Source: Tessaracoccus defluvii
GTDB taxonomy: Bacteria > Actinomycetota > Actinomycetes > Propionibacteriales > Propionibacteriaceae
Direction: 5' to 3'
DNA: 64,000 bases
NCBI RefSeq assembly: GCF_014489575.1
Contig: NZ_CP060789.1
Coordinates: 3,720,001 to 3,784,000 of the forward strand
The translations under genes and the position numbers were made by a program. Every line of letters starts with the position of its first letter. Position 1 is the stretch's first letter. The notes below the pieces were generated by a model. That model searched no databases and had not been told where the DNA came from. It worked only from the letters and a program-made list of their open reading frames with translations. Shown here one piece after another: positions 1 to 64,000 of the stretch.

Positions 1-1
1 G

Positions 2-1540
2 GCGCGTCAGGTTCAACTCGACTGCATCGGGATCGCGCCGGAGGCCGTACCGATCGACCCGGCGCGCATCCGCCACCACCGTCTCGAGGACCCCGTGCCG
101 CTGGACGCCGCGATCGCTGCAGCCGCGGCGACCATCGACAAGTGCGCCACTCACGACGTGACCGCTGCCGCCGGCCGCGCCGACGACCTGGGCGGAGGCG
201 TGTGGGAGAGCTGGCTCGTCCTGGTCAATGGGGCGCTGTCGAGCAGCCCGCTCGACCGGCTGCTCGCCCTCGTCGAGGATCATCCGGCGCGGAACGGCAC
301 GGCCGTCGTCATGGTCGCCGACACCGAGCCCGTCCGTGGCCTCGGCGTCCGACTGACCGGGCAGGGCCGGGTGCTCATCCCGTCGCTCGGCCTCGACCTG
401 ATCGCAAACGGACTCACCCCCGCCGAAGCTGAGGGCTGCGCCCGGCTCCTGGCCCACGCCGAGCTGCTCAGTGACGTCGAGATACCGCCCGACGGCGACG
501 ACGGCTGGCGCGAGTACTGCGACGCCGCCGGAGCGATCCGTGACGAACTCGTGCTGCCCCGCCAGACAGACCCCGTGTCCGAGCCGGGGGCGACGGTGAT
601 TCCAGCCCCGGACGCTGAGGTCCTCGACGTGGCTGCGACCACCGCGGACGACCTGCAGCAGCTCGCTCCGCACGTGCCCGACAAGGTCCGGGCAGCAGTC
701 GAGCGCTCCGACCCCGATCTGGACGCCGACCTGGCCGCCTGGGCTGCTGGGACCCGCCCGCACCTACGGCTACTCGGCCCCATCCAGGCGCGAACCGGGA
801 CGACCGGCACGCCAACGGTAGTGGCGAAGCGCAAGGCCTTCTACACCGAGTTGCTGGCCTTCCTCGTGCTGCACCCCCAAGGCGTCAGCATCGACCAGGT
901 GGTCGATGCATTCGGGACTGACGCCACCCAGATGCGAGTCCACCTCTCGAAGTTGCGGAGCTGGCTCGGTGTCGACCCCATCACCGGCGGCAACTATCTG
1001 CCGGACGCCACGAAGTCCCCGGCGGGCATCGCCCGAGGCATGGGTGTCTACCAGCTGGTCGGCGTTCTGGCCGACATCGACCTCTTCCGCCGACTCCGGT
1101 CACGCGGCCAGGCTCGCGGTCCCGAGGGCCTCAGCGACCTGCAGGCCGCCTTGGGGTTGGTCACCGGAGAGCCCTTCACGGGCCAACGAGGGCGCGGATG
1201 GGCTTGGCTCGCCGACGGCGTCCGCATCGACCAGCACATGGTGTGCGCCGTCGTCGACGTGGCCCACACGGTCACGATCGCGGCGCTGCACACTGGCGAT
1301 CTTGCGTTAGCCCGCAGGACCACCGAGACAGCGCTGGTCGCGGCCCCGTACGAGGACACGCCGAGGCTCGACCTGGCAGCTGTCCTGGCTGCCGAGGGCG
1401 ACCGGCAGGCCGCCGAACGCATGCTTCAAGAGGACGTCAGCAACCGCGCCGACGACGGCGATGCCCCCGACGATCTACCCGAGCGAACCGCCGAACTCGT
1501 CGCCAGCGCGCTCTGGCTGAAGAAGGGACGCGTCGCCTGA
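2..1540 (+). CDS. BTAD-like regulatory protein, 5' partial
   Basis: The frame is open from the first base of the window, so the N-terminus lies upstream. A GTG at 95 is only an internal codon. The C-terminal third (roughly from LRLLGPIQ at nucleotide 765 onward) reads like the winged-helix plus helical BTAD architecture of actinobacterial SARP/LysM-type regulators: an HTH-like stretch (VDAFGTDATQMRVHLSKLR) is followed by helices typical of BTAD. Related proteins are common next to transfer or replication genes of actinobacterial integrative elements, and the location inside the island fits that. Which genes it controls cannot be seen. The domain call rests on pattern recognition, and the missing N-terminus could carry a LysM or membrane region. 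Confidence 0.7.
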   Translation, partial: ARQVQLDCIGIAPEAVPIDPARIRHHRLEDPVPLDAAIAAAAATIDKCATHDVTAAAGRADDLGGGVWESWLVLVNGALSSSPLDRLLALVEDHPARNGTAVVMVADTEPVRGLGVRLTGQGRVLIPSLGLDLIANGLTPAEAEGCARLLAHAELLSDVEIPPDGDDGWREYCDAAGAIRDELVLPRQTDPVSEPGATVIPAPDAEVLDVAATTADDLQQLAPHVPDKVRAAVERSDPDLDADLAAWAAGTRPHLRLLGPIQARTGTTGTPTVVAKRKAFYTELLAFLVLHPQGVSIDQVVDAFGTDATQMRVHLSKLRSWLGVDPITGGNYLPDATKSPAGIARGMGVYQLVGVLADIDLFRRLRSRGQARGPEGLSDLQAALGLVTGEPFTGQRGRGWAWLADGVRIDQHMVCAVVDVAHTVTIAALHTGDLALARRTTETALVAAPYEDTPRLDLAAVLAAEGDRQAAERMLQEDVSNRADDGDAPDDLPERTAELVASALWLKKGRVA

Positions 1541-1636
1541 ACGGGGCTCATGCCGATCCACGTGGCGCTGCTTGGGGACCTTTCGCCGATCTGTATGGGC
1601 GGCGACGCCGAGGTCTAGGGCGTGACGTCGTCCAAC

Positions 1637-1753
1637 ATGCCGATGACACGGCGCTCTTCCGTCACCCCCGAGGCTGATGCGGACCTTGGCCAGGAGTGGG
1701 CGGAAATCGACCAAGTGGAATTCGAGACGCCCGACCGGCTTCTCGAGGTTTGA
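1637..1753 (+). CDS. possible 38-residue small protein in a 378-bp gap
   Basis: The gap between 1540 and 1919 holds no recognisable gene. One short frame, ATG at 1637 to TGA at 1753, encodes an acidic, protein-like peptide (PEADADLGQEWAEIDQ). It may be a real small gene or the remnant of a longer one. There is no clear ribosome binding site. Nothing else stands out in 1541-1918. Confidence 0.25.
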   Translation: MPMTRRSSVTPEADADLGQEWAEIDQVEFETPDRLLEV

Positions 1754-1918
1754 CTTCCGCCAGAAGCTCAGGACCAGCGCAGTCCCTCTCTCTGGGGAGG
1801 CGTCTGTTGCCCACTTCTCAAGGTCCTCCTCGGCTCGTTTGGCTGAGCACGTGCCCGGTTGTCGGTGCGGTGCGAGACACTGGTGGCCTCTGCTGGCACT
1901 GGGCTATGGGGGGTGACC

Positions 1919-4900
1919 TTGGACGAGGACGAGTTCGCGCATTACGTCGAGCTTGGCCGGGGTAACGCACGCATGATCGAACTCGCAACGAACCACTGCC
2001 AGAACGTGCGGTTCGTCGAATGCGGTGGCCAAGGCATGCTCGAGGAGTCGACCGGGCTGCCGTTGAACATGCGCCGGGTCGAGTGCACAGTCGCCATCGG
2101 AAACACGGCCGGGATGCGCATCGATGGCATCGCGCTCGACTTCTTCGCCGAACACTGCCCCGGTTGCCCTGAACGGAATCCGACCGGTCAGCTCCCGAAC
2201 CTGGAGACCGAGTTCCAAAAGCGCCAGGAAGCAGCAGCCGCATCTGAGGCCGAGGCCGCCGAAGTCAAACGAAAGCTCAGCATTGCCCGGGCGGCACGCG
2301 TCGAACGACGACGAAGCCTCCGCGCATCTGCTGACCCTGCCGCGGCGAACATCCTGGATGATCTCGACATGATCGACGCGGACCCGGAAGCAGGCTCCGA
2401 CTCCGACCAGCAAAGAAAGGCCGGGCAACGCCTGACCGCGGTCGCCGGACGAGCACATGACCGATTCAGCCTCGGCATTATCGACGAGCTTTTTGACGCG
2501 GTCGCAACCGTCGGGTCGGTCGAACTCCTCGAACCTCTCCGCCACCTCACCGCTAAGAGTCCCGAACTGGCAGACCGGCTGGTTGCGACCGCCGTCACCG
2601 TGCTCAAGGAGAGGGCAAGCCTTGAAGCCGGTCGTTGTCTCAGCGACCACCCCGCCCGCGTGACCGCTGACATGGTCGATGAGGCACTTATCCGTTCGGC
2701 AGCTGTGCTCGCCGGGTCGAAGACACCAGACGACCACCGCTTCTCCGGTCCATCTCCCGTCGTCACCGCGAACGACCCTGAACCCATCCGCGTGCTCGCC
2801 GACGTAGCCCCCGATGCGGTAGTCCGGACCCTTGCCGCGATGCTTCCCCATCCCGAAGTGAAGGGCTTCATCCTCCCCTCGACCGTCCGCCGCCCCCGGG
2901 CATCCGACTTCGACCGCCAAGCCGCCGCCGGCACAATCGATCACCTCGCAAGCACCCACCTCGACCTGGCGGTCAGCCTTCTCCCGAGTCTCGCCATCTC
3001 CTTGGGCGTGGCGCCCGCCGACCGTTACGACACCGGCACCCTAGGTTCTGCAGAGCGGGCCCTTGGCCGCATCTTGATCGAAGATCCTGCCCGGGTCGTC
3101 TCCATGTTTGAGCGGGCCGGCCGACACGGATCAGGGGACATCCGCAAGGGCCTCATCGGTGCCGCTCGCCGCGCGGTCGACATGGTCGACCCCGAGAACA
3201 GGTTCCGTCGCGCACAGGACCCACGCCTCGACGAGCCAGCAGCTCAAAGTGTTGTCGACGCAGCATTCCCCTTCTTGATCGCGCGCACTGATGAGACCTG
3301 GGGCTCAGACGCCACGTTCGAGGCGGCCGAGGCCATCGAAAACATCGGGCGACGACTAGGCGAAACCCTCCAGCCGCACATCGACACGACCCTCGGCGCC
3401 TTCATCACGCTCACCCGGCACCGGCTTGAGACACCACAGAGGACGCTCATTAGCACAGGGCCCGAGGATCCGCTCGCGCACCTTGAGGCGCTAGGACGAA
3501 GCCACAGCCTCTACCAGGCGTCCCGACGGTTACTCAGCGCTGTCGAAGAAGCGGCAGCGACCGACCCCGTTGGCATTTGCGGCACCATCTGCACTTTGAT
3601 CACCAACGAACGGGACTGTAACTTCGGCGTGGAGGTCATCACACCCCTCCTCGAAACGCTCGGGAACATCGGAAGCCGTCTTGGGAGCCAACCCGGTGTG
3701 CTCCAAGCCATCCTGCCTACGCTCCACACCTACCTCGTCGATGCCGAACCCGGCCCCCGCGGTTACGCGCTAAAAGCATGGACGGACGTCGGGAGTCGTC
3801 ACCCGGTGCCGTCGACTGTCTCCGACCTCCTGCCCGCTCTGGTCACCGACCCCTACGTTGTCGTGATCCAGGCAGTCCTCGCCGCAGCCACTCGTCTGAC
3901 GTGGACCAAGCGCGAAGACCGAGGCCGTCTCGCGCTGTACGCCAGCAGCCTGGTCGCAACCCTTGAGCTACCGGAGCGCGTCGAACTCCTCCTTACCGCA
4001 CTCGCGGCCGTGCGTCGGCACGTCTCTAGCCTCGACGCCCTCAACAAGGTCGAGAAGCACGCACTCGCTCGCCTCCCCACGCTCGAATGGCACCTCGCAA
4101 GTAAGGTCATCGAACAACCGTGGCAACCCAACGCACGCGTCTCACCCGAGCTCGCGCGCCTTTGGCTTGCGTACGCGCCCCAGCGCACTTACGGGCTGCG
4201 CCAAGGTGACGAGGCCGAGGAAGCGCTCAACGGCCTACTCGACTGCAGCATCGGGCTTCTCGGTCTCCCTGCAGCCGACATCATCGCCATCGGCTCGCGG
4301 CACTCACCGGAATCACACTACGGTTCCGCGGAGTACGCCGAGGTGCTCGCCCGCGCCGAACGCCGCAGTGACGTTGTTGAACTCCTCAAGGCCGCGCTCG
4401 GCCGCATCCCCGACAACCGGGCGAACGCATCGAAAAGAGCATTCCTCAGCCTCGCCTTGGCCACTGCGCGCCTGCACACCGCCCTCGCTGCCTTCGAAGT
4501 CACCGGCATGCCCACCAGCGACCCCGCACCAGTACAGACTGCCGTTGACGGCATCGCAGCAGCCGTCGAACTCAGCCAACCCTTGACCAGCGATGACAAG
4601 AAGTGGCTCAAACGGTTTGAGCACGCTGCCGCCACCCGCGCCGCCATCAGCTGCGACCTACTGAACCTTCCCTATCCAGACGTCATTGCGGCCGCCCTCA
4701 CCAGAAGCGGCCACGAACTCATCTCCGCAAGGGCAGCCGCGGACCCGGCCGACGACCTCAGACGCCGCGCACAGAACCTGCGCCGTCACTCGAAGTCGTT
4801 GAGCAAGGCCCGCCGCTCGACCGGAACTGCCACCCACCGCGGAGTCAGCGTCACTAGCAGGCTCCTCGACTGCGCCGCTCACCTGCTCGATGCAGAAGCA

Positions 4901-6196
4901 GCCGAACTCAACGCCGACCTCGCCCAGGCCAGAGCCCACCGCTCCGCGGCTCAACGTCGCGCAGCCGCGATCGACCTCACGAGCTTCCGTCCTGATGATC
5001 CACTCTTGGCGCGGGCACGAGAGCTCCATGCCATTCTTTCGGCCACCAACGAACGACTCGACGTCACCGGCATCGCAAACCAAGCTGCGCGACTCCCGAC
5101 CCCACTGCTGTTCATCCGCTCGGCCGATCAGGGCCGAAGCCACGGCCGATCTTGGCATCCGCAACCCGACCCTCAGCCTGACAGCCCCAACATCGCTGTG
5201 ACCCTGGTCTCCATCGATGACAGGCTCCTCACGGGCCCGGCTGTCGTCGACCCTACCCTCACCCACACCATCACCCTTCAAGTCCAAACTGACCCTTGGC
5301 CGGCCTGGGCCACCCGCCTCGACGCCGAACTCGTCAGCACCCTCAACCACCAGGAACTTGAACGCCCAACGCTGTCCTGGCAGAGGAACCAACACACCGC
5401 CGATCAGCACACATTCGAAGGAACCGGATCACTTCACGTCCGCTATTCAGTGCCCGCAACCCAGCAGGCGCCACCGGTGCTGGTACGTCTCAGCTGGCGC
5501 GGCGTCGACCCGGAGGGCAACCCCCTGAGCCAAGAACTCGATGTCGCCGGCCACCGCGAGTTCCGCGTCCGGCCATTCGACCCTGCTCGCGACGCCACCA
5601 CTCAGTACGAAGTGTTCGACGAGCATCTTCTTGCCATCTATGAGAACCTCGCCGGCGCCGGCTACCCCCACAACCAGCTGGAAGCGTTCGCCCGGCTCCT
5701 CAACGCCATCTCCCGCATCGGACTGGCCATGACATGGAACAAGAAATACCGGCGCGGCCAGTACGTCAAGGAACGCGATTTCCACAATGACCTCCACAAC
5801 GCCCTCCTCGCCGACCCCACACTCGAGGGACGCGTCGAGCGAGGCACTCCGCTCGCCCTCGGATATCTCGACACACGCCATGACGGAATCACAGCCGAAC
5901 TGAAAGTGGCTCGCGACCAACCAGTTACGCCCGAGACAGCCGTCAAGTACATCGGTCAGCCCACCCAGTACGCGGCTGCCGACGGCACTAGGCTTTCCAT
6001 CCTCGTCATCCTCGACATGAGCCGAAAGACCCTTCCCATTGGTACGCCGGAGAACTACCTGTTCGTACTCAATCCTCAGCAACACGGCATGACCGAACCC
6101 CATTCGCCCAGCGTGGTCGTAACCCTCGTTATCAATGGCAACCTTCCAGTGCCGAGCAGTTGGTCCCGGCGAAAGACTCCCACCCGCGAACGCTAA
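1919..6196 (+). CDS. giant repeat protein with C-terminal PD-(D/E)XK nuclease motif
   Basis: This 1,425-residue protein was not recognised as a named family. TTG at 1919 is chosen as the start because a G-rich Shine-Dalgarno (1908-1913) lies 5 nt upstream; GTG 1913 and TTG 1859 are alternatives. The N-terminus has a cysteine cluster (NHC, VECGG, CPGCP, about residues 25-90) that may bind a metal, followed by a charged coiled-coil-like stretch. About residues 150-950 are alanine- and leucine-rich helical repeats of HEAT/ARM character. The last 130 residues carry DGITAELKV (D1322, E1327, K1329) and then a Gln-containing segment (GQPTQY), matching the PD-(D/E)XK nuclease core. It converges on the gene at 6444-8942, which has its own nuclease motif. 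A scaffold-plus-nuclease defence protein is the best inference. Confidence 0.75.
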   Translation: MDEDEFAHYVELGRGNARMIELATNHCQNVRFVECGGQGMLEESTGLPLNMRRVECTVAIGNTAGMRIDGIALDFFAEHCPGCPERNPTGQLPNLETEFQKRQEAAAASEAEAAEVKRKLSIARAARVERRRSLRASADPAAANILDDLDMIDADPEAGSDSDQQRKAGQRLTAVAGRAHDRFSLGIIDELFDAVATVGSVELLEPLRHLTAKSPELADRLVATAVTVLKERASLEAGRCLSDHPARVTADMVDEALIRSAAVLAGSKTPDDHRFSGPSPVVTANDPEPIRVLADVAPDAVVRTLAAMLPHPEVKGFILPSTVRRPRASDFDRQAAAGTIDHLASTHLDLAVSLLPSLAISLGVAPADRYDTGTLGSAERALGRILIEDPARVVSMFERAGRHGSGDIRKGLIGAARRAVDMVDPENRFRRAQDPRLDEPAAQSVVDAAFPFLIARTDETWGSDATFEAAEAIENIGRRLGETLQPHIDTTLGAFITLTRHRLETPQRTLISTGPEDPLAHLEALGRSHSLYQASRRLLSAVEEAAATDPVGICGTICTLITNERDCNFGVEVITPLLETLGNIGSRLGSQPGVLQAILPTLHTYLVDAEPGPRGYALKAWTDVGSRHPVPSTVSDLLPALVTDPYVVVIQAVLAAATRLTWTKREDRGRLALYASSLVATLELPERVELLLTALAAVRRHVSSLDALNKVEKHALARLPTLEWHLASKVIEQPWQPNARVSPELARLWLAYAPQRTYGLRQGDEAEEALNGLLDCSIGLLGLPAADIIAIGSRHSPESHYGSAEYAEVLARAERRSDVVELLKAALGRIPDNRANASKRAFLSLALATARLHTALAAFEVTGMPTSDPAPVQTAVDGIAAAVELSQPLTSDDKKWLKRFEHAAATRAAISCDLLNLPYPDVIAAALTRSGHELISARAAADPADDLRRRAQNLRRHSKSLSKARRSTGTATHRGVSVTSRLLDCAAHLLDAEAAELNADLAQARAHRSAAQRRAAAIDLTSFRPDDPLLARARELHAILSATNERLDVTGIANQAARLPTPLLFIRSADQGRSHGRSWHPQPDPQPDSPNIAVTLVSIDDRLLTGPAVVDPTLTHTITLQVQTDPWPAWATRLDAELVSTLNHQELERPTLSWQRNQHTADQHTFEGTGSLHVRYSVPATQQAPPVLVRLSWRGVDPEGNPLSQELDVAGHREFRVRPFDPARDATTQYEVFDEHLLAIYENLAGAGYPHNQLEAFARLLNAISRIGLAMTWNKKYRRGQYVKERDFHNDLHNALLADPTLEGRVERGTPLALGYLDTRHDGITAELKVARDQPVTPETAVKYIGQPTQYAAADGTRLSILVILDMSRKTLPIGTPENYLFVLNPQQHGMTEPHSPSVVVTLVINGNLPVPSSWSRRKTPTRER

Positions 6197-6443
6197 ACCG
6201 ATCCATCTCAATGTTCGCCGCCCATCGGCGCCGCCTCGTCACCGATTCGGACGGGAGGCGACATTGGTGGCTCAACGTGTGATTCCATCCCCCGGGGTTC
6301 CGCGGTTGGTGGGCAGACGGATCGGCTGGATTTGTGGTTTGACTAGGCCATCCCGGTGCCGCCGATACCGACGCACTAGAGCTCAGCGGTCGGGTGCCCT
6401 AGCACCCCAGCGCCGTCGCGGCGTTCGCTCGGGCGAGCCGCGG

Positions 6444-8942
6444 TCACCGACGGCGTCCGCGCTTCTTTGCTTTGGGCGAGAGCCGGCGCGGCATCTGATC
6501 GGGCGGCACCAACAGTCTTGTCTTCTCGTCCAGCTCGGGATCGGGTTCAAGCCGAGCCCCCTCGTAGAAGACACCCTCCAGCTTGCGCGTCTCCTCGGAG
6601 TACTGAAGGGCGACGGCACGCGTGATGCCGAGTTGATACTTCTTCGCATGTAGGTAGCCTCGAGCGTGCTCTTCGGCATCCTCGAATGGCCTCTGTCGAG
6701 GCCGGGTTATCCATACGAGTAGCCATGCGTTCTCCTTGGTCGATCCGATCGGCATGGTCAGGCTGCGCTCCCGGCCCAGCGGATCGCGGTTCTTCAGTAG
6801 CGCTGCGGGGTGGCGAGTCATGTCTGCTTGGGTTTTCGTGGACCCGCTGAGGAGACTCGCTCCGATGGAGAGCCATCCGAAGTCCCGCCGGTTGGCGAGC
6901 TCGGCAGCGAGGTCCTTCATCGGCGAATGCTGCAGTACCGGTTTGGGCGCTGGTGGCAGTTCCGGGTGAAGGACGCTCTGGTGCCAGCGGTCAAGAGGGT
7001 CCGTGCGAGTTGTGATGAGTTGGCGTCCTTGTTTGTCTCGCCGTCGGCGACTCGCGGTGTCGGCCCGCATGAACGGCAACTCCTGATGAACCTTGTCCGG
7101 ATCGGGTGGGACGTAGAGTCCCACGTTGAGGAAGTAGAGGAAGAGGTCGAGCTCATCCGGGGCCGCGAAGAACCGTGACGTCTCGGCGTCCCGCCGTCGT
7201 CGGAGATACAGCAGAAACTCGGCGGGCGTCTCGACTAGTTGGCCGATGAGTTGAAGGTCGTGCAGGGAGACGGTCCAAGGGATGTCGTCATCGGTCAGGA
7301 TTCCGGCATCGATCAGATCACCCGTTGCGGTTGCGACGCCTGCGAGGTCGTCCAAGCTCACTGCGATCAGATGAATCTCCCGTATCTGGGCGAGGTCCAG
7401 CCATCCTTCGCGATGCAGTCGCAGTCCGCCATCTTGTCGGATACGAGACGCAGTCCTTCCTGCTTGTCGAGAGGCATTGCCGATCATTCCAACCAAATCT
7501 CGACGCAACTTACGTGTGTCTCCTGCGCGTGCCTGCGGATTCGTCGCGATGGCCTTCGACTCGACGACGACCGCCACATCGTCGAGCACAACGAGCAGGT
7601 CACCCTCGACACGCTTCGTATAAAGGTGAGGGCGATCCTCTCGTTCGTTCGACGGGACATAATAGTCGTAGCTCGCAAACACGCGTGCGCCAGGAAGCAG
7701 CTTCTCGAAGACGTCTCGGACCCGGTCTTCCAGCACCTTGCCACGGTGCGTTTGGTAGGCATCCCACGCGTCCGTGCCTCGCAGGAGCTGTTCGGAGTTC
7801 TCACGAACCGCGGGCACGTTCATGGCGTAGTGAAGCAACACGACAGAGCCCTCGCTGTCCACGAGCAGAGGGTTGGTGCGCCAAGGATTGTCGCCGCTCG
7901 CAAATGCCACAACGTTGTCAGCAATTGATCGGGCGGGCGGCCTGAAGCGGAAGGCGTCGATCACCCCCCTCGTGGCGTCCAGGGACACCCCGGAGTGCGC
8001 AGAAACTGTTTCAGGGGAGATGGCCACCTCGGCATGCTTGGCGTTCCACGCACTGGCCCAGGACTCCTTGAACTCCACCACCTGCGCGTCGGCCGGTGCG
8101 GCGCCAGGAGCCTCGTGGTCGCTAGCCATGAGGTCGTCGAGTAGCGTGAACGTTGCCTCCAGCCGTCGAGTCCAAGCTTCCGTCTGGAGGTCATGGATTG
8201 TGTCGAGCGCTGCCAGCGCTTCCAGCGCGGTGAATCCGACCGCTGCCCTCATCGCTTCTTCGACCGTAGGTGTTCCGAAGAGGTCGCGCAGCGTCGCTGC
8301 CACCATGTCTGGGTAGGAGCTCTGGCGCATCCAAACTTCACGGAATGTCGTCGATAGCTGGATCTTCGTCAGCGTTTCGGGGTTGCCGGAAAGGTGCGCC
8401 CTCGCCATGACTTCGATCTGGGCGACGGTGAGCAGTTGATACGCGGTCGCTTGCCACGTCTCGACCTGGGCGTTTGGGTCGTCTGGCTCGGCAACGGGAG
8501 AAGGCCCGCCACCGGAAAGCGCAACCAGCATGAGCACTTCGGCGAGAGCCGGCCCCTTCTCAGTGCCGGGTCGGGTCTCGCCGGCCACGGACCACGGGAG
8601 CAGCGCGGCCCTCAGCAACTCACAGAGCTCGAACGCGTCGTACTTCTGGAGAGAGGAAGCGAGTTCGCTGGAGATCTCTTCGAGAACAGCCCGAGCATTC
8701 GCCGCCGGCGCACCGGGGGCAAGCAGCCGCTCGAGCCAGCGCTCCGTGTAGTCGATGCCGGAGAGCACCTCGGTGGCGTGCCGATCGAGCGGGAGCGGAG
8801 TTCGAGCAGCCTTTCTCAGGCGCTTGAGACGAGCGGCATGCCTCTTTGGCTTTGATCCCACGAGTCGATCGAACCAGAGGGGACTGACAGTTCGGTCGAT
8901 CCGCGGGTCGCTGGCGCGATTCGGACTCCTAAGCATGCGCAT
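6444..8942 (-). CDS. large protein with central PD-(D/E)XK nuclease motif
   Basis: This 832-residue protein belongs to no family I can name. The reading frame stays open upstream to 9173, but residues before ATG 8942 read like translated non-coding DNA, and a GGGG motif sits about 5 nt before this ATG. The first 430 residues are mostly helical. At about 430-470 the sequence EGDLLVVLDDVAVVVESKA gives D448, E462 and K464, the spacing expected for a NERD/Mrr-like PD-(D/E)XK nuclease. A mixed alpha/beta region with a basic C-terminus (KAKKRGRRR) follows and may contact nucleic acid. It is convergent with the giant gene 1919-6196 across a 247-bp gap. A defence nuclease is likely but not shown. Confidence 0.75.
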   Translation of the reverse strand: MRMLRSPNRASDPRIDRTVSPLWFDRLVGSKPKRHAARLKRLRKAARTPLPLDRHATEVLSGIDYTERWLERLLAPGAPAANARAVLEEISSELASSLQKYDAFELCELLRAALLPWSVAGETRPGTEKGPALAEVLMLVALSGGGPSPVAEPDDPNAQVETWQATAYQLLTVAQIEVMARAHLSGNPETLTKIQLSTTFREVWMRQSSYPDMVAATLRDLFGTPTVEEAMRAAVGFTALEALAALDTIHDLQTEAWTRRLEATFTLLDDLMASDHEAPGAAPADAQVVEFKESWASAWNAKHAEVAISPETVSAHSGVSLDATRGVIDAFRFRPPARSIADNVVAFASGDNPWRTNPLLVDSEGSVVLLHYAMNVPAVRENSEQLLRGTDAWDAYQTHRGKVLEDRVRDVFEKLLPGARVFASYDYYVPSNEREDRPHLYTKRVEGDLLVVLDDVAVVVESKAIATNPQARAGDTRKLRRDLVGMIGNASRQAGRTASRIRQDGGLRLHREGWLDLAQIREIHLIAVSLDDLAGVATATGDLIDAGILTDDDIPWTVSLHDLQLIGQLVETPAEFLLYLRRRRDAETSRFFAAPDELDLFLYFLNVGLYVPPDPDKVHQELPFMRADTASRRRRDKQGRQLITTRTDPLDRWHQSVLHPELPPAPKPVLQHSPMKDLAAELANRRDFGWLSIGASLLSGSTKTQADMTRHPAALLKNRDPLGRERSLTMPIGSTKENAWLLVWITRPRQRPFEDAEEHARGYLHAKKYQLGITRAVALQYSEETRKLEGVFYEGARLEPDPELDEKTRLLVPPDQMPRRLSPKAKKRGRRR

Positions 8943-9180
8943 CGGTCCCCGCCCGGAAGACCTCCTAGCAACCTTGTCCGGTAGGCGTGTCAGGGCACGC
9001 CTGCGGTCGGGGTCCAAGCGATCGGGCGTCGAGCCTTTCCTCATGCGTTGTGCGTGCGCAGGATCTCGCCCTCGGTGGCCACCCCTCCTCGCCGACCAGA
9101 GTGGGCACACTCTCCTGAATGCACTGTCGGACTGTGCGCGAGGGAAGCCTGGCGGCTGAAACCGCCAGCTCAACCTGTCC

Positions 9181-10596
9181 TCAGGGTGGTGCGAGGAGGG
9201 GTAGCCCGGCCCTATTCATCGCCGACATCAGGGCGGGGCGGCGCCGGTAGACCCCGCGTAAGCGGGTGATCTCGGCGTCCGCCTCGGCCCGGTGGCCTGC
9301 CGTGTCGCAGAGGGCGCGTGCCTTGACGAGGAGGTCGACGATGGCTGGGTACCGCTTCGAGTCCGGTGTGGTGAGCGACTCCAGCACCTGAGCCAGGCAC
9401 AGGCGGGCTGCCCGGAGCGGGAAGCCGTCTTCGGAGGCCTCCACGAGTTCGCGCCAAGCGTGGCCAGCGCCGAAGGCGTCCACCGCCTCCCACGCGTGCG
9501 TGACGTTCCCGTCCGCGAGGTGGAGCCTGACGAGGTGGGCACCGCCGCCGCTGTGTGCCCGCAGGGTGGCCTGCTCGAACGCCCACGTGCGTTGTTCGTC
9601 CTGGCGTCCGCACCGTTCCGCCACGTGGCTCAGCAACCGGAGGGCGTCCACGCTGAGGTCGCGGCCGAACAGTGTCCGCGCGATCGCGAGGGCGGCGTCC
9701 GGACGCCCACCCTCCAGGTAGGCGTCGACGGCGTCCTCGACGGGCACGATGGTGGGTCCCGCGCGCCAGGCGACGTCGACGCAGCCCTGGGTGACGGCTT
9801 GGTCCAGCCACGCGAGGATGTCAGCCGGCCGTCCGGCGTCACGCAGCCGGCGGAAGATCTCCCGGTAGTACGGGCGGTCACCTCCGGACAGCAGGGCGAC
9901 CGCCCGTTCGACGTCGCCGTCGTGGTCGGCCAGTTCCAGCAGCATGCGGTCGATCTCGCTGGGATAGGGGTCTGCTGCCGGTCCACCGCCGCCCAGCGTT
10001 GCGACACCCGCGCGGTAGGCGTCCCAGGCGGGCTCGTCGAACGCGTGGGCCACGGCGTCCAACGTGAGCGACGGCCAGCCGCCGTACTCGACCCGGAAAC
10101 CGACCACCCAGCGGGCCAGGCTGACCGGGTCCGGGTGGCCTGCGACCGCGCGCCCGAACAGCGCCGACGCCCGTTCGGCCACCCCGATCAGGGCGTCGGC
10201 GTTGTCGGCGTCCCGTGCCAGGTCTCCGAGCCGGGTGAGTAGGTGCTGGAGCACTCGTCGCACCACGGGGTGGGGGCCGCCGTCGAGGTGCCGCTCCAGT
10301 TCGTCGACGGTCTCCTCGACCCCTTGGACGCCGTCGTCGACGCCTTCGTAGAAGGGGTCGTGGTAGTCGAGGTCGACTCCGGCCAGCGCAGCGTCCACGG
10401 CCGAAAGGAGTTCGGAGGCCGTCGGATCGTCCTCCGGTGTGGCGCGCAGCTGCAGCGAGCGCATGGCCTCGGGGCTGTACGCCGCCATCTCGAGCACGAG
10501 CGATTGCAGCGCACGACGGTCCATTGAGCGCAGGAGCCGCTCGACGTCTGGCTTGACTGGATACCGCACGCCGCCGGGCCCGATCACGTTCTTCAC
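9181..10596 (-). CDS. helical-repeat protein resembling SWIM zinc-finger protein C-termini
   Basis: A 471-residue, acidic, alanine-rich helical protein. The tail (LRGVYRRRPALMSAMNRAGL) and repeated two-helix units resemble the C-terminal halves of bacterial SWIM zinc-finger proteins, but no SWIM motif (CxCx(n)CxH) is visible, so it is a SWIM-less relative or a general TPR-like protein. ATG 10596 follows a plausible upstream region. It is transcribed in the same direction as the gene at 6444-8942, but the 238-bp gap from its stop to that gene's ATG argues against tight coupling. The function is unknown. Confidence 0.75.
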   Translation of the reverse strand: MKNVIGPGGVRYPVKPDVERLLRSMDRRALQSLVLEMAAYSPEAMRSLQLRATPEDDPTASELLSAVDAALAGVDLDYHDPFYEGVDDGVQGVEETVDELERHLDGGPHPVVRRVLQHLLTRLGDLARDADNADALIGVAERASALFGRAVAGHPDPVSLARWVVGFRVEYGGWPSLTLDAVAHAFDEPAWDAYRAGVATLGGGGPAADPYPSEIDRMLLELADHDGDVERAVALLSGGDRPYYREIFRRLRDAGRPADILAWLDQAVTQGCVDVAWRAGPTIVPVEDAVDAYLEGGRPDAALAIARTLFGRDLSVDALRLLSHVAERCGRQDEQRTWAFEQATLRAHSGGGAHLVRLHLADGNVTHAWEAVDAFGAGHAWRELVEASEDGFPLRAARLCLAQVLESLTTPDSKRYPAIVDLLVKARALCDTAGHRAEADAEITRLRGVYRRRPALMSAMNRAGLPLLAPP

Positions 10597-11148
10597 CCGC
10601 TGATTATCGCGAACCGACCGCGCGAGGCCGGCGCGGTCCGCGTCTGTGTTCCCGTGAAGGGGAGGCCAACTTCACGCGCGGGCTCATCGCCGGCCTCTGA
10701 TCAGGGGTGTCAAGGGCTGCATGGGGCAACGCGCGGCCGACTAGGTGCTTTGGTCGGTGTCGGCCGCGTCGTGGGTCGCGGTTCGATGCCGCGGAGCCTT
10801 GTGGACTACGAAAGGAACAACGTCCGATTGGTGATCTTCCCGCATAACCACGCGGAAGGACCACGGCAATGAACATCACCGACTTTCGGCTCTCCCGGCG
10901 ACGACTCACCCTCCTCGACGGCGGTGACCTGATCGACCCGTCCACCGGCGAGGTCTTCTAGCATCGGCCAGAGAGCATCGCCAGACGTTGCGACGTTCGC
11001 GTGCGTCCGCGAGGACGCAGTCGACTTCGTCGGGTCAGGGCACAGATCGATGGGCGAACCGCGACCACCGCCGGCCCGGATCAGTCCGGGTCAGCTCCGA
11101 TGCTGGCACAGTAGGGGGACAGCCCCCGACGAAGAGAGCATCCTCAGC
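10597..11148. other. 552-bp intergenic region before the type I RM operon
   Basis: This stretch separates the leftward helical protein from the rightward hsdM and should contain both promoters. The only protein-like frame is the 30-residue one at 10869-10961. No tRNA, insertion sequence or strong hairpin is apparent. Confidence 0.5.
10869..10961 (+). CDS. possible 30-residue small protein upstream of hsdM
   Basis: An ATG at 10869 is preceded by GGAAGG about 9 nt upstream and opens a short frame (ITDFRLSRRRLTLLDGGDLI) ending in TAG at 10961. The composition looks protein-like and the start signal is reasonable. It could be a leader peptide or the remnant of a longer gene. No family is recognised. 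Confidence 0.35.
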   Translation: MNITDFRLSRRRLTLLDGGDLIDPSTGEVF

Positions 11149-12663
11149 GTGACCATCAATGGCAATGCCCAACACCTGACCCAACCCGAGCTAGAAAGGA
11201 CGCTGTGGGCTGCAGCGAATGCCTTGCGCGGCCCGGTGGACGCAGGGGACTTCAAGGCATACGTCTTCCCTGTCATGTTCTTCAAATGGGTGAGCGACAA
11301 CTGGGACTACCGACACGCCCGGGCGGCTTCTGATTGGGGCGACGACCTGACCCCGGAGATCGAGTACGCCGACTACCAGCCGTTCGTCGTCCCGAACGGC
11401 TGCCATTGGTCCGATGTCCACGGCACTGCGGTCAACGTCGGCGCGAAGCTCGGCGACGCTCTGGACCGTATCCAGGAGGCTAATCGTGACTTGGCCGGCG
11501 TGTTCGGTGACGTGCAGTGGGCCAACACCGACAGGCTCCCCGAGTCGGCGCTGACCGCCCTGCTGGACGTCTTTCACCCGCTGCGACTCGACCCCGACCA
11601 CGTCTCGGGCGACCTGCTTGGCAACGCGTACGAGTACCTGTTGCGGGAGTTCGCGGAGGCTTCCGGCAAGAAGGCCGGCGAGTTCTTCACCCCGCGACAT
11701 GTTGTGCACCTATTGGTGAAGATCCTCGCTCCGAAGCCAGGCGACGAGGTGGTCGACCCAGCGTGCGGGTCCGGCGGCATGCTCGTCGAGACGGTCAACG
11801 CAGTGCGTGAGTCGGGCGGTAACCCGGACTCTCTGCGGCTCCACGGTCAAGAGATCAACCTGACCACGTCGGCGATCGCGAAGATGAACCTTTACCTTCA
11901 TGGCCTGGAGGATTTCGAGATCCGCCGCGGCGACACCTTCCGAGATCCGAAGTTCACCGAACGCGGACGCTTACGCAAGTTTGATGTGGTGATCGCCAAT
12001 CCGCCCTTCAGCCTGCAGAACTGGGGCGCCAGCGCGTGGGCGAACGACCAGTGGGGACGCGTGCTGTGCGCGGTGCCGCCGGCGAAGAACGGCGACTACG
12101 CGTGGATCCAGCACATGATCGCTTCGATGAAGGATGACACGGGACGCGTCGGCGTCGTCATGCCCCACGGGGTGCTATTCCGTGGCGGGAAGGAGGGCGA
12201 GATCCGCCGGTGCCTGCTCGAGAAGGACCTGCTAGAAGCAGTCGTCGGCCTGCCGAACAACCTGTTCTACTCAACCTCGATCCCCGTGTGCCTGCTGATC
12301 TGGCGCAAGACCAAGGCCGAGGGGCGAAAGCGTCGCGTGCTGTTCGTTGACGCTTCGAAGCGGTTCTTGCCGGGCAAGAACCAAAACTCGCTGTCGGACG
12401 CCGACGTGGAGGCCGTCTACGACGCCTACGTCCGCGGTGAGGACATCGACGGCGATGGCGGGCTGAACCTCCGCTTCGTCGCGCTGGACGAGATCGAAGG
12501 CAACAACTTCGACCTCAACATCGGCCGATACATCCAGTCAGCCGCGACAGCCGAGGTCGACGTCGAAGCAGCCCTGGCGGCGTACCGAGACGCCCGCGAA
12601 GAGCTGCGTGCGGCTGAGCGGGTTCTAGACGCCAAGCTGAAGGCGGCGGGCTTCGATGCGTGA
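11149..12663 (+). CDS. hsdM: type I restriction-modification DNA methyltransferase subunit
   Basis: This 504-residue subunit transfers methyl groups from S-adenosylmethionine to adenine within the site chosen by HsdS. The N-terminal helical domain (LERTLWAAANALRG, FFKWVSDNWD) is typical of HsdM. The SAM-binding motif I reads DPACGSGGML at about residues 203-212 and the catalytic motif IV is NPPF at about 284. GTG 11149 is chosen over an upstream start at 11050 because the intervening residues are not HsdM-like. It overlaps hsdS by 8 bp, so the two are translationally coupled in one operon with an Mrr-like gene and hsdR. No motif residue is missing. Confidence 0.95.
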   Translation: MTINGNAQHLTQPELERTLWAAANALRGPVDAGDFKAYVFPVMFFKWVSDNWDYRHARAASDWGDDLTPEIEYADYQPFVVPNGCHWSDVHGTAVNVGAKLGDALDRIQEANRDLAGVFGDVQWANTDRLPESALTALLDVFHPLRLDPDHVSGDLLGNAYEYLLREFAEASGKKAGEFFTPRHVVHLLVKILAPKPGDEVVDPACGSGGMLVETVNAVRESGGNPDSLRLHGQEINLTTSAIAKMNLYLHGLEDFEIRRGDTFRDPKFTERGRLRKFDVVIANPPFSLQNWGASAWANDQWGRVLCAVPPAKNGDYAWIQHMIASMKDDTGRVGVVMPHGVLFRGGKEGEIRRCLLEKDLLEAVVGLPNNLFYSTSIPVCLLIWRKTKAEGRKRRVLFVDASKRFLPGKNQNSLSDADVEAVYDAYVRGEDIDGDGGLNLRFVALDEIEGNNFDLNIGRYIQSAATAEVDVEAALAAYRDAREELRAAERVLDAKLKAAGFDA

Positions 12664-13861
12664 GGGGTGGGACAGGCTGCAGTTCCACGATGTGGTGACG
12701 CTGGACGTCCGAAAGACATCTGTTCTCGACGGAAAGGAGTACCCGATCGTCGGCGTCTTGGCGTACGGACGGGGCTTGCTCTACCGCGATCCGGTGTCAA
12801 GAGCTTCAACGAGCTATCGAGAGCTGAACAGCATCCGGCCAAACCAGTTGATCTTCAGTAAGTTGAAGGCCTTCGAGGGAGCAATCACGGTTGCGCCGGG
12901 GGATCTGGCCGAGTCCTATGCTTCCAGCGAGTTTCCGACGTTCACTGCCACGGCTCGTGTCCTACCGGCGTTCTTACGCCTCATGACCCAGCGCTCCGAA
13001 CTCTGGAAGGCAATGGCCGCCAACTCGAGAGGTCTTGGCGGGCGGCGGGAGCGTCTCAACCCCATCGACTTCCTGGCAATGTCTGCGTCCTTCCCGCCGC
13101 TTCCGGAGCAGCAACGCATCGTCGACCTGATGGGCACACTTGATGACACCATTGCGGCAGCGGAACTACGGCTGCAGGCGGCCGTCGACCAGCTCCGAAG
13201 TCTCCGAGCCCTAACGTTTGCCGCCGGCAAATTCACAACCGGCCGGGACGCCTTCGATATCCTGATCGGCGTTCAGCGCAACCCGACGCGTGCTGGGGGT
13301 GCAAGGCAGATTCGCTACCTCCGGTCCGCCAATGTAACATTCGGCCGCCTCAACCTCTCGGATGTCTACGAGATGTCCTTCTCCCCGCAGGAGCAAGCGA
13401 AGTACTCGCTGATCCCCGGCGACGTTCTGGTTTCAGAAGGCAGCGCGAGTGAAGCGGCGGTCGGTGCACCCTGTCGGTGGATTGGGGAGCTGGAGGGCCC
13501 GGTCTGCTTTCAGAACACCCTCTTGAGATATCGAGCTCGACCCCACGTCTCTAGTCCAAGCTTCGTCGATCACTGGTGCGCCTGGGCATATGAGTCGGGC
13601 CACTTCCGTGAGGTCGCGGGAGGCTCGAACATCAAACACATAGGGGCGCGACGTGCAGAACAGATGCAGGTCCGGCTTCTTCCGTTCGACGACCAGGAAA
13701 CCGCTATGGCCCCCCTCGATGCGGCGGGCGACATCGTGCGCATGGCACAGGACCACGTGGCCACGCTGGCTCAAGTCCGCTCCGCCATATTGGCGGCACT
13801 GCTCACAGGGGAGCATGAAATTCCGGAGTCCTACGACGAGTTGATGGGGGTGGCGTCGTGA
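12656..13861 (+). CDS. hsdS: type I restriction-modification specificity subunit
   Basis: This 401-residue protein selects the DNA target for the HsdM and HsdR subunits. It has the usual two-half layout: a first target-recognition domain (about 1-140), a conserved helical spacer (PPLPEQQRIVDLMGTLDDTI), a second recognition domain (about 185-350) and a second spacer ending in AAALLTGEHEIPESY. The recognition domains cannot be read to a sequence by eye. ATG 12656 lies inside the end of hsdM, and the stop overlaps the next start (13858), so the operon is tightly coupled. Confidence 0.93.
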   Translation: MREGWDRLQFHDVVTLDVRKTSVLDGKEYPIVGVLAYGRGLLYRDPVSRASTSYRELNSIRPNQLIFSKLKAFEGAITVAPGDLAESYASSEFPTFTATARVLPAFLRLMTQRSELWKAMAANSRGLGGRRERLNPIDFLAMSASFPPLPEQQRIVDLMGTLDDTIAAAELRLQAAVDQLRSLRALTFAAGKFTTGRDAFDILIGVQRNPTRAGGARQIRYLRSANVTFGRLNLSDVYEMSFSPQEQAKYSLIPGDVLVSEGSASEAAVGAPCRWIGELEGPVCFQNTLLRYRARPHVSSPSFVDHWCAWAYESGHFREVAGGSNIKHIGARRAEQMQVRLLPFDDQETAMAPLDAAGDIVRMAQDHVATLAQVRSAILAALLTGEHEIPESYDELMGVAS

Positions 13862-14913
13862 CGAGCGTGTGGGTGGTGCGGGCGGGTAATCGTGGCCAGT
13901 CGGAGGACTTCAACTTCGAGCGAGGCCGCGCGACGATCGGCTGGCCGGAGATCGGCGACCTGTCGGTGTGCTCGTCGCGGGAGGCGGTGCGACATCTCGT
14001 GGATCAGGCCTACCCCGGCGACAATACGCAGCGGTTGGCCGTCTACGCGGGCCAGTTGTGGGCGTTCCGTCAGGGCGTCCAGCCGGGCGATTTGATCGTG
14101 ATGCCGTTGAAGACCAAGCCGGGGTACCTGGCGTTCGGGCGCTGCACCGGCGGCTACGCGTACGACTCGTCAGCCCTCAGTGACCGACGCCACTTCCTGG
14201 CTGTCGACTGGCAGCCTGAGCCGGTGTCGCGCGCAGTGTTGAGGGACGACCTGTTGGCGATGGTGAACGGGGCGATGACGGTGTTCAGCCCGTCTCGCAA
14301 CCACGCGGCGGCTCGGCTGGAGGCGGTCGCAGCGGGTGGCGCAGACCCGGGCGTCGGCGTCCCAATGCCTATTGCGAGCCCCTTGCCGTCGCCGTCGTCG
14401 GCTGACGTGGCGGTGGCTGATCCGCCGCAGGTCCCGACGTTGGATGCGATCCGGGACCGTGTGAGAGCGCGGATCGTGGAGGATTTCGGTCAGCACAAGC
14501 TGACCCATCTGGTCGCCGACGTGTTGACGGCGCTGGGGTTCGTGTGCGAGGTGTCCCCGGCCGGCCCCGATCAGGGCATCGACATTCGCGCGGGTCGCGG
14601 TCCGCTGGGCCTGGACGCTCCGATCATCGTGGAAGTCAAGTCGGAGCCCACGGCGGTGGGTGCTCTGGTCATGCGCGGCCTGCACAGCGCGATGAGCAAG
14701 AACAACGCGCCGCAAGGGCTGCTGGTGGCGATGGGTGGCATCACCGCCCCCGCGAAGAAGGAGTTTGAGTCGCTGCGCACGATCATCCAGGTCTGGGACG
14801 CCGAAGCCCTCCTCGACCAGTTGTTTGCCACGTACCCCCTGCTGCCCGACCCGACCAAGGCGGCCCTGCCGCTCAAGCAGGTCTGGGTACTGGACGACGA
14901 CACGGAGGCCTGA
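13858..14913 (+). CDS. Mrr-like restriction endonuclease inside the type I RM operon
   Basis: A 351-residue protein with two parts. The N-terminal half (VWVVRAGNRGQSEDFNFERG, GDLIVMPLKTKPGYLAFGR) resembles the Mrr-associated N-terminal domain that may sense DNA. The C-terminal half is an Mrr-type PD-(D/E)XK nuclease: GIDI with D about 242, then VEVK with E259 and K261, followed by GLLVAMGGITAPAKKEFE. It overlaps hsdS by 4 bp and is followed by hsdR after one base, so it is co-translated with the type I system. A solitary Mrr-type nuclease often cuts modified DNA, so it could complement hsdR against phages with methylated genomes. That role is an inference. Confidence 0.88.
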   Translation: MTSVWVVRAGNRGQSEDFNFERGRATIGWPEIGDLSVCSSREAVRHLVDQAYPGDNTQRLAVYAGQLWAFRQGVQPGDLIVMPLKTKPGYLAFGRCTGGYAYDSSALSDRRHFLAVDWQPEPVSRAVLRDDLLAMVNGAMTVFSPSRNHAAARLEAVAAGGADPGVGVPMPIASPLPSPSSADVAVADPPQVPTLDAIRDRVRARIVEDFGQHKLTHLVADVLTALGFVCEVSPAGPDQGIDIRAGRGPLGLDAPIIVEVKSEPTAVGALVMRGLHSAMSKNNAPQGLLVAMGGITAPAKKEFESLRTIIQVWDAEALLDQLFATYPLLPDPTKAALPLKQVWVLDDDTEA

Positions 14914-14914
14914 C

Positions 14915-17900
14915 GTGGCCGGCATGACCGAACACAACTCCGTTCAGCAGCCGCTTGTGGACGAGCTGGTGCGGCTGGGCTGGTCGTACTTCACTGGCAA
15001 GAGCCTGGACCGCCAGTTGGAGCAGGTCTTCATCGAGTCCGAGGTGGTCGACGCACTGGTGCGCCTCAACCCGGACGTGGCGGAGGTGCCAGCAAGGGCT
15101 TTCGAGGTGGTGAAGCTGCTGAGGAACTTGACATTCCAGGTGGACGACGAGGGTCTGGTTGAGACGAATCGTGACGCGATGTCCTGGCTGCGGGGGCTGC
15201 AGACGCACAAGTTCGTTGGCGCGGACGCCTTCCGTCCAGTCCGGCTGATCGACTTCGAGAACCCCGCGAACAACCGCTTCGCGGTGGCGGATGAGGTGTC
15301 TTTCGGGTCGCCGGGGAGCAATGCGCGGTTCGACATCGTCCTGTTCGTCAACGGGTTGCCGTTGGTGGTCGGGGAGACGAAGACGGCGTTCAAGCAGAAA
15401 GTGAGCTGGATCACCGCCGCGAACGAGGTCGCCGACCACTACGAGACGAAGTCCGCGCCGTTCTTCACCACCAACGTGTTCAGCTTCGCCACCGAGGGCC
15501 GAGAGCTCATGTACGGGGCCACGGGTGCCCGGGTGGAGCACTGGATGACGGCGGGTCCGACGAAGGACCACCCACTGCTGAGCGACGTGCTGGCGGCAGC
15601 CAGGTGGCTGTTGGCGCCGGCGACGGTGCTGAAGTTCCTGAACTCGTTCACCTTGTTCGAGACCCCGGAGGACAACTCGGGGTCGGCGTCCCTGATCAAG
15701 TTGATCGCCCGGTACATGCAGTTCGAGGCAGTTGAGCTGATGGTGGGTCGCGCCCACGAGGGACAATCGCGACGCGGCCTGATCTATCACACGCAAGGGT
15801 CGGGGAAGACGCTGGCGATGGTGTTCGCGGCCGGGCAGCTGTTGCAGGATCCGGTGTTGGCGAATCCGACGGTTGTGCTCGTCGCCGACCGGGTCGATCT
15901 GGTGCGCAACGCGTGGGACCAGTTCCGCACCACGCACATGCCACGGCTGCTCGCGCCGGCGACGGCGAAGGCGTTGCAGGACACCCTTGGTGCGGCGGAC
16001 CGGCGGGGCCTTATCTTCATGACCGTCCACAAGTTCGCGGGGGCGGCATCCGACCTGAACACTCGCGGCAACATCGTCGTTCTGGTCGATGAGGCGCATC
16101 GCACCCAGGAAGGCAACCTGGGGTTGACGATGCGGGCGGCTCTACCGAACGCATTGTTCTTCGCGTTCACGGGGACGCCGATCGCCAAGCTGGACCGCAA
16201 CACCTTCGCGACCTTCGGTGACCCCGCCGACGAGAAGAAGACGCTGCACGCCTACACCTCGGACCAGTCGATCGCGGACGGCATGACGGTGCCGATCCAC
16301 GTGGACCCGCGGCTGGTGACCTTTCAGCTGGATAAGGACGCGGTCGACGAGGCGTTCAAGGAGTTGACCGACGCCGAGGATCTGGACGAAGAGTCGGCCG
16401 AGGTGCTGGTCCGCCGGGGTTCGCGCGTTGATGTCGTGTTCGCGAACCCGGCGCGCATGGAGGCTGTCTGCGCTGACATCGTCGACCACTTCTACTCGAC
16501 GATCGACCCGCTCGGGATGAAGGCGCAGGTCGTCGTGTTCGATCGGGCAGCGTGCGTGGCCTACCACAAGCAGCTCACCCACCTGCTGGAGCAGCGGCAC
16601 GCGCAGGGGCATCCGTTGGACGAGGCGGCCGTCGTGATGCATGTCACGAACGCGAAGGGGGAGGACGAGGAGTGGGCGCAGCACCGACGCAGCGAGGCGG
16701 AGGAAGGAGAGTTGTTGCGGCGGTTCCGCACCCACGGTGATCCGCTGAAGGTCCTGGTGGTCACGTCCAGGTTGGGCACGGGCTTCAATGCTCCGATCGA
16801 GGCGGCGATGTATCTCGACAAGCCCATGAAGGACCACACGCTGTTCCAGACCATCACACGCACCAACCGAACGTGGCGCAACCCGGAGACCGGCCAGGAG
16901 AAGCGGTACGGGCTGGTCGTCGACTATGTCGGGTTAGGGTCGGGCTTCGCCCGGGCCATGGCGCCCGCCAACGGCGATCAGGACCCACGGAGCGTCGAGG
17001 TGGACGCCCTCATCGACCAGTTCGAAGCCGAACTGGACGCGACGATGCGGTGGTTCGCGGGCATTGACCACACCGTGATCGCGTCGACCACGCTGCTGGA
17101 GTGCCAGCAGCGGATCGCGAAAGAGAAGGACCAGGAAGCCTTCGTCACGAGCTTCCTGCTGCTGGAGGGCATCTGGGAGGCTTGCTGGCCACACCTCCGG
17201 CTGCGGGCCCACACGGAGGCGTACCGGTTCCTCGCCAAGATCTACGCGTCGATCGCACCAGTGGGGCCGCGCCTCGACCTGGTGTGGACGCGGCTCGGCG
17301 CCAAGACCCTCGACATCGTCTTCGAGCACATGACCGACGTGAAGGTCACCCAATCCAACGCGGTCGTCGTGGCGGACGCTGACACGATCCGCAGGCTGGA
17401 AGAGGAAGGGCTCCTGCCGGGCCTGGAAGAGGTTGAACACAAGACCGCCAACGAGGTCCTCGACACGCTGTACGCGCGGCTCAAGAAGCGGCTGGAGGGC
17501 CCCAACGGGGACCACCCGGTGTACCAGTCGCTCGCGGAGCGTCTGGAGAACCTGCGGCAGCGGACCATCGCCGAGGCGCAGCAGTCGATCGAGTGGCTGC
17601 GCGAGGCGTTCACTCTCGCCAAGGACGTCACGGCCGCGGAGAAGGCGGAGGACGAGGCTGGAGTTGATGGGCTGAACCTACTGCCCGACCCGAACGTGTT
17701 CGCTCTGACTCAGATCTTCTTGGAGTATTCGACTCCGGACATGCCGGTCATGATTGAGCGCGTTGTCGAGGAGGTGGACTCGATCGTCAAGGAGGTCACG
17801 GCGGGCAACGCCGGCTGGGCCTCTACCCAGAAGGGCGACATGGCGGTCCGCAAAGAAGTCCGGCTCGTGCTGAAGGACAAGGGCCTCCACACCGTTCCCG

Positions 17901-17944
17901 GCCTGTTCGACAGGGCCTACGAGTACATCGCAGAGCATTACTGA
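14915..17944 (+). CDS. hsdR: type I restriction enzyme motor and nuclease subunit
   Basis: This 1,009-residue subunit translocates and cleaves unmodified DNA. GTG 14915 is chosen because GGAGG lies 7 nt upstream; the frame is open further up inside the previous gene. The N-terminal nuclease domain has FDIVLFVNGLPLVVGETK, with E about 153 and the Lys two residues on. The superfamily 2 motor follows: Walker A TQGSGKT at about 294, DEAH at about 391, FTGTP at about 418, and late motifs VVTSRLGTGF and ITRTNR. The C-terminus is the helical region that docks on HsdM. All expected motifs are present, so the operon looks functional. It converges on the broken gene at 17959-18607. Confidence 0.95.
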   Translation: MAGMTEHNSVQQPLVDELVRLGWSYFTGKSLDRQLEQVFIESEVVDALVRLNPDVAEVPARAFEVVKLLRNLTFQVDDEGLVETNRDAMSWLRGLQTHKFVGADAFRPVRLIDFENPANNRFAVADEVSFGSPGSNARFDIVLFVNGLPLVVGETKTAFKQKVSWITAANEVADHYETKSAPFFTTNVFSFATEGRELMYGATGARVEHWMTAGPTKDHPLLSDVLAAARWLLAPATVLKFLNSFTLFETPEDNSGSASLIKLIARYMQFEAVELMVGRAHEGQSRRGLIYHTQGSGKTLAMVFAAGQLLQDPVLANPTVVLVADRVDLVRNAWDQFRTTHMPRLLAPATAKALQDTLGAADRRGLIFMTVHKFAGAASDLNTRGNIVVLVDEAHRTQEGNLGLTMRAALPNALFFAFTGTPIAKLDRNTFATFGDPADEKKTLHAYTSDQSIADGMTVPIHVDPRLVTFQLDKDAVDEAFKELTDAEDLDEESAEVLVRRGSRVDVVFANPARMEAVCADIVDHFYSTIDPLGMKAQVVVFDRAACVAYHKQLTHLLEQRHAQGHPLDEAAVVMHVTNAKGEDEEWAQHRRSEAEEGELLRRFRTHGDPLKVLVVTSRLGTGFNAPIEAAMYLDKPMKDHTLFQTITRTNRTWRNPETGQEKRYGLVVDYVGLGSGFARAMAPANGDQDPRSVEVDALIDQFEAELDATMRWFAGIDHTVIASTTLLECQQRIAKEKDQEAFVTSFLLLEGIWEACWPHLRLRAHTEAYRFLAKIYASIAPVGPRLDLVWTRLGAKTLDIVFEHMTDVKVTQSNAVVVADADTIRRLEEEGLLPGLEEVEHKTANEVLDTLYARLKKRLEGPNGDHPVYQSLAERLENLRQRTIAEAQQSIEWLREAFTLAKDVTAAEKAEDEAGVDGLNLLPDPNVFALTQIFLEYSTPDMPVMIERVVEEVDSIVKEVTAGNAGWASTQKGDMAVRKEVRLVLKDKGLHTVPGLFDRAYEYIAEHY

Positions 17945-17958
17945 CGGCGGATCGCGGC

Positions 17959-18607
17959 CTATCCCAGGAGGCTAAGGGCGACCAACGCGCCGGCAGCTAG
18001 CCAGGGCCCGAAGGGGAAGTTGGCTCGCCGGCGGCGGAACGGGGTGGCAAGGACGGCCGCTAGCTAGACAGGCAATCAGGAAGGCCCACCACGCGACGGA
18101 AAGGCTGACCGCTGCGGTTGCTGCACCAATGATCAGGATGTACTTGCCGTCACCCCAACCGAAACCGCCGGGCCGAACCCGGTCGAGGATCCAGAAGACG
18201 ACGAACGCGACCAACCCGCCGACGGCGGCTTGGATGGCGATGTTGAGGTCGCCACTGATGAGAGCGGCGGCTCCCACTCCCACCGCGACGACCACGCCGT
18301 GGGCGGAGAGAAGGCGGTTGGGCAGTCGGCGGACGTCAAGGTCGATCGCAGACAACCATGGACCGAACCAAGCGAGTGGCAGGGTCGGCAGGAGCAGCGG
18401 CCAGCGCTCAACTCCGAACCGACAGGCAATGAGCCCGCTGGCCGCCGCCGTCGCGAGGGGGAGCCACCAGCGAGACCCGGGCGGGGGTTCGCCGACTTCG
18501 TCGTCGCGACGGTAGCGCAGGGCGTCGAGCGGCCACCTGACCATCAGGCCGATGGCCGCGCCGAGCACCGCGAGCGCGGCGGTGAGGAGCGGGTCGTAGC
18601 CGGACAT
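17959..18607 (-). pseudogene. prepilin-peptidase-like (A24) membrane protein broken by a 4-bp duplication
   Basis: The frame from ATG 18607 encodes a polytopic membrane protein with both A24 aspartyl-peptidase signatures: IDLDVRRLPNRL (about residue 90) and GWGDGKY (about 155). After LIACLA the frame fails at CTAGCTAG (18060-18067) and gives an unrelated tail ending at 17972. Removing one CTAG restores AAVLATPFRRRRANFPFGPW and a hydrophobic tail ending in TAG at 17959-17961. The gene is therefore complete except for a 4-bp tandem duplication. The ATG overlaps the TAA of a small upstream gene by one base once the insertion sequence is removed, so it was the last gene of the cysteine-peptidase operon. 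Confidence 0.8.
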
Positions 18608-18636
18608 TACTGCGACCCTTGCTGCTGCCTGTGGCT

Positions 18637-18644
18637 GGATATCG
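18637..18644. repeat. left target-site duplication of the ISL3 element
   Basis: The 8 bp GGATATCG at 18637-18644 are repeated exactly at 22091-22098, immediately outside the two terminal inverted repeats of the ISL3-family element. Eight base pairs is the usual ISL3 duplication length. Confidence 0.9.
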
Positions 18645-18823
18645 GGCTCTTCGCGGTTCGTGGTGAATGACCCTGCTGTGGCGGGTATTCACGCTATGAG
18701 TATTTGACCGTGTGAGCGCCGTTGGTTCTCGCGTTAGGGCGCCACTGGATATTGCCTCTGGGCGCCGGGGTGTGGTGCCGGTGAGCGCCACCGGTGGTCC
18801 GGGTGGCGCTCACCGGCTGTGGG

Positions 18824-19567
18824 TTAGGTGGTGGCGGTGTGTTCGCGCATGTTGGTGCCGCCGGTTTCGATCCAGATGGTGTTGTGGACGATGCGGTCCA
18901 TGATCGCGTCGGCGTGGACGCCGGAGCCGAGGCGCTGGTGCCAGTCCTTCTTCGCGTACTGGGTGCAGAACACGGTGGAGACGGCGTCGTAGCGGCGTTC
19001 GAGGAGTTCCAGGAGCATGCTGCGGGTGCTGTCGTCGGGTGGGTCGAGGAGCCATTCGTCGATCACGAGCAGCGTGAACGCGGCGTACTTGCGCAGGAAC
19101 TTCTCCTTCCCGGCGGGCCGATCCTTAGCTGAGGCCCAGGCTTCCTCGAGGTCGGGCATGCGTATGTAGTGCGCCCGGTATCGGTGCTGGCAGGCCTGTT
19201 TCGCCAGCGCGGAGCCGAGATACGACTTCCCGGATCCGGTGAAGCCTTGGAACACGACGTTCTGCTGCCTGGTGATGAAGGCGCAGGTGCCGAGTTGGGC
19301 GATCACCCCGCGGTCCAGGCCACGTTGTTCGACCAGGTCGAGGCGGCGGAAGTCGGCGTTCGGGTAACGCAGCCCGGCCCGGCGGATCAGGCCTTCGACC
19401 TTGCCGTGGGTGAAGGTGGCGTGGGCGTCGTCGACGGCGAGTTTGATGCGTTCTTCGAACACCATCCCGAGGGTGAGGGTGTCGTCCTGGGTTTCCAGGG
19501 CGTCGACCAGGCAGGTGGCGCCGATCTCGCGGAGCTTGCGTTTGGTCTCGGTATCGATCCGGGTCAT
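18824..19567 (-). CDS. istB: IS21-family helper ATPase IstB
   Basis: A 247-residue AAA+ helper that loads and activates the IstA transposase at target DNA. Walker A is GFTGSGKSYLGSALA at about residue 110 and Walker B is LLVIDEW at about 170. The ATG overlaps the istA stop by 4 bp (ATGA), the usual coupling in IS21. Length and motifs are normal, so the gene looks functional. Confidence 0.95.
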   Translation of the reverse strand: MTRIDTETKRKLREIGATCLVDALETQDDTLTLGMVFEERIKLAVDDAHATFTHGKVEGLIRRAGLRYPNADFRRLDLVEQRGLDRGVIAQLGTCAFITRQQNVVFQGFTGSGKSYLGSALAKQACQHRYRAHYIRMPDLEEAWASAKDRPAGKEKFLRKYAAFTLLVIDEWLLDPPDDSTRSMLLELLERRYDAVSTVFCTQYAKKDWHQRLGSGVHADAIMDRIVHNTIWIETGGTNMREHTATT

Positions 19568-21129
19568 CGTGCGCCTCCGTAGTAGTCGGCGCCACGCACG
19601 TACCCGACCGGCCCACCGTCGCCGTTCTCTGGTCGAGTCTGGGGTCTCTGCCTGCCGGTGTGGTCCTGGTTGGTTTCCAGGATCGGTCTCAGATGGGCGT
19701 AGCGGGGTGAGCGGACCCGGGAGGCCAGCGCGGTCTGGCAGGCGGCTTCGAGGCGTTCGGTCGAGTAGCGGCGGGTCAGGCGCAGGACCGCGAGCGCGGC
19801 ATCGAGGCCCTGCTCATCGACGGGGACGGACTCGAAGATCCGGTTGACCACTGTGAGCGTGTTCTCCCCGACGCGGCCGGCCCACTGGCGGACCCTGGCC
19901 GCGTCCCATTGCCGGTAGCGGGGCCCGTCAGGCAGGTCGGCGTCGTGGGTGCGGTACTGGTTGAACACTCCTGGGGGTGCGAGCAGGTGGCTGGTCAGCC
20001 GCGTGTGACCGGTGAACACCTCGAGCGTCGTGTCGGTGACCCGCAGATCGACACTGCGACCGATGCGGGTGTAGGGGACGGAGTAGAAGTTCTTCTCCCA
20101 CACCACATGCCCATTCTTCTGGACTCGACGCCCGTAGACCCAGCGGCTGATCTCGAACCCGACCGCGGGCAGCGGCCGCAGCAGCGGTTTCTCCTCCGCT
20201 TCGAACACGCTCAGGCGTGATCCCGCCCTCTTCTGGAAGGGTTCACGGTTGTAGGCCTCCACCCGCTGGTAGACCGCCGCGCGCAGCTCGGCCAGGGTCG
20301 CGAAGCGGCGGTCCCGGAGCCCGGCGATCACCCACGTCGCGACATGCGCGACCGTGTTCTCGACGCTGGCCTTGTCCTTCGGCTTCCGGACCCTGCCGGG
20401 CAGCACCGCCGCCGAGTAGTGCGCCGCCAACTCCCGATAGGCATCGTTGAGGACCACCTCACCCTCGGCCGGGTGCTTGATCACCCCGGTCTTCAGGTTG
20501 TCCGGAACGATCCGCGGGACCGAGCCGCCGAACCAGTCGAACATCGCCACATGCGCCCGCAGCCACGTGTCCTGCCGCATATCCAGCGCAGGCTCGACGA
20601 ACGCGTACCGGGAGAACGGCAACGTGGCCACGAACAAGTAGACCCGCCGCTGCTGCCCGGTCACCGGATCAGTCAACTGCATCGTCGGCCCGGACCAGTC
20701 GACCTCGATGCTCTGCCCGGCCTTGTGACCGATCCGCGACGCCGCCCCGCTGACCAGGACATGCTGCTGATAGTTCTTGCAGAACCGGTCATAGCCCATC
20801 GCCGTCGACCCCTCCGCCCGGCACCTGTCGACGTACTCGCCATGGAGCAGCTTCAACGTCACCCCAACCCGGGCGAGCTCCCGATGCACCGACGCCCAGT
20901 CCGGCTGCGCATGCACGCTCTCATGCTCCCCACGACCCGGGAACAGTCGGGCATACACCGCGGCCTCGTCCAGGTCGGCCACATCATCCCAGCCCACACC
21001 CTCCCGGTCTGCGGCCTCGATCACCGCCGTCACGCTATGACGCGACATCCCCTGCGCGGCGATCTGCCGGCCCGAGAACCCCTCCTCACGCAGCCGAAGC
21101 ACCAGCTTCGCTTTGATCTTGCGTACCAT
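19564..21129 (-). CDS. istA: IS21-family transposase IstA
   Basis: A 521-residue DDE transposase. ATG 21129 is chosen because AAGGAG lies 9 nt upstream; the frame is open further up to 21192 without a good start. The N-terminus has an HTH for end recognition (LREEGFSGRQIAAQGMSRHS). The catalytic region starts at SIEVDWSG (first Asp, about 135) and continues through RIVPDNLKTGV (second Asp) and KDKASVENTV (Glu). The C-terminal beta-rich domain is complete. It is followed directly by istB. Confidence 0.95.
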   Translation of the reverse strand: MVRKIKAKLVLRLREEGFSGRQIAAQGMSRHSVTAVIEAADREGVGWDDVADLDEAAVYARLFPGRGEHESVHAQPDWASVHRELARVGVTLKLLHGEYVDRCRAEGSTAMGYDRFCKNYQQHVLVSGAASRIGHKAGQSIEVDWSGPTMQLTDPVTGQQRRVYLFVATLPFSRYAFVEPALDMRQDTWLRAHVAMFDWFGGSVPRIVPDNLKTGVIKHPAEGEVVLNDAYRELAAHYSAAVLPGRVRKPKDKASVENTVAHVATWVIAGLRDRRFATLAELRAAVYQRVEAYNREPFQKRAGSRLSVFEAEEKPLLRPLPAVGFEISRWVYGRRVQKNGHVVWEKNFYSVPYTRIGRSVDLRVTDTTLEVFTGHTRLTSHLLAPPGVFNQYRTHDADLPDGPRYRQWDAARVRQWAGRVGENTLTVVNRIFESVPVDEQGLDAALAVLRLTRRYSTERLEAACQTALASRVRSPRYAHLRPILETNQDHTGRQRPQTRPENGDGGPVGYVRGADYYGGAR

Positions 21130-21279
21130 CCCAATCACTCCTTCTGCCGCGTGATAGGCCACACGGCAGAAGGAGCCTACGAACCCCCACACCCGGCCCT
21201 CACCGACACGATCAGGTGGCGCTCAACCCCACGAACCCCCGTCCAAGCAGATGGCGCTCAACCGCAATACCGCTGGCGC

Positions 21280-21976
21280 TCAGAAGACCGAATACTCACA
21301 CGCTACGGTTTTCGCGGCGCTGGTCAGCAGGATACGCATCCGGTAGTTCTCGGCGTTGCGGAAGCCACGGCCGATGCGTTTGATGTTCTTGATGCCGGTG
21401 TTCGCGGCCTCGACCCGGGCGGTGGTCGCGCCGGTGACGATGAGGACCTCGATCGCGTCCCACCAGGTCACGACGGTGTCGTAGAGCTTGGTCGCCTCGG
21501 GCATGTTCGCGATCTGGACGAAGTAGCCCATCCGCATCCGTTCGTTCCAGGCCTGGGCGAGGGTGTCGGTGGCCAGCAGGCGGCGGAGCTGCTCCTTGAT
21601 GCCCCAGGCGGCGGAGAGCTCGTCGGTGGGGTCATCGGTGCGGAATACCCTCTCCAACCGCTCCCACGCCCTCGGGGTGAGGGTGTCAGCGCCGCGCAGC
21701 AGGAGCATCCGGTGCGCCCAGGCCGGGTCATCCTTCCGACCCCGGCGACCGTGATGGGTGCGGGCCAGGCGTTGCCGCACGGCGGTGACCATGTCGTTCC
21801 CGAGCTTGACGAGGTGGAACTTGTCGACCGAGACCGCAGCGCGGGGCAGGTAGGTCCGCAGTGCTTTGCGGAACGCGGCCTCCGTCGGGCAGGTCGATCG
21901 CGTCTGTGACGCGGTAATCGGGCAAGTTGAAGATCGTGCTCGCAGCATCACGCTGCGAACCAGTATTCTCGTGCAC
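21280..21976 (-). pseudogene. ISL3-family transposase remnant
   Basis: The conserved C-terminal half is readable (AAVSVDKFHLVKLGNDMV, TTARVEAANTGIKNIKRIGRGFRN, NYRMRILL), with the late DDE region of ISL3 transposases. The true N-terminus (ATG 21976; GSQRDAASTIFNLPDYRV) is in another frame and joins the C-terminal part near 21890. The zinc-finger, HTH and early catalytic regions between them are deleted, so only about 230 of some 420 residues remain. The last few codons and the stop now run into the IS21 end. Confidence 0.88.
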
Positions 21977-22090
21977 AGGCTCGTGGTCCTCTGAGGTGTG
22001 GATGTCTTGACAACACCCATCACAGCAGGACCACGGGCCGTTCTACGCCAGCGACGCGACGCTCTCCTTCACCACGAACCTTGAAGAGCC

Positions 22091-22098
22091 GGATATCG
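22091..22098. repeat. right target-site duplication of the ISL3 element
   Basis: GGATATCG at 22091-22098 is the second copy of the 8-bp sequence at 18637-18644 and directly abuts the right terminal repeat. Confidence 0.9.
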
Positions 22099-22279
22099 TG
22101 GCCGCGCTCGACGCGACCACCTGGCCGGCGTCGGAGGCTGTCCAGTTGCGGATTACGACGTCCTCGACAGGGGCTGGCGTCTCGCGGAAGTCGGCCGGAT
22201 CGATCCGTCGGCCGCCGCGTCTAGTGAGGTGAATGGCGGGCAGGTTCGGTGTGTCGACGTCCCTAGGCAGGTCCCACAC
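22091..22279 (-). pseudogene. small operon gene (about 72 residues) split by the ISL3 element
   Basis: From GTG 22279 the frame encodes PAIHLTRRGGRRIDPADF and then VEDVVIRNWTASDAGQVV before running into the ISL3 end. Joining across the target duplication to 18636 continues the frame for a few codons (SSHRQQQGSQ) to TAA at 18607-18609, which overlaps the ATG of the prepilin-peptidase-like gene. Its start overlaps the end of the cysteine-peptidase gene (stop at 22263). It was therefore a coupled small gene in a four-gene operon. No family is recognised. Confidence 0.6.
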
Positions 22280-23777
22280 CCCCGCTCAGCACACGGGTGG
22301 GGGCCGAAGCACTCCTCACTGCCAGTGGGTCATCGGGGTCTTCGAGGATGCATGTCGCCCCGTGGACCCACGCCGCAATCCATGAAGGATCCCGATCAGA
22401 CGACGTGGCATCCATGACGGCCTCTGCCACCACGCAAGGTCCGTCCGCCTGACGAGCATTGCGGTCGACCGCCTCGACAACGACTACGAACCGCGGCATC
22501 TGGGTGAGCCTGAGCATCGCCACCGTGGCGTTGCTGTGACCCCGCGCCGCCAAAGCAGCCTTGTAGTCGCAAGAACGTGCGACGTATGTGCGAAATGTCA
22601 GTGCACTCTGTGCCGCCAGATCAGCGAGGGATGGCACCTCTTGCGACAGCTTCGTCGCGAGCGGAGAGGCCAGAGCCGACGACCCCGCAAGTAACCCGAC
22701 ACCTGCCTTCTTCTCTGCTGCCTCGGGCAGCAACCATGCGGTTGGGGGCATGGGCACATGTAACGTGCGCCACGGTCCGTAATCGCGAGGCGCACCAGTG
22801 ACAGGATGTATGAGACTGTCATTCAGGGGATCGTTTACGGGGAGGTACGGCCCCTGCTGATCGTCGTGGCGCACCAACCGAATCTGACCTGCCTCACGCC
22901 ACCAGCCACAGAGAACGAATGCGTGGTCGCGAGTCCCAACCAAGACCGGGAAGCCCCCGTTGAGGTGTCGGCATGCCGTCGACACGATCCGCGTGTCCCA
23001 CGTCCCAGGATCGGCCCCGGGGACACCGGCTGGCGGGGGGAACTGACCGGGCAGTTCGGCGTGTGGCAGCATTCCGATCATGTAGAACATAGGAGGCGTT
23101 CCATGCCGGCGAAACAGATCGCTGAGCTGCTGAACCGTGAGTCCCTGGTTGGGGAACGCGCGATGTGGGCTCAGGCTGGCATCAGCGGTTTCAGCCAGCT
23201 CCGCGATGGTTAAGGGTGCGCAGTAGCGCCTCAGTGCAGCCGTGTAGTGGCAAGACCAGGCGGCAGCATGGGCGCACACGCCAAGGGTGGTGTCTTGCTC
23301 GGCGAACGGAACTGCTACTACTGACAGCTCCTGCCCAAACAGGTGGATCGTCTCAGCCACGGCAGTGCGCACTGCCAGCCTAAGGTCGGGGGGTGGCACC
23401 AGCATCGCCTTCACCACAGCACTCAGCCGCGGGGGTCTGACCACCACGTACCCCAGGTAACCCACCTCGTCCGGCAGCGTTGTTAGCTGGCTGACGTCCA
23501 ACTCTGAGTCGAAGAAGTGGATGCGGTGCGCCCAATCCGGTACGTGGGGGAACGTGCGGCTGTGCAGCCGGGAGTACTCGCGGCGGTAATCGGGTCCCAA
23601 GTAGCGTGTCTCGATGACCGCGCACCTGGCTCCAGATAGCTCGGCCACTTGGAAACACCGAAGAAGTGGGAGGTCGTTCAAACGGCCGCAGTAGCCGATC
23701 TTCAGTTCATCCCACCCGGCGGGATCGAGGCTCACGATCCGCGCAGGCGCTGGCACGTCCCAGTCGCTCGTCCTCAC
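22263..23777 (-). CDS. papain/C39-like cysteine peptidase, accessory operon
   Basis: A 504-residue cytosolic-looking protein with no signal peptide. Its middle part has a papain-fold arrangement: nucleophile region LGVCAHAAAW (C168), later GTRDHAFVLCGW (H285), then VRHDDQQGPY (D305 or D306), the Cys-His-Asp order of C39-like and related peptidases. The N-terminal 150 residues and the last 130 are unassigned. The GTG start overlaps the stop of the DUF5343-like gene (GTGA), and the stop overlaps the next small gene, so the operon is tightly coupled. Substrates are unknown; a conflict-system peptidase acting on a partner protein is a guess from context. Confidence 0.8.
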   Translation of the reverse strand: MRTSDWDVPAPARIVSLDPAGWDELKIGYCGRLNDLPLLRCFQVAELSGARCAVIETRYLGPDYRREYSRLHSRTFPHVPDWAHRIHFFDSELDVSQLTTLPDEVGYLGYVVVRPPRLSAVVKAMLVPPPDLRLAVRTAVAETIHLFGQELSVVAVPFAEQDTTLGVCAHAAAWSCHYTAALRRYCAPLTIAELAETADASLSPHRAFPNQGLTVQQLSDLFRRHGTPPMFYMIGMLPHAELPGQFPPPAGVPGADPGTWDTRIVSTACRHLNGGFPVLVGTRDHAFVLCGWWREAGQIRLVRHDDQQGPYLPVNDPLNDSLIHPVTGAPRDYGPWRTLHVPMPPTAWLLPEAAEKKAGVGLLAGSSALASPLATKLSQEVPSLADLAAQSALTFRTYVARSCDYKAALAARGHSNATVAMLRLTQMPRFVVVVEAVDRNARQADGPCVVAEAVMDATSSDRDPSWIAAWVHGATCILEDPDDPLAVRSASAPTRVLSGGVGPA

Positions 23778-24496
23778 TGTGCCAACTTCCCTTCAGCCAG
23801 CGACGACAGCTCTTCGCGAGGTGAGCTGTCCTGGTACTCGTCAAGCTGGTCAACCAGGCCGAACACGAAGCTGCGGTCCTCGCGGCTAAGTTCCATGAAC
23901 GTTGTGGAGCAGCTGATTGTGAGGGTGCCACCCGACCGGAGCTGAACGGTGCGCTGCTCCGCCGCAGTGCTGGACGGCTGCGTGTCTTCGGTGCTCAAGA
24001 GCGGCGCGGCCTTTGGACGGGTTCTCCTTCGAGGAGAGCCGTTGGTCGCGCGACCGGGCTGCGGGCTCCGGAAGTGGGGACTGAGCTCGATCTCTGCGGC
24101 TGCACAAGCGTGCAAGAAGAAGGTGATGGCCTTGCGCAGGGTGCTGCCTTGATACCCGCTCGGTGAGAAGGACTCCGCGAGTTGCGCTGCCGTGCCCTGC
24201 TGGGAGGAAAGCGCTAGTTGTTCGGCGTAGAACTGGCCGACGATGGCTGCCATCTCCGCCTTGAAGGAGGCCTCATCGCGGGCGAGTGCGACGAGCTGGC
24301 GCGAGGCTCGGCCCTCCCCATCGATGAGCCCGAACAGGCGAAGCGTCTGCAACAGATACGTCTGTGTGCCACCGGCCATGCCGATCATCAGGGAGCGGTC
24401 GATGCGCGCCGGGATGCGTTCGGGGTTCAGCCCGGCTAGGAAGTTACGAAACGTACCGAATGCCATGTACGGCGGCACGAACTCCGCGTCAGACAT
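23774..24496 (-). CDS. DUF5343-like protein, first gene of the cysteine-peptidase operon
   Basis: A 240-residue protein starting at ATG 24496, which has AAAGGAG 7 nt upstream; longer frames to 24613 lack a good start. The N-terminal 130 residues (FVPPYMAFGTFRNFLAGLNP, MAGGTQTYLLQTLRLFGLID) match the pattern of DUF5343, a winged-helix-like domain found in accessory genes. A basic linker (SPRRRTRPKAAP) and a short C-terminal beta/alpha domain with LSREDRSFVFGLVDQL follow. It may be the DNA- or nucleic-acid-binding sensor of the operon. It is divergent from the small genes starting at 24603. Confidence 0.78.
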   Translation of the reverse strand: MSDAEFVPPYMAFGTFRNFLAGLNPERIPARIDRSLMIGMAGGTQTYLLQTLRLFGLIDGEGRASRQLVALARDEASFKAEMAAIVGQFYAEQLALSSQQGTAAQLAESFSPSGYQGSTLRKAITFFLHACAAAEIELSPHFRSPQPGRATNGSPRRRTRPKAAPLLSTEDTQPSSTAAEQRTVQLRSGGTLTISCSTTFMELSREDRSFVFGLVDQLDEYQDSSPREELSSLAEGKLAQ

Positions 24497-24602
24497 CGCA
24501 TACTCCTTTCGACAGCGAGCGACGCCATGGTGGCGCGCCTCTGCCATGAAGTATGCCACTGAACTGCTGGCACAGACAAGTACCCACGGCACGCTTGCTG
24601 GC

Positions 24603-24842
24603 ATGAGTGGCATGAATGATCATTGGTCTATGGATCAGATCGATTTGAAGCCGGGGATGAAGGTGCTTGCCCACACCGCTCTTGACGCCTGGGTGCCACT
24701 GACTGCGGCAACGCCGTCCCAGCAGGGCCGAGACTTTCAGGTGGTCTGGTTGTGCGAGGACGACGCATGGGATCCGGATGCGAAGCAGCCCCCGGCCAAC
24801 GTAATCCCGTGGCCGATTGAGGAAGTGAGGGCTCGCCCATGA
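24603..24842 (+). CDS. hypothetical small protein, 79 residues
   Basis: ATG 24603 (or 24612, 24630) opens a frame with a beta-strand-like start (LKPGMKVLAHTA) and a Trp/Asp-rich end (WLCEDDAWDPD, VIPWPIEEV). It overlaps the next gene by 4 bp (ATGA), so both are probably real. It is divergent from the DUF5343-like gene across about 100 bp. The function is not recognised. Confidence 0.6.
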   Translation: MSGMNDHWSMDQIDLKPGMKVLAHTALDAWVPLTAATPSQQGRDFQVVWLCEDDAWDPDAKQPPANVIPWPIEEVRARP

Positions 24843-25021
24843 CTGACGTCACAGTGGACTTGCTGATTCACGCGGAAGATCGTGAGCTAGCGCTCGATGG
24901 GGATGCTGCGCAGGACCTGTTCGAACCGCCCGATCCTGCCAGGCTCGCCGCCGAGCTCCAAGACATGGCTGACAAGAGGAGTCAAGTTGCGGCCGAAGCT
25001 GCGGCACTGCGGTTGGGGTAG
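24839..25021 (+). CDS. hypothetical small acidic protein, 60 residues
   Basis: Coupled to the preceding gene by an ATGA overlap. The product is acidic and helical (EDRELALDGDAAQDLFEPP, then an Ala/Leu-rich helix), a composition seen in small partner or antitoxin-like proteins, but no family is recognised. It lies antisense to a doubtful frame at 24849-25232, and only one of the two is likely real. Confidence 0.55.
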   Translation: MTDVTVDLLIHAEDRELALDGDAAQDLFEPPDPARLAAELQDMADKRSQVAAEAAALRLG

Positions 25022-25232
25022 CACAAGCAGGAGTTCGGTTGGAGGCAGCGAAGGGCATGGGGCGAAGGCTCAGCAACTGTCCACATTGAAGAGGTCGACA
25101 GGGGCCGGGCCCTTTGCCCCTGGGTGACACGGGCGCCGTGCGTTCGGCCACGGGTGGTCTTACTTGCTCAGGGGTCAAGCCGGAGATCTTGGTGAGGGTG
25201 TGTTGCACGGCGAGCCATTCGGGCCATGACAT
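24849..25232 (-). CDS. doubtful frame coupled to the Toprim gene, probably 3' truncated
   Basis: An ATG at 25232 overlaps the stop of the Toprim gene (TGATG). The first 40 residues (MSWPEWLAVQHTLTKISGLT) look like a genuine protein, but the rest loses coding character and runs under the small gene at 24839-25021. The best reading is a gene whose 3' part was lost when the neighbouring cassette was joined. Confidence 0.3.
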   Translation of the reverse strand: MSWPEWLAVQHTLTKISGLTPEQVRPPVAERTAPVSPRGKGPGPCRPLQCGQLLSLRPMPFAASNRTPACATPTAVPQLRPQLDSSCQPCLGARRRAWQDRAVRTGPAQHPHRALAHDLPRESASPL

Positions 25233-26911
25233 CACGGAGACATCGGCCCCCGGTCGAGGTACTGCCGTTCGGGGATCTGAGGGCCGTCCGGCGCAGCTAG
25301 GGCCATCGGGGCAACCGGATCGGAGAACGGTTCCGGGTGGCTGAGCCACTTGAGCCGGCTGGCCAGGTCGGCGGCAGGGAGGTCCGGGCTGAGGGGTCCT
25401 TCTTCGAGGGCGACGGCGATGGTTTCGGTGACGCGCAGCCAACGGGGGTCAGCGTCCTGGAATGCGGCGGCGAGTTGTGGCCAGTCGGGATCGGCGACGA
25501 GGCGAGGGTCGATCTCGTTGGCGAGAAGTTCCCAACGCCGGGTGTTCGCGACGGCGGTGAGTCGGTCCCGGACCTGAGAGGCCAGGTCGAGTTGCAGGTT
25601 GGCGACGCGGGCTGGGTCGTTGTTCCAGGCGCGGATGAACGATGTGACGGAGCTCCGGATGATGTCGGGGTCGAGACCGATCCGGTCCGCCACGGCTAAG
25701 ACGGACGGCTCCCACGTGTCGACGGGTTGGGCGGCGATGACAGGCGCTGCGGCAAGGGCCGCTTCGACTGGGGGCAGGTTGGTAAGGCGCTCGTCCATGA
25801 GGACATCGGCCAGTGGCCGAGCCTGGTCGAGGGCGTCAACGAGCTGCGGGGCGCTGCCGGTGGCCAGTAGTTCGGCGGGATCGGAGCCGTCAGGCAGGGC
25901 GGCATAGCGCGGCTGGAGGAGTTGCGGGGTCAGGATCCAGTAGTCGCGGTGCGCGGCGACCTGGCCGGCCACGTCCGCGTCGGTGGCGATGATCAGATCG
26001 GCGCCGTAGCGACGGAGTTGGGTGGCTTGTTCGCTGGTCAGGTTGGTTCCGAGCGGGGCGACGCCAACGTAGCGCCCTTGGCTGGCGCGGGTGACGGCGA
26101 TGGCGTCGGTGGGTCCTTCGACGACGACGGGGATGCCGCCTGCGTCCAGGCGGCGTGCTCCGGCGACGAACAGCTGGGCTCGCTTGTGGAACAGCAGCGT
26201 CTCGGCGGTGTTGAGGTACTTCGGTCCAGCGTGGTCGAGGTCGGTCGCGTCGGGGTGGCGGCGTCCGACGAAGCCGAGCACCTGCTGGTCGTGAACGATG
26301 GGGAACACGGCTCGGTCGCGGAACCGGTCGATGAGGCGTCCGGTGGAGGCGGTGACCGCGAGGCCGGAGGCGAGCAACTCGTCGTTGTTGACGCCGTGAC
26401 GGTGGAGGTGCGCGACAAGGCTGGTCCAGCCGGCGGGGGCGTAACCGGGGCGGATGTCCGGGTCGTCGGTGATGTCGGCGCCGAACCGTCCGGCCAGGTA
26501 GGGCTGGGCCCACGAGCCGCGGTAGCGGTCCTGGTAGAACTCCAGCGCGAGTTCGTTGACGGCCGCGAGGCGCTCGGGGTGTGGGGCCTGGCGCGCCAGG
26601 CGTCGGCGCGGTCGAGTTGCGCGTTGAGGTCCGCGTAAGTAAGAGATCTCTGGCGGCGTCATTACGCGTCGCTCGATGGCCTCCCATGTGAAGGCCAGGT
26701 TCGGCTCGACCTCGTCGACCTGGTCGTCCTCAGTTGTCGCGCTGGCGGCGTCACCGAGGTCGGCGTGCGGCGTCCAGTGCTCGTCCGGGGCGGCGCGACC
26801 TGGGAATGTTCGGATGAACTCCCCGCCGCAGTCAACGTTGATGCGGCTATGCCGCCACTTGATAGCAGCGACGAAGTGGAGATCCGCTTCAAGGAGCTCT
26901 TCACCAACCAA
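25232..26911 (-). CDS. Toprim-domain primase-like protein of a mobile element
   Basis: The central region matches DnaG-type primase cores found on actinobacterial mobile elements: RYRGSWAQPYLAGRFG, then GFVGRRHPDATDLDHAGPKYLN, then the Toprim domain with VVEGPTDAIAV (Glu about 265) and ATDADVAG (the DxD, about 307). The N-terminal CHC2 zinc finger of chromosomal DnaG is absent. The start is uncertain: TTG 26911 is the longest, and the first 80 residues do not match anything known, so the gene may be truncated. The C-terminal 200 residues are helical. A role in element replication or transfer priming is inferred. Confidence 0.8.
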   Translation of the reverse strand: MVGEELLEADLHFVAAIKWRHSRINVDCGGEFIRTFPGRAAPDEHWTPHADLGDAASATTEDDQVDEVEPNLAFTWEAIERRVMTPPEISYLRGPQRATRPRRRLARQAPHPERLAAVNELALEFYQDRYRGSWAQPYLAGRFGADITDDPDIRPGYAPAGWTSLVAHLHRHGVNNDELLASGLAVTASTGRLIDRFRDRAVFPIVHDQQVLGFVGRRHPDATDLDHAGPKYLNTAETLLFHKRAQLFVAGARRLDAGGIPVVVEGPTDAIAVTRASQGRYVGVAPLGTNLTSEQATQLRRYGADLIIATDADVAGQVAAHRDYWILTPQLLQPRYAALPDGSDPAELLATGSAPQLVDALDQARPLADVLMDERLTNLPPVEAALAAAPVIAAQPVDTWEPSVLAVADRIGLDPDIIRSSVTSFIRAWNNDPARVANLQLDLASQVRDRLTAVANTRRWELLANEIDPRLVADPDWPQLAAAFQDADPRWLRVTETIAVALEEGPLSPDLPAADLASRLKWLSHPEPFSDPVAPMALAAPDGPQIPERQYLDRGPMSP

Positions 26912-26995
26912 GAAGCCTGGGCTGTGCTGGAGCCCGCCCCTCTCAGCGAGGAGTAAAGCGTGGAACCAGCGGGATAGGCGGATGCCCGCTGAGGA

Positions 26996-27370
26996 TTAGG
27001 CTTGCTCCTCAGAGTCGCCGTCGGCGAAGTGCAGCAACGCCATGTTGTCGGGCAACTCGCCGGAGTCGAGCAGTCTGCTCGGATCCGCACCGTGTTCGAT
27101 CGCGCGGCGCACCAGATGTCCAGTTGCTGCCCTCGCGAGGTGACCAGGCTCCCAAATCGTTCCGGTGACACGCTCGCGCTGATCTCCATGCTCAGCACGT
27201 CGCCGATTCTCGACTTCCCTCGAGAGCTCGCTCATGCACTCATCGAACTCCCGCTCATTGTCGAAGGCGCTGACCAGCACATGACGGCGTTCTCGGCGGA
27301 GTGGGTCGTAGCGGTAGTGGTGTACAACCCACCGCATCATCGAATCGTCCTGCGGATCCACCCTTGACAT
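26996..27370 (-). CDS. hypothetical protein, 124 residues
   Basis: ATG 27370 opens a frame encoding a charged protein (VVHHYRYDPLRRERRHVLVS, FDNEREFDECMSELSREVENRR, GDQRERVTGTIWEPG). It lies upstream of and in the same direction as the Toprim gene, and may belong to the same mobile-element module. No named domain is recognised. Confidence 0.65.
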   Translation of the reverse strand: MSRVDPQDDSMMRWVVHHYRYDPLRRERRHVLVSAFDNEREFDECMSELSREVENRRRAEHGDQRERVTGTIWEPGHLARAATGHLVRRAIEHGADPSRLLDSGELPDNMALLHFADGDSEEQA

Positions 27371-27463
27371 GATCGAAACCTATCAGCGACCGGGCCCTGG
27401 GGGCGCTACCGCACTGATGGCGGGGTGAAAGCGATCGGATCAGCGCCAAAGGCACGAGTGACC

Positions 27464-27483
27464 CGCGGCAGATCCGGATGTTC
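27464..27483 (+). repeat. 20-bp direct repeat, copy 1, flanking hicAB
   Basis: CGCGGCAGATCCGGATGTTC occurs here and again at 28154-28173 in the same orientation. The hicBA pair lies exactly between the two copies, 690 bp apart, so they look like the edges of a mobile cassette. Confidence 0.85.
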
Positions 27484-27494
27484 CAGAGGCTCGC

Positions 27495-27842
27495 TCAGGA
27501 AGCTTCGGAGAGGCGTCGCACGACGTACTGGTTAAGGCTGAGGCGCTCTTCGGCAGCCTGGATCGCAAGCCGGCGATGCAGGCTTTCCCCGACCCGGAGA
27601 TTGAACTTGCCCGAGTAGCTCCGCTGAGAAAGAGGTTCGGGGAGGGCCTCACCCTCCGCCGTGAGATCGGCCAGGGTGTCGGCGACCAGGTCAACCATCC
27701 CCTTCAGGGCGGCCGATTGGGAGTCTGCGAGCCACGACAGCGACGGGAACTCCGCGCAGGTGGCGACGAACTCGCCATCTTCGACCGACCACGTCACCCG
27801 GTAGGTGTACCGGGACACGTCAACAGCCTGGGTCTGGGACAT
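27495..27842 (-). CDS. hicB: HicB-family antitoxin
   Basis: This 115-residue antitoxin neutralises the HicA RNase and represses the operon. The N-terminal half is the HicB-like RNase-H-type fold (YTYRVTWSVEDGEFVATCAEFPSLSWLADSQ) and the C-terminal part is a ribbon-helix-helix DNA-binding segment (GKFNLRVGESLHRRLAIQAAEERLSLNQYV). ATG 27842 is preceded by an in-frame GTG. It overlaps the end of hicA, and the pair sits between two 20-bp direct repeats. Confidence 0.9.
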   Translation of the reverse strand: MSQTQAVDVSRYTYRVTWSVEDGEFVATCAEFPSLSWLADSQSAALKGMVDLVADTLADLTAEGEALPEPLSQRSYSGKFNLRVGESLHRRLAIQAAEERLSLNQYVVRRLSEAS

Positions 27843-28077
27843 CACTTCGCCTCCTTCTTATCGATCGCGGCCAGCACCTGTCGCACCTGATAAGCCTTGG
27901 CCCGGCCGTTGCTGTTCTGGATGTTCACCCGGGGTCGCCGGGCCAGGGGGTCTTGAACACCGCGTGCGACCCGCCGGCTCTGCGAGCCGGACCGAAGAAG
28001 TGTTCGCAGACCTTGTGGAGGTCGTCGTATCGCACGTTCTGCGGGTTGCTCCGCATCGCTGCTACAAGCATGTCCAC
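27842..28077 (-). pseudogene. hicA: HicA-family toxin, frame broken by one base
   Basis: The first part, starting at about GTG 28077 or ATG 28071, reads LVAAMRSNPQNVRYDDLHKV and RRAGGSHAVFKTPW, with the catalytic-type His of HicA toxins (GGSH). The frame then hits TGA after GDPG. A second frame gives the rest (RVNIQNSNGRAKAYQVRQVL) and overlaps hicB. Adding one C to the four-base run at 27931-27934 joins both parts into a normal HicA of about 78 residues. This is either a toxin-inactivating mutation, which would leave an orphan antitoxin, or a base-calling error. Confidence 0.82.
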
Positions 28078-28153
28078 GGCCACCACTCCAATATGGTACC
28101 ACCAGCAGTACCATCAGCGAAGCACCCGTCACGACCTTCCCAATCGCAACCAG

Positions 28154-28173
28154 CGCGGCAGATCCGGATGTTC
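28154..28173 (+). repeat. 20-bp direct repeat, copy 2, flanking hicAB
   Basis: Exact copy of 27464-27483. A downstream CTCTGCCGG at 28183 can pair with GCGGCAGA, so this copy could form a small stem. Confidence 0.85.
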
Positions 28174-28301
28174 GACACCCTCTGCCGGCCTGCTCGGAGC
28201 CGCAAGCGTGTCACTGCGTCAGTCTGTGCCAAAGGCGGATGCGCCGTCATGTGGGAGCGCGCAGCGCCGGTTTCTCGGAGCACGTCTTGCCACTACTCGT
28301 G

Positions 28302-28862
28302 TCACGCGCCCCAAGGCCAGTTCAGCGAGGGGGCAACTTCGGACGGGATGGGAATATGATCCACATCCCTTGCCCCGACGAGGCGCTTAAGCAAGCGCAT
28401 TCGGCTCTTCTCAGTTGACGACACTGCGCCCTTGCGAACCTCGGCCAGGGGCCACCATTTCAACGCACCGGAATCCCCCGCAACAACGAGGACAGGCACG
28501 TAACCCTCAGCCAGCGGAATCATGCGCTCTCCCGACGACGCCCAGCCAGCCGCCACAATTCGATCGAAACGAACGAAACCCCGTCGTGTGAGGACGCCCC
28601 GGGACGTTACCACGACCGCGAAGGGCCACCCGGAAAGCCAAGCGAAGACACCCGCGGCCACGCTGAGGGCCGCAGTCACCCAATCGAGTCCTTCGACGAT
28701 AAGGAGGCCCACCACGCAGGCAACCGCCAGCCAGCCCACAAAGGCGGCAGACCCCCAGCCCAGCACGACACCGGGTCGCGTCACGCCACGCAACGGTCCC
28801 GTTGCAGCGCGTCGCGCCGTGGATACCTCATGCAGCCATTCGTCTGGAGAGATCAACGCCAC
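28302..28862 (-). CDS. membrane protein with bacterial PH-like domain
   Basis: A 186-residue protein with two hydrophobic segments (about 35-55 and 60-80) followed by a beta-rich stretch (VVVTSRGVLTRRGFVRFDRI, PVLVVAGDSGALKWWPL) of the type seen in bacterial PH (bPH2-like) domains. GTG 28862 is the first plausible start. It lies between two of the short repeats described for this region. Its role is unknown. Confidence 0.6.
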   Translation of the reverse strand: MALISPDEWLHEVSTARRAATGPLRGVTRPGVVLGWGSAAFVGWLAVACVVGLLIVEGLDWVTAALSVAAGVFAWLSGWPFAVVVTSRGVLTRRGFVRFDRIVAAGWASSGERMIPLAEGYVPVLVVAGDSGALKWWPLAEVRKGAVSSTEKSRMRLLKRLVGARDVDHIPIPSEVAPSLNWPWGA

Positions 28863-29044
28863 TTGGACACCCTATCCATCGGTCAGATCGGATCAGAAGC
28901 ACACGAGATGAGAGACGAACGGGTCGCCTACTGAATCCAGGCGTGCCGGGTACCCCGAGGTCCACAACGACGTGCTGGCCTCTACCAGCAGTGGCGCTGA
29001 GTCTCTACTCGGGGAACCGAAGCCGAAGGCTACCCTCGCACACC

Positions 29045-29059
29045 GCGGCAGATGAGTGC
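29045..29059 (+). repeat. GCGGCAGA-type intergenic repeat, copy 3
   Basis: GCGGCAGATGAGTGC here is repeated exactly at 30145-30159. It shares the GCGGCAGA core with the hicAB-flanking repeats. A nearby CTGCC about 20 nt downstream could pair with GGCAG. Confidence 0.75.
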
Positions 29060-29111
29060 CTTTGCAGTTGCTGCCAAAGTGGTGCGCTCGACGCATGCCA
29101 CACTGCTATGT

Positions 29112-29378
29112 ATGGCGAACACACGAGCCGTAGCGCAGTTGGCCCTAGGCGGCTTCGGCGCCGCTCTCACTGCGTCAGGCGTCATCACCTTCGCAATGAC
29201 GGCACCGGGACCGGGCTCCTTCGGGTGGTTCGCCTACGCCCCTCTAGCGGACCAACCGTGGTCCACCACAATGGTGCTGCAGCCCGGACAAGTCTGGGGC
29301 TTAGCCCTGGTCTTCGCCGGCTCGCTCGTCGTGAGCGGAGTTGCCGGTTTTCAACTGGGGCTACGTCGTCGTCAGTGA
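29112..29378 (+). CDS. small two-helix membrane protein
   Basis: ATG 29112 is preferred over 29052 because the following residues (TRAVAQLALGGFGAALTASG) begin the first membrane helix directly. A second hydrophobic segment (VWGLALVFAGSLVVSGVAGF) ends in a basic tail (GLRRRQ). The protein has 88 residues. It precedes another small membrane protein on the same strand. No family is recognised. Confidence 0.55.
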   Translation: MANTRAVAQLALGGFGAALTASGVITFAMTAPGPGSFGWFAYAPLADQPWSTTMVLQPGQVWGLALVFAGSLVVSGVAGFQLGLRRRQ

Positions 29379-29441
29379 TCGCGAAAGGGCAGTCGCGACG
29401 GCAGCGTGGTGCGCGCGGCCGGCAGGTGAAGGAGTCCCAGG

Positions 29442-29636
29442 GTGATGCGATTCATCGTCGAGCTGATCGTCGGCGTCGCCCTGGCGGCGATCGTCACGGC
29501 GGCCATCATGGTCACGATGTTCTACTTCGGCCCGTGGGCCGATCCACCAGGGATGGACGAACTGTGGTGGCTGTTGGCGACCGCGGCGGTCCTGCTCGCG
29601 TCTGGACGATGGTGGGCACGCCGACGAGCTCCTTGA
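29442..29636 (+). CDS. small two-helix membrane protein, 64 residues
   Basis: Starts at the first of two adjacent Met codons at 29442, with CCCAGGG upstream as a weak binding site. Two membrane helices (VELIVGVALAAIVTAAIMV and WWLLATAAVLLASG) surround a short acidic loop. The end is basic. It may be transcribed with the preceding small membrane gene. Confidence 0.55.
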   Translation: MMRFIVELIVGVALAAIVTAAIMVTMFYFGPWADPPGMDELWWLLATAAVLLASGRWWARRRAP

Positions 29637-29660
29637 TTGACCGAGGGAACTCCACCCACC

Positions 29661-29674
29661 GCGGCAGAAGAGGA
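29661..29674 (+). repeat. GCGGCAGA-type intergenic repeat, copy 4
   Basis: CACCGCGGCAGAAGAGGACG spans this site; the core is GCGGCAGA followed by a GGACG-type end, similar to copy 5 at 29721. Confidence 0.6.
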
Positions 29675-29720
29675 CGTCCTGCTCGGGTGGAACCGAGCCG
29701 GCAAGATGCCTTCGCACGCC

Positions 29721-29735
29721 GCGGCAGAGGGGACG
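29721..29735 (+). repeat. GCGGCAGA-type intergenic repeat, copy 5
   Basis: GCGGCAGAGGGGACG lies 60 bp after copy 4 and shares its core and its GGACG end. It falls in the 3' gap between two convergent small genes. Confidence 0.6.
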
Positions 29736-29795
29736 CCGTGCCGGAAGCCATCCAGTCGGTCGCGGCATGACCGAGATGCGCCAATGCGGACAACA

Positions 29796-30104
29796 TCAGA
29801 GCCAGTATTCGACGCGGGTCCCCTCGCCCAACTCGCGCTGCAGCCAGTTCGCTAGGTGCTGCCCGTGGCGGCGCCACTTCTGCCAGGCCGGTCCGTCGTC
29901 AGCGACCGGGCTCTCAACCGGGGACCAGCCACTAAGCTGCTCCCACGTCATGGCCCACCCGCGCAGGTCCGAGCGGAGCGCCTCGGTGATCGGCAGACCG
30001 TCGAGATCCACCATTCCTGTGGGGTCCCAGACCGGGTCAGCGCTCCAGTCGGGAGACACCCTGAGCACCGAAGCGATGGCGTTGTCAATGGCGTCGTCCG
30101 ACAT
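29796..30104 (-). CDS. hypothetical protein, 102 residues
   Basis: ATG 30104 is chosen (the frame is open to 30137). The product is acidic and Trp-rich (VSPDWSADPVWDPTGMVDLDG, LRGWAMTWEQLSGWSP, WRRHGQHLANWLQREL), a composition often seen in immunity-type proteins of polymorphic toxin systems, but no family is recognised. It lies between two copies of the GCGGCAGA repeat. Confidence 0.55.
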   Translation of the reverse strand: MSDDAIDNAIASVLRVSPDWSADPVWDPTGMVDLDGLPITEALRSDLRGWAMTWEQLSGWSPVESPVADDGPAWQKWRRHGQHLANWLQRELGEGTRVEYWL

Positions 30105-30137
30105 ACACGTCATTGTGTCGGAGCCTGCTCCAGACAC

Positions 30138-30546
30138 ACAACGTGCGGCAGATGAGTGCGTTCAGCGGGGAGGGCTTCGATGGGGATCCAGCGCCTCCGC
30201 AGAAGTCTCTCGACTGAGTACGCCAGCGTGCTCAACGGGCACGGGGATAGGCGCGTAGTTGGACAGGCGACTGGCCCAGGTGGCTCAGAACTGAATGAGC
30301 TTCCCGATCTGGCGGTCTGGAGCCAGTCATGGGCGACCGGCCCGAACAGCGGCGATGCGCGAAGCTGCTCGACCTGCTGGGGTTGGCGCTGACCGCGTGG
30401 CAGCGCCCATCTTGTGAGGACCTCGACTCACTGGAGTCGCAGTTCGCAGCGTCGGCAGGAACTTCGGTTATTGTCATGGGAGGACGACGATCGAATATCC
30501 GCTTCCAGTCCGTTCTGGGACCGGCCGACGGCGACAAGGGGCCACG
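30138..30546. other. 409-bp gap before the Shedu gene
   Basis: It contains repeat copy 6 at 30145-30159. A frame from ATG 30329 (RCAKLLDLLGLALTAWQR) is protein-like for about 60 residues, then degenerates and overlaps the Shedu start, so it may be a gene remnant. Otherwise this should hold the Shedu promoter. Confidence 0.4.
30145..30159 (+). repeat. GCGGCAGA-type intergenic repeat, copy 6
   Basis: Exact 15-bp match to copy 3 (29045-29059). The two copies enclose the small membrane proteins and the 102-residue protein. Confidence 0.75.
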
Positions 30547-31842
30547 GTGCAGATCAGCTTCGATGACTTCTTCAAGGAGCCGGATGATGTCACGTTCGCA
30601 ACAAGGCGCCTGCCAAGCCGCATCTACATAAGTCGTACGTTCAAGATGGCTCACGGCATCGACCAAGGCGAGCCCGCGCGGTATATTCGCAAGGTTTTCG
30701 ACGAAGAGGTGACCCCTGATGAGGACGACTGGGACTGGACAAGCCAGGTGGTCTATGTGACCCCGGGCGGTCGAAAGCAGCTCACGCTCAACGTTGCGCG
30801 GTCGGCAGGTGCAGTACGCAAGATCCGGATCCAGGAAGTGCCAACGAATCCCGATGCCGACAAGCTGGAGCCGGTCCTCGAGCTCGACCGGGAGCAAGCC
30901 ATGCGCCTGATCGAGATGCTCAGGGCCATCGACTCGATCCCGATCGAAGGCGACACCACGGTTAGTAGGGTCGACGACCAGGTCCTGCGAGATCTGTTCT
31001 CCGATCCTGATGGCATCAACCGCGTCTACGCCAGTGATCCAGAGCGTTTTCGAGCCTTGATCGAGACGGACGCCGACGCACGCGACGTGGTGGCGCTGCA
31101 GCACCGTCGTGGCGTCGTGGAGACGATGCGTACATGGCTCGTTGACGATGCAGCCTTCGACGCAGCCAAGCAGGCCGAGGGTGGTCCTGAAGCCGCTTGG
31201 CAGCATCTGTTGGAGGAGAATCCATGGGTTCTCGGCGCGAGTCTTGGTGGCCAGTTATACACCTCGTGGAGTGAAGAAAAGCTCGAGCAGGTGGTTGCTG
31301 GTCGCCATATCGGCGGCGTGGGCAAGCGCACCGACGCACTGATGCGTACAGCAGGTGTGGTCAGGTCTATGGTCTTCGCCGAGATCAAGCACCACCGCAC
31401 CAACCTGCTGGCCAAGGAATACCGCCCCGGTTGCTGGCGTCCATCGGACGACCTCAGCGGTGCCGTCGTGCAGGTTCAGCAGACAGTCCACCTCGCCGTA
31501 CACACCCTGAGCGACTATCTACCCGACCAAGATGACGATGGCGCGATCCTTCCGTCCGGAACATTCTTGCTGCACCCCAGAAGCTTCGTGATCATCGGCT
31601 CATTGACCGAGCTAACAGGTAAATCGGGCGGTCCGATTCCTGACAAGGTCCGCAGCTTCGAGCTGTTCCGACGTAGCCTGCAGGAGCCGGAAATCATCAC
31701 GTTCGACGAACTCCTCGCCCGGGCCGAATGGCACGTGCAGATGGCCGAGAAGCAGGCTGAGTCTGTCGATGACGACGACGACATCCTCGGCTTTGAAGTC
31801 GATGAGAACGGCGTCATTCTCGACGACGACTGGCCGATCTGA
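30547..31842 (+). CDS. sduA: Shedu anti-phage nuclease (DUF4263)
   Basis: A 431-residue single-gene defence protein. The C-terminal half is DUF4263: LLEENPWVLGASLGGQLYTSW, then GKRTDALMRTAG (D about 262) and VFAEIKHHRTNLL (E279, K281), the PD-(D/E)XK residues of Shedu. The downstream FLLHPRSFVIIGSLTEL segment is also typical. The N-terminal 190 residues are the variable, probably regulatory domain seen in Shedu proteins. It starts at GTG 30547. The very acidic C-terminus (DDDDDILGFEVDENG) is unusual. Known Shedu proteins act as oligomeric nucleases that block phage; this one has all key residues. Confidence 0.88.
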   Translation: MQISFDDFFKEPDDVTFATRRLPSRIYISRTFKMAHGIDQGEPARYIRKVFDEEVTPDEDDWDWTSQVVYVTPGGRKQLTLNVARSAGAVRKIRIQEVPTNPDADKLEPVLELDREQAMRLIEMLRAIDSIPIEGDTTVSRVDDQVLRDLFSDPDGINRVYASDPERFRALIETDADARDVVALQHRRGVVETMRTWLVDDAAFDAAKQAEGGPEAAWQHLLEENPWVLGASLGGQLYTSWSEEKLEQVVAGRHIGGVGKRTDALMRTAGVVRSMVFAEIKHHRTNLLAKEYRPGCWRPSDDLSGAVVQVQQTVHLAVHTLSDYLPDQDDDGAILPSGTFLLHPRSFVIIGSLTELTGKSGGPIPDKVRSFELFRRSLQEPEIITFDELLARAEWHVQMAEKQAESVDDDDDILGFEVDENGVILDDDWPI

Positions 31843-31934
31843 CTCTCACTCCGAAACTCCATCGTGGGCACCATCTGCGGATCAGGGAGGCGTTACATCG
31901 CAGACCTGAGGAAATCCCTGGACAATGTAGTCGC

Positions 31935-32741
31935 TTAGTTTGTGTGCGTGGCGCCTGATGCTTGTGCGCGCAGCCAGCCGATTTGCTTACGGGCGGACCA
32001 GTTCGGGGCACCCGGTGGGAATCTTGCGCCGTCCCACTCCTCTAGTTCGATGTGAGGCAGAGCCCAGTGGTAGCGGAGCCGGTCCAGTGGCCACTCGAGT
32101 TCGTCGTCGCCGGCGTAGTTCGACTCGGTCTCGTCGGGCACGTCGTGTCCTGCGCCGGCGAGGGCCGCAACGAGCGCCTCACGGGAACGTTCGAGCCAGT
32201 CGTGGACGCGTGACATTGGGATTGCGTCCCTGCCGTCGCCGATCCATGCTTGATTACCGCTGAATGTGATGGTTGTGTGGTCGACATTCGCGAGGGCCAG
32301 TTTAGTCGCGGAAGGCCCAGCAGCCTCCTCCCAATGCTCGGACACATTCCGCATCAGGTGCAAGAGCTCCTGGCCGCTCATGGTGGGCCGGGCATCTGCG
32401 GGGATCCGTTTCAGGGCGGTCATGACGTGGTTGCAGGCGACGATGAGGAATCGCAGGTCGACAGCCAGTTGCATCGCGAGTGCTACCGTCACCACCCTGA
32501 TCGGCCGCCGTGAATCATACGGCCGGTAGTTGCGATCTGTCTCGTCCCGCCAGCCGCGTTCGATGTCGTCGTCACCGCTGTTCCTGTGGCGATGCTTGGT
32601 GTCGTATTCCGCGTCGAGCCATTCGTTAAGTACGTCCTCGAACCGTCGCGCCTGCATGCGCGCGCCGTCGACCCACATCAGGCCGTTCCACCATGCATCC
32701 TCGTCAGGGATTGGCTGCGATTTCACCATGCACCTGATCAT
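31935..32741 (-). CDS. hypothetical protein, possibly HEPN-like
   Basis: A 268-residue, Trp- and Asp-rich protein convergent with the Shedu gene. A central helical section (RFLIVACNHVMTALKRIP, LLHLMRNVSEHWEEA) contains RNxxEHxxE, which resembles motifs in some HEPN-like RNase or nucleic-acid-binding families, but this is only a resemblance. A start at ATG 32729 (MVKSQPIPDEDAWWNG) is as likely as 32741. Being next to Shedu, it may be another defence gene or an unrelated cassette. Confidence 0.6.
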   Translation of the reverse strand: MIRCMVKSQPIPDEDAWWNGLMWVDGARMQARRFEDVLNEWLDAEYDTKHRHRNSGDDDIERGWRDETDRNYRPYDSRRPIRVVTVALAMQLAVDLRFLIVACNHVMTALKRIPADARPTMSGQELLHLMRNVSEHWEEAAGPSATKLALANVDHTTITFSGNQAWIGDGRDAIPMSRVHDWLERSREALVAALAGAGHDVPDETESNYAGDDELEWPLDRLRYHWALPHIELEEWDGARFPPGAPNWSARKQIGWLRAQASGATHTN

Positions 32742-33251
32742 TCCATCGCCCGGCTGCGGCCGGGCAACGCCACACTTACGGTGTCCGCGTCAGCGGCGTC
32801 CAGGAAGTGCTGGTGTCCCTGGCTCAGTACCGTGGTCCGCCACCTGTGAGACCTGACCGGCAGGGGTGCCCTCGCACGTCGAAAGCACTGCATTCGGCAA
32901 GTGAGTGAGGTCACGACCATTGACCCGGGGGTCCGCCTACTGGGCCATTTGAGTGATGCGATGCCCGTCAGCAGCTCCGCGACGTCACGACCCTCGACCA
33001 TGTGGTTGAGCGTTCGCCTCCCTGTCGGTGCTCAACGTGGAACCTGCCGTCTTCCATTCAGGTGATAGCGAGGGCGCACCTACTAACTAACGCCACCGGG
33101 TCGCGTCGCGCCCACGGGTGGCTCCCTGTGGCTCAGGTCGCCTGAGCTAGGCAGGGCCGAAGGCTTCTTGGGTTCCCACGTTGTCCACCGCCAGCCGGCC
33201 ACAGCCGTTATGCGGGTTGTCGGCTTGTCTGGCCGATGACGGGAGGCAGGC
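32742..33251. other. 510-bp gap between the HEPN-like gene and the ArdC module
   Basis: No protein-like frame longer than about 30 codons is convincing here. The right end has GGGAGG 6 nt before ATG 33252 and should contain the promoter of the ArdC module. The left end would hold the promoter of the leftward gene. No repeat or RNA gene is apparent. Confidence 0.4.
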
Positions 33252-33599
33252 ATGCAGCGCGAGATCCGCTGTGGCGGCGAGTTCGGGTTCGACGACGACC
33301 GCGTCCACGTCAGTTACTGGGCGGGGCGTGCCGTGCCGCAACTTCCACTGCTCAACTTCCAGCGCGAGAGGGGGGCTGCTGTGCCCATCGTCGAGGTCGA
33401 CCAGGAGGGCATGGCCGCGCATGACTCCCCGACAGGGGGTGCGACTGTCCGCGAAGCTGTGTGCCCTCTCGCGGACGTTCTCCTCATTGCCGAGGACCTC
33501 CTTCTGCAGGCCAGGAGGTTGGCCGATTCCGGCGCACCCACAGAGGCGGTTGAGGCGATCCTCAACGACATGACCGCCTTGCGGGAAGGCGGCAGCTGA
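33252..33599 (+). CDS. hypothetical protein upstream of ardC
   Basis: A 115-residue protein starting at ATG 33252 with a good GGGAGG site. It opens with a beta-rich stretch (EIRCGGEFGFDDDRVHVSYW) and ends in helices (VLLIAEDLLLQARRLADSG, AVEAILNDMTALREGG). It overlaps the ArdC gene by one base, so they are co-translated. No family is recognised. Confidence 0.7.
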   Translation: MQREIRCGGEFGFDDDRVHVSYWAGRAVPQLPLLNFQRERGAAVPIVEVDQEGMAAHDSPTGGATVREAVCPLADVLLIAEDLLLQARRLADSGAPTEAVEAILNDMTALREGGS

Positions 33600-34666
33600 T
33601 GGCCGGCTACGGCAGGCCCGTCAGTCAGGCGGAGCGGGCCGCAGCGGCGGAAGCCCGGCAGGCGACGCTGGACAAGCTCCACACCCAACTCAGTGAAGGC
33701 ACCCTCGCCCTCAACGATCCGCAGGCTTGGCAGGCCTGGCTGAAGTTCTCCAGCCAGTTCCACCGGTACTCGTTCGGGAACAGCCTGCTCATCATGCTCC
33801 AGGACCCCCAGGCGACCCACGTCGCCGGCTACCAGGCGTTCAAGGCCATGGGACGCCAGGTGCGCCGCGGGGAGACCGGCATCAAGGTCCTCGCTCCAAT
33901 CACCCGCCGCGAGCCCCGCCTCGACGCCGCCGGCCAACCGGTGCGCGACGACCGGGGCCGCGTTCTGCATCGGACCCAGGTTGTGGCGACCAAACCAGTC
34001 ACGGTGTTCGACGTCCGGCAGACCGACGGGCCCCCGCTGCCCGACCCCAAGATCGGCGAGGCCGTCCTCCTGACCGGACAAGCCCCCGCAGGGCTGTGGG
34101 ACCGACTGCAAGACCTCCTCGGAGAACGAGGATTCCACGTACATCGGGGCGCGGACCTGGGCGGCGCCAACGGCTATACCGACTTCGGCCAGCGGCTCGT
34201 GATGGTCCGTGACGACGTCGACGACGCCCAGGCCGTCAAGACCCTGGCCCACGAAACCGGGCACGTGCTCCTTCACCAGGACGAGGGCGGCCGCGACTGC
34301 CGCGGAGTCGTCGAAGTCGAAGCCGAGTCCGTCGCGTACATGGTCACGAGCGCCCACGGCCTCGACTCCAGCCAGTACACCTTCAACTACGTCGCCGGCT
34401 GGGCCTTGAACGCCGTGACCGAAGCCCGCGACCTGGCCGACATCCTCCGCAGCACCGGCCAACGCGTCATCGGCGCGGCCGACCTCATCCTCCAAGCCAC
34501 GCAGCCGACGCCCACCATTACCGACGGAGCGCTCGACGCCCTGGAGGCGGAGGTTCGAACCCAGGTCGACCCGGCCAGATGGGAAGTCGCGCCTGCCGTT
34601 GCCGAGCCACCCCCGCAGGTGTCACCCCCAAGTCGCGCCGTCCCAGCGCCCGCCTTGTCTCTCTGA
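33599..34666 (+). CDS. ardC: ArdC-type antirestriction protein
   Basis: A 355-residue protein of the ArdC group, which protects incoming element DNA from restriction. The N-terminal domain (KLHTQLSEGTLALNDPQAWQ, FHRYSFGNSLLIMLQDP, GIKVLAPITRREP) is the ssDNA-binding ArdC_N fold. The C-terminal half is a zinc-metallopeptidase-like domain with AHETGHVLLH (HExxH, about residue 217) and a downstream Glu-rich helix (VEVEAESVAYMV). Placement close to an excisionase-like gene at the island edge fits leading-region genes that are expressed first on entry. Confidence 0.9.
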   Translation: MAGYGRPVSQAERAAAAEARQATLDKLHTQLSEGTLALNDPQAWQAWLKFSSQFHRYSFGNSLLIMLQDPQATHVAGYQAFKAMGRQVRRGETGIKVLAPITRREPRLDAAGQPVRDDRGRVLHRTQVVATKPVTVFDVRQTDGPPLPDPKIGEAVLLTGQAPAGLWDRLQDLLGERGFHVHRGADLGGANGYTDFGQRLVMVRDDVDDAQAVKTLAHETGHVLLHQDEGGRDCRGVVEVEAESVAYMVTSAHGLDSSQYTFNYVAGWALNAVTEARDLADILRSTGQRVIGAADLILQATQPTPTITDGALDALEAEVRTQVDPARWEVAPAVAEPPPQVSPPSRAVPAPALSL

Positions 34667-34732
34667 CGAGGCGCCATCCGACGGTCACGCACCAACCCGA
34701 ACTTCCATCCCGACACCGAGAGGAGACTGGCC

Positions 34733-34990
34733 ATGTCGCTCCCTATCTCGCCCGCCTGGGGTCAACCCCTGCCCGAGTGGCTGTCATTGCAGCAGGCGGC
34801 CGCCGTGTACGGCGTGAGTGTCGATACGCTGCGGCGACGCATCGCCTCAGGGAGGCTCCGGGCGTCAAGGTTCGGCGTGAGGCTCATCCGGGTTCGCGTC
34901 GAGGATCTCGACAAGCTGTTCCGGCCCATCCCCACGGGCGATGACCTCACTGACCGACGGGCCCGCGCGCGCAATCAACGCACCTGGTAG
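34733..34990 (+). CDS. excisionase-like MerR/HTH_17 DNA-binding protein
   Basis: An 85-residue protein starting at ATG 34733 with GAGAGGAG upstream. The segment LSLQQAAAVYGVSVDTLRRRIASGRLRASRFGVRLIRVRVEDLD is the helix-turn-helix plus wing of HTH_17/excisionase proteins. It lies about 250 bp from the tRNA-Ser 3' end, where a tyrosine integrase would be expected, but no integrase gene is seen in the gap. It may be the directionality factor of the island. Confidence 0.82.
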   Translation: MSLPISPAWGQPLPEWLSLQQAAAVYGVSVDTLRRRIASGRLRASRFGVRLIRVRVEDLDKLFRPIPTGDDLTDRRARARNQRTW

Positions 34991-35014
34991 GAAGCCCACT
35001 GATCGTCCTCTTCG

Positions 35015-35042
35015 GCGCCGCGCACCTCATGGTGCGCGGCGC
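35015..35042 (+). terminator. 12-bp hairpin after the excisionase-like gene
   Basis: A perfect 12-bp GC-rich stem (GCGCCGCGCACC / GGTGCGCGGCGC) with loop TCAT lies 25 nt after the stop at 34990. There is no T-run, as is common in actinobacterial terminators. Confidence 0.6.
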
Positions 35043-35143
35043 TCGTGCCTGCGTCGACGGAGCGAGGTGACCCCTCGTCACATGGATCCAGGGGAGCCCT
35101 GCCAAGGTGCGCTCAAGGGGCTCGGGGAGAACATGCCACGAAA

Positions 35144-35165
35144 ACTCGGGGCACACTCGGGGCAC
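35144..35165 (+). repeat. tandem 11-bp repeat in the presumed attachment region
   Basis: ACTCGGGGCAC occurs twice in tandem, 74 bp from the 3' end of tRNA-Ser. Short direct repeats in this position are often arm-type binding sites of tyrosine integrases. Here that is an inference, since no integrase gene is present in the window. Confidence 0.55.
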
Positions 35166-35203
35166 GAATCGTGCTGCAGGGCGACATCAACCCCCGAAAA
35201 CAA

Positions 35204-35231
35204 GATTCCCGCCCTAGTCAGAGCGGGAATC
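35204..35231. terminator. hairpin between island and tRNA-Ser
   Basis: GATTCCCGC and GCGGGAATC form a 9-bp stem with a 10-nt loop, just past the 3' end of the leftward tRNA-Ser. It could terminate tRNA transcription. Confidence 0.5.
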
Positions 35232-35238
35232 GAGGTGG

Positions 35239-35323
35239 CGGAGGATACGAGATTCGAACTCGTGAGGGCGTGAACCCAACCCGCTTTCCAAGCGAGCGCC
35301 ATAGGCCTCTAGGCGAATCCTCC
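35239..35323 (-). tRNA. tRNA-Ser(GGA)
   Basis: The reverse strand folds as a class II tRNA with acceptor stem GGAGGAT / ATCCTCC, discriminator G, a long variable arm, TTCGAATC in the T loop and anticodon GGA within CTTGGAAAG. The 3' end faces the accessory half, so the island appears to be inserted at this tRNA. Confidence 0.93.
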
Positions 35324-35370
35324 ACGCGGAACGATACCGGCTCGGCATCGTCGGTCTCAAATCCGGCCGA

Positions 35371-36351
35371 TCAGACGCGCAGAACTGCCAGCGCGGCGTC
35401 CAGTTCCGGCGTCGTCTCCGTGTTCCCGACCACGGCTCCGTGGCCCAGGACAGGGAAGGGATCCAGCGCCGTCAGCGCCGCGGTGCCGTGGCCCAGCGCC
35501 GTCAGGACGGCCACCAGCACGGGGACCGCCGCCCGGTAGGCGCCGTCGGAGATCTTGATGACGATGCCGGTGCCGTCGGCGAGGCCCGCGGCCAGCGTGC
35601 CCTCGGCCCCCAGCTTGCAGATCAGGCCCGGCACCTCGCGGTGGAACACCAACTCGTCGCGACGCGTGCCGGAGGCGTATTCGGGGTGGTCGCGGAAGGC
35701 GTCGGCGACCGCGCGGGCCGGTCCGTCGGTCGCCGCGGCGACCCTCCCGAACGCCCGGGCCAGCCCGGTGACAGTGACGGCGAACGCGGGCGCACCACAG
35801 CCGTCCACGACCGGCTCGCCGATCGTCTCTCCGGCGAACTCCCCGAGAAGACGGCGCGCGCCGGCCTGCAGCGGATGGGCGGGTTCCCGGTAATCGTGGA
35901 TGCTCCAGCCCGCGCGCACGCAGGTGCGAAGCATCCCGGCGTGCTTGCCGGAGCAGTTCTGCGTCAGGGCCTCGGCGACGCCACCGCCGGCGAGCCAGGC
36001 GTCGCGGGCCTGCGCGTCGTAGGGGAGGGCCGGCGTGTTCTGGAGGGCGTCGAGCCCCAGACCTGCGCCGGACAGGATCGACCGGACCGCCTCGAGATGG
36101 AACGGCTCCCCGGAGTGGGAGGCGCCGACCAGTGCCAGTTCGGCGCCCACGACGTCCAATCCGACGCCGACCATCGCGACGGCCTGCAGCGGCTTGATGG
36201 CCGAGCGGGGGAGGAAGGGTGTGCCGACGTCGCCGAGGGCCAGAGCGGCCGTCCCGTCCGGACGGGTCACGGCGAGACAGCCGTGGTGCACAGCCTCGAG
36301 GTAGCCGCCGCGCCGGACCTGCGCGACCGCCGGATCCAGCGCGTCAACCAT
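35371..36351 (-). CDS. asparaginase (L-asparaginase II family)
   Basis: This 326-residue enzyme belongs to the PF06089 group, which hydrolyses asparagine to aspartate and ammonia in the cytosol. Typical segments are VRRGGYLEAVHHG near the start, FLPRSAIKPLQA, ASHSGEPFH, QNCSGKHAGML and DGCGAPAFAV. ATG 36351 is chosen because the frame upstream overlaps the SRP RNA and does not match the family. It lies between tRNA-Ser and ffs, the expected core order. No residue seems lost. Confidence 0.9.
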   Translation of the reverse strand: MVDALDPAVAQVRRGGYLEAVHHGCLAVTRPDGTAALALGDVGTPFLPRSAIKPLQAVAMVGVGLDVVGAELALVGASHSGEPFHLEAVRSILSGAGLGLDALQNTPALPYDAQARDAWLAGGGVAEALTQNCSGKHAGMLRTCVRAGWSIHDYREPAHPLQAGARRLLGEFAGETIGEPVVDGCGAPAFAVTVTGLARAFGRVAAATDGPARAVADAFRDHPEYASGTRRDELVFHREVPGLICKLGAEGTLAAGLADGTGIVIKISDGAYRAAVPVLVAVLTALGHGTAALTALDPFPVLGHGAVVGNTETTPELDAALAVLRV

Positions 36352-36422
36352 GCGCCTGACCCTACTGTCCACAGTCCGACCGCCGCACACGGGCGGCCTC
36401 TGGGCGGATGCGCTAGAGTGGG

Positions 36423-36517
36423 CGTCAGGTTCCTCGCGCGGCGGGATCTCGCCCAACTCCCCCAGGGTCGGAAGGCAGCAAGGGTAAGTGAGCTCTTCCG
36501 GGTGCGCGAGGGGCCCT
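36423..36517 (+). ncRNA. ffs: signal recognition particle RNA, small bacterial type
   Basis: The sequence contains the hallmark tetraloop and asymmetric-loop region GGTCGGAAGGCAGCAAGGG at 36467-36485, flanked by arms (TTCCTCGCGC near 36430 and GCGCGAGGGG near 36503) that pair into the long hairpin. It is followed by a CCCTTTTTCTT tract that serves as terminator. Its place just before dnaX is conserved in Actinobacteria. The ends are approximate. Confidence 0.93.
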
Positions 36518-36562
36518 TTTTCTTGCTCGCGAAGTGGCAGAGCGCTGGCCTAGGGTGGTGAC

Positions 36563-38869
36563 GTGGACGAGAACGAGGACGAGTACGCGCTGATCGACGA
36601 GTCGGCCTTTGGCGCGGATCAGCCGGGCTTCGAGCCGATGGACGGACCGGGGCTGTTCGACGATTTCCTGGAAGAGCCCGCCCCCGTCGCCGCGGCCGCA
36701 CCGGCACCCCTCATCGAGGCCGCCGACGAGCCGGAGCCCGATCTGCTGGAGCTCGCGGAGCCGGAGCCCGTCGTCGAACCTGACCCGGTGGCGGCACCCG
36801 CAGCAGCACCGCTGCCGCCCGCAGCCCCCGCGAAGAAGCAGCCGCAGCGCACCGACGCCGCCCCGTTGGCTCTCTACCGTCGCTACCGCCCCGACACGTT
36901 CGCCGACGTCATCGGGCAGGAGCACGTCACCGTCCCGCTCCAGCGCGCGCTGTCGAACAACCGGGTCAACCACGCCTACCTGTTCTCCGGCCCCCGTGGC
37001 TGCGGTAAGACCACCTCGGCCCGCATCCTCGCCCGCTGCCTCAACTGTGAGCAGGGACCGACGCCCACGCCGTGCGGCGTGTGCGACTCCTGCGTCGACC
37101 TGGCCCGCGGCGGCCCCGGCTCCATCGACGTCATCGAGATCGACGCGGCCTCGCACGGCGGTGTCGACGACGCGCGCGACCTGCGTGAGCGGGCCTACTT
37201 CGCCCCCGTCGCGAGCCGCTACAAGATCTACATCATCGACGAGGCCCACATGGTCACGCCGCAGGGCTTCAACGCCCTGCTGAAGCTGGTCGAGGAGCCC
37301 CCGCCCCACACCAAGTTCATCTTCGCCACCACCGAGCCGGAGAAGGTCATCGGGACCATCCGCTCGCGCACCCACCACTACCCGTTCCGGCTCGTGCCGC
37401 CGCGGGTGCTCGGTGACTACCTCGCCGACATCTGCGAGGCGGAGGGCGTCACCATCGACCACGCCTCCCTCCCGCTCGTGGTCCGTGCGGGTGGCGGCTC
37501 GGTCCGTGACTCGCTGTCGGTGCTCGACCAGCTGCTGGGTGGCGCGGCGGAGACTGGCGTCAGCTACGACCAGGCCGCGGCCCTGCTCGGCTACACGCCC
37601 GACACGTTGCTCGATGACATCATGGACGCCTTCGCCGCCGGCGACGCGGCAGCCGTGTTCCGCACCATCGACCGGGTCGTCGAGATCGGCCAGGATCCCC
37701 GTCGCTTCGCCGAGGACCTGCTCCGCCGACTGCGCGACCTCGTCATCCTCGCCGCCGTCCCGGAGGCAGCCACCAACGGCATGCTCGACGTCGCCGCCGA
37801 CCAGGCCCAGCGGCTGCAGACGCAGATCGCGGGCATGGGGGCCGGGGAACTGACCCGCGCCGCCGAGGTGATCGCCACCGGCCTCACCGACATGCGCGGC
37901 ACGACGGCACCCCGTCTCCACCTCGAACTGATGTGCGCCCGCGTGCTGCTCCCCGGCGCCGACACCGACGAGCGCGGTCTGCACGCCCGCATGGACCGGC
38001 TCGAGCGTCGCGTCGGCATGATGGGGGACGCGCCGGCCACGCCAGCGGCCCCGATCGCTCACGCCCACGCCGCCGCCCCGGCACCTGCCGCGCAGCCGCC
38101 GGCCGCCGCACAGCCGCCGGCCGCCGCACAGCCGCCGGCCGCCGTGCAGCGCCCCGCCCAGCCTGCGCCGCCTGTCGCAACCGAGAAGCCCACGGCTGCG
38201 CCGGAACCAGCCCCCGCGCCGACGCAGCAGCGCCCGGCCGGTCAGGCTCCCCAGCAGCGGCCCGCCGGACAGGCGCCTCAACAGCGGCCCGCCGGGGCCC
38301 CGCCCGCCGGCGTGCCCACGCCCGCACCGGCCCAGACGGCGGCTCCCGCCGCCGCGGCGTCGAAGCAGGGTCTCGCCGCCGCCAGGCTGACCGCCGAGGA
38401 ACTGCGTCGCGTCTGGCCCCGCGTCCTCGACGAGGTCAAACGTCGCCGCCGCTTCACGCACATGCTGCTGACCCAGCACGCGCAGGTCGTCGACGTCGCC
38501 GATGGCCTCCTGACCCTCGGCTTCTCCGCCGCGGGACCGCGGGAGAACTTCGGCAGCGGCGGCAGCCAGGACGTGCTGGCCGACGCGCTGATCGAGGTCA
38601 TCGGCGTCGAGCTCCGGATCCAGGCGGTGCTTGCCTCGGGTGAACCGGACGCGGCGCCCGTGGCGCAGCAGCGACCGACCGGAACGCCGGTGCCCCAGGC
38701 CGCCCCGGAACCCGAGCGCCGTGCGGCCCCGCCGCCCCCGCCCATGGAGGAGGAGACGGAGGTCTCCGTCGACGATGAGGTGCTCGACGCCGTCCACAAC
38801 GCCGAAGAGCTGCTGAGCAGCACCTTCGGTGCCGAGGTCATCGCCGTCCGCGACGCGGACCAGCCCTGA
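36563..38869 (+). CDS. dnaX: DNA polymerase III subunits gamma/tau
   Basis: A 768-residue clamp-loader subunit. After an acidic, Ala/Pro-rich extension of about 105 residues, the AAA+ domain starts at ALYRRYRPDTFADVIGQEHV. Walker A is GPRGCGKTTSARI (about 143), the zinc-binding cysteines lie in CLNCEQGPTPTPCGVCDSC, the DEAH box follows IYIID, and SRTHHYPF is the sensor/arginine-finger region. A low-complexity linker has three AQPPAA units and three QQRPAGQAP-type units (38090-38300). The C-terminal tau-like domain resumes at TAEELRRVWPRVLDEVKRRRR. The long N-terminal extension is unusual; the first in-family Met would be later. GTG 36563 is used as start. Confidence 0.95.
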   Translation: MDENEDEYALIDESAFGADQPGFEPMDGPGLFDDFLEEPAPVAAAAPAPLIEAADEPEPDLLELAEPEPVVEPDPVAAPAAAPLPPAAPAKKQPQRTDAAPLALYRRYRPDTFADVIGQEHVTVPLQRALSNNRVNHAYLFSGPRGCGKTTSARILARCLNCEQGPTPTPCGVCDSCVDLARGGPGSIDVIEIDAASHGGVDDARDLRERAYFAPVASRYKIYIIDEAHMVTPQGFNALLKLVEEPPPHTKFIFATTEPEKVIGTIRSRTHHYPFRLVPPRVLGDYLADICEAEGVTIDHASLPLVVRAGGGSVRDSLSVLDQLLGGAAETGVSYDQAAALLGYTPDTLLDDIMDAFAAGDAAAVFRTIDRVVEIGQDPRRFAEDLLRRLRDLVILAAVPEAATNGMLDVAADQAQRLQTQIAGMGAGELTRAAEVIATGLTDMRGTTAPRLHLELMCARVLLPGADTDERGLHARMDRLERRVGMMGDAPATPAAPIAHAHAAAPAPAAQPPAAAQPPAAAQPPAAVQRPAQPAPPVATEKPTAAPEPAPAPTQQRPAGQAPQQRPAGQAPQQRPAGAPPAGVPTPAPAQTAAPAAAASKQGLAAARLTAEELRRVWPRVLDEVKRRRRFTHMLLTQHAQVVDVADGLLTLGFSAAGPRENFGSGGSQDVLADALIEVIGVELRIQAVLASGEPDAAPVAQQRPTGTPVPQAAPEPERRAAPPPPPMEEETEVSVDDEVLDAVHNAEELLSSTFGAEVIAVRDADQP

Positions 38870-38920
38870 CAGACCCAGCGCCTAGACTTGGCCCCTACAC
38901 CCACAACCCAGGAGTGACAC

Positions 38921-39244
38921 ATGTTCGGTGATTTCGATCTGGACGCCCTGATGCGTCAGGCGCAGCAGATGCAGGCCGACCTGGAGCGCGCCCAGCGGGA
39001 GGTCTCGGAGATGTCCTTCACCGGCGAGGCCGGCGGGGATCTCGTGTCCGTGACCCTCAGCGGCCAGGGAGACCTGACCGCCGTCACCATTAAGCCTGAG
39101 GCGGTCGACCCGGACGACACCGAGACGCTGGGTGACCTGATCATCGCCGCCTACCGGGCAGCGAAGGCGCAGGCCGACCAGGCCATGGCGAGCGCGATGC
39201 CCGCCATCCCCGACATGCCCGGCATCCCCGGCCTGGGGGGCTGA
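38921..39244 (+). CDS. ybaB: YbaB/EbfC nucleoid-associated protein
   Basis: A 107-residue DNA-binding dimer that usually sits between dnaX and recR, as here. [19 protein letters not shown] is the N-terminal helix and [19 protein letters not shown] the beta-sheet. The C-terminus is a short Met/Pro/Gly-rich tail. AGGAG lies 7 nt before ATG 38921. Confidence 0.95.
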
Positions 39245-39251
39245 CCCTCCC

Positions 39252-39914
39252 GTGTACGAAGGCCCGATCCAGGACCTCATCGACGAGCTGAGCCGGCTGC
39301 CCGGCATCGGCCCGCGGGGCGCCTCGCGCATCGCGTTCTACCTGCTCGACGCACCCGATGAGGAGGTGTTCGCGCTCGCCGACACGCTCCGGCGGATGAA
39401 GGAGGCCGCGCGTTTCTGCGAGGTGTGTTTCAACATCTCGCAGGAGGAACGCTGCCGCGTCTGCCGCGACCCGCGCCGCGACCCGGCGGTGCTGTGCGTC
39501 GTCGAGGAGTCGAAGGACGTCGTCGCGATCGAACGGACCAACGAGTTCCGCGGGCTCTACCACGTGCTCGGCGGGTCGATCTCGCCGATCGACGGCCGCG
39601 GCCCGGCCGACCTGCACACACGCGAGCTGTTCACGCGGCTCGCGGACGGTGTCGTCCAGGAGGTCATCCTGGCGACGGATCCGGACACGCAGGGCGAAGC
39701 CACCGCTGCCTACCTGAGCCGGATGCTGCGTGACTTCGGTGTTCGCGTCACCCGGCCGGCCAGCGGCCTGCCGGTCGGCGGCGACATCGAGTACGCCGAT
39801 CAGGTCACCCTCGGCCGTGCCTTCGAGGGCCGCCGAGAGATGTTCGAGGCGCAGCCCACGCCCCGACCGGAGGGATCCGTCGTTCCCCCTGTGACGGTGG
39901 GTTCCGGCGCCTAG
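39252..39914 (+). CDS. recR: recombination mediator RecR
   Basis: A 220-residue protein that works with RecF/RecO to load RecA. It has the HhH motif ([20 protein letters not shown]), the four-cysteine zinc finger ([16 protein letters not shown]) and a Toprim domain ([10 protein letters not shown] ... [19 protein letters not shown]). GTG 39252 gives the standard N-terminus [12 protein letters not shown]. The last 20 residues are a variable, Pro-rich extension. It follows ybaB by 7 bp. Confidence 0.96.
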
Positions 39915-39969
39915 TGTGTCCCCACCGGGCCCGGAGGGGACCCGGGTCCGAAAGGGGTGCCAGTCGATC

Positions 39970-40305
39970 TTCGGCGGTGAGCTCACCGCCATGACGTTCG
40001 GCGAGGCCTCGGGAGGCGCGGCCTTTCCCGGCTCCGACAAGGTGATGCACTCGTCGCTCGTCACGGCCTGGGGCGACCTCATCTTCGTGGCCGACACGAT
40101 GCCCGAGATGAACCATCAGCCCGGCGACACCGTCGCCGTCTCCCTCTCCGGTCCTGACGAGGCGCTCGACACCCAGTTCCGGGCACTGGCCGACGGCGGG
40201 CAGGTCCACGTCCCCTACGAGAAGCAGATGTGGGGCGACGTGTACGGGCAGGTGCGTGACCGGTTCGGGGTGCTCTGGCACGTCAACCGCACAGCCGAGC
40301 AGTGA
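39970..40305 (+). pseudogene. PhnB/VOC-type glyoxalase-like protein lacking its N-terminus
   Basis: From IFGGELTAMTFGEA to FGVLWHVN the sequence matches the PhnB (3-demethylubiquinone-9-3-methyltransferase-like) VOC family. The usual first 20 or so residues, including the first beta-strand and the EFY segment, are absent: the upstream frame reads SPPGPEGTRVRKG instead, and no other frame supplies them. A start at ATG 39991 would give a short protein. A 5' deletion next to recR is the best explanation. Confidence 0.7.
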
Positions 40306-40423
40306 CCAGCCTCCCGCTCGCTTCGCCCTAGGGCGGGTGTCACGTCCTGCCCCAGCGCTTTGGTGCTGTGGCTAGCATCGATGACACCACATCTACCGAG
40401 ACCAGCCACGTCACGAGGACAGC

Positions 40424-43255
40424 ATGGAAGCGACAGCAACCGTCCACCAGGATCCCACCCTGACGGAAGCCGAGGAGGTGGCCCGCGGAGCAGGCGTCGA
40501 TCCGGACCGCGGCCTGACGTCGCAGGAGGCGGCGGCGCGACTCGCCGAGCACGGCCCCAACGAACTCACCGCCTCCGAGCAGGAGCCGGCCTGGCGCCGG
40601 TTTCTGCGCCAGTTCGCCGATCCGCTGATCTACCTCCTGCTCGCAGCCATCGCCATCTCGCTGGTGGCCTGGATCGCCGAGGGCGCCACCGGCGTCCCGA
40701 TCGACGCGCTGGTGATCATCGTCATCGTGCTCGCCAACGCCATCCTCGGCTTCGTGCAGGAGAACAAGGCCGCCGACGCGGTCGCGGCACTGGCCGACAT
40801 GACGGCGACCAGAGCCCATGTCCTGCGCGACGGCAGGCTGACGGAGGTGCCGTCGTCCGAGCTGGTCCCGGGCGACATCCTCGCGCTGGGGGAGGGCGAC
40901 GCCGTCGGCGCAGACGCCCGCCTGCTGACCGCCTCGGCGCTGCGGGTCCAGGAGTCCTCGCTGACCGGTGAGTCGGAGGCCGTCGAGAAGTCCCCGGCGG
41001 CTCTGCCCGGGGAGGTTCCGCTGGGGGACCGGCGCAACATGGTCTACAAGGGAACGGCGGTGGCCCGTGGGGTGGGTCGTGCCGTCGTCACCGCCACCGG
41101 CATGGGCACGGAGATGGGACGCATCGCGACCCTCCTCGAGCGGACCGAGGATGAGCCGTCGCCGCTGCAGACCGAGATCGCCAAGATCTCCAAGATGCTC
41201 GGCCTGCTCGTCATCGCCATCGCGATCGTCGTGATGGGGGCGTTGGCGATCATCAACGGCGTCAGCAGCCTCAGCGAGGCCGTCGAGATCCTGCTTATGG
41301 GCGTCTCGCTCGCCGTGGCCGCCGTCCCCGAGGGGCTGCCCGCGATCCTCTCGCTGGTGCTCGCCATCGGGGTCCAGGCCATGGCGAAGCGCAACGCCGT
41401 CATGAAGAACCTGCACTCGGTGGAGACCCTCGGCGCCGTCTCCGTCATCTGCTCCGACAAGACCGGCACCCTGACCCGCAACGAGATGACGTTGAAGGAG
41501 GTCGTCACCGCCTCCGGCCGGGTGCGGCTCTCCGGCATCGGATACGCCCCTGTCGGCGACGTCGAGCTGGACGGCGACCCCGGCTCCGTCGCCTTCGAGG
41601 CCCGACGGGTGCTGGCGGCCGGCTCGCTGGCCAACAACGCCCAGTTGAGCCGCAACGAGGGTGTCTGGGAGATCCAGGGCGATCCGACCGAGGCCGCCTT
41701 CCTCGTCGCTCAGCACAAGCTGGAGGGGACGGCGGAACGGGTCCGCGGCTACGTCCGTGGCGGCGAGGCGCCGTTCGACTCGGACCGCAAGCTGATGTCG
41801 GTCCTCGGCCGCCACGCAGCGGAGGACCTGACAAGGGTCTTCACCAAGGGGGCCCCGGACATCCTGCTCGAGCGCTGCGTCGCGGAGCAGGTCGGCGAGA
41901 CCACCCGTGAACTCACGGACGCCCGCCGTGACGAGCTGGCCGCCGTCGTGGAGGAGCTCAGCCGGAAGGGGTACCGCACCCTCGGCGTCGCCTGGCGCGA
42001 GGCCGAGTCCGACGATCTCGACGACTTCGACGAGGCAGCCGAGCACGATCTCGTGTACGCCGGCGTCGTCGCGATCATCGACCCGCCGCGCGAGGAGGCC
42101 GCGCAGGCCATCGCCGAGGCCCACCGCGCCGGCATCAAGACGGTCATGATCACCGGCGACCACCCGGTCACCGCCGCACGCATCGCCGCCGACCTCGGCA
42201 TCACCTCGCCGGGCGACTCGGCCTCCGCCGTCACGGGTCGGGAGATCGAGAAGCTGGACGACGCCGGGCTGCAGGAACTGGTGCGGACGACCTCGGTCTA
42301 CGCCCGCGTGTCGCCGGAGCACAAGCTCCGCATCGTTGACGCGCTGCAGGCCAACCAGCTGATCGTGTCGATGACCGGCGACGGCGTCAACGACGCTCCC
42401 GCGCTGAAGACGGCCGACATCGGCGTGGCCATGGGCATCACGGGGACGGAGGTGACCAAGGAGGCCGCCGAGATGATCCTCGGCGACGACAACTACTCCA
42501 CGATCGTCGCCGCCGTCCGCCAGGGCCGCGTCATCTTCGACAACATCAAGAAGTTCATCCGCTTCCTGCTCAGCTCGAACATGGGCGAGGTCGCCACCGT
42601 GTTCCTCGGGGTCGTCCTCGGGTCCTTCATCGGGCTGGCCGACCCCGGCAACCCCGGCGCCACCGTCGTCCCGCTGCTGGCCACCCAGATCCTCTGGATC
42701 AACCTGATCACCGACTCCGGCCCGGCGCTGGCGATGGGTGTCGACCCCGAGATCGATGACGTCATGGCACGCAGGCCCCGGGGCTACAGCGACAGGATCA
42801 TCGACCGGCACATGTGGGCCAGGATCATCGCCATCGGCGCGGTCATGGGCATCGTCAACCTGATCATCTTCGACCTGTGCCTCCCCGGCGGCCTGTTCGG
42901 CGGGCTCGAGGCGCTGGCCGGGCCCGAGCAGCAGCTCGCCGTCGCCCGGACCACCGTGTTCACCGCGCTCGTCTTCATGCAGCTGTTCAACGCCCTGAAC
43001 TCCCGCTCCGACTACGGCAGCGCGTTCAGCCACCTGTTCACCAACCGCTGGCTCTGGGGGTCCTTCGCCCTGGCGATCGTGCTCCAGGTGCTGGTCGTCG
43101 AGGTGCCGTTCCTGCAGGACGCGTTCGGCACGGCCCCGCTCGACATCGCCCACTGGGCGCTGGCGATCGGTGCAGGGGTGGCGGTGATGGCCTTCGAGGA
43201 GGTCTCGAAGGCCATCCGCCGCGCGCTGGCTAGAGGGTCTCGCCCGGCAGCGTGA
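40424..43255 (+). CDS. cation-transporting P-type ATPase (Ca2+ type, P2A-like)
   Basis: A 943-residue membrane pump. Motifs in order are the actuator TGES (LTGESEAVEKSP), the membrane VPEGLPAILSL segment, the phosphorylation site SDKTGTLTRNE (Asp about 345), GAPDILLER in the nucleotide domain, MITGDHPVTA, and MTGDGVNDAPALKTADIGVAMG. About ten hydrophobic segments and the C-terminal four-helix block (LLATQILWINLITDSGPALAMG) are those of P2-type Ca2+ ATPases. The substrate (Ca2+, or possibly Na+ or Mn2+) cannot be fixed by eye. The end overlaps the convergent oxidoreductase gene by 26 bp. Confidence 0.95.
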   Translation: MEATATVHQDPTLTEAEEVARGAGVDPDRGLTSQEAAARLAEHGPNELTASEQEPAWRRFLRQFADPLIYLLLAAIAISLVAWIAEGATGVPIDALVIIVIVLANAILGFVQENKAADAVAALADMTATRAHVLRDGRLTEVPSSELVPGDILALGEGDAVGADARLLTASALRVQESSLTGESEAVEKSPAALPGEVPLGDRRNMVYKGTAVARGVGRAVVTATGMGTEMGRIATLLERTEDEPSPLQTEIAKISKMLGLLVIAIAIVVMGALAIINGVSSLSEAVEILLMGVSLAVAAVPEGLPAILSLVLAIGVQAMAKRNAVMKNLHSVETLGAVSVICSDKTGTLTRNEMTLKEVVTASGRVRLSGIGYAPVGDVELDGDPGSVAFEARRVLAAGSLANNAQLSRNEGVWEIQGDPTEAAFLVAQHKLEGTAERVRGYVRGGEAPFDSDRKLMSVLGRHAAEDLTRVFTKGAPDILLERCVAEQVGETTRELTDARRDELAAVVEELSRKGYRTLGVAWREAESDDLDDFDEAAEHDLVYAGVVAIIDPPREEAAQAIAEAHRAGIKTVMITGDHPVTAARIAADLGITSPGDSASAVTGREIEKLDDAGLQELVRTTSVYARVSPEHKLRIVDALQANQLIVSMTGDGVNDAPALKTADIGVAMGITGTEVTKEAAEMILGDDNYSTIVAAVRQGRVIFDNIKKFIRFLLSSNMGEVATVFLGVVLGSFIGLADPGNPGATVVPLLATQILWINLITDSGPALAMGVDPEIDDVMARRPRGYSDRIIDRHMWARIIAIGAVMGIVNLIIFDLCLPGGLFGGLEALAGPEQQLAVARTTVFTALVFMQLFNALNSRSDYGSAFSHLFTNRWLWGSFALAIVLQVLVVEVPFLQDAFGTAPLDIAHWALAIGAGVAVMAFEEVSKAIRRALARGSRPAA

Positions 43256-44276
43256 CCCCGGTCTGCCGGCGCAGCTCGTCCATCGTCTCCAGGACGGCGA
43301 TCGTGTCCGCCCACGGCATGAGCTCGGACTCCTGCCGTCCCTCCGCCACCAGGGTGGCGAGGGCCGCGACCTCGAAGGCCAGACCCTGATGGCCCTCGAT
43401 CGGGGGCAGGTCGGTGGTGAGGACGTCGCCGTCACGGGTGATGACGCGCAGCTGCTGGGGTGCATAGAACGCGCCCGGGATCTCGACGCGGGCCTTCGAC
43501 CCGGACACGAACGCCGTCGTCGGGGTCTTGGCAGCCAGCGTGGTGTTGATCAGCGCATGCGCGGTGGGGGTGGCCTCGTAGCCGGACAGGACGGCGGACA
43601 CCTGACGATCGACGCCGGTGATCGTCTTCGTGCCGGCCGACTTCACCGAACTCGGTGCGCCGAGCACGAAGTGGGCGAAGGAGACGGGGTAGACGCCGAG
43701 GTCGAGCATGGCGCCGCCGGCGAGCTCCGGGTCGAAGAGCCTGCCGGTCGGTACGGGCTCGAAGTACTGGCCGTGGTCGGCGAAGACGGCCTCGACATCG
43801 CCCAGGGCGCCGTCGGCCAGGAGCTGGCGCAGCACGTCGATGTGGGGAAGGAACCGGGTCCACATGGCCTCGACGACCGCCACGCCCGACGCCCGCGCGG
43901 CGTCGAAGACGCGGCTCGCCTCCGCGGCGTTGCGCGTGAACGCCTTCTCGACCAGCACGTGCTTGCCGGCCTCGATGGCGAGCAGGGCGTTGGCGCAGTG
44001 CTCACTGTGCGGGGTGGCGATGTGGATGGCGTCGACGTCGGGGTCGGCCACCAACTGCTCGTAGGAGCCGTAGCCGCGGGCCGCGCCATGGCGGTCGGCG
44101 AACTCCTGGGCACGCTCCACCGAACGGGATCCGACGGCAACGAGCTTCTGGCGTGTGTGGTGGGCGACCGCGTCGAAGAGACGGTCGGCGATCCAGCCGG
44201 TACCCAGCACACCCCAGCGCAGCGGCGGGGCGTCCATCGGATCGGCGGTTCTGGGGGAGGGCAACGTCATCGTCAT
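43230..44276 (-). CDS. Gfo/Idh/MocA-family NAD(P)-dependent oxidoreductase
   Basis: A 348-residue oxidoreductase of sugar or cyclitol type. The Rossmann nucleotide site is WGVLGTGWIADRLF near the start, the conserved EKA replaces the usual EKP (HVLVEKAFTRNA), and GGAMLDLGVYPVSFAHF is the standard C-terminal-domain signature with the His-containing region. The substrate is unknown. Start 44276 or the internal Met at 44237 are both possible. It is convergent with the ATPase and overlaps it. Confidence 0.9.
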   Translation of the reverse strand: MTMTLPSPRTADPMDAPPLRWGVLGTGWIADRLFDAVAHHTRQKLVAVGSRSVERAQEFADRHGAARGYGSYEQLVADPDVDAIHIATPHSEHCANALLAIEAGKHVLVEKAFTRNAAEASRVFDAARASGVAVVEAMWTRFLPHIDVLRQLLADGALGDVEAVFADHGQYFEPVPTGRLFDPELAGGAMLDLGVYPVSFAHFVLGAPSSVKSAGTKTITGVDRQVSAVLSGYEATPTAHALINTTLAAKTPTTAFVSGSKARVEIPGAFYAPQQLRVITRDGDVLTTDLPPIEGHQGLAFEVAALATLVAEGRQESELMPWADTIAVLETMDELRRQTGVTLPGETL

Positions 44277-44330
44277 GGCTCCATTGAAGCCCTCCGGACG
44301 CCGTGTCCGCGACCGTGCCCGCCATGCGGT

Positions 44331-45792
44331 TCAGGCGCCGGACGTGATCCGTCCTGCGCAGAGGGTCAGGCGGGTCGTCATGTCACGCAGCCGGGCAGCC
44401 TGCTCGGCGCTCGGGCCGGCGGCCAGGGGGTCGTCGCCCAGGAGGACCAGGTCGGCCGCGGCCCCCTCGATGATGCGGCCGCCGTCGACGGAGGCGCGCA
44501 GCGCCTGCAGCGGGGTCAGCGACTCTGCGGGGGTGAGCGCGAACCCACCCGGGTCGCCGCGGTGGACGGCGGCAGCGATGGCGAGCCACGGGTCGGCGGG
44601 GGCCACCGGCGCATCCGACCCCAGCACCACGTCGGCACCGCTGGCGAGCAGGGAACCGGCGAGGAACAGGCGGTCGGTCCGGTCGCCCCACAGGGTTTCG
44701 GCCGTGGTGCGGTCGTCGAGCAGGTGGGCCGGCTGCATGCTGGCCACCAGCCCAACGCGGCGAAGCGGGGGACGTCCGCGCGGCGCAGGAGCTGGGCGTG
44801 TTCGACGCTGCCCAGGCGCCGGTGGTGGCGAACGCGTCCAGCGCGGCTGCATTGGCCCGGTCGCCGATTGCGTGGACGGCGACGGCGAGGCCGCCGTCGG
44901 CGCTGCGGCGCAGCAGGGCGGTCAGCTCAGCGGCTGTCAGGTTGGGGGCGCCGTGTCTACCGTCGCCGAGGTACGGCTCGCAGCACCAGGCGGTGCGCGT
45001 CGACATGGAGCCGTCGCTGATCACCTTCAGCGGCCCCATCGTGGCGAGGCCGTCGCCGCCCGGCAGGGGGGCCCCGGTGCGGAGCCCTGCCGCGAGGACG
45101 TCGTCGAGCTGATGCGGGTAGACGGCGGTACGGACCCGGAGGGTCTTCAGCCCGGCGGCGATGCGGCGCGGCCAGTCGAGGTGGGCGTCGGTGAACTCGA
45201 AGTCGACGATGCCCGTCACGCCACGGGAGGCGAGGGTCGCCGCGGTGGCTGCCTCGGCGGCCGGGGCCGGTTGGCTGCCCGGCAGGGAACCGAGGCGGCC
45301 CATGATCGGGAACCAGTCGTCCTCTTCGAGCGGGCCGCTGCGCGGCGCCAGGCCGAACGCCCGCAGGGCGGCGCTGTTGAGCCACCCGTTGTGCGCATCG
45401 CCGGAGATCAGGACTGTCACCCGGTCCCCGGTGACGGCATCCAGCTCGACGACGGTGCCGGTGCGGGCCCAGCCGGCGGAGCGGTAGCCGAACCCGATCA
45501 GGGGCCCCGCAGCCGGCGGGGCGACGGCGACGCGTGCCGCGACAGCCTCCGGCCCCGGCAGCCCGGCGACATCCAGCCAGGTGCTGGAGCGGACGAGCTG
45601 ACCGAAGTGGAGGTGCTTGTCCCACAGCCCGGGGATCAGCCAGCCGCCACGACCGTCGAGGATACGCTCGCCGGCCGCCTCCAGGTCGGGGCCCACCTCG
45701 ACGATCACGCCGTCGCGGATCCGCACGTCGGCGGGCGGGGACCCACCGCGGTCCAGGTCGACGACGCGGGCGCCGCGGAGCAGGAACGTCAT
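44331..45792 (-). pseudogene. amidohydrolase (YtcJ-like, Amidohydro_3) with two 1-nt frame breaks
   Basis: Starting at ATG 45792, the frame has the metal-binding LIPGLWDKHLHFGQL, then VTGIVDFEFTDAHLDWP and VAVHAIGDRANAAALDAF. It then breaks near 44815 into GSVEHAQLLRRADVPRFAALG in another frame, and again near 44750 into LVASMQPAHLLDD and GSDAPVAPADPWLAIA. Adding one base at each point restores a normal protein of about 486 residues. The ATG overlaps the stop of the MFS gene, so they form an operon. Both breaks lie next to CTGG, so base-calling error is possible. Confidence 0.85.
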
Positions 45793-46970
45793 CGGGCCGG
45801 CCGGTCGCGCGGCGGGGCGAGCGCAGGGGAGGTGGCGAGCGCCAGGACCACCGCGATCGGGATGAGGATCAGCGCCCACCGGATTCCCGCCTGCTGGCCG
45901 ACCAGTCCGATGAGGGCGGGGCCGGCGAGGAAGCCGATCCGCATCAGCCAGGTCACGAAGGTCAGCCCGTTGCCGTGCGCCATGCCAGGCAGCTCGTCGG
46001 CGGCGTGCATCGCCATCGGGATGGCGGTCGCGATGCCCCAGCCGGCGCACGCGAACGCGAGGATCGTCAGCCACGGCGAGGGGAAGGCGATCGCGAGCCC
46101 CATGGCGAGGCCCGCGACGGCGACGCCCTGCGCCACGGCGGCGCGGGCGCCGATCCGGTTGGTGAGTGAGTCGCCCGTGAACCGTCCGATCATCTGGGCG
46201 CCCTGCAGGCCGACGAAGGCCATGCCGGCCACGAACGGAGAGGAGCCGAACAGCTGCTCCATGTAGACCGCGCCCCACGAGGCGCCGGACTCCTCGATGA
46301 GGCCGACGGAGGCGCCGAGCAGCCCCAGCGCGATCAGCCGGGGGAGCCAGCGCAGGGGGATGCCGCGCCCGGCGGGGGCGGCATCGTCGGCGGCGGGAAC
46401 GGTGTCGGCGCCGGGGAGCATCAAGGTGCGCGTGTACAAGGCAACTGCGGTGTAGGCGGCCAGGGTGACGAGCGCCTGGATGCCGATGGGCAGCCCCAGC
46501 TCGCCGGCGATGGCGCCGAGAAGCCCGCCACAGACGGCGCCGACGGACCACCAGCCGTGGAACCCGTTGAGGATCGAGCGGCCGAGCAGCCGCTGGACGC
46601 GCAGGCCGTGCGCGTTCATGGAGATGTCCATCAGCGCGTCGAGCGCCGACATGAGCAGCAGCCCGATGGCGAACACCGTCCAGTGCGGCGCGTTGGCGTA
46701 GATGTTGAGGACGGCCGCGCTCAGGATGCCGGTGACGACGGCGACGTTGGCGGAGGCGAAACGGCGGATGAGCCGCGCGGTGAACAGGCCTGCGATCAGG
46801 CCGCCGATCGGGCCCAGCCCGACAACGAGACCCCAGGACAGCTCGTCCAGCCCCAGCGCCGCTTTGAGCTCCGGGTAGCGGGGGACCAGCGAGGAGAAAC
46901 CGACGCCGTTCAGCCAGAACAGCAGGGTGACGCCCCAGCGGGCACGCAGGACGGCGCGGTCGGTGGCCAT
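45789..46970 (-). CDS. major facilitator superfamily transporter
   Basis: A 393-residue membrane protein with 12 predicted helices. It starts at ATG 46970 (RARWGVTLLFWLNGVGFSSLVPRYPELKAALGL), contains the loop 2-3 MFS pattern GGLIAGLFTARLIRRF, and shows the duplicated 6+6 layout around residue 190. It belongs to the YbjJ-like group of putative efflux or sugar transporters. Substrate is unknown. It is co-transcribed with the downstream amidohydrolase (4-bp overlap). Confidence 0.9.
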   Translation of the reverse strand: MATDRAVLRARWGVTLLFWLNGVGFSSLVPRYPELKAALGLDELSWGLVVGLGPIGGLIAGLFTARLIRRFASANVAVVTGILSAAVLNIYANAPHWTVFAIGLLLMSALDALMDISMNAHGLRVQRLLGRSILNGFHGWWSVGAVCGGLLGAIAGELGLPIGIQALVTLAAYTAVALYTRTLMLPGADTVPAADDAAPAGRGIPLRWLPRLIALGLLGASVGLIEESGASWGAVYMEQLFGSSPFVAGMAFVGLQGAQMIGRFTGDSLTNRIGARAAVAQGVAVAGLAMGLAIAFPSPWLTILAFACAGWGIATAIPMAMHAADELPGMAHGNGLTFVTWLMRIGFLAGPALIGLVGQQAGIRWALILIPIAVVLALATSPALAPPRDRPAR

Positions 46971-46991
46971 GGGGCCTCCTCGGAGACTGGG

Positions 46992-47417
46992 TCAGGCGGC
47001 CAGTGCGGTCTTGACGAGCGCCGGGTCGGGGTTGGTGTGCGGCACATCGTCGATGACGACGGTGGGGACGACCTCGTTGCCCCCGTTGACGCTGCGCACG
47101 AACGCGGCCGCCTCGTCATCCTGCCAGATGTTGATCCACTGCGCGCCGCGGCCCTGACGGCCCAGTGCACCTCGGAGCCGCTGGCAGAACATGCAGCCGG
47201 GACGCCAGTAGATGACCACGCGGCGGTCCTCGGCCGGGAGGGCCATGACGGCGGCCATCTTCTTCGACTTCCCGTGGGACAAGGGGCTCAGCCACCAGGC
47301 CAAGAGGACGACGCAGGCGATCACGAGGCCGACCTGGAGGGTCAGGCGGCCTCCGCCGGAGGAGTAGGCGACCAGCCCGCCGCCGATCAGGACAAGGAGC
47401 CACGTCCACCGCTGCAT
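46992..47417 (-). CDS. membrane-anchored glutaredoxin (mycoredoxin-like)
   Basis: A 141-residue protein with two N-terminal membrane helices (WTWLLVLIGGGLVAY and VGLVIACVVLLAWWL) followed by a thioredoxin-fold domain with CMFC (WRPGCMFCQRLR) and the cis-Pro segment VVPTVVIDD. Mycoredoxins reduce mycothiol mixed disulfides; the active site here would face the cytosol if both helices span. It follows the pckG gene on the same strand by 9 bp. Confidence 0.88.
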   Translation of the reverse strand: MQRWTWLLVLIGGGLVAYSSGGGRLTLQVGLVIACVVLLAWWLSPLSHGKSKKMAAVMALPAEDRRVVIYWRPGCMFCQRLRGALGRQGRGAQWINIWQDDEAAAFVRSVNGGNEVVPTVVIDDVPHTNPDPALVKTALAA

Positions 47418-47426
47418 GGTCCGAGG

Positions 47427-49310
47427 CTAGTCGATGTGCACCCCCTCGGTCTGCTGGCCGCTGAGCGCCGTCTCGAGTTGGAGCAGTTCGTCGACCAGGC
47501 CGCGGGGCAGCCGCCAGCCGAAGGTGTCGAACCAGCGGCCGATGCGCGGCACCTCGTCGCGCCACTCCGCCTCCTGGAACGACGTGACCTCGGCCAGGTC
47601 AGCGTCGGTGATGTCGAGCCCGTCGACGTCGAGCGCCCCCGGGGCCGGGAGATGGCCGATGGGCGTCTCGACCGCGTCGCCTCCGCCGTCGATCCTCTCG
47701 GCGATCCACTTCAGCACGCGGCTGTTCTCCCCGAACCCGGGCCACATGAACCGGCCGTCGGCGTCGCGGCGGAACCAGTTGACGTAGAAGATCGAGGGCA
47801 ACTTGTCCGCCTCAGCGCGTTCCCCGAGATCCAGCCAGTGTTGTACGTAGTCGGCGACGTGGTAGCCGATGAACGGCAGCATCGCCATCGGGTCGCGCCG
47901 GAGCACGCCGACCGCGCCGCGGGCGGCCGCCGTCGACTCTGAGGAGCAGGTCGCCCCCATGAACACGCCGTGGCGCCAGTCGCGCGACTGGGTCACGAGC
48001 GGGACGGTGTTCTCGCGGCGCCCGCCGAAGATGATGGCGTCGAGCGGAACGCCCCGCGGGTCGTCGTACTCGGCCGCGAGCGTCGGAGCCTGGTGGATCG
48101 GCGTGCAGAAGCGGCTGTTGGGATGGGCGGCCTTCTCACCGGGACGCCCGCCGACAGGGCCCGTCTCGGCATTCCACAGCCGACCCTTCCAGTCGGTGAG
48201 CGGGCCCGGCGGCGTCGCCGTCATACCCTCCCACCAGACGCCGCCGTCGGCGGTTTCGGCCACGTTGGTGAAGATGGAGTTGCCGATCTCGATGGCGCGC
48301 ATGGCGTTGGGGTTGGTGGAGTGGCTGGTGCCGGGGGCGACGCCGAAGAAGCCGGTCTCCGGATTGGTCGCGTACAGCCGTCCGTCGTCACCGAAGCGAA
48401 GCCAGGCGATGTCGTCGCCGATCGTCTCCACCTTCCAGCCGGGGATGGTGGGTTCGAGCATCGCCAGGTTCGTCTTCCCGCAGGCGGACGGGAACGCGGC
48501 GGCCATGTGGTAGCTGCGGCCCTCGGGCGAGGTGAGCTTGATGATGAGCATGTGCTCGGCCAGCCACCCCTCGTCACGGGCCATCACGGAGGCGATGCGC
48601 AGGGCGTAACACTTCTTCCCGAGCAGCGAGTTGCCGCCGTAGCCGGAGCCGTACGACCAGACCATGCGCTCGTCGGGGAAGTGGACGATGTACTTGATGT
48701 CGCTGCACGGCCAGGGCACGTCGGCCCTGCTGTCCGTGAGGGGCATGCCGACGGAGTGCAGGCAGGGCACGAAGTCGACGCCGGTCGCCAGCGCCGCCGT
48801 CACCTCGGCGCCCATCCGGGTCATCACGCCCATCGACATCGCGACGTAGGCGGAATCGGTGACCTCCACACCGAACTTCGGATCGTCGGCCTCCAGATGC
48901 CCCATGCAGAACGGCACCACGTACATGGTGCGGCCTTCCATGGAGCCGTCGTAGAGGCCCGTCAGGATCCTCTTCATCTGGTCGGGATCCATCCAGTTGT
49001 TGGTGGGGCCGGCGTGACGTTCGTCGCGCGAACAGATGAACGTCTGGTCCTCGACGCGGGCGACGTCGTCCGGGTCGGTGCGGGCCAGGAACGAGTTCGG
49101 CAGGATGTCGTCGTTGAGGCGGATCAGCGTGCCAGCGTCGAGCAGCCGTTGCGCGAGCAGGGCCTGCTCCTCCGGGGAACCGTCGCAGTAGTGGATCGCG
49201 GCCGGTCGGCAGAGCGCCACCACCTCCGCCAGCCAGTTCAGCAGCTTCTCGTTGGTGGGCAGGGTGCCCTGCAGGGGCAGGTCCCGCAGGATCGACAGGT
49301 CGGACGCCAT
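47427..49310 (-). CDS. pckG: phosphoenolpyruvate carboxykinase (GTP)
   Basis: A 627-residue gluconeogenic enzyme converting oxaloacetate and GTP to PEP, CO2 and GDP. It has the kinase-1 P-loop [15 protein letters not shown] (about residue 275), [14 protein letters not shown], the [14 protein letters not shown] segment and the metal site DDIAWLRF. Length and motifs are normal for GTP-dependent enzymes. ATG 49310 has GGAG upstream. It precedes the glutaredoxin gene. Confidence 0.97.
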
Positions 49311-49515
49311 GACATCTCCTCGCGCGCGTCGTCGTTGAGCGGCTATGCAGCCACACTAGCCACGCCCGGGCCCGACGTGGGTGGCCGGAGCAAGTTGCGC
49401 AGGGTCGCCCTGCCCGGGTGCGAAGTGGGCGACCGGGGCGATGCGGATGTCGTCCCTGCCCGGGGTGAGGTGGCGGGCGGGGCGAGTTGCCGGTATCGCC
49501 GGGTAGGCTCGGCGC

Positions 49516-50076
49516 GTGCGGAACCTCTTGACCACTGTTGCTGTCCTCGGCGCGTTGTTCGGGCTGTCGGCGTGCACGGGCGCCACGGCACCTGATCCCT
49601 CCGGCACGCCCAGCACGCCCTCGTCCACCCCGAGTGCACACGGGGGGTCGGCAGAACCGGTCCCGTCGGGCGAATCGCCGACCCTGCTACCTCCGGTGGA
49701 GCAGCCGGTTCCCCAGGGCGGCCCATGGGACGCAGTGGGGGTCACCGTTACGTCAGCGGCGGAGATCGACGCGGTCGCCGCCGTGCCTGATTCGTTCCGG
49801 ACCTTCCTGCGCAGCCGGGTCGGGGTGGAGGACGAGGCGGGCTGCACCGTCACGTCGATCACGATCAAGGCCTCCCACGCGGACGGCTACGTCTTCGGTG
49901 CCGAGGACTCTGACTGCGGGGACAGCCAGGTCGTCTGGGGCATCACCGAGAACCAGTGGCACTACGTGGTCGTGTTCCTCGAGCCGATGCCCTGCTCGGA
50001 TCTGACCCAGAACTCGGTGCCGACAGGAACTCCCGGCCTGCGGTGCACGGACAACGGCGAGGCCCGGGACTACTGA
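49516..50076 (+). CDS. secreted lipoprotein of unknown function
   Basis: A 186-residue protein with a lipoprotein signal: a basic start, a hydrophobic core and lipobox LSAC (Cys20), followed by a Ser/Thr/Pro-rich linker. The mature domain (about 75-186) has four or more cysteines (GCTVTSI, DSDCGDSQVVWG, MPCSDL, GLRCTDN) and may form disulfides. No named domain is recognised. Confidence 0.85.
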   Translation: MRNLLTTVAVLGALFGLSACTGATAPDPSGTPSTPSSTPSAHGGSAEPVPSGESPTLLPPVEQPVPQGGPWDAVGVTVTSAAEIDAVAAVPDSFRTFLRSRVGVEDEAGCTVTSITIKASHADGYVFGAEDSDCGDSQVVWGITENQWHYVVVFLEPMPCSDLTQNSVPTGTPGLRCTDNGEARDY

Positions 50077-50468
50077 GTCGCCGTTGTTTCGCTGCCGATC
50101 TGCGCGGTGAGCCAGCCCTCGGCGGGCCGGAACAGCTTACTGCGGCGCCTCGGGGGATGCTGGAGCCTGCCCCAGGTAGGCGGTCCAGCCGACCTGGTTG
50201 GAGCGGTTGTCCCACAGAAAGTGCCTGATGCCGTCAAAATCACGGTCGGCGGCGGTGTGGTCCTGAGGGAGAGGGGGATCCGTGCGTGCATAAATCTGGC
50301 GCTCGCGTGCATTGTGCTGGCTCAGGCCGCCGGTATGGCGATATGCACACAGCCGCGGCTCAGCGGAGATTCGTGCACATCGAGGGGCGTGGGGAAGGGC
50401 TGAGGCAGAACAGGAAACAGCCCGGATCTGCATGCAGATCCGGGCTGTTCCGATGTCTTGCGACATGG
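50077..50468. other. 392-bp gap holding a possible gene remnant and the tRNA-Pro terminator
   Basis: On the minus strand between about 50340 and 50137 a protein-like stretch (DHTAADRDFDGIRHFLWDNR, SNQVGWTAYLGQAP) has no valid start, and another frame continues it (KLFRPAEGWLTAQIGSE). This is probably a decayed gene. The right part contains the palindrome at 50416-50449. Confidence 0.35.
50416..50449. terminator. 34-bp perfect palindrome after tRNA-Pro
   Basis: Two 17-bp arms, AACAGCCCGGATCTGCA and its exact reverse complement, meet with no loop. On the minus strand this follows the tRNA-Pro 3' end by about 20 nt and is followed by TTCCTGTT. It is the likely terminator of the tRNA. Confidence 0.7.
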
Positions 50469-50542
50469 TCGGGGTGACAGGATTTGAACCTGCGGCCTCG
50501 TCGTCCCGAACGACGCGCGCTACCAAGCTGCGCCACACCCCG
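50469..50542 (-). tRNA. tRNA-Pro(CGG)
   Basis: The reverse strand folds as a class I tRNA with acceptor CGGGGTG / CACCCCG, discriminator A, TTCAAATC in the T loop, and anticodon CGG within TTCGGGA. The length is 74 nt. Confidence 0.93.
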
Positions 50543-50602
50543 ATGGCCCTTCGGCCAACGGAAATGTTAGCCGACCCGACCCCTGTTCTGCCAATCGACC
50601 GG

Positions 50603-51514
50603 TCAGACGGCGCTACGCGGGCGCAGCGTCAGGAGCGTCGCCTCCGGACGGCAGGCGAAGCGGTACGGCGCGAAGGGGGAGGTTCCCAGCCCGGCCGAGA
50701 CGTGCAGGTGCGCCGTCTGCCCGCCCGCGGTGTGAGTCGAGAGCCCCTTGACGCGGGCGGCGTCGAGATCGCAGTTCGTCACCAGGGCCCCGTAGCCGGG
50801 CACACACACCTGACCGCCGTGGGTGTGGCCCGCGAAGATCAGGTCCATTCCGTCGGCGGTGAACCCGTCGAGGAGCCTCAGGTACGGGGCGTGGGTGACG
50901 CCGACGTTCAGGTCCGCCGTCACATCGGCCGGCCCCTCGACGAGGCTGTAGTCGTCGCGGTCGAGGTGCGCATCGTCGGTGCCGCGGAACGACAACCGGT
51001 AGCCGCCGACCTCCAGACTGGTGCGGCGATGCGTCAGGTCCTGCCAGCCACCGGCGGCCATGCGATCGCGCAGCTCCTGCCACGGCAGGTCAGGCTGGGG
51101 CTTCGTCGTCGTCTCGGAACGGCCATGGATGAGGTAAGCGAACGGGTTCTTGAAGACAGGGGCGTGGTAGTCGTTCGAGCCGAAGACGAACACACCGGGG
51201 GTGGCCAGGAGCGGGCCCCACGCCGCCATCAGCGGGTCGAGCGCGTCCGGGTGGGTGAAGTTGTCACCTGTGGTGACGACGAGGTCGGGCGCCAGGTCGG
51301 CCAGCGAGGCGACGAACGCCAGCTTGTCATCCTGGCCGGGGCGGAGATGGAGATCCGACACGTGCAGAACACGCAGATCCCGCCCGCCGGGCGGCAACAC
51401 CTCCAGATCGACCCTACGCAGGGTGAAGGCGTGCGCTTCGACAAGGCCCCAGGCGAGCCCGGCCGCACCGACGGCGCCGATGGCAACGCCGGCGCGCAGG
51501 AGGGCGCGCCTCAT
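50603..51514 (-). CDS. membrane-anchored metallophosphoesterase (YkuE-like)
   Basis: A 303-residue protein starting at ATG 51514, which overlaps the stop of the penicillin-binding-protein gene (ATGA). After one N-terminal membrane helix it has the calcineurin-like motifs in order: VLHVSDLHL (D-x-H), VVTTGDNF (GDN), GSNDYH (GND), TDDAHLDRDD, and AGHTHGGQV (GHTHGG). Relatives act on phosphate esters in the cell envelope; the exact substrate is unknown. It is co-transcribed with the PBP. Confidence 0.92.
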   Translation of the reverse strand: MRRALLRAGVAIGAVGAAGLAWGLVEAHAFTLRRVDLEVLPPGGRDLRVLHVSDLHLRPGQDDKLAFVASLADLAPDLVVTTGDNFTHPDALDPLMAAWGPLLATPGVFVFGSNDYHAPVFKNPFAYLIHGRSETTTKPQPDLPWQELRDRMAAGGWQDLTHRRTSLEVGGYRLSFRGTDDAHLDRDDYSLVEGPADVTADLNVGVTHAPYLRLLDGFTADGMDLIFAGHTHGGQVCVPGYGALVTNCDLDAARVKGLSTHTAGGQTAHLHVSAGLGTSPFAPYRFACRPEATLLTLRPRSAV

Positions 51515-53916
51515 CGGTTCGGTCCGCCGCCGCCTTGGTTGCCGCCCTGATCGCCCTGTCCGCCGGGTGGGGCGGCAGGGTCGGTGGCGGGGGTCTCCGG
51601 CTGGGCAGGTGCCGGCCCGGCGGAGACCTTCAGCCGGATCGTTGAGAACTTCAGGGCGCTGCCCGTCGGCGTGATGCCGAGGAAGGTGCCCTGCGGACGA
51701 TCGCTGTAGACGCTCCAACGGCTGGTCGTGAAGCCCGCGGCCTCGAGCGTCGCCTTCGCCTCGTTGTAGCCCATGCCCTTGACGCTGGGCACCGGCACCT
51801 TGACGCCCTTCATGATCTCGTCGGTGGGAGCCGTGAACTTCGTCTTCGGCTTGTCCTTCAGCGCCGCCTTCATGGCGGCCTTCCAGATGGCGCCCGCGTC
51901 GCGGCCACCCGAGCCGTCCAGATAGCCGGCGGCGACCTTCAGGTTCCGCAGCGTCTTCTTCTTCGTGCCGTCCTTGAAGATCGGGTTTGCGTTCTCGACC
52001 GCGATCATGGCGACGCCGGCCACCTCGGGCGTGTAGCCCGCGTACCAGACCGCCTCGTTGCCGTTCGTCGTACCGGTCTTGCCTGCCTCGTCGCGGCCAT
52101 CGCGAAGAGCCGCGACATAGCCGGTGCCGCCGACACCCGCGACCTGCTTCAGGACGTAGTTGACGCCGTCGGCGACCTCAGGTTCCATCACCTTCTGGCA
52201 GTTGGCCGACGGCACGTCCAGCGCCTTGCCCTCCTGCGTGGTGACCGACTCGAGGATGATCGGATCGCAGTGGACGCCGCGGTTCGCGAACGTCGCGTAG
52301 GCCTCCGCCATCGACAGCGGGGTCACGTACGCCGTACCGAGCACGAACGAGGGGTAACGCTGCATGCTCCGCAGCGTCTGCCCGTCGGACAGTTCGACGC
52401 CGACCTTGGCGGCCATGTCGATGGAGGCGCAGATGCCGGTCGACTGGATCAGCTGGATGAAATACGTGTTGACGGAGCTCTTGGCAGCCTTGACCATGTC
52501 GATCGTGCCGTAGCCGCGCCCGCCCTGGTTCTCCGGGTCCCATTCCTCGTCGAGCTTGAAGGTGCCCTGACAATCGCGGAACACCGCGCCCTTCTCGAAG
52601 GTCAGTTTGCCTGGCGCGTTGTACGTGTGACCAGGGGTGACGCCCTGCTCCATCGCGGCGGCCATCGTGAACGCCTTGAACGTGGATCCGGCCTGGAAGC
52701 CCTCCATGCCGCCCATCGAGGCGGGCACGTTGTAGTTCCAGTACGTCTCACCCTCGCCGTCGCCCATCTTGGGCCGCGACTGCGCCATCGCGATGATCAG
52801 GCCCGTGCTCGGCTCCAGCAGCACCGCGTTGCCGATGACCGGATCGGTCGGGGCGACCTTGGTGGCCACAGCCGCCTCGGCGGAGTCCTGCGCGGTGGGA
52901 TTGATCTTGGTCTGGATCGTCAGGCCGCCGCGCTTGAGCGCCCGCTCGCGCTCCTCCTTGTCCTTGCCCAGCGACGTCATCTTGTCCGACAGGAGCGTGA
53001 GACGCACGTAGTCACAGAGGAACGCATACTGCGAGGAGACGCAGCCGTTCGGGGTGCGCAGCACCTGGGCCGGGTCGAAGGTCTCCAGCTTCGCCTCGGC
53101 AGCTTCGGCCTCCGTGATCATCTTCCACTTGACCATCTGGTTCAGGACGACGTCGCGGCGATCCAGCGCACGCTGGGTGTTCTTGACCGGATTGAAGGCG
53201 ACCGGGTTCTGCACGATGCCGGCGAGCAGTGCCGACTGGCCGAGCGTCAGGTCCTTCGCCGTGGTGCGGAAGTAGTGCTGCGCCGCCGACTCGACGCCGT
53301 AGGCGCCGTCGCCGTAGTAGGCGATGTTCAGGTAGCGCTCGAGGATCTGGTCCTTGGTGAGCCGCTCCTCCAAAGCCATGGCGTAACGCATCTCGATGAT
53401 CTTGCGCTCGATGGTGACCTCGACCGCCTTCCTCGCGGCCTCCTCGTCTCCGTTGGCCATCGCCGTCTCCTGGCGGACCAGCTTGACGTACTGCTGCGTC
53501 AGCGTCGAGGCGCCCTGCGTGTCACCGGTCAGCGTCTTGACGAGGGCACGACCGAAGCCCTGGAAGTCGATGGCGCCGTGCTCGTAGAACCGGTGATCCT
53601 CGATGCCGATCTGCGCGTCCTGCATCAGCGGTGAGATCTCCGAGAGCGGCACGTAGATGCGGTTCTCGTCGTAGAACGTCGCCAGCACCTCGCCGTTGGC
53701 CATCAGCACGCGGGAGCGCTCCGACTGGGCGGGCGTCTCGAGATCCGTCGGGATCTCGTCGAGCGAGTCCGCCGCAAAGTTCACAGAGCTGCCGGCGAGG
53801 GCCGTCATGGGGACGGCCAGCCCGGAGAGCAACAGGCCGGCGAGCACGCTCACGGCCAGGAACATCATGAGGGAGTACGCCTTCTGGCTGAGGGAGGCAG
53901 ACTTCATGCGGCCCAT
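51511..53916 (-). CDS. class A penicillin-binding protein with PASTA domain
   Basis: An 801-residue bifunctional cell-wall synthase. After a membrane anchor (MMFLAVSVLAGLLLSGLAV) comes the GT51 glycosyltransferase (IEDHRFYEHGAIDFQGF, catalytic Glu about 105). The transpeptidase follows with STFK (nucleophile about 410), SVN, and KTGTTN (about 613). A single PASTA repeat (VPSVKGMGYNEAKATLEAAG) and a Gly/Gln/Asn tail end the protein. ATG 53916 is chosen over the longer frame. It is followed by the phosphoesterase gene. Confidence 0.95.
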   Translation of the reverse strand: MGRMKSASLSQKAYSLMMFLAVSVLAGLLLSGLAVPMTALAGSSVNFAADSLDEIPTDLETPAQSERSRVLMANGEVLATFYDENRIYVPLSEISPLMQDAQIGIEDHRFYEHGAIDFQGFGRALVKTLTGDTQGASTLTQQYVKLVRQETAMANGDEEAARKAVEVTIERKIIEMRYAMALEERLTKDQILERYLNIAYYGDGAYGVESAAQHYFRTTAKDLTLGQSALLAGIVQNPVAFNPVKNTQRALDRRDVVLNQMVKWKMITEAEAAEAKLETFDPAQVLRTPNGCVSSQYAFLCDYVRLTLLSDKMTSLGKDKEERERALKRGGLTIQTKINPTAQDSAEAAVATKVAPTDPVIGNAVLLEPSTGLIIAMAQSRPKMGDGEGETYWNYNVPASMGGMEGFQAGSTFKAFTMAAAMEQGVTPGHTYNAPGKLTFEKGAVFRDCQGTFKLDEEWDPENQGGRGYGTIDMVKAAKSSVNTYFIQLIQSTGICASIDMAAKVGVELSDGQTLRSMQRYPSFVLGTAYVTPLSMAEAYATFANRGVHCDPIILESVTTQEGKALDVPSANCQKVMEPEVADGVNYVLKQVAGVGGTGYVAALRDGRDEAGKTGTTNGNEAVWYAGYTPEVAGVAMIAVENANPIFKDGTKKKTLRNLKVAAGYLDGSGGRDAGAIWKAAMKAALKDKPKTKFTAPTDEIMKGVKVPVPSVKGMGYNEAKATLEAAGFTTSRWSVYSDRPQGTFLGITPTGSALKFSTIRLKVSAGPAPAQPETPATDPAAPPGGQGDQGGNQGGGGPNR

Positions 53917-54043
53917 CTTACGTGACCACCCCGAGGCACCCCATGACACAGAGGGGACTAGGGATATTGCCACTGTTGCACTGACCGGCATATGCGCTAG
54001 CGTCTAGGCATCGAGAGTGGTTCTGCGCAAAGGAGGGCAAGCT

Positions 54044-54352
54044 ATGTCTCTGGCAGAAGCGAGTGAATGGACGCTGTACGCCAAGTGTCGCGACATGGCC
54101 GACGCACTGTTCCCTGAGGGGAAGGATCAGAAGCGGGCGCGGTCGGTCTGTGTCGGATGTCCCGTCCGGTCCGAGTGCCTCGCCGAGGCGTTGGACAACA
54201 GGATCGAGTGGGGTGTGTGGGGAGGCATGACGGAACGCGAGAGACGCGCGTTACTCAGGGCCCGCCCCGACATCGAATCGTGGCATGAGGTGCTGGTCGA
54301 GGCGGCTGTTCCGCCCGTCGGCATCACCGTGCTCCCGGGTGGAAAGGACTAG
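54044..54352 (+). CDS. WhiB-family iron-sulfur transcription factor
   Basis: A 102-residue Wbl protein. The four [4Fe-4S] cysteines lie in KCRDMADALF and SVCVGCPVRSEC, and the GVWGG beta-turn (EWGVWGGMTERERRALL) is followed by a helix. AAAGGAGG lies 9 nt before ATG 54044. Wbl proteins pair with the primary sigma factor to control target promoters; the exact paralogue (WblE/WhiB1-like) is not certain. Confidence 0.93.
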   Translation: MSLAEASEWTLYAKCRDMADALFPEGKDQKRARSVCVGCPVRSECLAEALDNRIEWGVWGGMTERERRALLRARPDIESWHEVLVEAAVPPVGITVLPGGKD

Positions 54353-54368
54353 CCGCCGGGGTCGCTGA

Positions 54369-54418
54369 CGACAACGGAGGGGCGTGCGGTCAGACCGCAC
54401 GCCCCTCCGTCGTTGTCT
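54369..54418. terminator. bidirectional terminator between whiB and the NUDIX gene
   Basis: A long GC-rich hairpin: the arm with GGAGGGGCGTGCGGT pairs with ACCGCACGCCCCTCC, extended on both sides by ACAAC / GTTGT with a small bulge. It lies between two convergent genes. Confidence 0.85.
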
Positions 54419-54421
54419 GAC

Positions 54422-55057
54422 TCAGTCGTTGAGGAAGCGGGCGGGGATCGGTACCTCGTCGCTGGTGTTCCAGGGGAGGGCCCACCCGCCCAGTTCCAGG
54501 GTCCAGTCGACCAGCAGCGCCGTCAGCCCCCAGATGAAGTCGCCGCCGAGCACGAACGCCGGGCCGACGAAGCCGCTGGGATGTCGTGACATGCGGCGCG
54601 TCTCAGCCGATGCGAGTTCGGAGACCCGATAGCGGTGGACGGCGCCGGTCTCACCCGGATCCATCGGCCGCAGGTCGTGCGCGCCGTCCCACACGCCGAG
54701 GACGGTCGTGACGTCAAAGCGTGACTTCGGCACCCACAGGGCCGGCAGACTGCCGATCGGGGTGACGGCGGCCGGCGGCAGGCCGATCTCCTCCTGGGCC
54801 TCCCGCAGCGCGGTGTGCACGACGTCGACATCGTCGTCATCGACGGCGCCACCGGGGAGCGCGACCTGCCCGGCGTGGTGGCGCAGCGTCTCGGCGCGGG
54901 TGACGAACGTCAGCGCCGGATCGGGCTCGTCGGTGAACAGCATCAGGACGGCCGCCGAACGCTCGCCGCGAGGGGCCCGCAGCGCACCGAGATGCCGTCC
55001 GTCGGGGGCGGCCGCCAGCGCCGTCAGGAGGGGCGCGAAGACCTCCGGATGTCTCAT
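54422..55057 (-). CDS. NUDIX hydrolase (CoA pyrophosphatase-like)
   Basis: A 211-residue enzyme starting at ATG 55057, which overlaps the stop of the TlpA-like gene. The NUDIX box is GGAVDDDDVDVVHTALREAQEEIG (about residues 74-97). The preceding HHAGQVALPGG and the following PPAAVTPIGSLPALW match the CoA pyrophosphatase (YeaB/NudL) group, which cleaves CoA and derivatives. Coupled to the TlpA-like gene. Confidence 0.93.
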   Translation of the reverse strand: MRHPEVFAPLLTALAAAPDGRHLGALRAPRGERSAAVLMLFTDEPDPALTFVTRAETLRHHAGQVALPGGAVDDDDVDVVHTALREAQEEIGLPPAAVTPIGSLPALWVPKSRFDVTTVLGVWDGAHDLRPMDPGETGAVHRYRVSELASAETRRMSRHPSGFVGPAFVLGGDFIWGLTALLVDWTLELGGWALPWNTSDEVPIPARFLND

Positions 55058-55638
55058 CGGGTCACCCCCAGGTACGTCTCCGCGGCCTCGAACAGCTGCT
55101 CTTCCGACTCGAACACACCGGGATGCACCCCCGCGACGCGGCCGTCTGCGTCGACGAAGAAGGTGGTCGGGATGCCGGGGATGCCCAGTTCTGTCTGCAG
55201 CACCTTGTCCTGATCCTGCACGTGGGGATACCCCCACTCGGCGAGCCCGGCGAACTCCAGGGCCCAGTCGGGTCGCGGATCGTTGTAGTTGATCCCGAGG
55301 AACGAGACGCCGTCGAGTTCGGCGACGGCGGCGCGCAGGAACGGCGACTCCTGCCGACACGGCGCGCACCACTGCGCCCACACGTTGATGATCGTCGGCG
55401 TCCGGGGAAGGCCTGCGAGGTTGACCCGCTGGTCGGTGCCCAGGCAGGCCAGGTCGGTGCGGGGGAGTCCGTCGGGAACGGCCTCGGCGTCCGGGTCGGT
55501 CTCGATGCACCCGGGCACGCCGTACTGCTCGCGCAGTTGTGCGAGATCCGGAGACGGCGACGCAGCAGGCTGAGGGCCGGAACAGGCGGTCAGCAGGAGC
55601 ACGGCCAGGGCGGCGACGACGGACGGGCGGAACCTCAC
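55054..55638 (-). CDS. TlpA-like thiol-disulfide oxidoreductase lipoprotein
   Basis: A 194-residue exported protein. The signal peptide ends in lipobox LTAC (Cys19). The thioredoxin-fold domain has WAQWCAPCRQE (CxxC, about residue 95), and IPGIPTTFFVD carries the cis-Pro. It probably reduces or exchanges disulfides of secreted proteins such as cytochrome c apo-proteins. Co-transcribed with the NUDIX gene. Confidence 0.92.
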   Translation of the reverse strand: MRFRPSVVAALAVLLLTACSGPQPAASPSPDLAQLREQYGVPGCIETDPDAEAVPDGLPRTDLACLGTDQRVNLAGLPRTPTIINVWAQWCAPCRQESPFLRAAVAELDGVSFLGINYNDPRPDWALEFAGLAEWGYPHVQDQDKVLQTELGIPGIPTTFFVDADGRVAGVHPGVFESEEQLFEAAETYLGVTR

Positions 55639-55669
55639 CCGATCGACCCTACCCGCGCGCCGGACAGCG

Positions 55670-56341
55670 TCACGCGCGCGGCTCGCGGATCAGGGTCGCC
55701 GCCGTGACAGGGTCCTGCTCGCCCAGGTCGCTGCTCGGGCACAGGGCTGCCACCGGACAGGCGCCGCAGGCCGGGCGGCGGGCGTGGCAGCAGCGTCGGC
55801 CGTGCCAGATCACCCGATGGCACAACAGCACCCAGTCCTCCTTGGGGAAGAGCGCCCCGACGGCGGCCTCGACCACGTCCGGCTTCGTCGACGACACCCA
55901 GCCGAACCGGTTGGCCAGGCGGATCAGGTGCGTGTCAGGCGTGATCCCCGGCACCCCGAACGCCTCGCCGAGCACCACGTTGGCCGTCTTCCGGCCGACG
56001 CCCGGCAGCGTCACCAGCTCCTCGAGTGACCCGGGGGTGACGCCGTCGAAGTCGTCGACGATCCGGCGGGACAGGTCGATGATGGCCGCGGTCTTGTTGC
56101 GGAAGAAGCCGACCGGCTGGATGACCGCCTCCACCTCGGCGGTGGCAGCCTCGGACAGCGCCTGCGGGTCCGGCCAGCGGCGGAACAGCTCCGGCGTGAT
56201 CGAGTTCACCCTCCGGTCGGTCGACTGGGCCGACAGGACAGTGGCGATGAGCAGCTCGAAGGGATCGCGGAAGTCGAGCTCGCAGCGTGCCTCGGGGTAG
56301 GCGAGCCCGAGCGCCTCGTTGATCGCCTCCGGCTGGGACAT
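55670..56341 (-). CDS. nth: endonuclease III
   Basis: A 223-residue DNA glycosylase/AP lyase that removes oxidised pyrimidines. The HhH motif is LVTLPGVGRKTANVVLG with catalytic Lys, and the catalytic Asp lies in TPDTHLIRLANRFG. The C-terminal iron-sulfur loop CCHARRPACGACPVAALC is complete. The ATG overlaps the ridA stop by one base, so these genes form one operon. Confidence 0.96.
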   Translation of the reverse strand: MSQPEAINEALGLAYPEARCELDFRDPFELLIATVLSAQSTDRRVNSITPELFRRWPDPQALSEAATAEVEAVIQPVGFFRNKTAAIIDLSRRIVDDFDGVTPGSLEELVTLPGVGRKTANVVLGEAFGVPGITPDTHLIRLANRFGWVSSTKPDVVEAAVGALFPKEDWVLLCHRVIWHGRRCCHARRPACGACPVAALCPSSDLGEQDPVTAATLIREPRA

Positions 56342-56795
56342 CAGGCCTCGACGACGAGTTCGACCTCGACGGGCGAGCCCAGAGGCAGTTCCGCGACGCC
56401 GACGGCGCTGCGCACGTGCACGCCCGCATCGCCGAACACCTCCTGCAGCAGCAGGGAGGCCCCGTTGGCGACGGCGGGCTGGCCGGTGAATCCGGGGGCG
56501 CTGGCGACGTAGACCACGACCCGCAGCACGCGGCCGATGGCGTCGATACCGCCCGCCACCTGGGCTGCGGCGGCGACGGCGTTGAGGGCGGCGACGCGGG
56601 CGGCCGCGGCGGCATCCTCGGGTGACACGTCAGCGCCGACCTTGCCGGTCACCGTCAGCGACCCGGCCACGAACGGCAGCTGCCCGGAGGTCCACACCTG
56701 GGTGCCGACACGGGTGGCCGGCACATAGGCGGCGACAGGAACCGCCACCGGGGCAGCTCGAGGCCGAGCCCGGCGAGGTTCGCGGACGCCGTCAT
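56341..56795 (-). pseudogene. ridA: RidA-family protein, frame broken by one base
   Basis: The C-terminal 135 residues are a normal RidA/YjgF fold (VGTQVWTSGQLPFVAG, LNAVAAAAQVAGGIDAIGRV, VYVASAPGFTGQP, ARSAVGVAELPLGSPVEVE). The natural start, ATG 56795, reads TASANLAGLGLELP, the expected N-terminus, but the frame shifts after four Cs at 56750-56753. Adding one C joins both parts. The ATG overlaps the DUF4177 stop (TGATG), which supports it. RidA proteins deaminate reactive enamines and imines. Confidence 0.85.
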
Positions 56796-56953
56796 CAGCC
56801 GGCGATCGGGCGCTTGAAGTAGCCCACGAGGTTGTCGGGGTTCGGGCCCGGAGCGAGCTGCACGAGCTCCCAGCCCTCCGCCCCGAAGTTGTTCAGAATC
56901 TGCTGCGCGACGTGCGACAGGATCGGCGCCACGAAATACTCCCACTTGGTCAT
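56795..56953 (-). CDS. DUF4177 small protein
   Basis: A 52-residue protein from ATG 56953 (TKWEYFVAPILSHVAQQIL, FGAEGWELVQLAPG, LVGYFKRP). The W-E-Y start and EGWELV pattern define DUF4177, a small fold found next to ridA and nth in Actinobacteria. Its stop overlaps the ridA start by one base. Confidence 0.85.
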   Translation of the reverse strand: MTKWEYFVAPILSHVAQQILNNFGAEGWELVQLAPGPNPDNLVGYFKRPIAG

Positions 56954-56985
56954 GGGGTAAGCCTGCCAGTTCGGCGGGCGGGCGG

Positions 56986-57482
56986 CTACTGCGGTCCGAA
57001 GGTCCTGCGGAGCTGCGCTTCGGTGGCTTCCGGCGCAACGACGACGGCCTTGTCGGCGGGCCGGGCGACGACGGCGTCCACGACCGCGTCGAGCGTGGCC
57101 TTGGCCTCTGCGATGGTCGCCTCAGGCTTCTTCACCTGCTTGAACTTGCCGAGGCCGAAGGTGACCAGGACAGCCGCCACGAGCAGCGAGAACACCACGC
57201 TCACCAGGAAGCCGAGGGTGAACGAGCCCCACGGGCCCATCGGCGTCAGGGAGTGCAGCAGCAGCCCCACGGCGAGCGCGACAAGGATCACGAGCATCCA
57301 CAGCGCATGGAAGGCGAAGACGGCGGCGCCGGCGAAGAAGGCCGTTCCCATGCCGGCAGCCTTCGCCGCGGGCTTCAGTTCGGCGGCGGCGAGTTCGGAC
57401 TCGACGGCGACGAAGTCGGACAGAGCGTCCTTGATCTCCACTAGGGGTGCTGTTGCTCGGACTGCTTCGGTTGCTGCGACAT
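56986..57482 (-). CDS. Holin-X-like (phage holin superfamily III) membrane protein with N-terminal frame break
   Basis: The readable 151-residue part has two membrane helices (FFAGAAVFAFHALWMLVILV and LGFLVSVVFSLLVAAVLV) and charged ends, as in the actinobacterial Holin-X family; the family name does not imply lysis. The natural start is ATG 57482 with GAGGAG 4 nt upstream, giving SQQPKQSEQQHP, but four Cs at 57444-57447 lead to TAG. One more C joins it to LVEIKDALSDFVAVE. Without it, a start inside the gene would be needed. Confidence 0.8.
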
Positions 57483-57539
57483 GGTGCTCCTCTCGCGTCG
57501 TTCAGCCTAACGCCAACGGGCGCCAGGCGTAGCGCCGGG

Positions 57540-58282
57540 TCACAGGGGAATGGCCAGGGCGTTGTCCGGCATGCGCACCGGACCGGTCAGTTCGTCGTGG
57601 TTGACCCAGGCCCGCTGGCACAACATCTGGAACGGCAGCCGCAGGCTCTCGCCGGGCCGGACGGCGCCGTCGTACAGTTCGCCGACCTGTCCGAGGAGGT
57701 GGCGGAGTTGTCCCTGGTCCAGGTTCGCGGCCAGCGGCTGTGAGGTGACGAGGCCCAACAGGTCGTCGCGGGTCACCTTCTGCCACACGCGGAACGCGCG
57801 CTGTTCGACCTCGGTGAAGTAGCGGCTGTTGCGCAACTCGTCGAGGCTGCCGTGACCGTAGGCACCCCTCATCGCCATCGGATCGAAGCGGCGCAGCAGC
57901 GCAGCGAGCCGCCTCACCCAGGGCACCGTGTCGTCACGGACGAGGTAGGAGGCGCTGAGGCAGCCGCCGGGGCGCAGGGCGCGGGCGACCTGGGGGAGGG
58001 CCAGGCCCAGGTCGAGCGTGTGCAGCCCCTGGTGGATGAAGACCACTTCGAACTGGAAGGGATCGGTGGGGATGGCCTCCGGGCGGGCGATCACGGGGTG
58101 ACGCCGTCGATGGAACCCAGCCGGACGGCCAACGGCGCGTCGTCGGTGAGGGCGAAGATCGTGTGCCCCGCGGATCGGAGTCGACGCGTCAGGTGCGCGT
58201 CCTGCGCCACCACCAGCCCACGCACCTCACGCCAGACCGCCAGCCAGTCAAGGGCTTCGGTGGGCAGTGTCGCGCGGCTCAT
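57540..58282 (-). pseudogene. class I SAM-dependent methyltransferase, frame broken by one base
   Basis: ATG 58282 begins SRATLPTEALDWLAVWREVR and AGHTIFALTDDAPLAVRLG, then stops at TGA after GVTP. The rest (VIARPEAIPTDPFQFEVVFI, ALPQVARALRPGGCLSASYL) is in the next frame. Adding one C to the four-base run at 58095-58098 joins them into a 247-residue methyltransferase. The usual glycine-rich motif I is weak (GLVVAQDAHLT), so SAM binding is uncertain. The substrate is unknown. Confidence 0.75.
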
Positions 58283-58428
58283 GTGGTCCTTCCGGGTGGG
58301 GCGTCGGCCCCTAGGTTAGCCCGCCCGAAGCCCCCCTCGAGGGAGCCTGTGGGCGCGCCGCGGCCCCGGCCGTCCACAGGTCCGCACACACGTGGGTGCT
58401 GCGGCTCGTGGCGACCCACAACGGGGGC

Positions 58429-59436
58429 ATGGAAGCAGACACGCAACCCCATGCGCTCCTGTGCGCCCGGGATCCCCGGGTCATCGAGGCCGTCGAGGTG
58501 AGCGCGGCCGCGCTGGCGGTCGACCTGGTCGTGGTGCACGACGCGGAGGCCGCGGCGGAGGCCTGGCCCCGTGCTGCCCTCCGCCTGGTCGGGGCCGACG
58601 TGGCTGCCCGCTGGGCGGGGCTGCCCGGGTCCGGAGGTCATGTCACCGGCACCGATGCGGTGGAGCTGGCCCGTTGCTCGGCGCGGCTCGGGGTGCCGGT
58701 GGTCCCGCTGCCCGACGAGGCGGGCCGTCTCGCCGCGCTGCTCACCGCGGTGGCCGGCGCCGACCGGGGCGACGCCACGGTCGTGGCAGTGGCGGCAGGT
58801 TCGGGCGGGCTGGGCGCCTCCACCCTGGTGGCCGGGCTGGTGCTCGCCGCGGCCCGCCGGGGTCGCAGGGCAGCCGCCGTCGACCTCGATCCTGCGGGAG
58901 GGGGCCTCGATCTCGTCGTCGGAGCAGAGGCGGTGCCCGGGTACCGCTGGAGCGACCTGGCGAAGGCGCGGGGGGAGCTGGGGGAGATCTGGGAATCCCT
59001 GCCCCGCGTCGGGGGTGCCGCGTTCCTCGCCGTCTCCCGCGAGGCGCCCGGTGCGCCGCCCCAGGCAGCCGTCGACGCTGTGCTGGGCGCCCTGCGTCGG
59101 GTCTGCGACCTCGTGGTCATCGACGCGGGCAGCACGCCCCTGGACGGGGAGCGGCACCTCCTGTTGGTCGGCTCCGACGTCCGTTCCATCGCGGCGGCGC
59201 AGATGCGGGCCGACTCCGTGCCCCGGGCCCCGGTCGGGGCGATCCTGCGCACGGGCCGTGGGCGTGGGATTCCCCCTGCGATGGCGGCGCGGTCGCTCGG
59301 CCTCGGGCTGGTCGGGGTGCTCCGCGATGACCGCACGCTGCCCCGCCTCGCCGAGTTGGGGCTGCCGCCGTCGGGCCTCGGCTCCCGACGGTTCTCCCGC
59401 GACGTGACCAGGATCGAGGCTGCGCTCCATGGTTGA
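58429..59436 (+). CDS. ssd: Ssd/CpaE-like MinD-type ATPase, Tad locus
   Basis: A 335-residue protein of the septum-site-determining (Ssd)/TadZ group. The N-terminal receiver-like part (HALLCARDPRVIEAVEVSAA) precedes a deviant Walker A (AAGSGGLGASTLVAGLVL) and AVDLDPAGGGLDLVVG. It lacks the usual lysine-rich P-loop, as is common in this family. ATG 58429 is close to a GGGGG site. It overlaps tadA and is thought to place the Tad apparatus in the cell. Confidence 0.9.
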   Translation: MEADTQPHALLCARDPRVIEAVEVSAAALAVDLVVVHDAEAAAEAWPRAALRLVGADVAARWAGLPGSGGHVTGTDAVELARCSARLGVPVVPLPDEAGRLAALLTAVAGADRGDATVVAVAAGSGGLGASTLVAGLVLAAARRGRRAAAVDLDPAGGGLDLVVGAEAVPGYRWSDLAKARGELGEIWESLPRVGGAAFLAVSREAPGAPPQAAVDAVLGALRRVCDLVVIDAGSTPLDGERHLLLVGSDVRSIAAAQMRADSVPRAPVGAILRTGRGRGIPPAMAARSLGLGLVGVLRDDRTLPRLAELGLPPSGLGSRRFSRDVTRIEAALHG

Positions 59437-60565
59437 CCTGCTCGACGGGCTCCGCACAGCTCTCGCTGGGCTGGGGCGGCCCCACACCGCCGCCGACGTG
59501 GCCAGGGCCATGCGTGAACTCGGAGCCGTCGTCACCGACGCGACGGTCGGTGACGCGCTCGAGGCGCTCCGGCGGAACTCCGTCGGGGCCGGCCCCCTGG
59601 AGGACCTCCTGAACGGGCCGGGGGTCTCCGATGTGCTTGTCAACGGCCCTCTGGACGTGTTCGTCGATCGTGGTGTGGGCCCCGAGCGGGTGCCGCTGAC
59701 GTTCCCGGACGACGAGGCCGTCCGGCAGTTGGCGATCCGGCTCGCGGCCGCCTGCGGACGGAGGCTGGATGACGCGCAGCCGTTCGTCGACGGCCGTCTG
59801 CCCAGCGGCGTGCGGGTCCATGCGGTCCTCGCGCCGGTGGCCGAGCCGGGCACCTGCATTTCGCTGCGGGTCCCCGCCCGTCGCTCCTTCTCGCTCGACG
59901 ACCTCGTGGCCGCAGGGTCGCTCTCCGACGAGGGGGCCTCCCTCCTGCGCGGCCTGGTCTCGCAGCGGGTGCCGTACCTGGTCAGCGGCGGCACAGGGTC
60001 CGGCAAGACCACGCTGCTCGCCGCACTGCTGGGCCTCGTGCCCGAGGCGGAGCGGATCGTGCTCGTGGAGGACGCCCGGGAACTGGTGCCCGCCCACCCC
60101 CACTGCGTCCGACTGGAGGGGCGCCCGGCCAACGCGGAAGGGGCCGGCGCCATCACGCTCACCACCCTGGTGCGGCAGGCGCTGCGGATGAGGCCCGACA
60201 GGCTGGTTCTGGGCGAGGTCCGTGGCGCAGAGATCACCGACATGCTGTCGGCGTTGAACACAGGCCACGAAGGTGGCTGCGCCACCGTGCACGCCAACTC
60301 GGTGGCCGACGTGCCCGCCCGGCTGGAGGCGCTGGCTGCGCTCGGCGGACTGGGGAGGGAGGCCTGTCACGCGCAGGTCGTGGCCGCACTCAGGGTGGTG
60401 GTGCACGTGCGCCGCGACGCGGCGGGGCGACGCTACGTCGAGCAGGTGGGCGTCATCCGCCGGAGCTCCGCAGGGCTCGAGGTGATTCTCGGGGCCGCTC
60501 TCCACACCGACGGCATCACCTACGGGGCGGCGGGGGCCGAGTTGAGAGCCCTGGTGGCACCGTGA
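59429..60565 (+). CDS. tadA: TadA/CpaF-type secretion ATPase
   Basis: A 378-residue hexameric ATPase of the tight-adherence (Flp pilus) system. The N-terminal domain (LEDLLNGPGVSDVLVNGPLD) is typical of the TadA family. Walker A is VSGGTGSGKTTLL at about 188, the Asp box RIVLVEDARELVP, Walker B LVLGEVRGAE and the His box GHEGGCATVHANS follow. It overlaps ssd and tadB. Confidence 0.95.
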   Translation: MVDLLDGLRTALAGLGRPHTAADVARAMRELGAVVTDATVGDALEALRRNSVGAGPLEDLLNGPGVSDVLVNGPLDVFVDRGVGPERVPLTFPDDEAVRQLAIRLAAACGRRLDDAQPFVDGRLPSGVRVHAVLAPVAEPGTCISLRVPARRSFSLDDLVAAGSLSDEGASLLRGLVSQRVPYLVSGGTGSGKTTLLAALLGLVPEAERIVLVEDARELVPAHPHCVRLEGRPANAEGAGAITLTTLVRQALRMRPDRLVLGEVRGAEITDMLSALNTGHEGGCATVHANSVADVPARLEALAALGGLGREACHAQVVAALRVVVHVRRDAAGRRYVEQVGVIRRSSAGLEVILGAALHTDGITYGAAGAELRALVAP

Positions 60566-61361
60566 TCGCCGTGGTCCTGACCGCCACGGCGATGCTGCTG
60601 CTCGTGAGCCCGCCGCCGGGGGCCGCGCTCCGCCGCCTCGCCGTGGAGCGCCAGCGCGACGGCCACCGGGTGGCCTCGCGGCGCTGGTGGGCGCTGCCGG
60701 CGCTCGGGGCCGGGGGCTCGTCGCCACCTGGATGCTCGCAGGCACCCGCGCGGTCGGCTGGGTGCTGATCGTCGGCATCGTGACGGGGACGGTCGCCCAC
60801 CTCGTGCGGGGCCGGGCCCAACGCCGTGCGGCCGTCAGGAGGTCGAGGGACACCGCCCGCGCGGCGCGGCTGTTGGCGGGGCTGCTCGGGTCCGGCCAAC
60901 TCCCCGTCTCCGCACTGGCGGAGGCCGCCGAGGAGTCTCCCGCGCTGCGGGGCGCCGCGATGGCGGCACGGCTCGGGGCGGATGTCCCCGCTGCGCTCCG
61001 CGCCGCGGCCCGCAGCCCCGGGCAGGAGGGCCTGGCGACCATTGCCGCCGCATGGCAGGTCAGCGCACGCAGCGGCGCCCCGATCGCAGACGTGCTGGCC
61101 GGCGTGGCGGAGGCGCTCAGGGCGGAGGAGCGGCTGCAGTCGAGCATCGACGCCGAACTGGCGGCCGCGCGCTCCAGCGGCAAGATCATGGCGGGGCTCC
61201 CTCTCGGGGCGGCGGGGCTCGGCCTGATGGTGGGCGTGGACTCGCTCGGGTTTCTGCTGGGGAGCGGGTGGGGTCAGCTCGCCCTCGGCCTCGGCGTGGC
61301 ACTCACCGCGGTCGGCGTCCTGTGGATCGACCGGCTGGCACGGCCACGGAGGCCGGCATGA
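60562..61361 (+). pseudogene. tadB: TadB-like pilus assembly membrane protein, frame broken by one base
   Basis: GTG 60562 begins IAVVLTATAMLLLVSPPPG, a membrane helix, and runs to WWALPALGAG. After five Gs at 60712-60716 the frame is wrong; one more G joins it to LVATWMLAGTRAVGWVLIVG and the T2SSF domain (VSALAEAAEESPALRGAAMA ... IMAGLPLGAAGLGLMVGVD). The whole protein would be about 266 residues. It overlaps tadA and tadC. The break may be a sequencing error, since the flanking genes are intact. Confidence 0.85.
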
Positions 61362-61948
61362 GCCCGGTGTGGTGGGCCGCCTGCCTGGCAGCACTGGCCG
61401 TGGCGCTCCTGGTCCCGCATCCTGCGGGCGACCTGCGCAGGCTGCGACCGGAGGGTGCCCGGCCCCGCCTGCTGCGGCGGGTCGCCCGGCTCCGCCGTCC
61501 GAACCCGGCGACCCGGGGCGGCGAAGTGGCCGATGCGCTCGGCTTCCTGGCGGTGTGCCTGGACGCCGGGCTGCCGATGGTGCGCGCGCTCAGCATCGTG
61601 GCGGACGCGTCCGCGCCGGCCACCTCCGCCGTCCTGCGGCGCCTCAGTTCGGAGCTCACGCTGGGCCGCAGAACGGACGAGGCCTGGGGCGCCCTGCGCG
61701 GCGACCCGGTCTGGGGTGCGGCCGCCGCAGACGTCGCGCGCGCGGAACGCTCGGGGCTCTGTCTGGCCGACCTGCTGCGGCTGCACGCCGACGACGCCCG
61801 CCGGGTGGCGGCCGACCGCGCGACGCTCGCGGCCCGCACGGTCGGGGTGCGGTCCGTCGTCCCCCTGATGGTGTGCTTCCTGCCCGCGTTCATCCTGGTC
61901 GGCGTGGTGCCCATCGTCGCGGGGCTCGTGGCTGACTTCATGGGCTGA
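61358..61948 (+). CDS. tadC: TadC-like pilus assembly membrane protein
   Basis: A 196-residue T2SSF-domain protein starting at ATG 61358 (ATGA overlap with tadB). An N-terminal helix (WWAACLAALAVALLVPHPAG), a soluble part (LGFLAVCLDAGLPMVRALSI) and C-terminal helices (VVPLMVCFLPAFILVGVVPI) match TadC. In other Actinobacteria Flp pilin and TadE genes follow; here only 51 bp separate it from the helicase. Confidence 0.92.
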   Translation: MSPVWWAACLAALAVALLVPHPAGDLRRLRPEGARPRLLRRVARLRRPNPATRGGEVADALGFLAVCLDAGLPMVRALSIVADASAPATSAVLRRLSSELTLGRRTDEAWGALRGDPVWGAAAADVARAERSGLCLADLLRLHADDARRVAADRATLAARTVGVRSVVPLMVCFLPAFILVGVVPIVAGLVADFMG

Positions 61949-61999
61949 AAGCCGGGTGCCGGTTGGGGTTGTGTCGGTGGGCGCTGGCACAGTGGGGGA

Positions 62000-64000
62000 G
62001 TGGGATTCGACTGGGTGCTGGCGCGCGACGAGGTCGCGGCGACCCGGCACCGCGAGCGGCGGCCGGGGACGACGGCGGCGTGGCCGCAGTGGCTCTCCGC
62101 GGAGGCCGTGGACCGCCTCCGGGAGGCCGGCTACCCCGAGCCGTGGCGTCACCAGGTCGAGGTCGCGGAGTCCCTGTTCCGCGGCACCCACACGGCTGTC
62201 TGCACACCGACCGGCTCCGGTAAGACCCTCGGGTACCTGCTGCCCATCATCGCGGCCACCACGGAGGGCACCGTCGGGTTCACTCCCGACACCCACCGCA
62301 CCATGCTGACGCGCGCCCGACACACCGCCCTCTACATCTCGCCGACGAAGGCGTTGGCACACGACCAGGCCCGCGCGGCGGCCGCGCTGGGCCCGTCCGG
62401 GTGGAGGATCAGCGCCCTCGACGGCGACTCCGACGCCACCGAGCGGGCGTTCGCCCGTGACCACGCCAGCTTCATCCTCACCAACCCCGACATGCTCCAC
62501 TACTCGGTGCTGCCCAACCACCGGCGATGGTCGGGATTCCTCGGCTCGCTGCGCTACATCGTCATCGACGAGGCGCACCGATACCAGGGCCTGTTCGGGG
62601 CCCACATCGCCAACGTCGTGCGGCGCCTGCGCCGCCTGGCGGCCGCCTACGGAGCGGAACCGGTCGTGGCGCTGTCCTCGGCCACCGCCCCAACGCGGCC
62701 GAGTTCGGGGGCCTGCTGATCGGGGAGGACGCCGTCTCCGTCGTCGCCGAGGACACCTCGCCGGCCGGTCCCCGGACGGTGGCGCTGTGGCGGCCGCAGC
62801 AGTCGCTGCGCTCCGACACCGCCGAACTCCTGGCGGGTCTCAGCGACGACGGCTGCCAGACCCTCGCGTTCGTGCCGTCGCGGCTCGGGGCGGAGCTCGT
62901 CTCCCTGCAGGCGCAGGAACTGGCCCACGACCCTTCACGGATCGCCTCCTACCGGGGTGGGTACCTCGCCGTCGACCGCCGTGAACTCGAGGCCGGCCTG
63001 CACGACGGTCGCCTGCGGGGCCTCGCCAGCACCAACGCCCTCGAGCTGGGGGTGGACATCGCCGGCATGGACGCGGTCCTCGTCTCCGGCTATCCCGGCA
63101 AGCTGTCGTCGTTCTGGCAGCAGGCCGGTCGGGCAGGGCGCCGTGGCCAGGATGCCCTGGTGGTGCTCCTAGCGAACGACAACCCCCTCGACGCCTACCT
63201 CATGGAACACCCCGAGCTTGTCTTCGACGCGCCCGTCGAGCGGGCCGTCCTGCACCCCGCCAACCCGCGGGTCCTCGGCCTCCACCTGGCAGCAGCCGCG
63301 CAGGAACTGCCCCTGACCGCCGACGATGTCCGCTGGTTCGGGGAGACCACGCCCGGTGCGCTGGCGGCGCTCGCAACGCAGGGCGTGCTCCGCGACAGGG
63401 GTGGCCGCTACTTCTGGACCAGACACGACCGTGCCGTCGATTTCATCGATCTCCGCTCGGTGGGGCAACGGCCACTCGACATCGTCGAGCGCGACACCGG
63501 ACGGGTCGTCGGCATCGTCGACGCGGAGGCCGCGGACCGCACGGTGCATCCCGGCGCCGTCTACCTGCATCAGGGCGAGTCGTTCGTCGTCGACGCGCTG
63601 GTTCCCGAGGAGCATCATGCGCTCGTCGTGGCCGCCACGCCCACCTACTACACCCAGCCGCAGGCGGCCTTCGACATCGAAATCGTCCGGGAGACGACGC
63701 ACCGGCCACTCGGCATCACCCAGGTGTGCACGGGCGACGTGCGCCTGGCCTCGCAGGTCCACGGCTACCTGCGCCGTGACGAGGTCACCCACGAGGTGTG
63801 GGACTCGACGCCGCTGGAGCTGCCGCTGCACAGGATGGTGACCCAGGCCGTGTGGTGGACGGTGCCGGCCGCACTGGCCGCCCGCCTCGGCTGGCAGCCG
63901 CTGGAGCTGGGGGCTGCGGCGCACGCGATGGAACACACCGCGATCGGGCTGCTGCCGGCGTTCGCCCCCTGCGACCGCTGGGACATCGGCGGGGTCAGCA
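62000..64000 (+). CDS. DEAD/DEAH-box helicase (DUF1998/YprA-like), 3' partial, frame broken once
   Basis: GTG 62000 begins a large superfamily 2 helicase of the actinobacterial type found next to the Tad locus. The Q-like region is PWRHQVEVAESLF, motif I is CTPTGSGKTLGYL (about 70), motif II is VIDEAHRYQG (about 190), and motif III is SSAT. After four Cs at 62688-62691 the frame shifts and stops at 62719; one more C restores NAAEFGGLLIGEDAV and the rest, including LGVDIAGMDAVLV and QQAGRAGRRGQ (motif VI). It then runs open to the window end. It probably acts in DNA repair. Confidence 0.88.

Follow-up and report, generated by a model that had tools for sequence, protein, structure and literature searches.

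One-base frame breaks throughout the Tessaracoccus defluvii genome are very probably assembly consensus errors at short G/C runs

In nanopore-only bacterial assemblies, the errors that escape correction are for the most part indels in homopolymers, which shift reading frames and inflate pseudogene counts, and some polishers raise the number of deletions (the passages of PMC8011154 used here). Errors that fragment genes in long-read assemblies have also been found by comparison with relatives, most of them false deletions, commonest after runs of four to five equal bases (PMC12007338, likewise in the passages used). The frame breaks described here in T. defluvii resemble both accounts. Our estimate of about 600 breaks lies within the 151-5298 pseudogenes given for R9.4 Racon-Medaka genomes in PMC8011154, although a break is not the same thing as a pseudogene; the genome in PMC12007338 had more errors at A/T runs, whereas the breaks here are enriched near G/C runs. 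A literature search, judged by title, found no work on a nanopore-sequenced complete Tessaracoccus genome.

The window, i.e. the whole stretch of 64,000 nucleotides that was analysed, had been the subject of an original prediction which listed eight one-base frame breaks in seven genes and ascribed them to systematic under-calling of G/C homopolymers. The affected genes and their intact neighbours are as follows.

27498..27845, minus strand: hicB, intact partner of hicA (PF05534 HicB, E 2e-17)
27845..28071, minus strand: hicA, HicA-type mRNA interferase of a toxin-antitoxin pair; frame change at about 27925-27940 by three-frame reading
44334..45813, minus strand: amidohydrolase-family gene with two breaks; PF07969 on both outer pieces
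56344..56795, minus strand: ridA (RidA/YjgF family); frame change at about 56745-56755; PF14588, PF01042
56989..57482, minus strand: Holin-X-like membrane protein gene; frame change at about 57441-57450; PF07332
57540..58282, minus strand: methyltransferase-like gene; frame change at about 58093-58100, with homology junctions
58396-59436, plus strand: CbiA/MinD-like ATPase, intact neighbour in an open frame; PF01656
59429-60565, plus strand: TadA-like ATPase, intact neighbour in an open frame; PF00437
60562..61361, plus strand: tadB-like gene of the Tad pilus cluster; frame change between about 60663 and 60714
62000..64000, plus strand: DEAD/DEAH-box helicase gene running off the window; frame change at about 62687-62697; PF00270 on the N-terminal piece

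Three-frame reading, together with homologues of the gene pieces, placed all eight breaks at or near their predicted positions. By eye, one added base restores the frame at every site (8/8 in the missing-base direction), and 6/8 sites have, as predicted, a longest run of 4 or 5 within 10 nt, while a G/C run of at least 4 lies within 10 nt of 19.3% of control positions (P ~0.001). Within 10 nt of both predicted amidohydrolase sites the longest run is 3. Homologues in relatives keep the affected genes in a single frame. A strict codon-frame model called only two breaks in the window, one in tadB and another, of opposite sign, that merges the amidohydrolase pair; the model is insensitive to most sites here, and the check is therefore carried by homology.

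The N- and C-terminal pieces of hicA, searched apart, match neighbouring parts of a single frame in CP157007.1 and NZ_CP104345.1, the short C-terminal piece with E-values of 5e-4 and 2e-3 in these searches; the matches are plasmid records, annotated as toxin HicA in some and as hypothetical or not at all in others. A Pfam search with the two short hicA pieces gave no match. The outer amidohydrolase pieces align to Amidohydro_3 positions 2-298 and 325-471, and its three consecutive frames correspond to residues 1-20, 37-56 and 55-70 within a single 73-residue stretch of the homologue in G005, a comparator genome, hence two breaks. Both predicted amidohydrolase breaks (44815 and 44750) are thus real features of the assembly, the second lying near 44753-44759; the first could be placed only between 44812 and 44860. 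One query protein also showed an amidohydrolase junction in a homology search. For ridA and tadB, relatives carry in frame N-terminal residues that by eye resemble those out of frame here, and 4/6 listed relatives do so for the first residues of the Holin-X-like protein. The C-terminal piece of tadB is PF00482 (T2SSF), with the strict frame-model break at 60671. Frame junctions were shown by 9 alignments in one homology search and 16 query proteins in another for the methyltransferase-like gene, and by 13 alignments and 40 query proteins for the helicase gene. Orthologues of the methyltransferase-like gene are 247 aa in a single frame, and its Pfam methyltransferase matches fall under the gathering cut-off.

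The stretch that holds the hicAB pair looks mobile and also contains ArdC-like, Shedu-like and small HTH genes. A tRNA-Ser at 35236-35323, considered as a possible damaged gene, was rejected because it has the appearance of an ordinary tRNA; a search of the window for its 3' end, at up to 3 mismatches, found no second copy, and no tRNA-Ser of the same anticodon was found in the relatives' loci.

The same kind of break recurs throughout the genome. Across 60 spread stretches totalling 1.2 Mb, the codon-frame model called 81 strict breaks, 77 of the missing-base and 4 of the extra-base type; this is a lower bound, as strict counting drops breaks whose upstream frame soon stops. Numbers per 20 kb were near Poisson (mean 1.35, variance 1.62). 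Homology revealed 23 junctions in 134.7 kb aligned, and 22/23 clusters were labelled missing-type by majority, although the best alignment of two homology rows has the extra-type sign. Two rows from one sampled stretch (L128) are opposite strands of one gene region, so that one may be spurious, and junctions from antisense frames of relatives were ignored in the query-protein search. Extrapolated over 3.86 Mb, the homology rate gives about 600 breaks (376-891). The assembly is a single contig with a completeness score of 98.21%, which implies that the majority of genes are intact; its contamination score of 4.19% may partly stem from split marker genes. Furthermore, a G run is one base shorter in one of the two 23S rRNA copies than in the other copy and in 7/7 comparator copies (five further gap columns, common to both copies and in variable stretches, were left uncounted).

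Short runs are over-represented at the breaks. The longest run was 4 near 49% of strict breaks and 14% of controls, and a run of at least 4 was found at 13/19 well-placed homology junctions, where 5.1 were expected; this test used 19/23 junctions (41/49 in the same-genus genome G008), leaving out the four placed to >60 nt. With a looser margin than that of the strict set, giving 88 missing-type breaks, a search for a methylation-like motif around the breaks yielded for the most part G/C runs with their flanking bases (CCCCG, CGCCCC), and 31/88 had no G/C run of at least 4 within 15 nt. CAGAGC and AGCAGC were weakly enriched near breaks. The genome has 69% GC in the 400 kb measured and few A/T runs of 5 or more. 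Homopolymer length spectra, taken from 400 kb of this genome and from 80 kb of every other one, showed no depletion of runs of 6, at 0.172 per kb here versus 0.11-0.40 in the comparators G003, G005, G019 and G020, indicating that a small share of runs is affected.

Same-genus comparators gave 1, 0, 9 and 1 strict breaks per 160 kb each, and homology found no junction in the pooled 79.0 kb of four comparators, although the rate of this genome would give 13.5. The nine belong to G019, in which 7/9 are of the extra-base type, the opposite sign, no homology junction occurs in 17.4 kb and the two 23S copies differ by 2 gap columns. The closest likeness within the genus is G008, which shares the missing-type bias (60/71 strict breaks) and the run-length profile. 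However, its breaks are ~7-9 times denser (44 vs 6.8 per 100 kb by the frame model, 155 vs 17 by homology), its completeness score is 60% and its runs of 6 are nearly gone (0.013 per kb). Training of the frame model drew only on G000, G003, G019 and G020 stretches, which may affect the counts for G005 and G008.

Several hundred short G/C runs are almost certainly under-called genome-wide, the eight breaks of the window among them, and we hold with high confidence, on the evidence of sequence comparison, that the breaks reflect consensus error in an assembly of long-read type and not biology. A small fraction of short G/C runs would have been called one base too short and left unrepaired by any polishing step, each lost base shifting the frame and splitting a gene that the cell probably carries whole. 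Homopolymer base-calling on a nanopore-like platform is the probable cause. The cause named in the original prediction is supported accordingly by the one-directional breaks found genome-wide, by the single-copy genes struck and by the similar profile of G008. We give a smaller though appreciable chance to another platform or step, such as older PacBio or a run-shortening polisher, a variant that is counted within error and does not exclude the best explanation. Homopolymer indels make up most PacBio CCS errors as well, and certain polishers add deletions (passages of PMC12007338 and PMC8011154), and the evidence here does not separate platforms.

The main biological alternative, real one-base contractions of short G/C runs in a cell without indel repair, with nucS broken and genes decaying or phase-varying, is very unlikely. 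NucS, the actinobacterial mismatch-repair enzyme, leaves 1-2 bp indels unrepaired in M. smegmatis, which the authors tie to phase variation at homopolymer tracts; yet the same passages of PMC11551767 have nucS loss raising transitions and the indel result independent of nucS. In our genome nucS does lie in two frames while being whole in 3/3 comparators, and leuS is also split. Single-copy metG is in two frames, with 87% and 86% identity to an intact relative on either side of the break, and single-copy topA, searched for because it had appeared as broken in the homology survey, is in three (81-82% identity); rpoC, alaS, dnaE and ileS were all whole. Both metG and topA are essential, and breaks in them should not be survivable. 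Real decay also predicts fewer breaks in constrained genes, which was not found across three identity classes: going from the most to the least conserved class (80+, 65-80 and 50-65% identity), the rates were 24.5, 14.7 and 10.6 per 100 kb, the reverse of what relaxed selection would give, resting on 11, 9 and 3 breaks, with detection easier in conserved genes. Of the in-frame stops that pseudogene decay predicts alongside breaks, 7 were counted in 38,237 homologous codons (8 rows when listed), just one of them in a well-aligned stretch (22/25 residues). Nearly all changes are losses, and slippage is less to be expected at runs as short as 4-5 bases. More improbable still is a version in which hundreds of contractions at G/C runs of 4-5 bases are real, metG and topA included, nucS is broken and indel repair absent, and transcriptional or ribosomal slippage yields some full-length protein.

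Two further readings have next to no probability. Programmed or tolerated frameshifting would give full proteins from split genes, and slippery sites can arise at G or C runs; a repeated gene does show one constant switch (L119 15397, L128 5031 and L128 15661), as would be expected for IS elements. Against this, the affected genes are unrelated and the split arrangement is not conserved, relatives' genes being single-frame. Equally improbable is local decay confined to the window, for instance around a mobile element. The surroundings of hicAB and the five breaks within 6 kb (P 0.0026 for a fixed 6-kb stretch) favour it, although the whole genome should contain one or two clusters of this kind; the span holds 8 breaks where 5.4 would be expected at the genome-wide rate (P 0.17), and strict breaks occur in 45/60 of the sampled stretches. 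The number of breaks in the span is thus not special for this genome.

To conclude, a single-contig assembly scored 98% complete can still hold several hundred false frame breaks. The proposed functionality of the Tad and helicase genes does not follow from this, although their apparent breaks are no evidence against function. Calls of gene absence, pseudogenes or split genes in this genome are untrustworthy, including the apparent loss of the Tad pilus, HicA, NucS, TopA and MetG.

At all eight sites where one-base frame breaks had been predicted (two in the amidohydrolase gene and one each in hicA, ridA, the Holin-X-like gene, the methyltransferase gene, tadB and the DEAH helicase gene), a three-frame reading showed that the protein continues in another frame, with a shift as by one missing base (8/8). 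Single-frame orthologues of ridA, Holin-X, methyltransferase, tadB and helicase contain stretches resembling those that are out of frame here, the comparison with the three-frame reading being made by eye for ridA, Holin-X and tadB. The junction, or frame change seen by homology, was found in 9 alignments for the methyltransferase and 13 for the helicase in the tblastn junction count, and with 16 and 40 query proteins, respectively, in a separate search. Three successive frames of the amidohydrolase match one homologue in the same-genus assembly G005, and in plasmid records the hicA pieces, searched separately, align side by side within single frames. The predicted location, mostly at short G/C runs, also held: a run of 4 or 5 lay within 10 nt at 6/8 sites, compared to 19.3% of control positions with a run of at least 4 (probability of at least 6/8 by chance ~0.001).

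A Shedu-like gene sits between hicAB and a mobile-looking stretch, and the features of this part of the window are as follows.

30547-31839: Shedu SduA C-terminal domain protein, one open frame (PF14082, E 1.8e-30)
33599-34987: ArdC-like anti-restriction gene and small HTH gene, adjoining tRNA-Ser
35236-35323: tRNA-Ser

The adjoining ArdC-like and HTH genes suggest an element integrated at tRNA-Ser; a second copy of the tRNA-Ser 3' end was not found within the window. The genome has two genes for PEP carboxykinase (GTP), one intact at 47427-49310 and the other with a frame junction near position 12395 of the sampled stretch L128.

The T. defluvii genome is a single contig of 3,864,792 bases (scored 98.21% complete, 4.19% contaminated), of which the window covers 3,720,001-3,784,000. 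Judged by the TadA-like ATPase, its closest named relatives are Tessaracoccus and other Propionibacteriaceae. Frame breaks were counted in two independent ways: by a frame model, with long open frames from this genome and from the same-genus assemblies G003, G019 and G020 as its training set, that counts same-strand frame changes with both frames staying open well beyond the change, and by tblastn with relatives' proteins; 40 relatives were searched, 24/40 of the same genus. The model called 81 strict breaks in 60 spread 20-kb stretches (1.2 Mb), 77 as if one base were lost (missing-type) and 4 as if one were added (extra-type), which excludes a local peculiarity of the window. Samples of 160 kb each yielded 1 (G003), 0 (G005), 9 (G019) and 1 (G020). 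In the G019 stretches (L145-L148, L205-L208), 7/9 were extra-type, unlike the other sampled genomes. By homology, there were 23 junctions in 134.7 kb aligned in T. defluvii, compared to none in 14.1 (G003), 20.3 (G005), 17.4 (G019) and 27.2 kb (G020), where 13.5 would be expected in the pool at the T. defluvii rate. At this density (17 per 100 kb; 95% limits 10.8-25.6), the whole genome would carry about 594 breaks (376-891) if 90% of it is coding. The span 27842..62700 holds 8 breaks versus 5.4 expected (P 0.17); its five breaks within 6 kb correspond to P 0.0026 in a single stretch of that length fixed beforehand, and one or two such clusters would be expected over some 640 stretches of the genome. 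A repeated gene with an identical frame switch at all three of its positions (L119 15397, L128 5031, L128 15661) is likely to be an IS element whose frameshift is programmed.

The fifth comparator, G008, is marked within the species set by heavy under-calling, with 71 strict breaks in 160 kb (60 missing-type), 49 junctions in 31.7 kb (~155 per 100 kb aligned) and a completeness score of only 60%. This same-genus assembly (3.6 Mb, 2 contigs) has few runs of 6. The longest run within 12 nt was 4 in 49% of strict breaks in T. defluvii and G008 alike, against 14% of controls in each. Words enriched around breaks were mainly G/C runs and their flanks, with a few other words weakly enriched. Of the 19 T. 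defluvii junctions that homology located to within 60 nt, 13 had a run of at least 4, against 5.1 expected; a G/C run of at least 4 was absent within 15 nt at 31/88 missing-type breaks, counted with a looser margin than the strict ones.

Error rather than decay is indicated because indispensable genes are affected. The sole metG, encountered by chance during other family searches, lies in two frames that each score under the family cut-off; it is whole in three comparators, and it matches an intact relative at 87% identity upstream of the break and 86% downstream. The sole topA, picked after already appearing broken, lies in three frames. Both MetG and TopA are essential. leuS is also split, with a second, distant leuS present in the genome, and rpoC, alaS, dnaE and ileS, examined for breaks, were all whole. 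Conserved genes are not poorer in breaks, which again argues for error (24.5, 14.7 and 10.6 per 100 kb at 80+%, 65-80% and 50-65% identity, rates resting on 11, 9 and 3 breaks, with breaks easier to detect in conserved genes). So does the near absence of in-frame stops: 7 were counted in 38,237 homologous codons (8 rows when listed, 1/8 in a well-aligned stretch), with raw counts of 3 in 4,752 in G019, 1 in 7,862 in G008 and 0 in the others. The near-Poisson spread over 20-kb stretches (mean 1.35, variance 1.62) points the same way, as does a non-genic case: one of two 23S rRNA copies is short of one base of a G run that is present in the other copy and in 7/7 comparator copies, although this single case is little proof and gaps also separate the two 23S copies of G019.

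The strongest rival is a genuine contraction of homopolymer runs, conceivable in view of what is reported on NucS, a mismatch-repair nuclease of actinobacteria. In one study the M. smegmatis enzyme leaves indels of 1-2 bases unrepaired, which the authors relate to homopolymer tracts undergoing phase variation (PMC11551767), and nucS is itself split in this assembly (two frames at G000:C1:985313-985674, outside the window; whole in 3/3 comparators). However, the same study reports that nucS loss increases transitions and that the indel result is independent of nucS; the split gene is more simply read as the same error again, and probably is one more of its kind. Loss of MetG or TopA, moreover, should not be survivable.

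The break pattern fits nanopore-type homopolymer indels as described in two reports: uncorrected nanopore errors are chiefly frame-shifting indels in homopolymers, and R9.4 Racon-Medaka genomes had 151-5298 pseudogenes (PMC8011154), and deletion errors peak after runs of 4-5 bases (PMC12007338). A nanopore-like platform may lie behind the T. defluvii assembly. The original prediction of systematic homopolymer under-calls is borne out by the genome-wide missing-type bias, the G/C-run enrichment and the split single-copy metG and topA. From the comparison of assemblies, we infer that these breaks are a defect of assembly quality and not biology.
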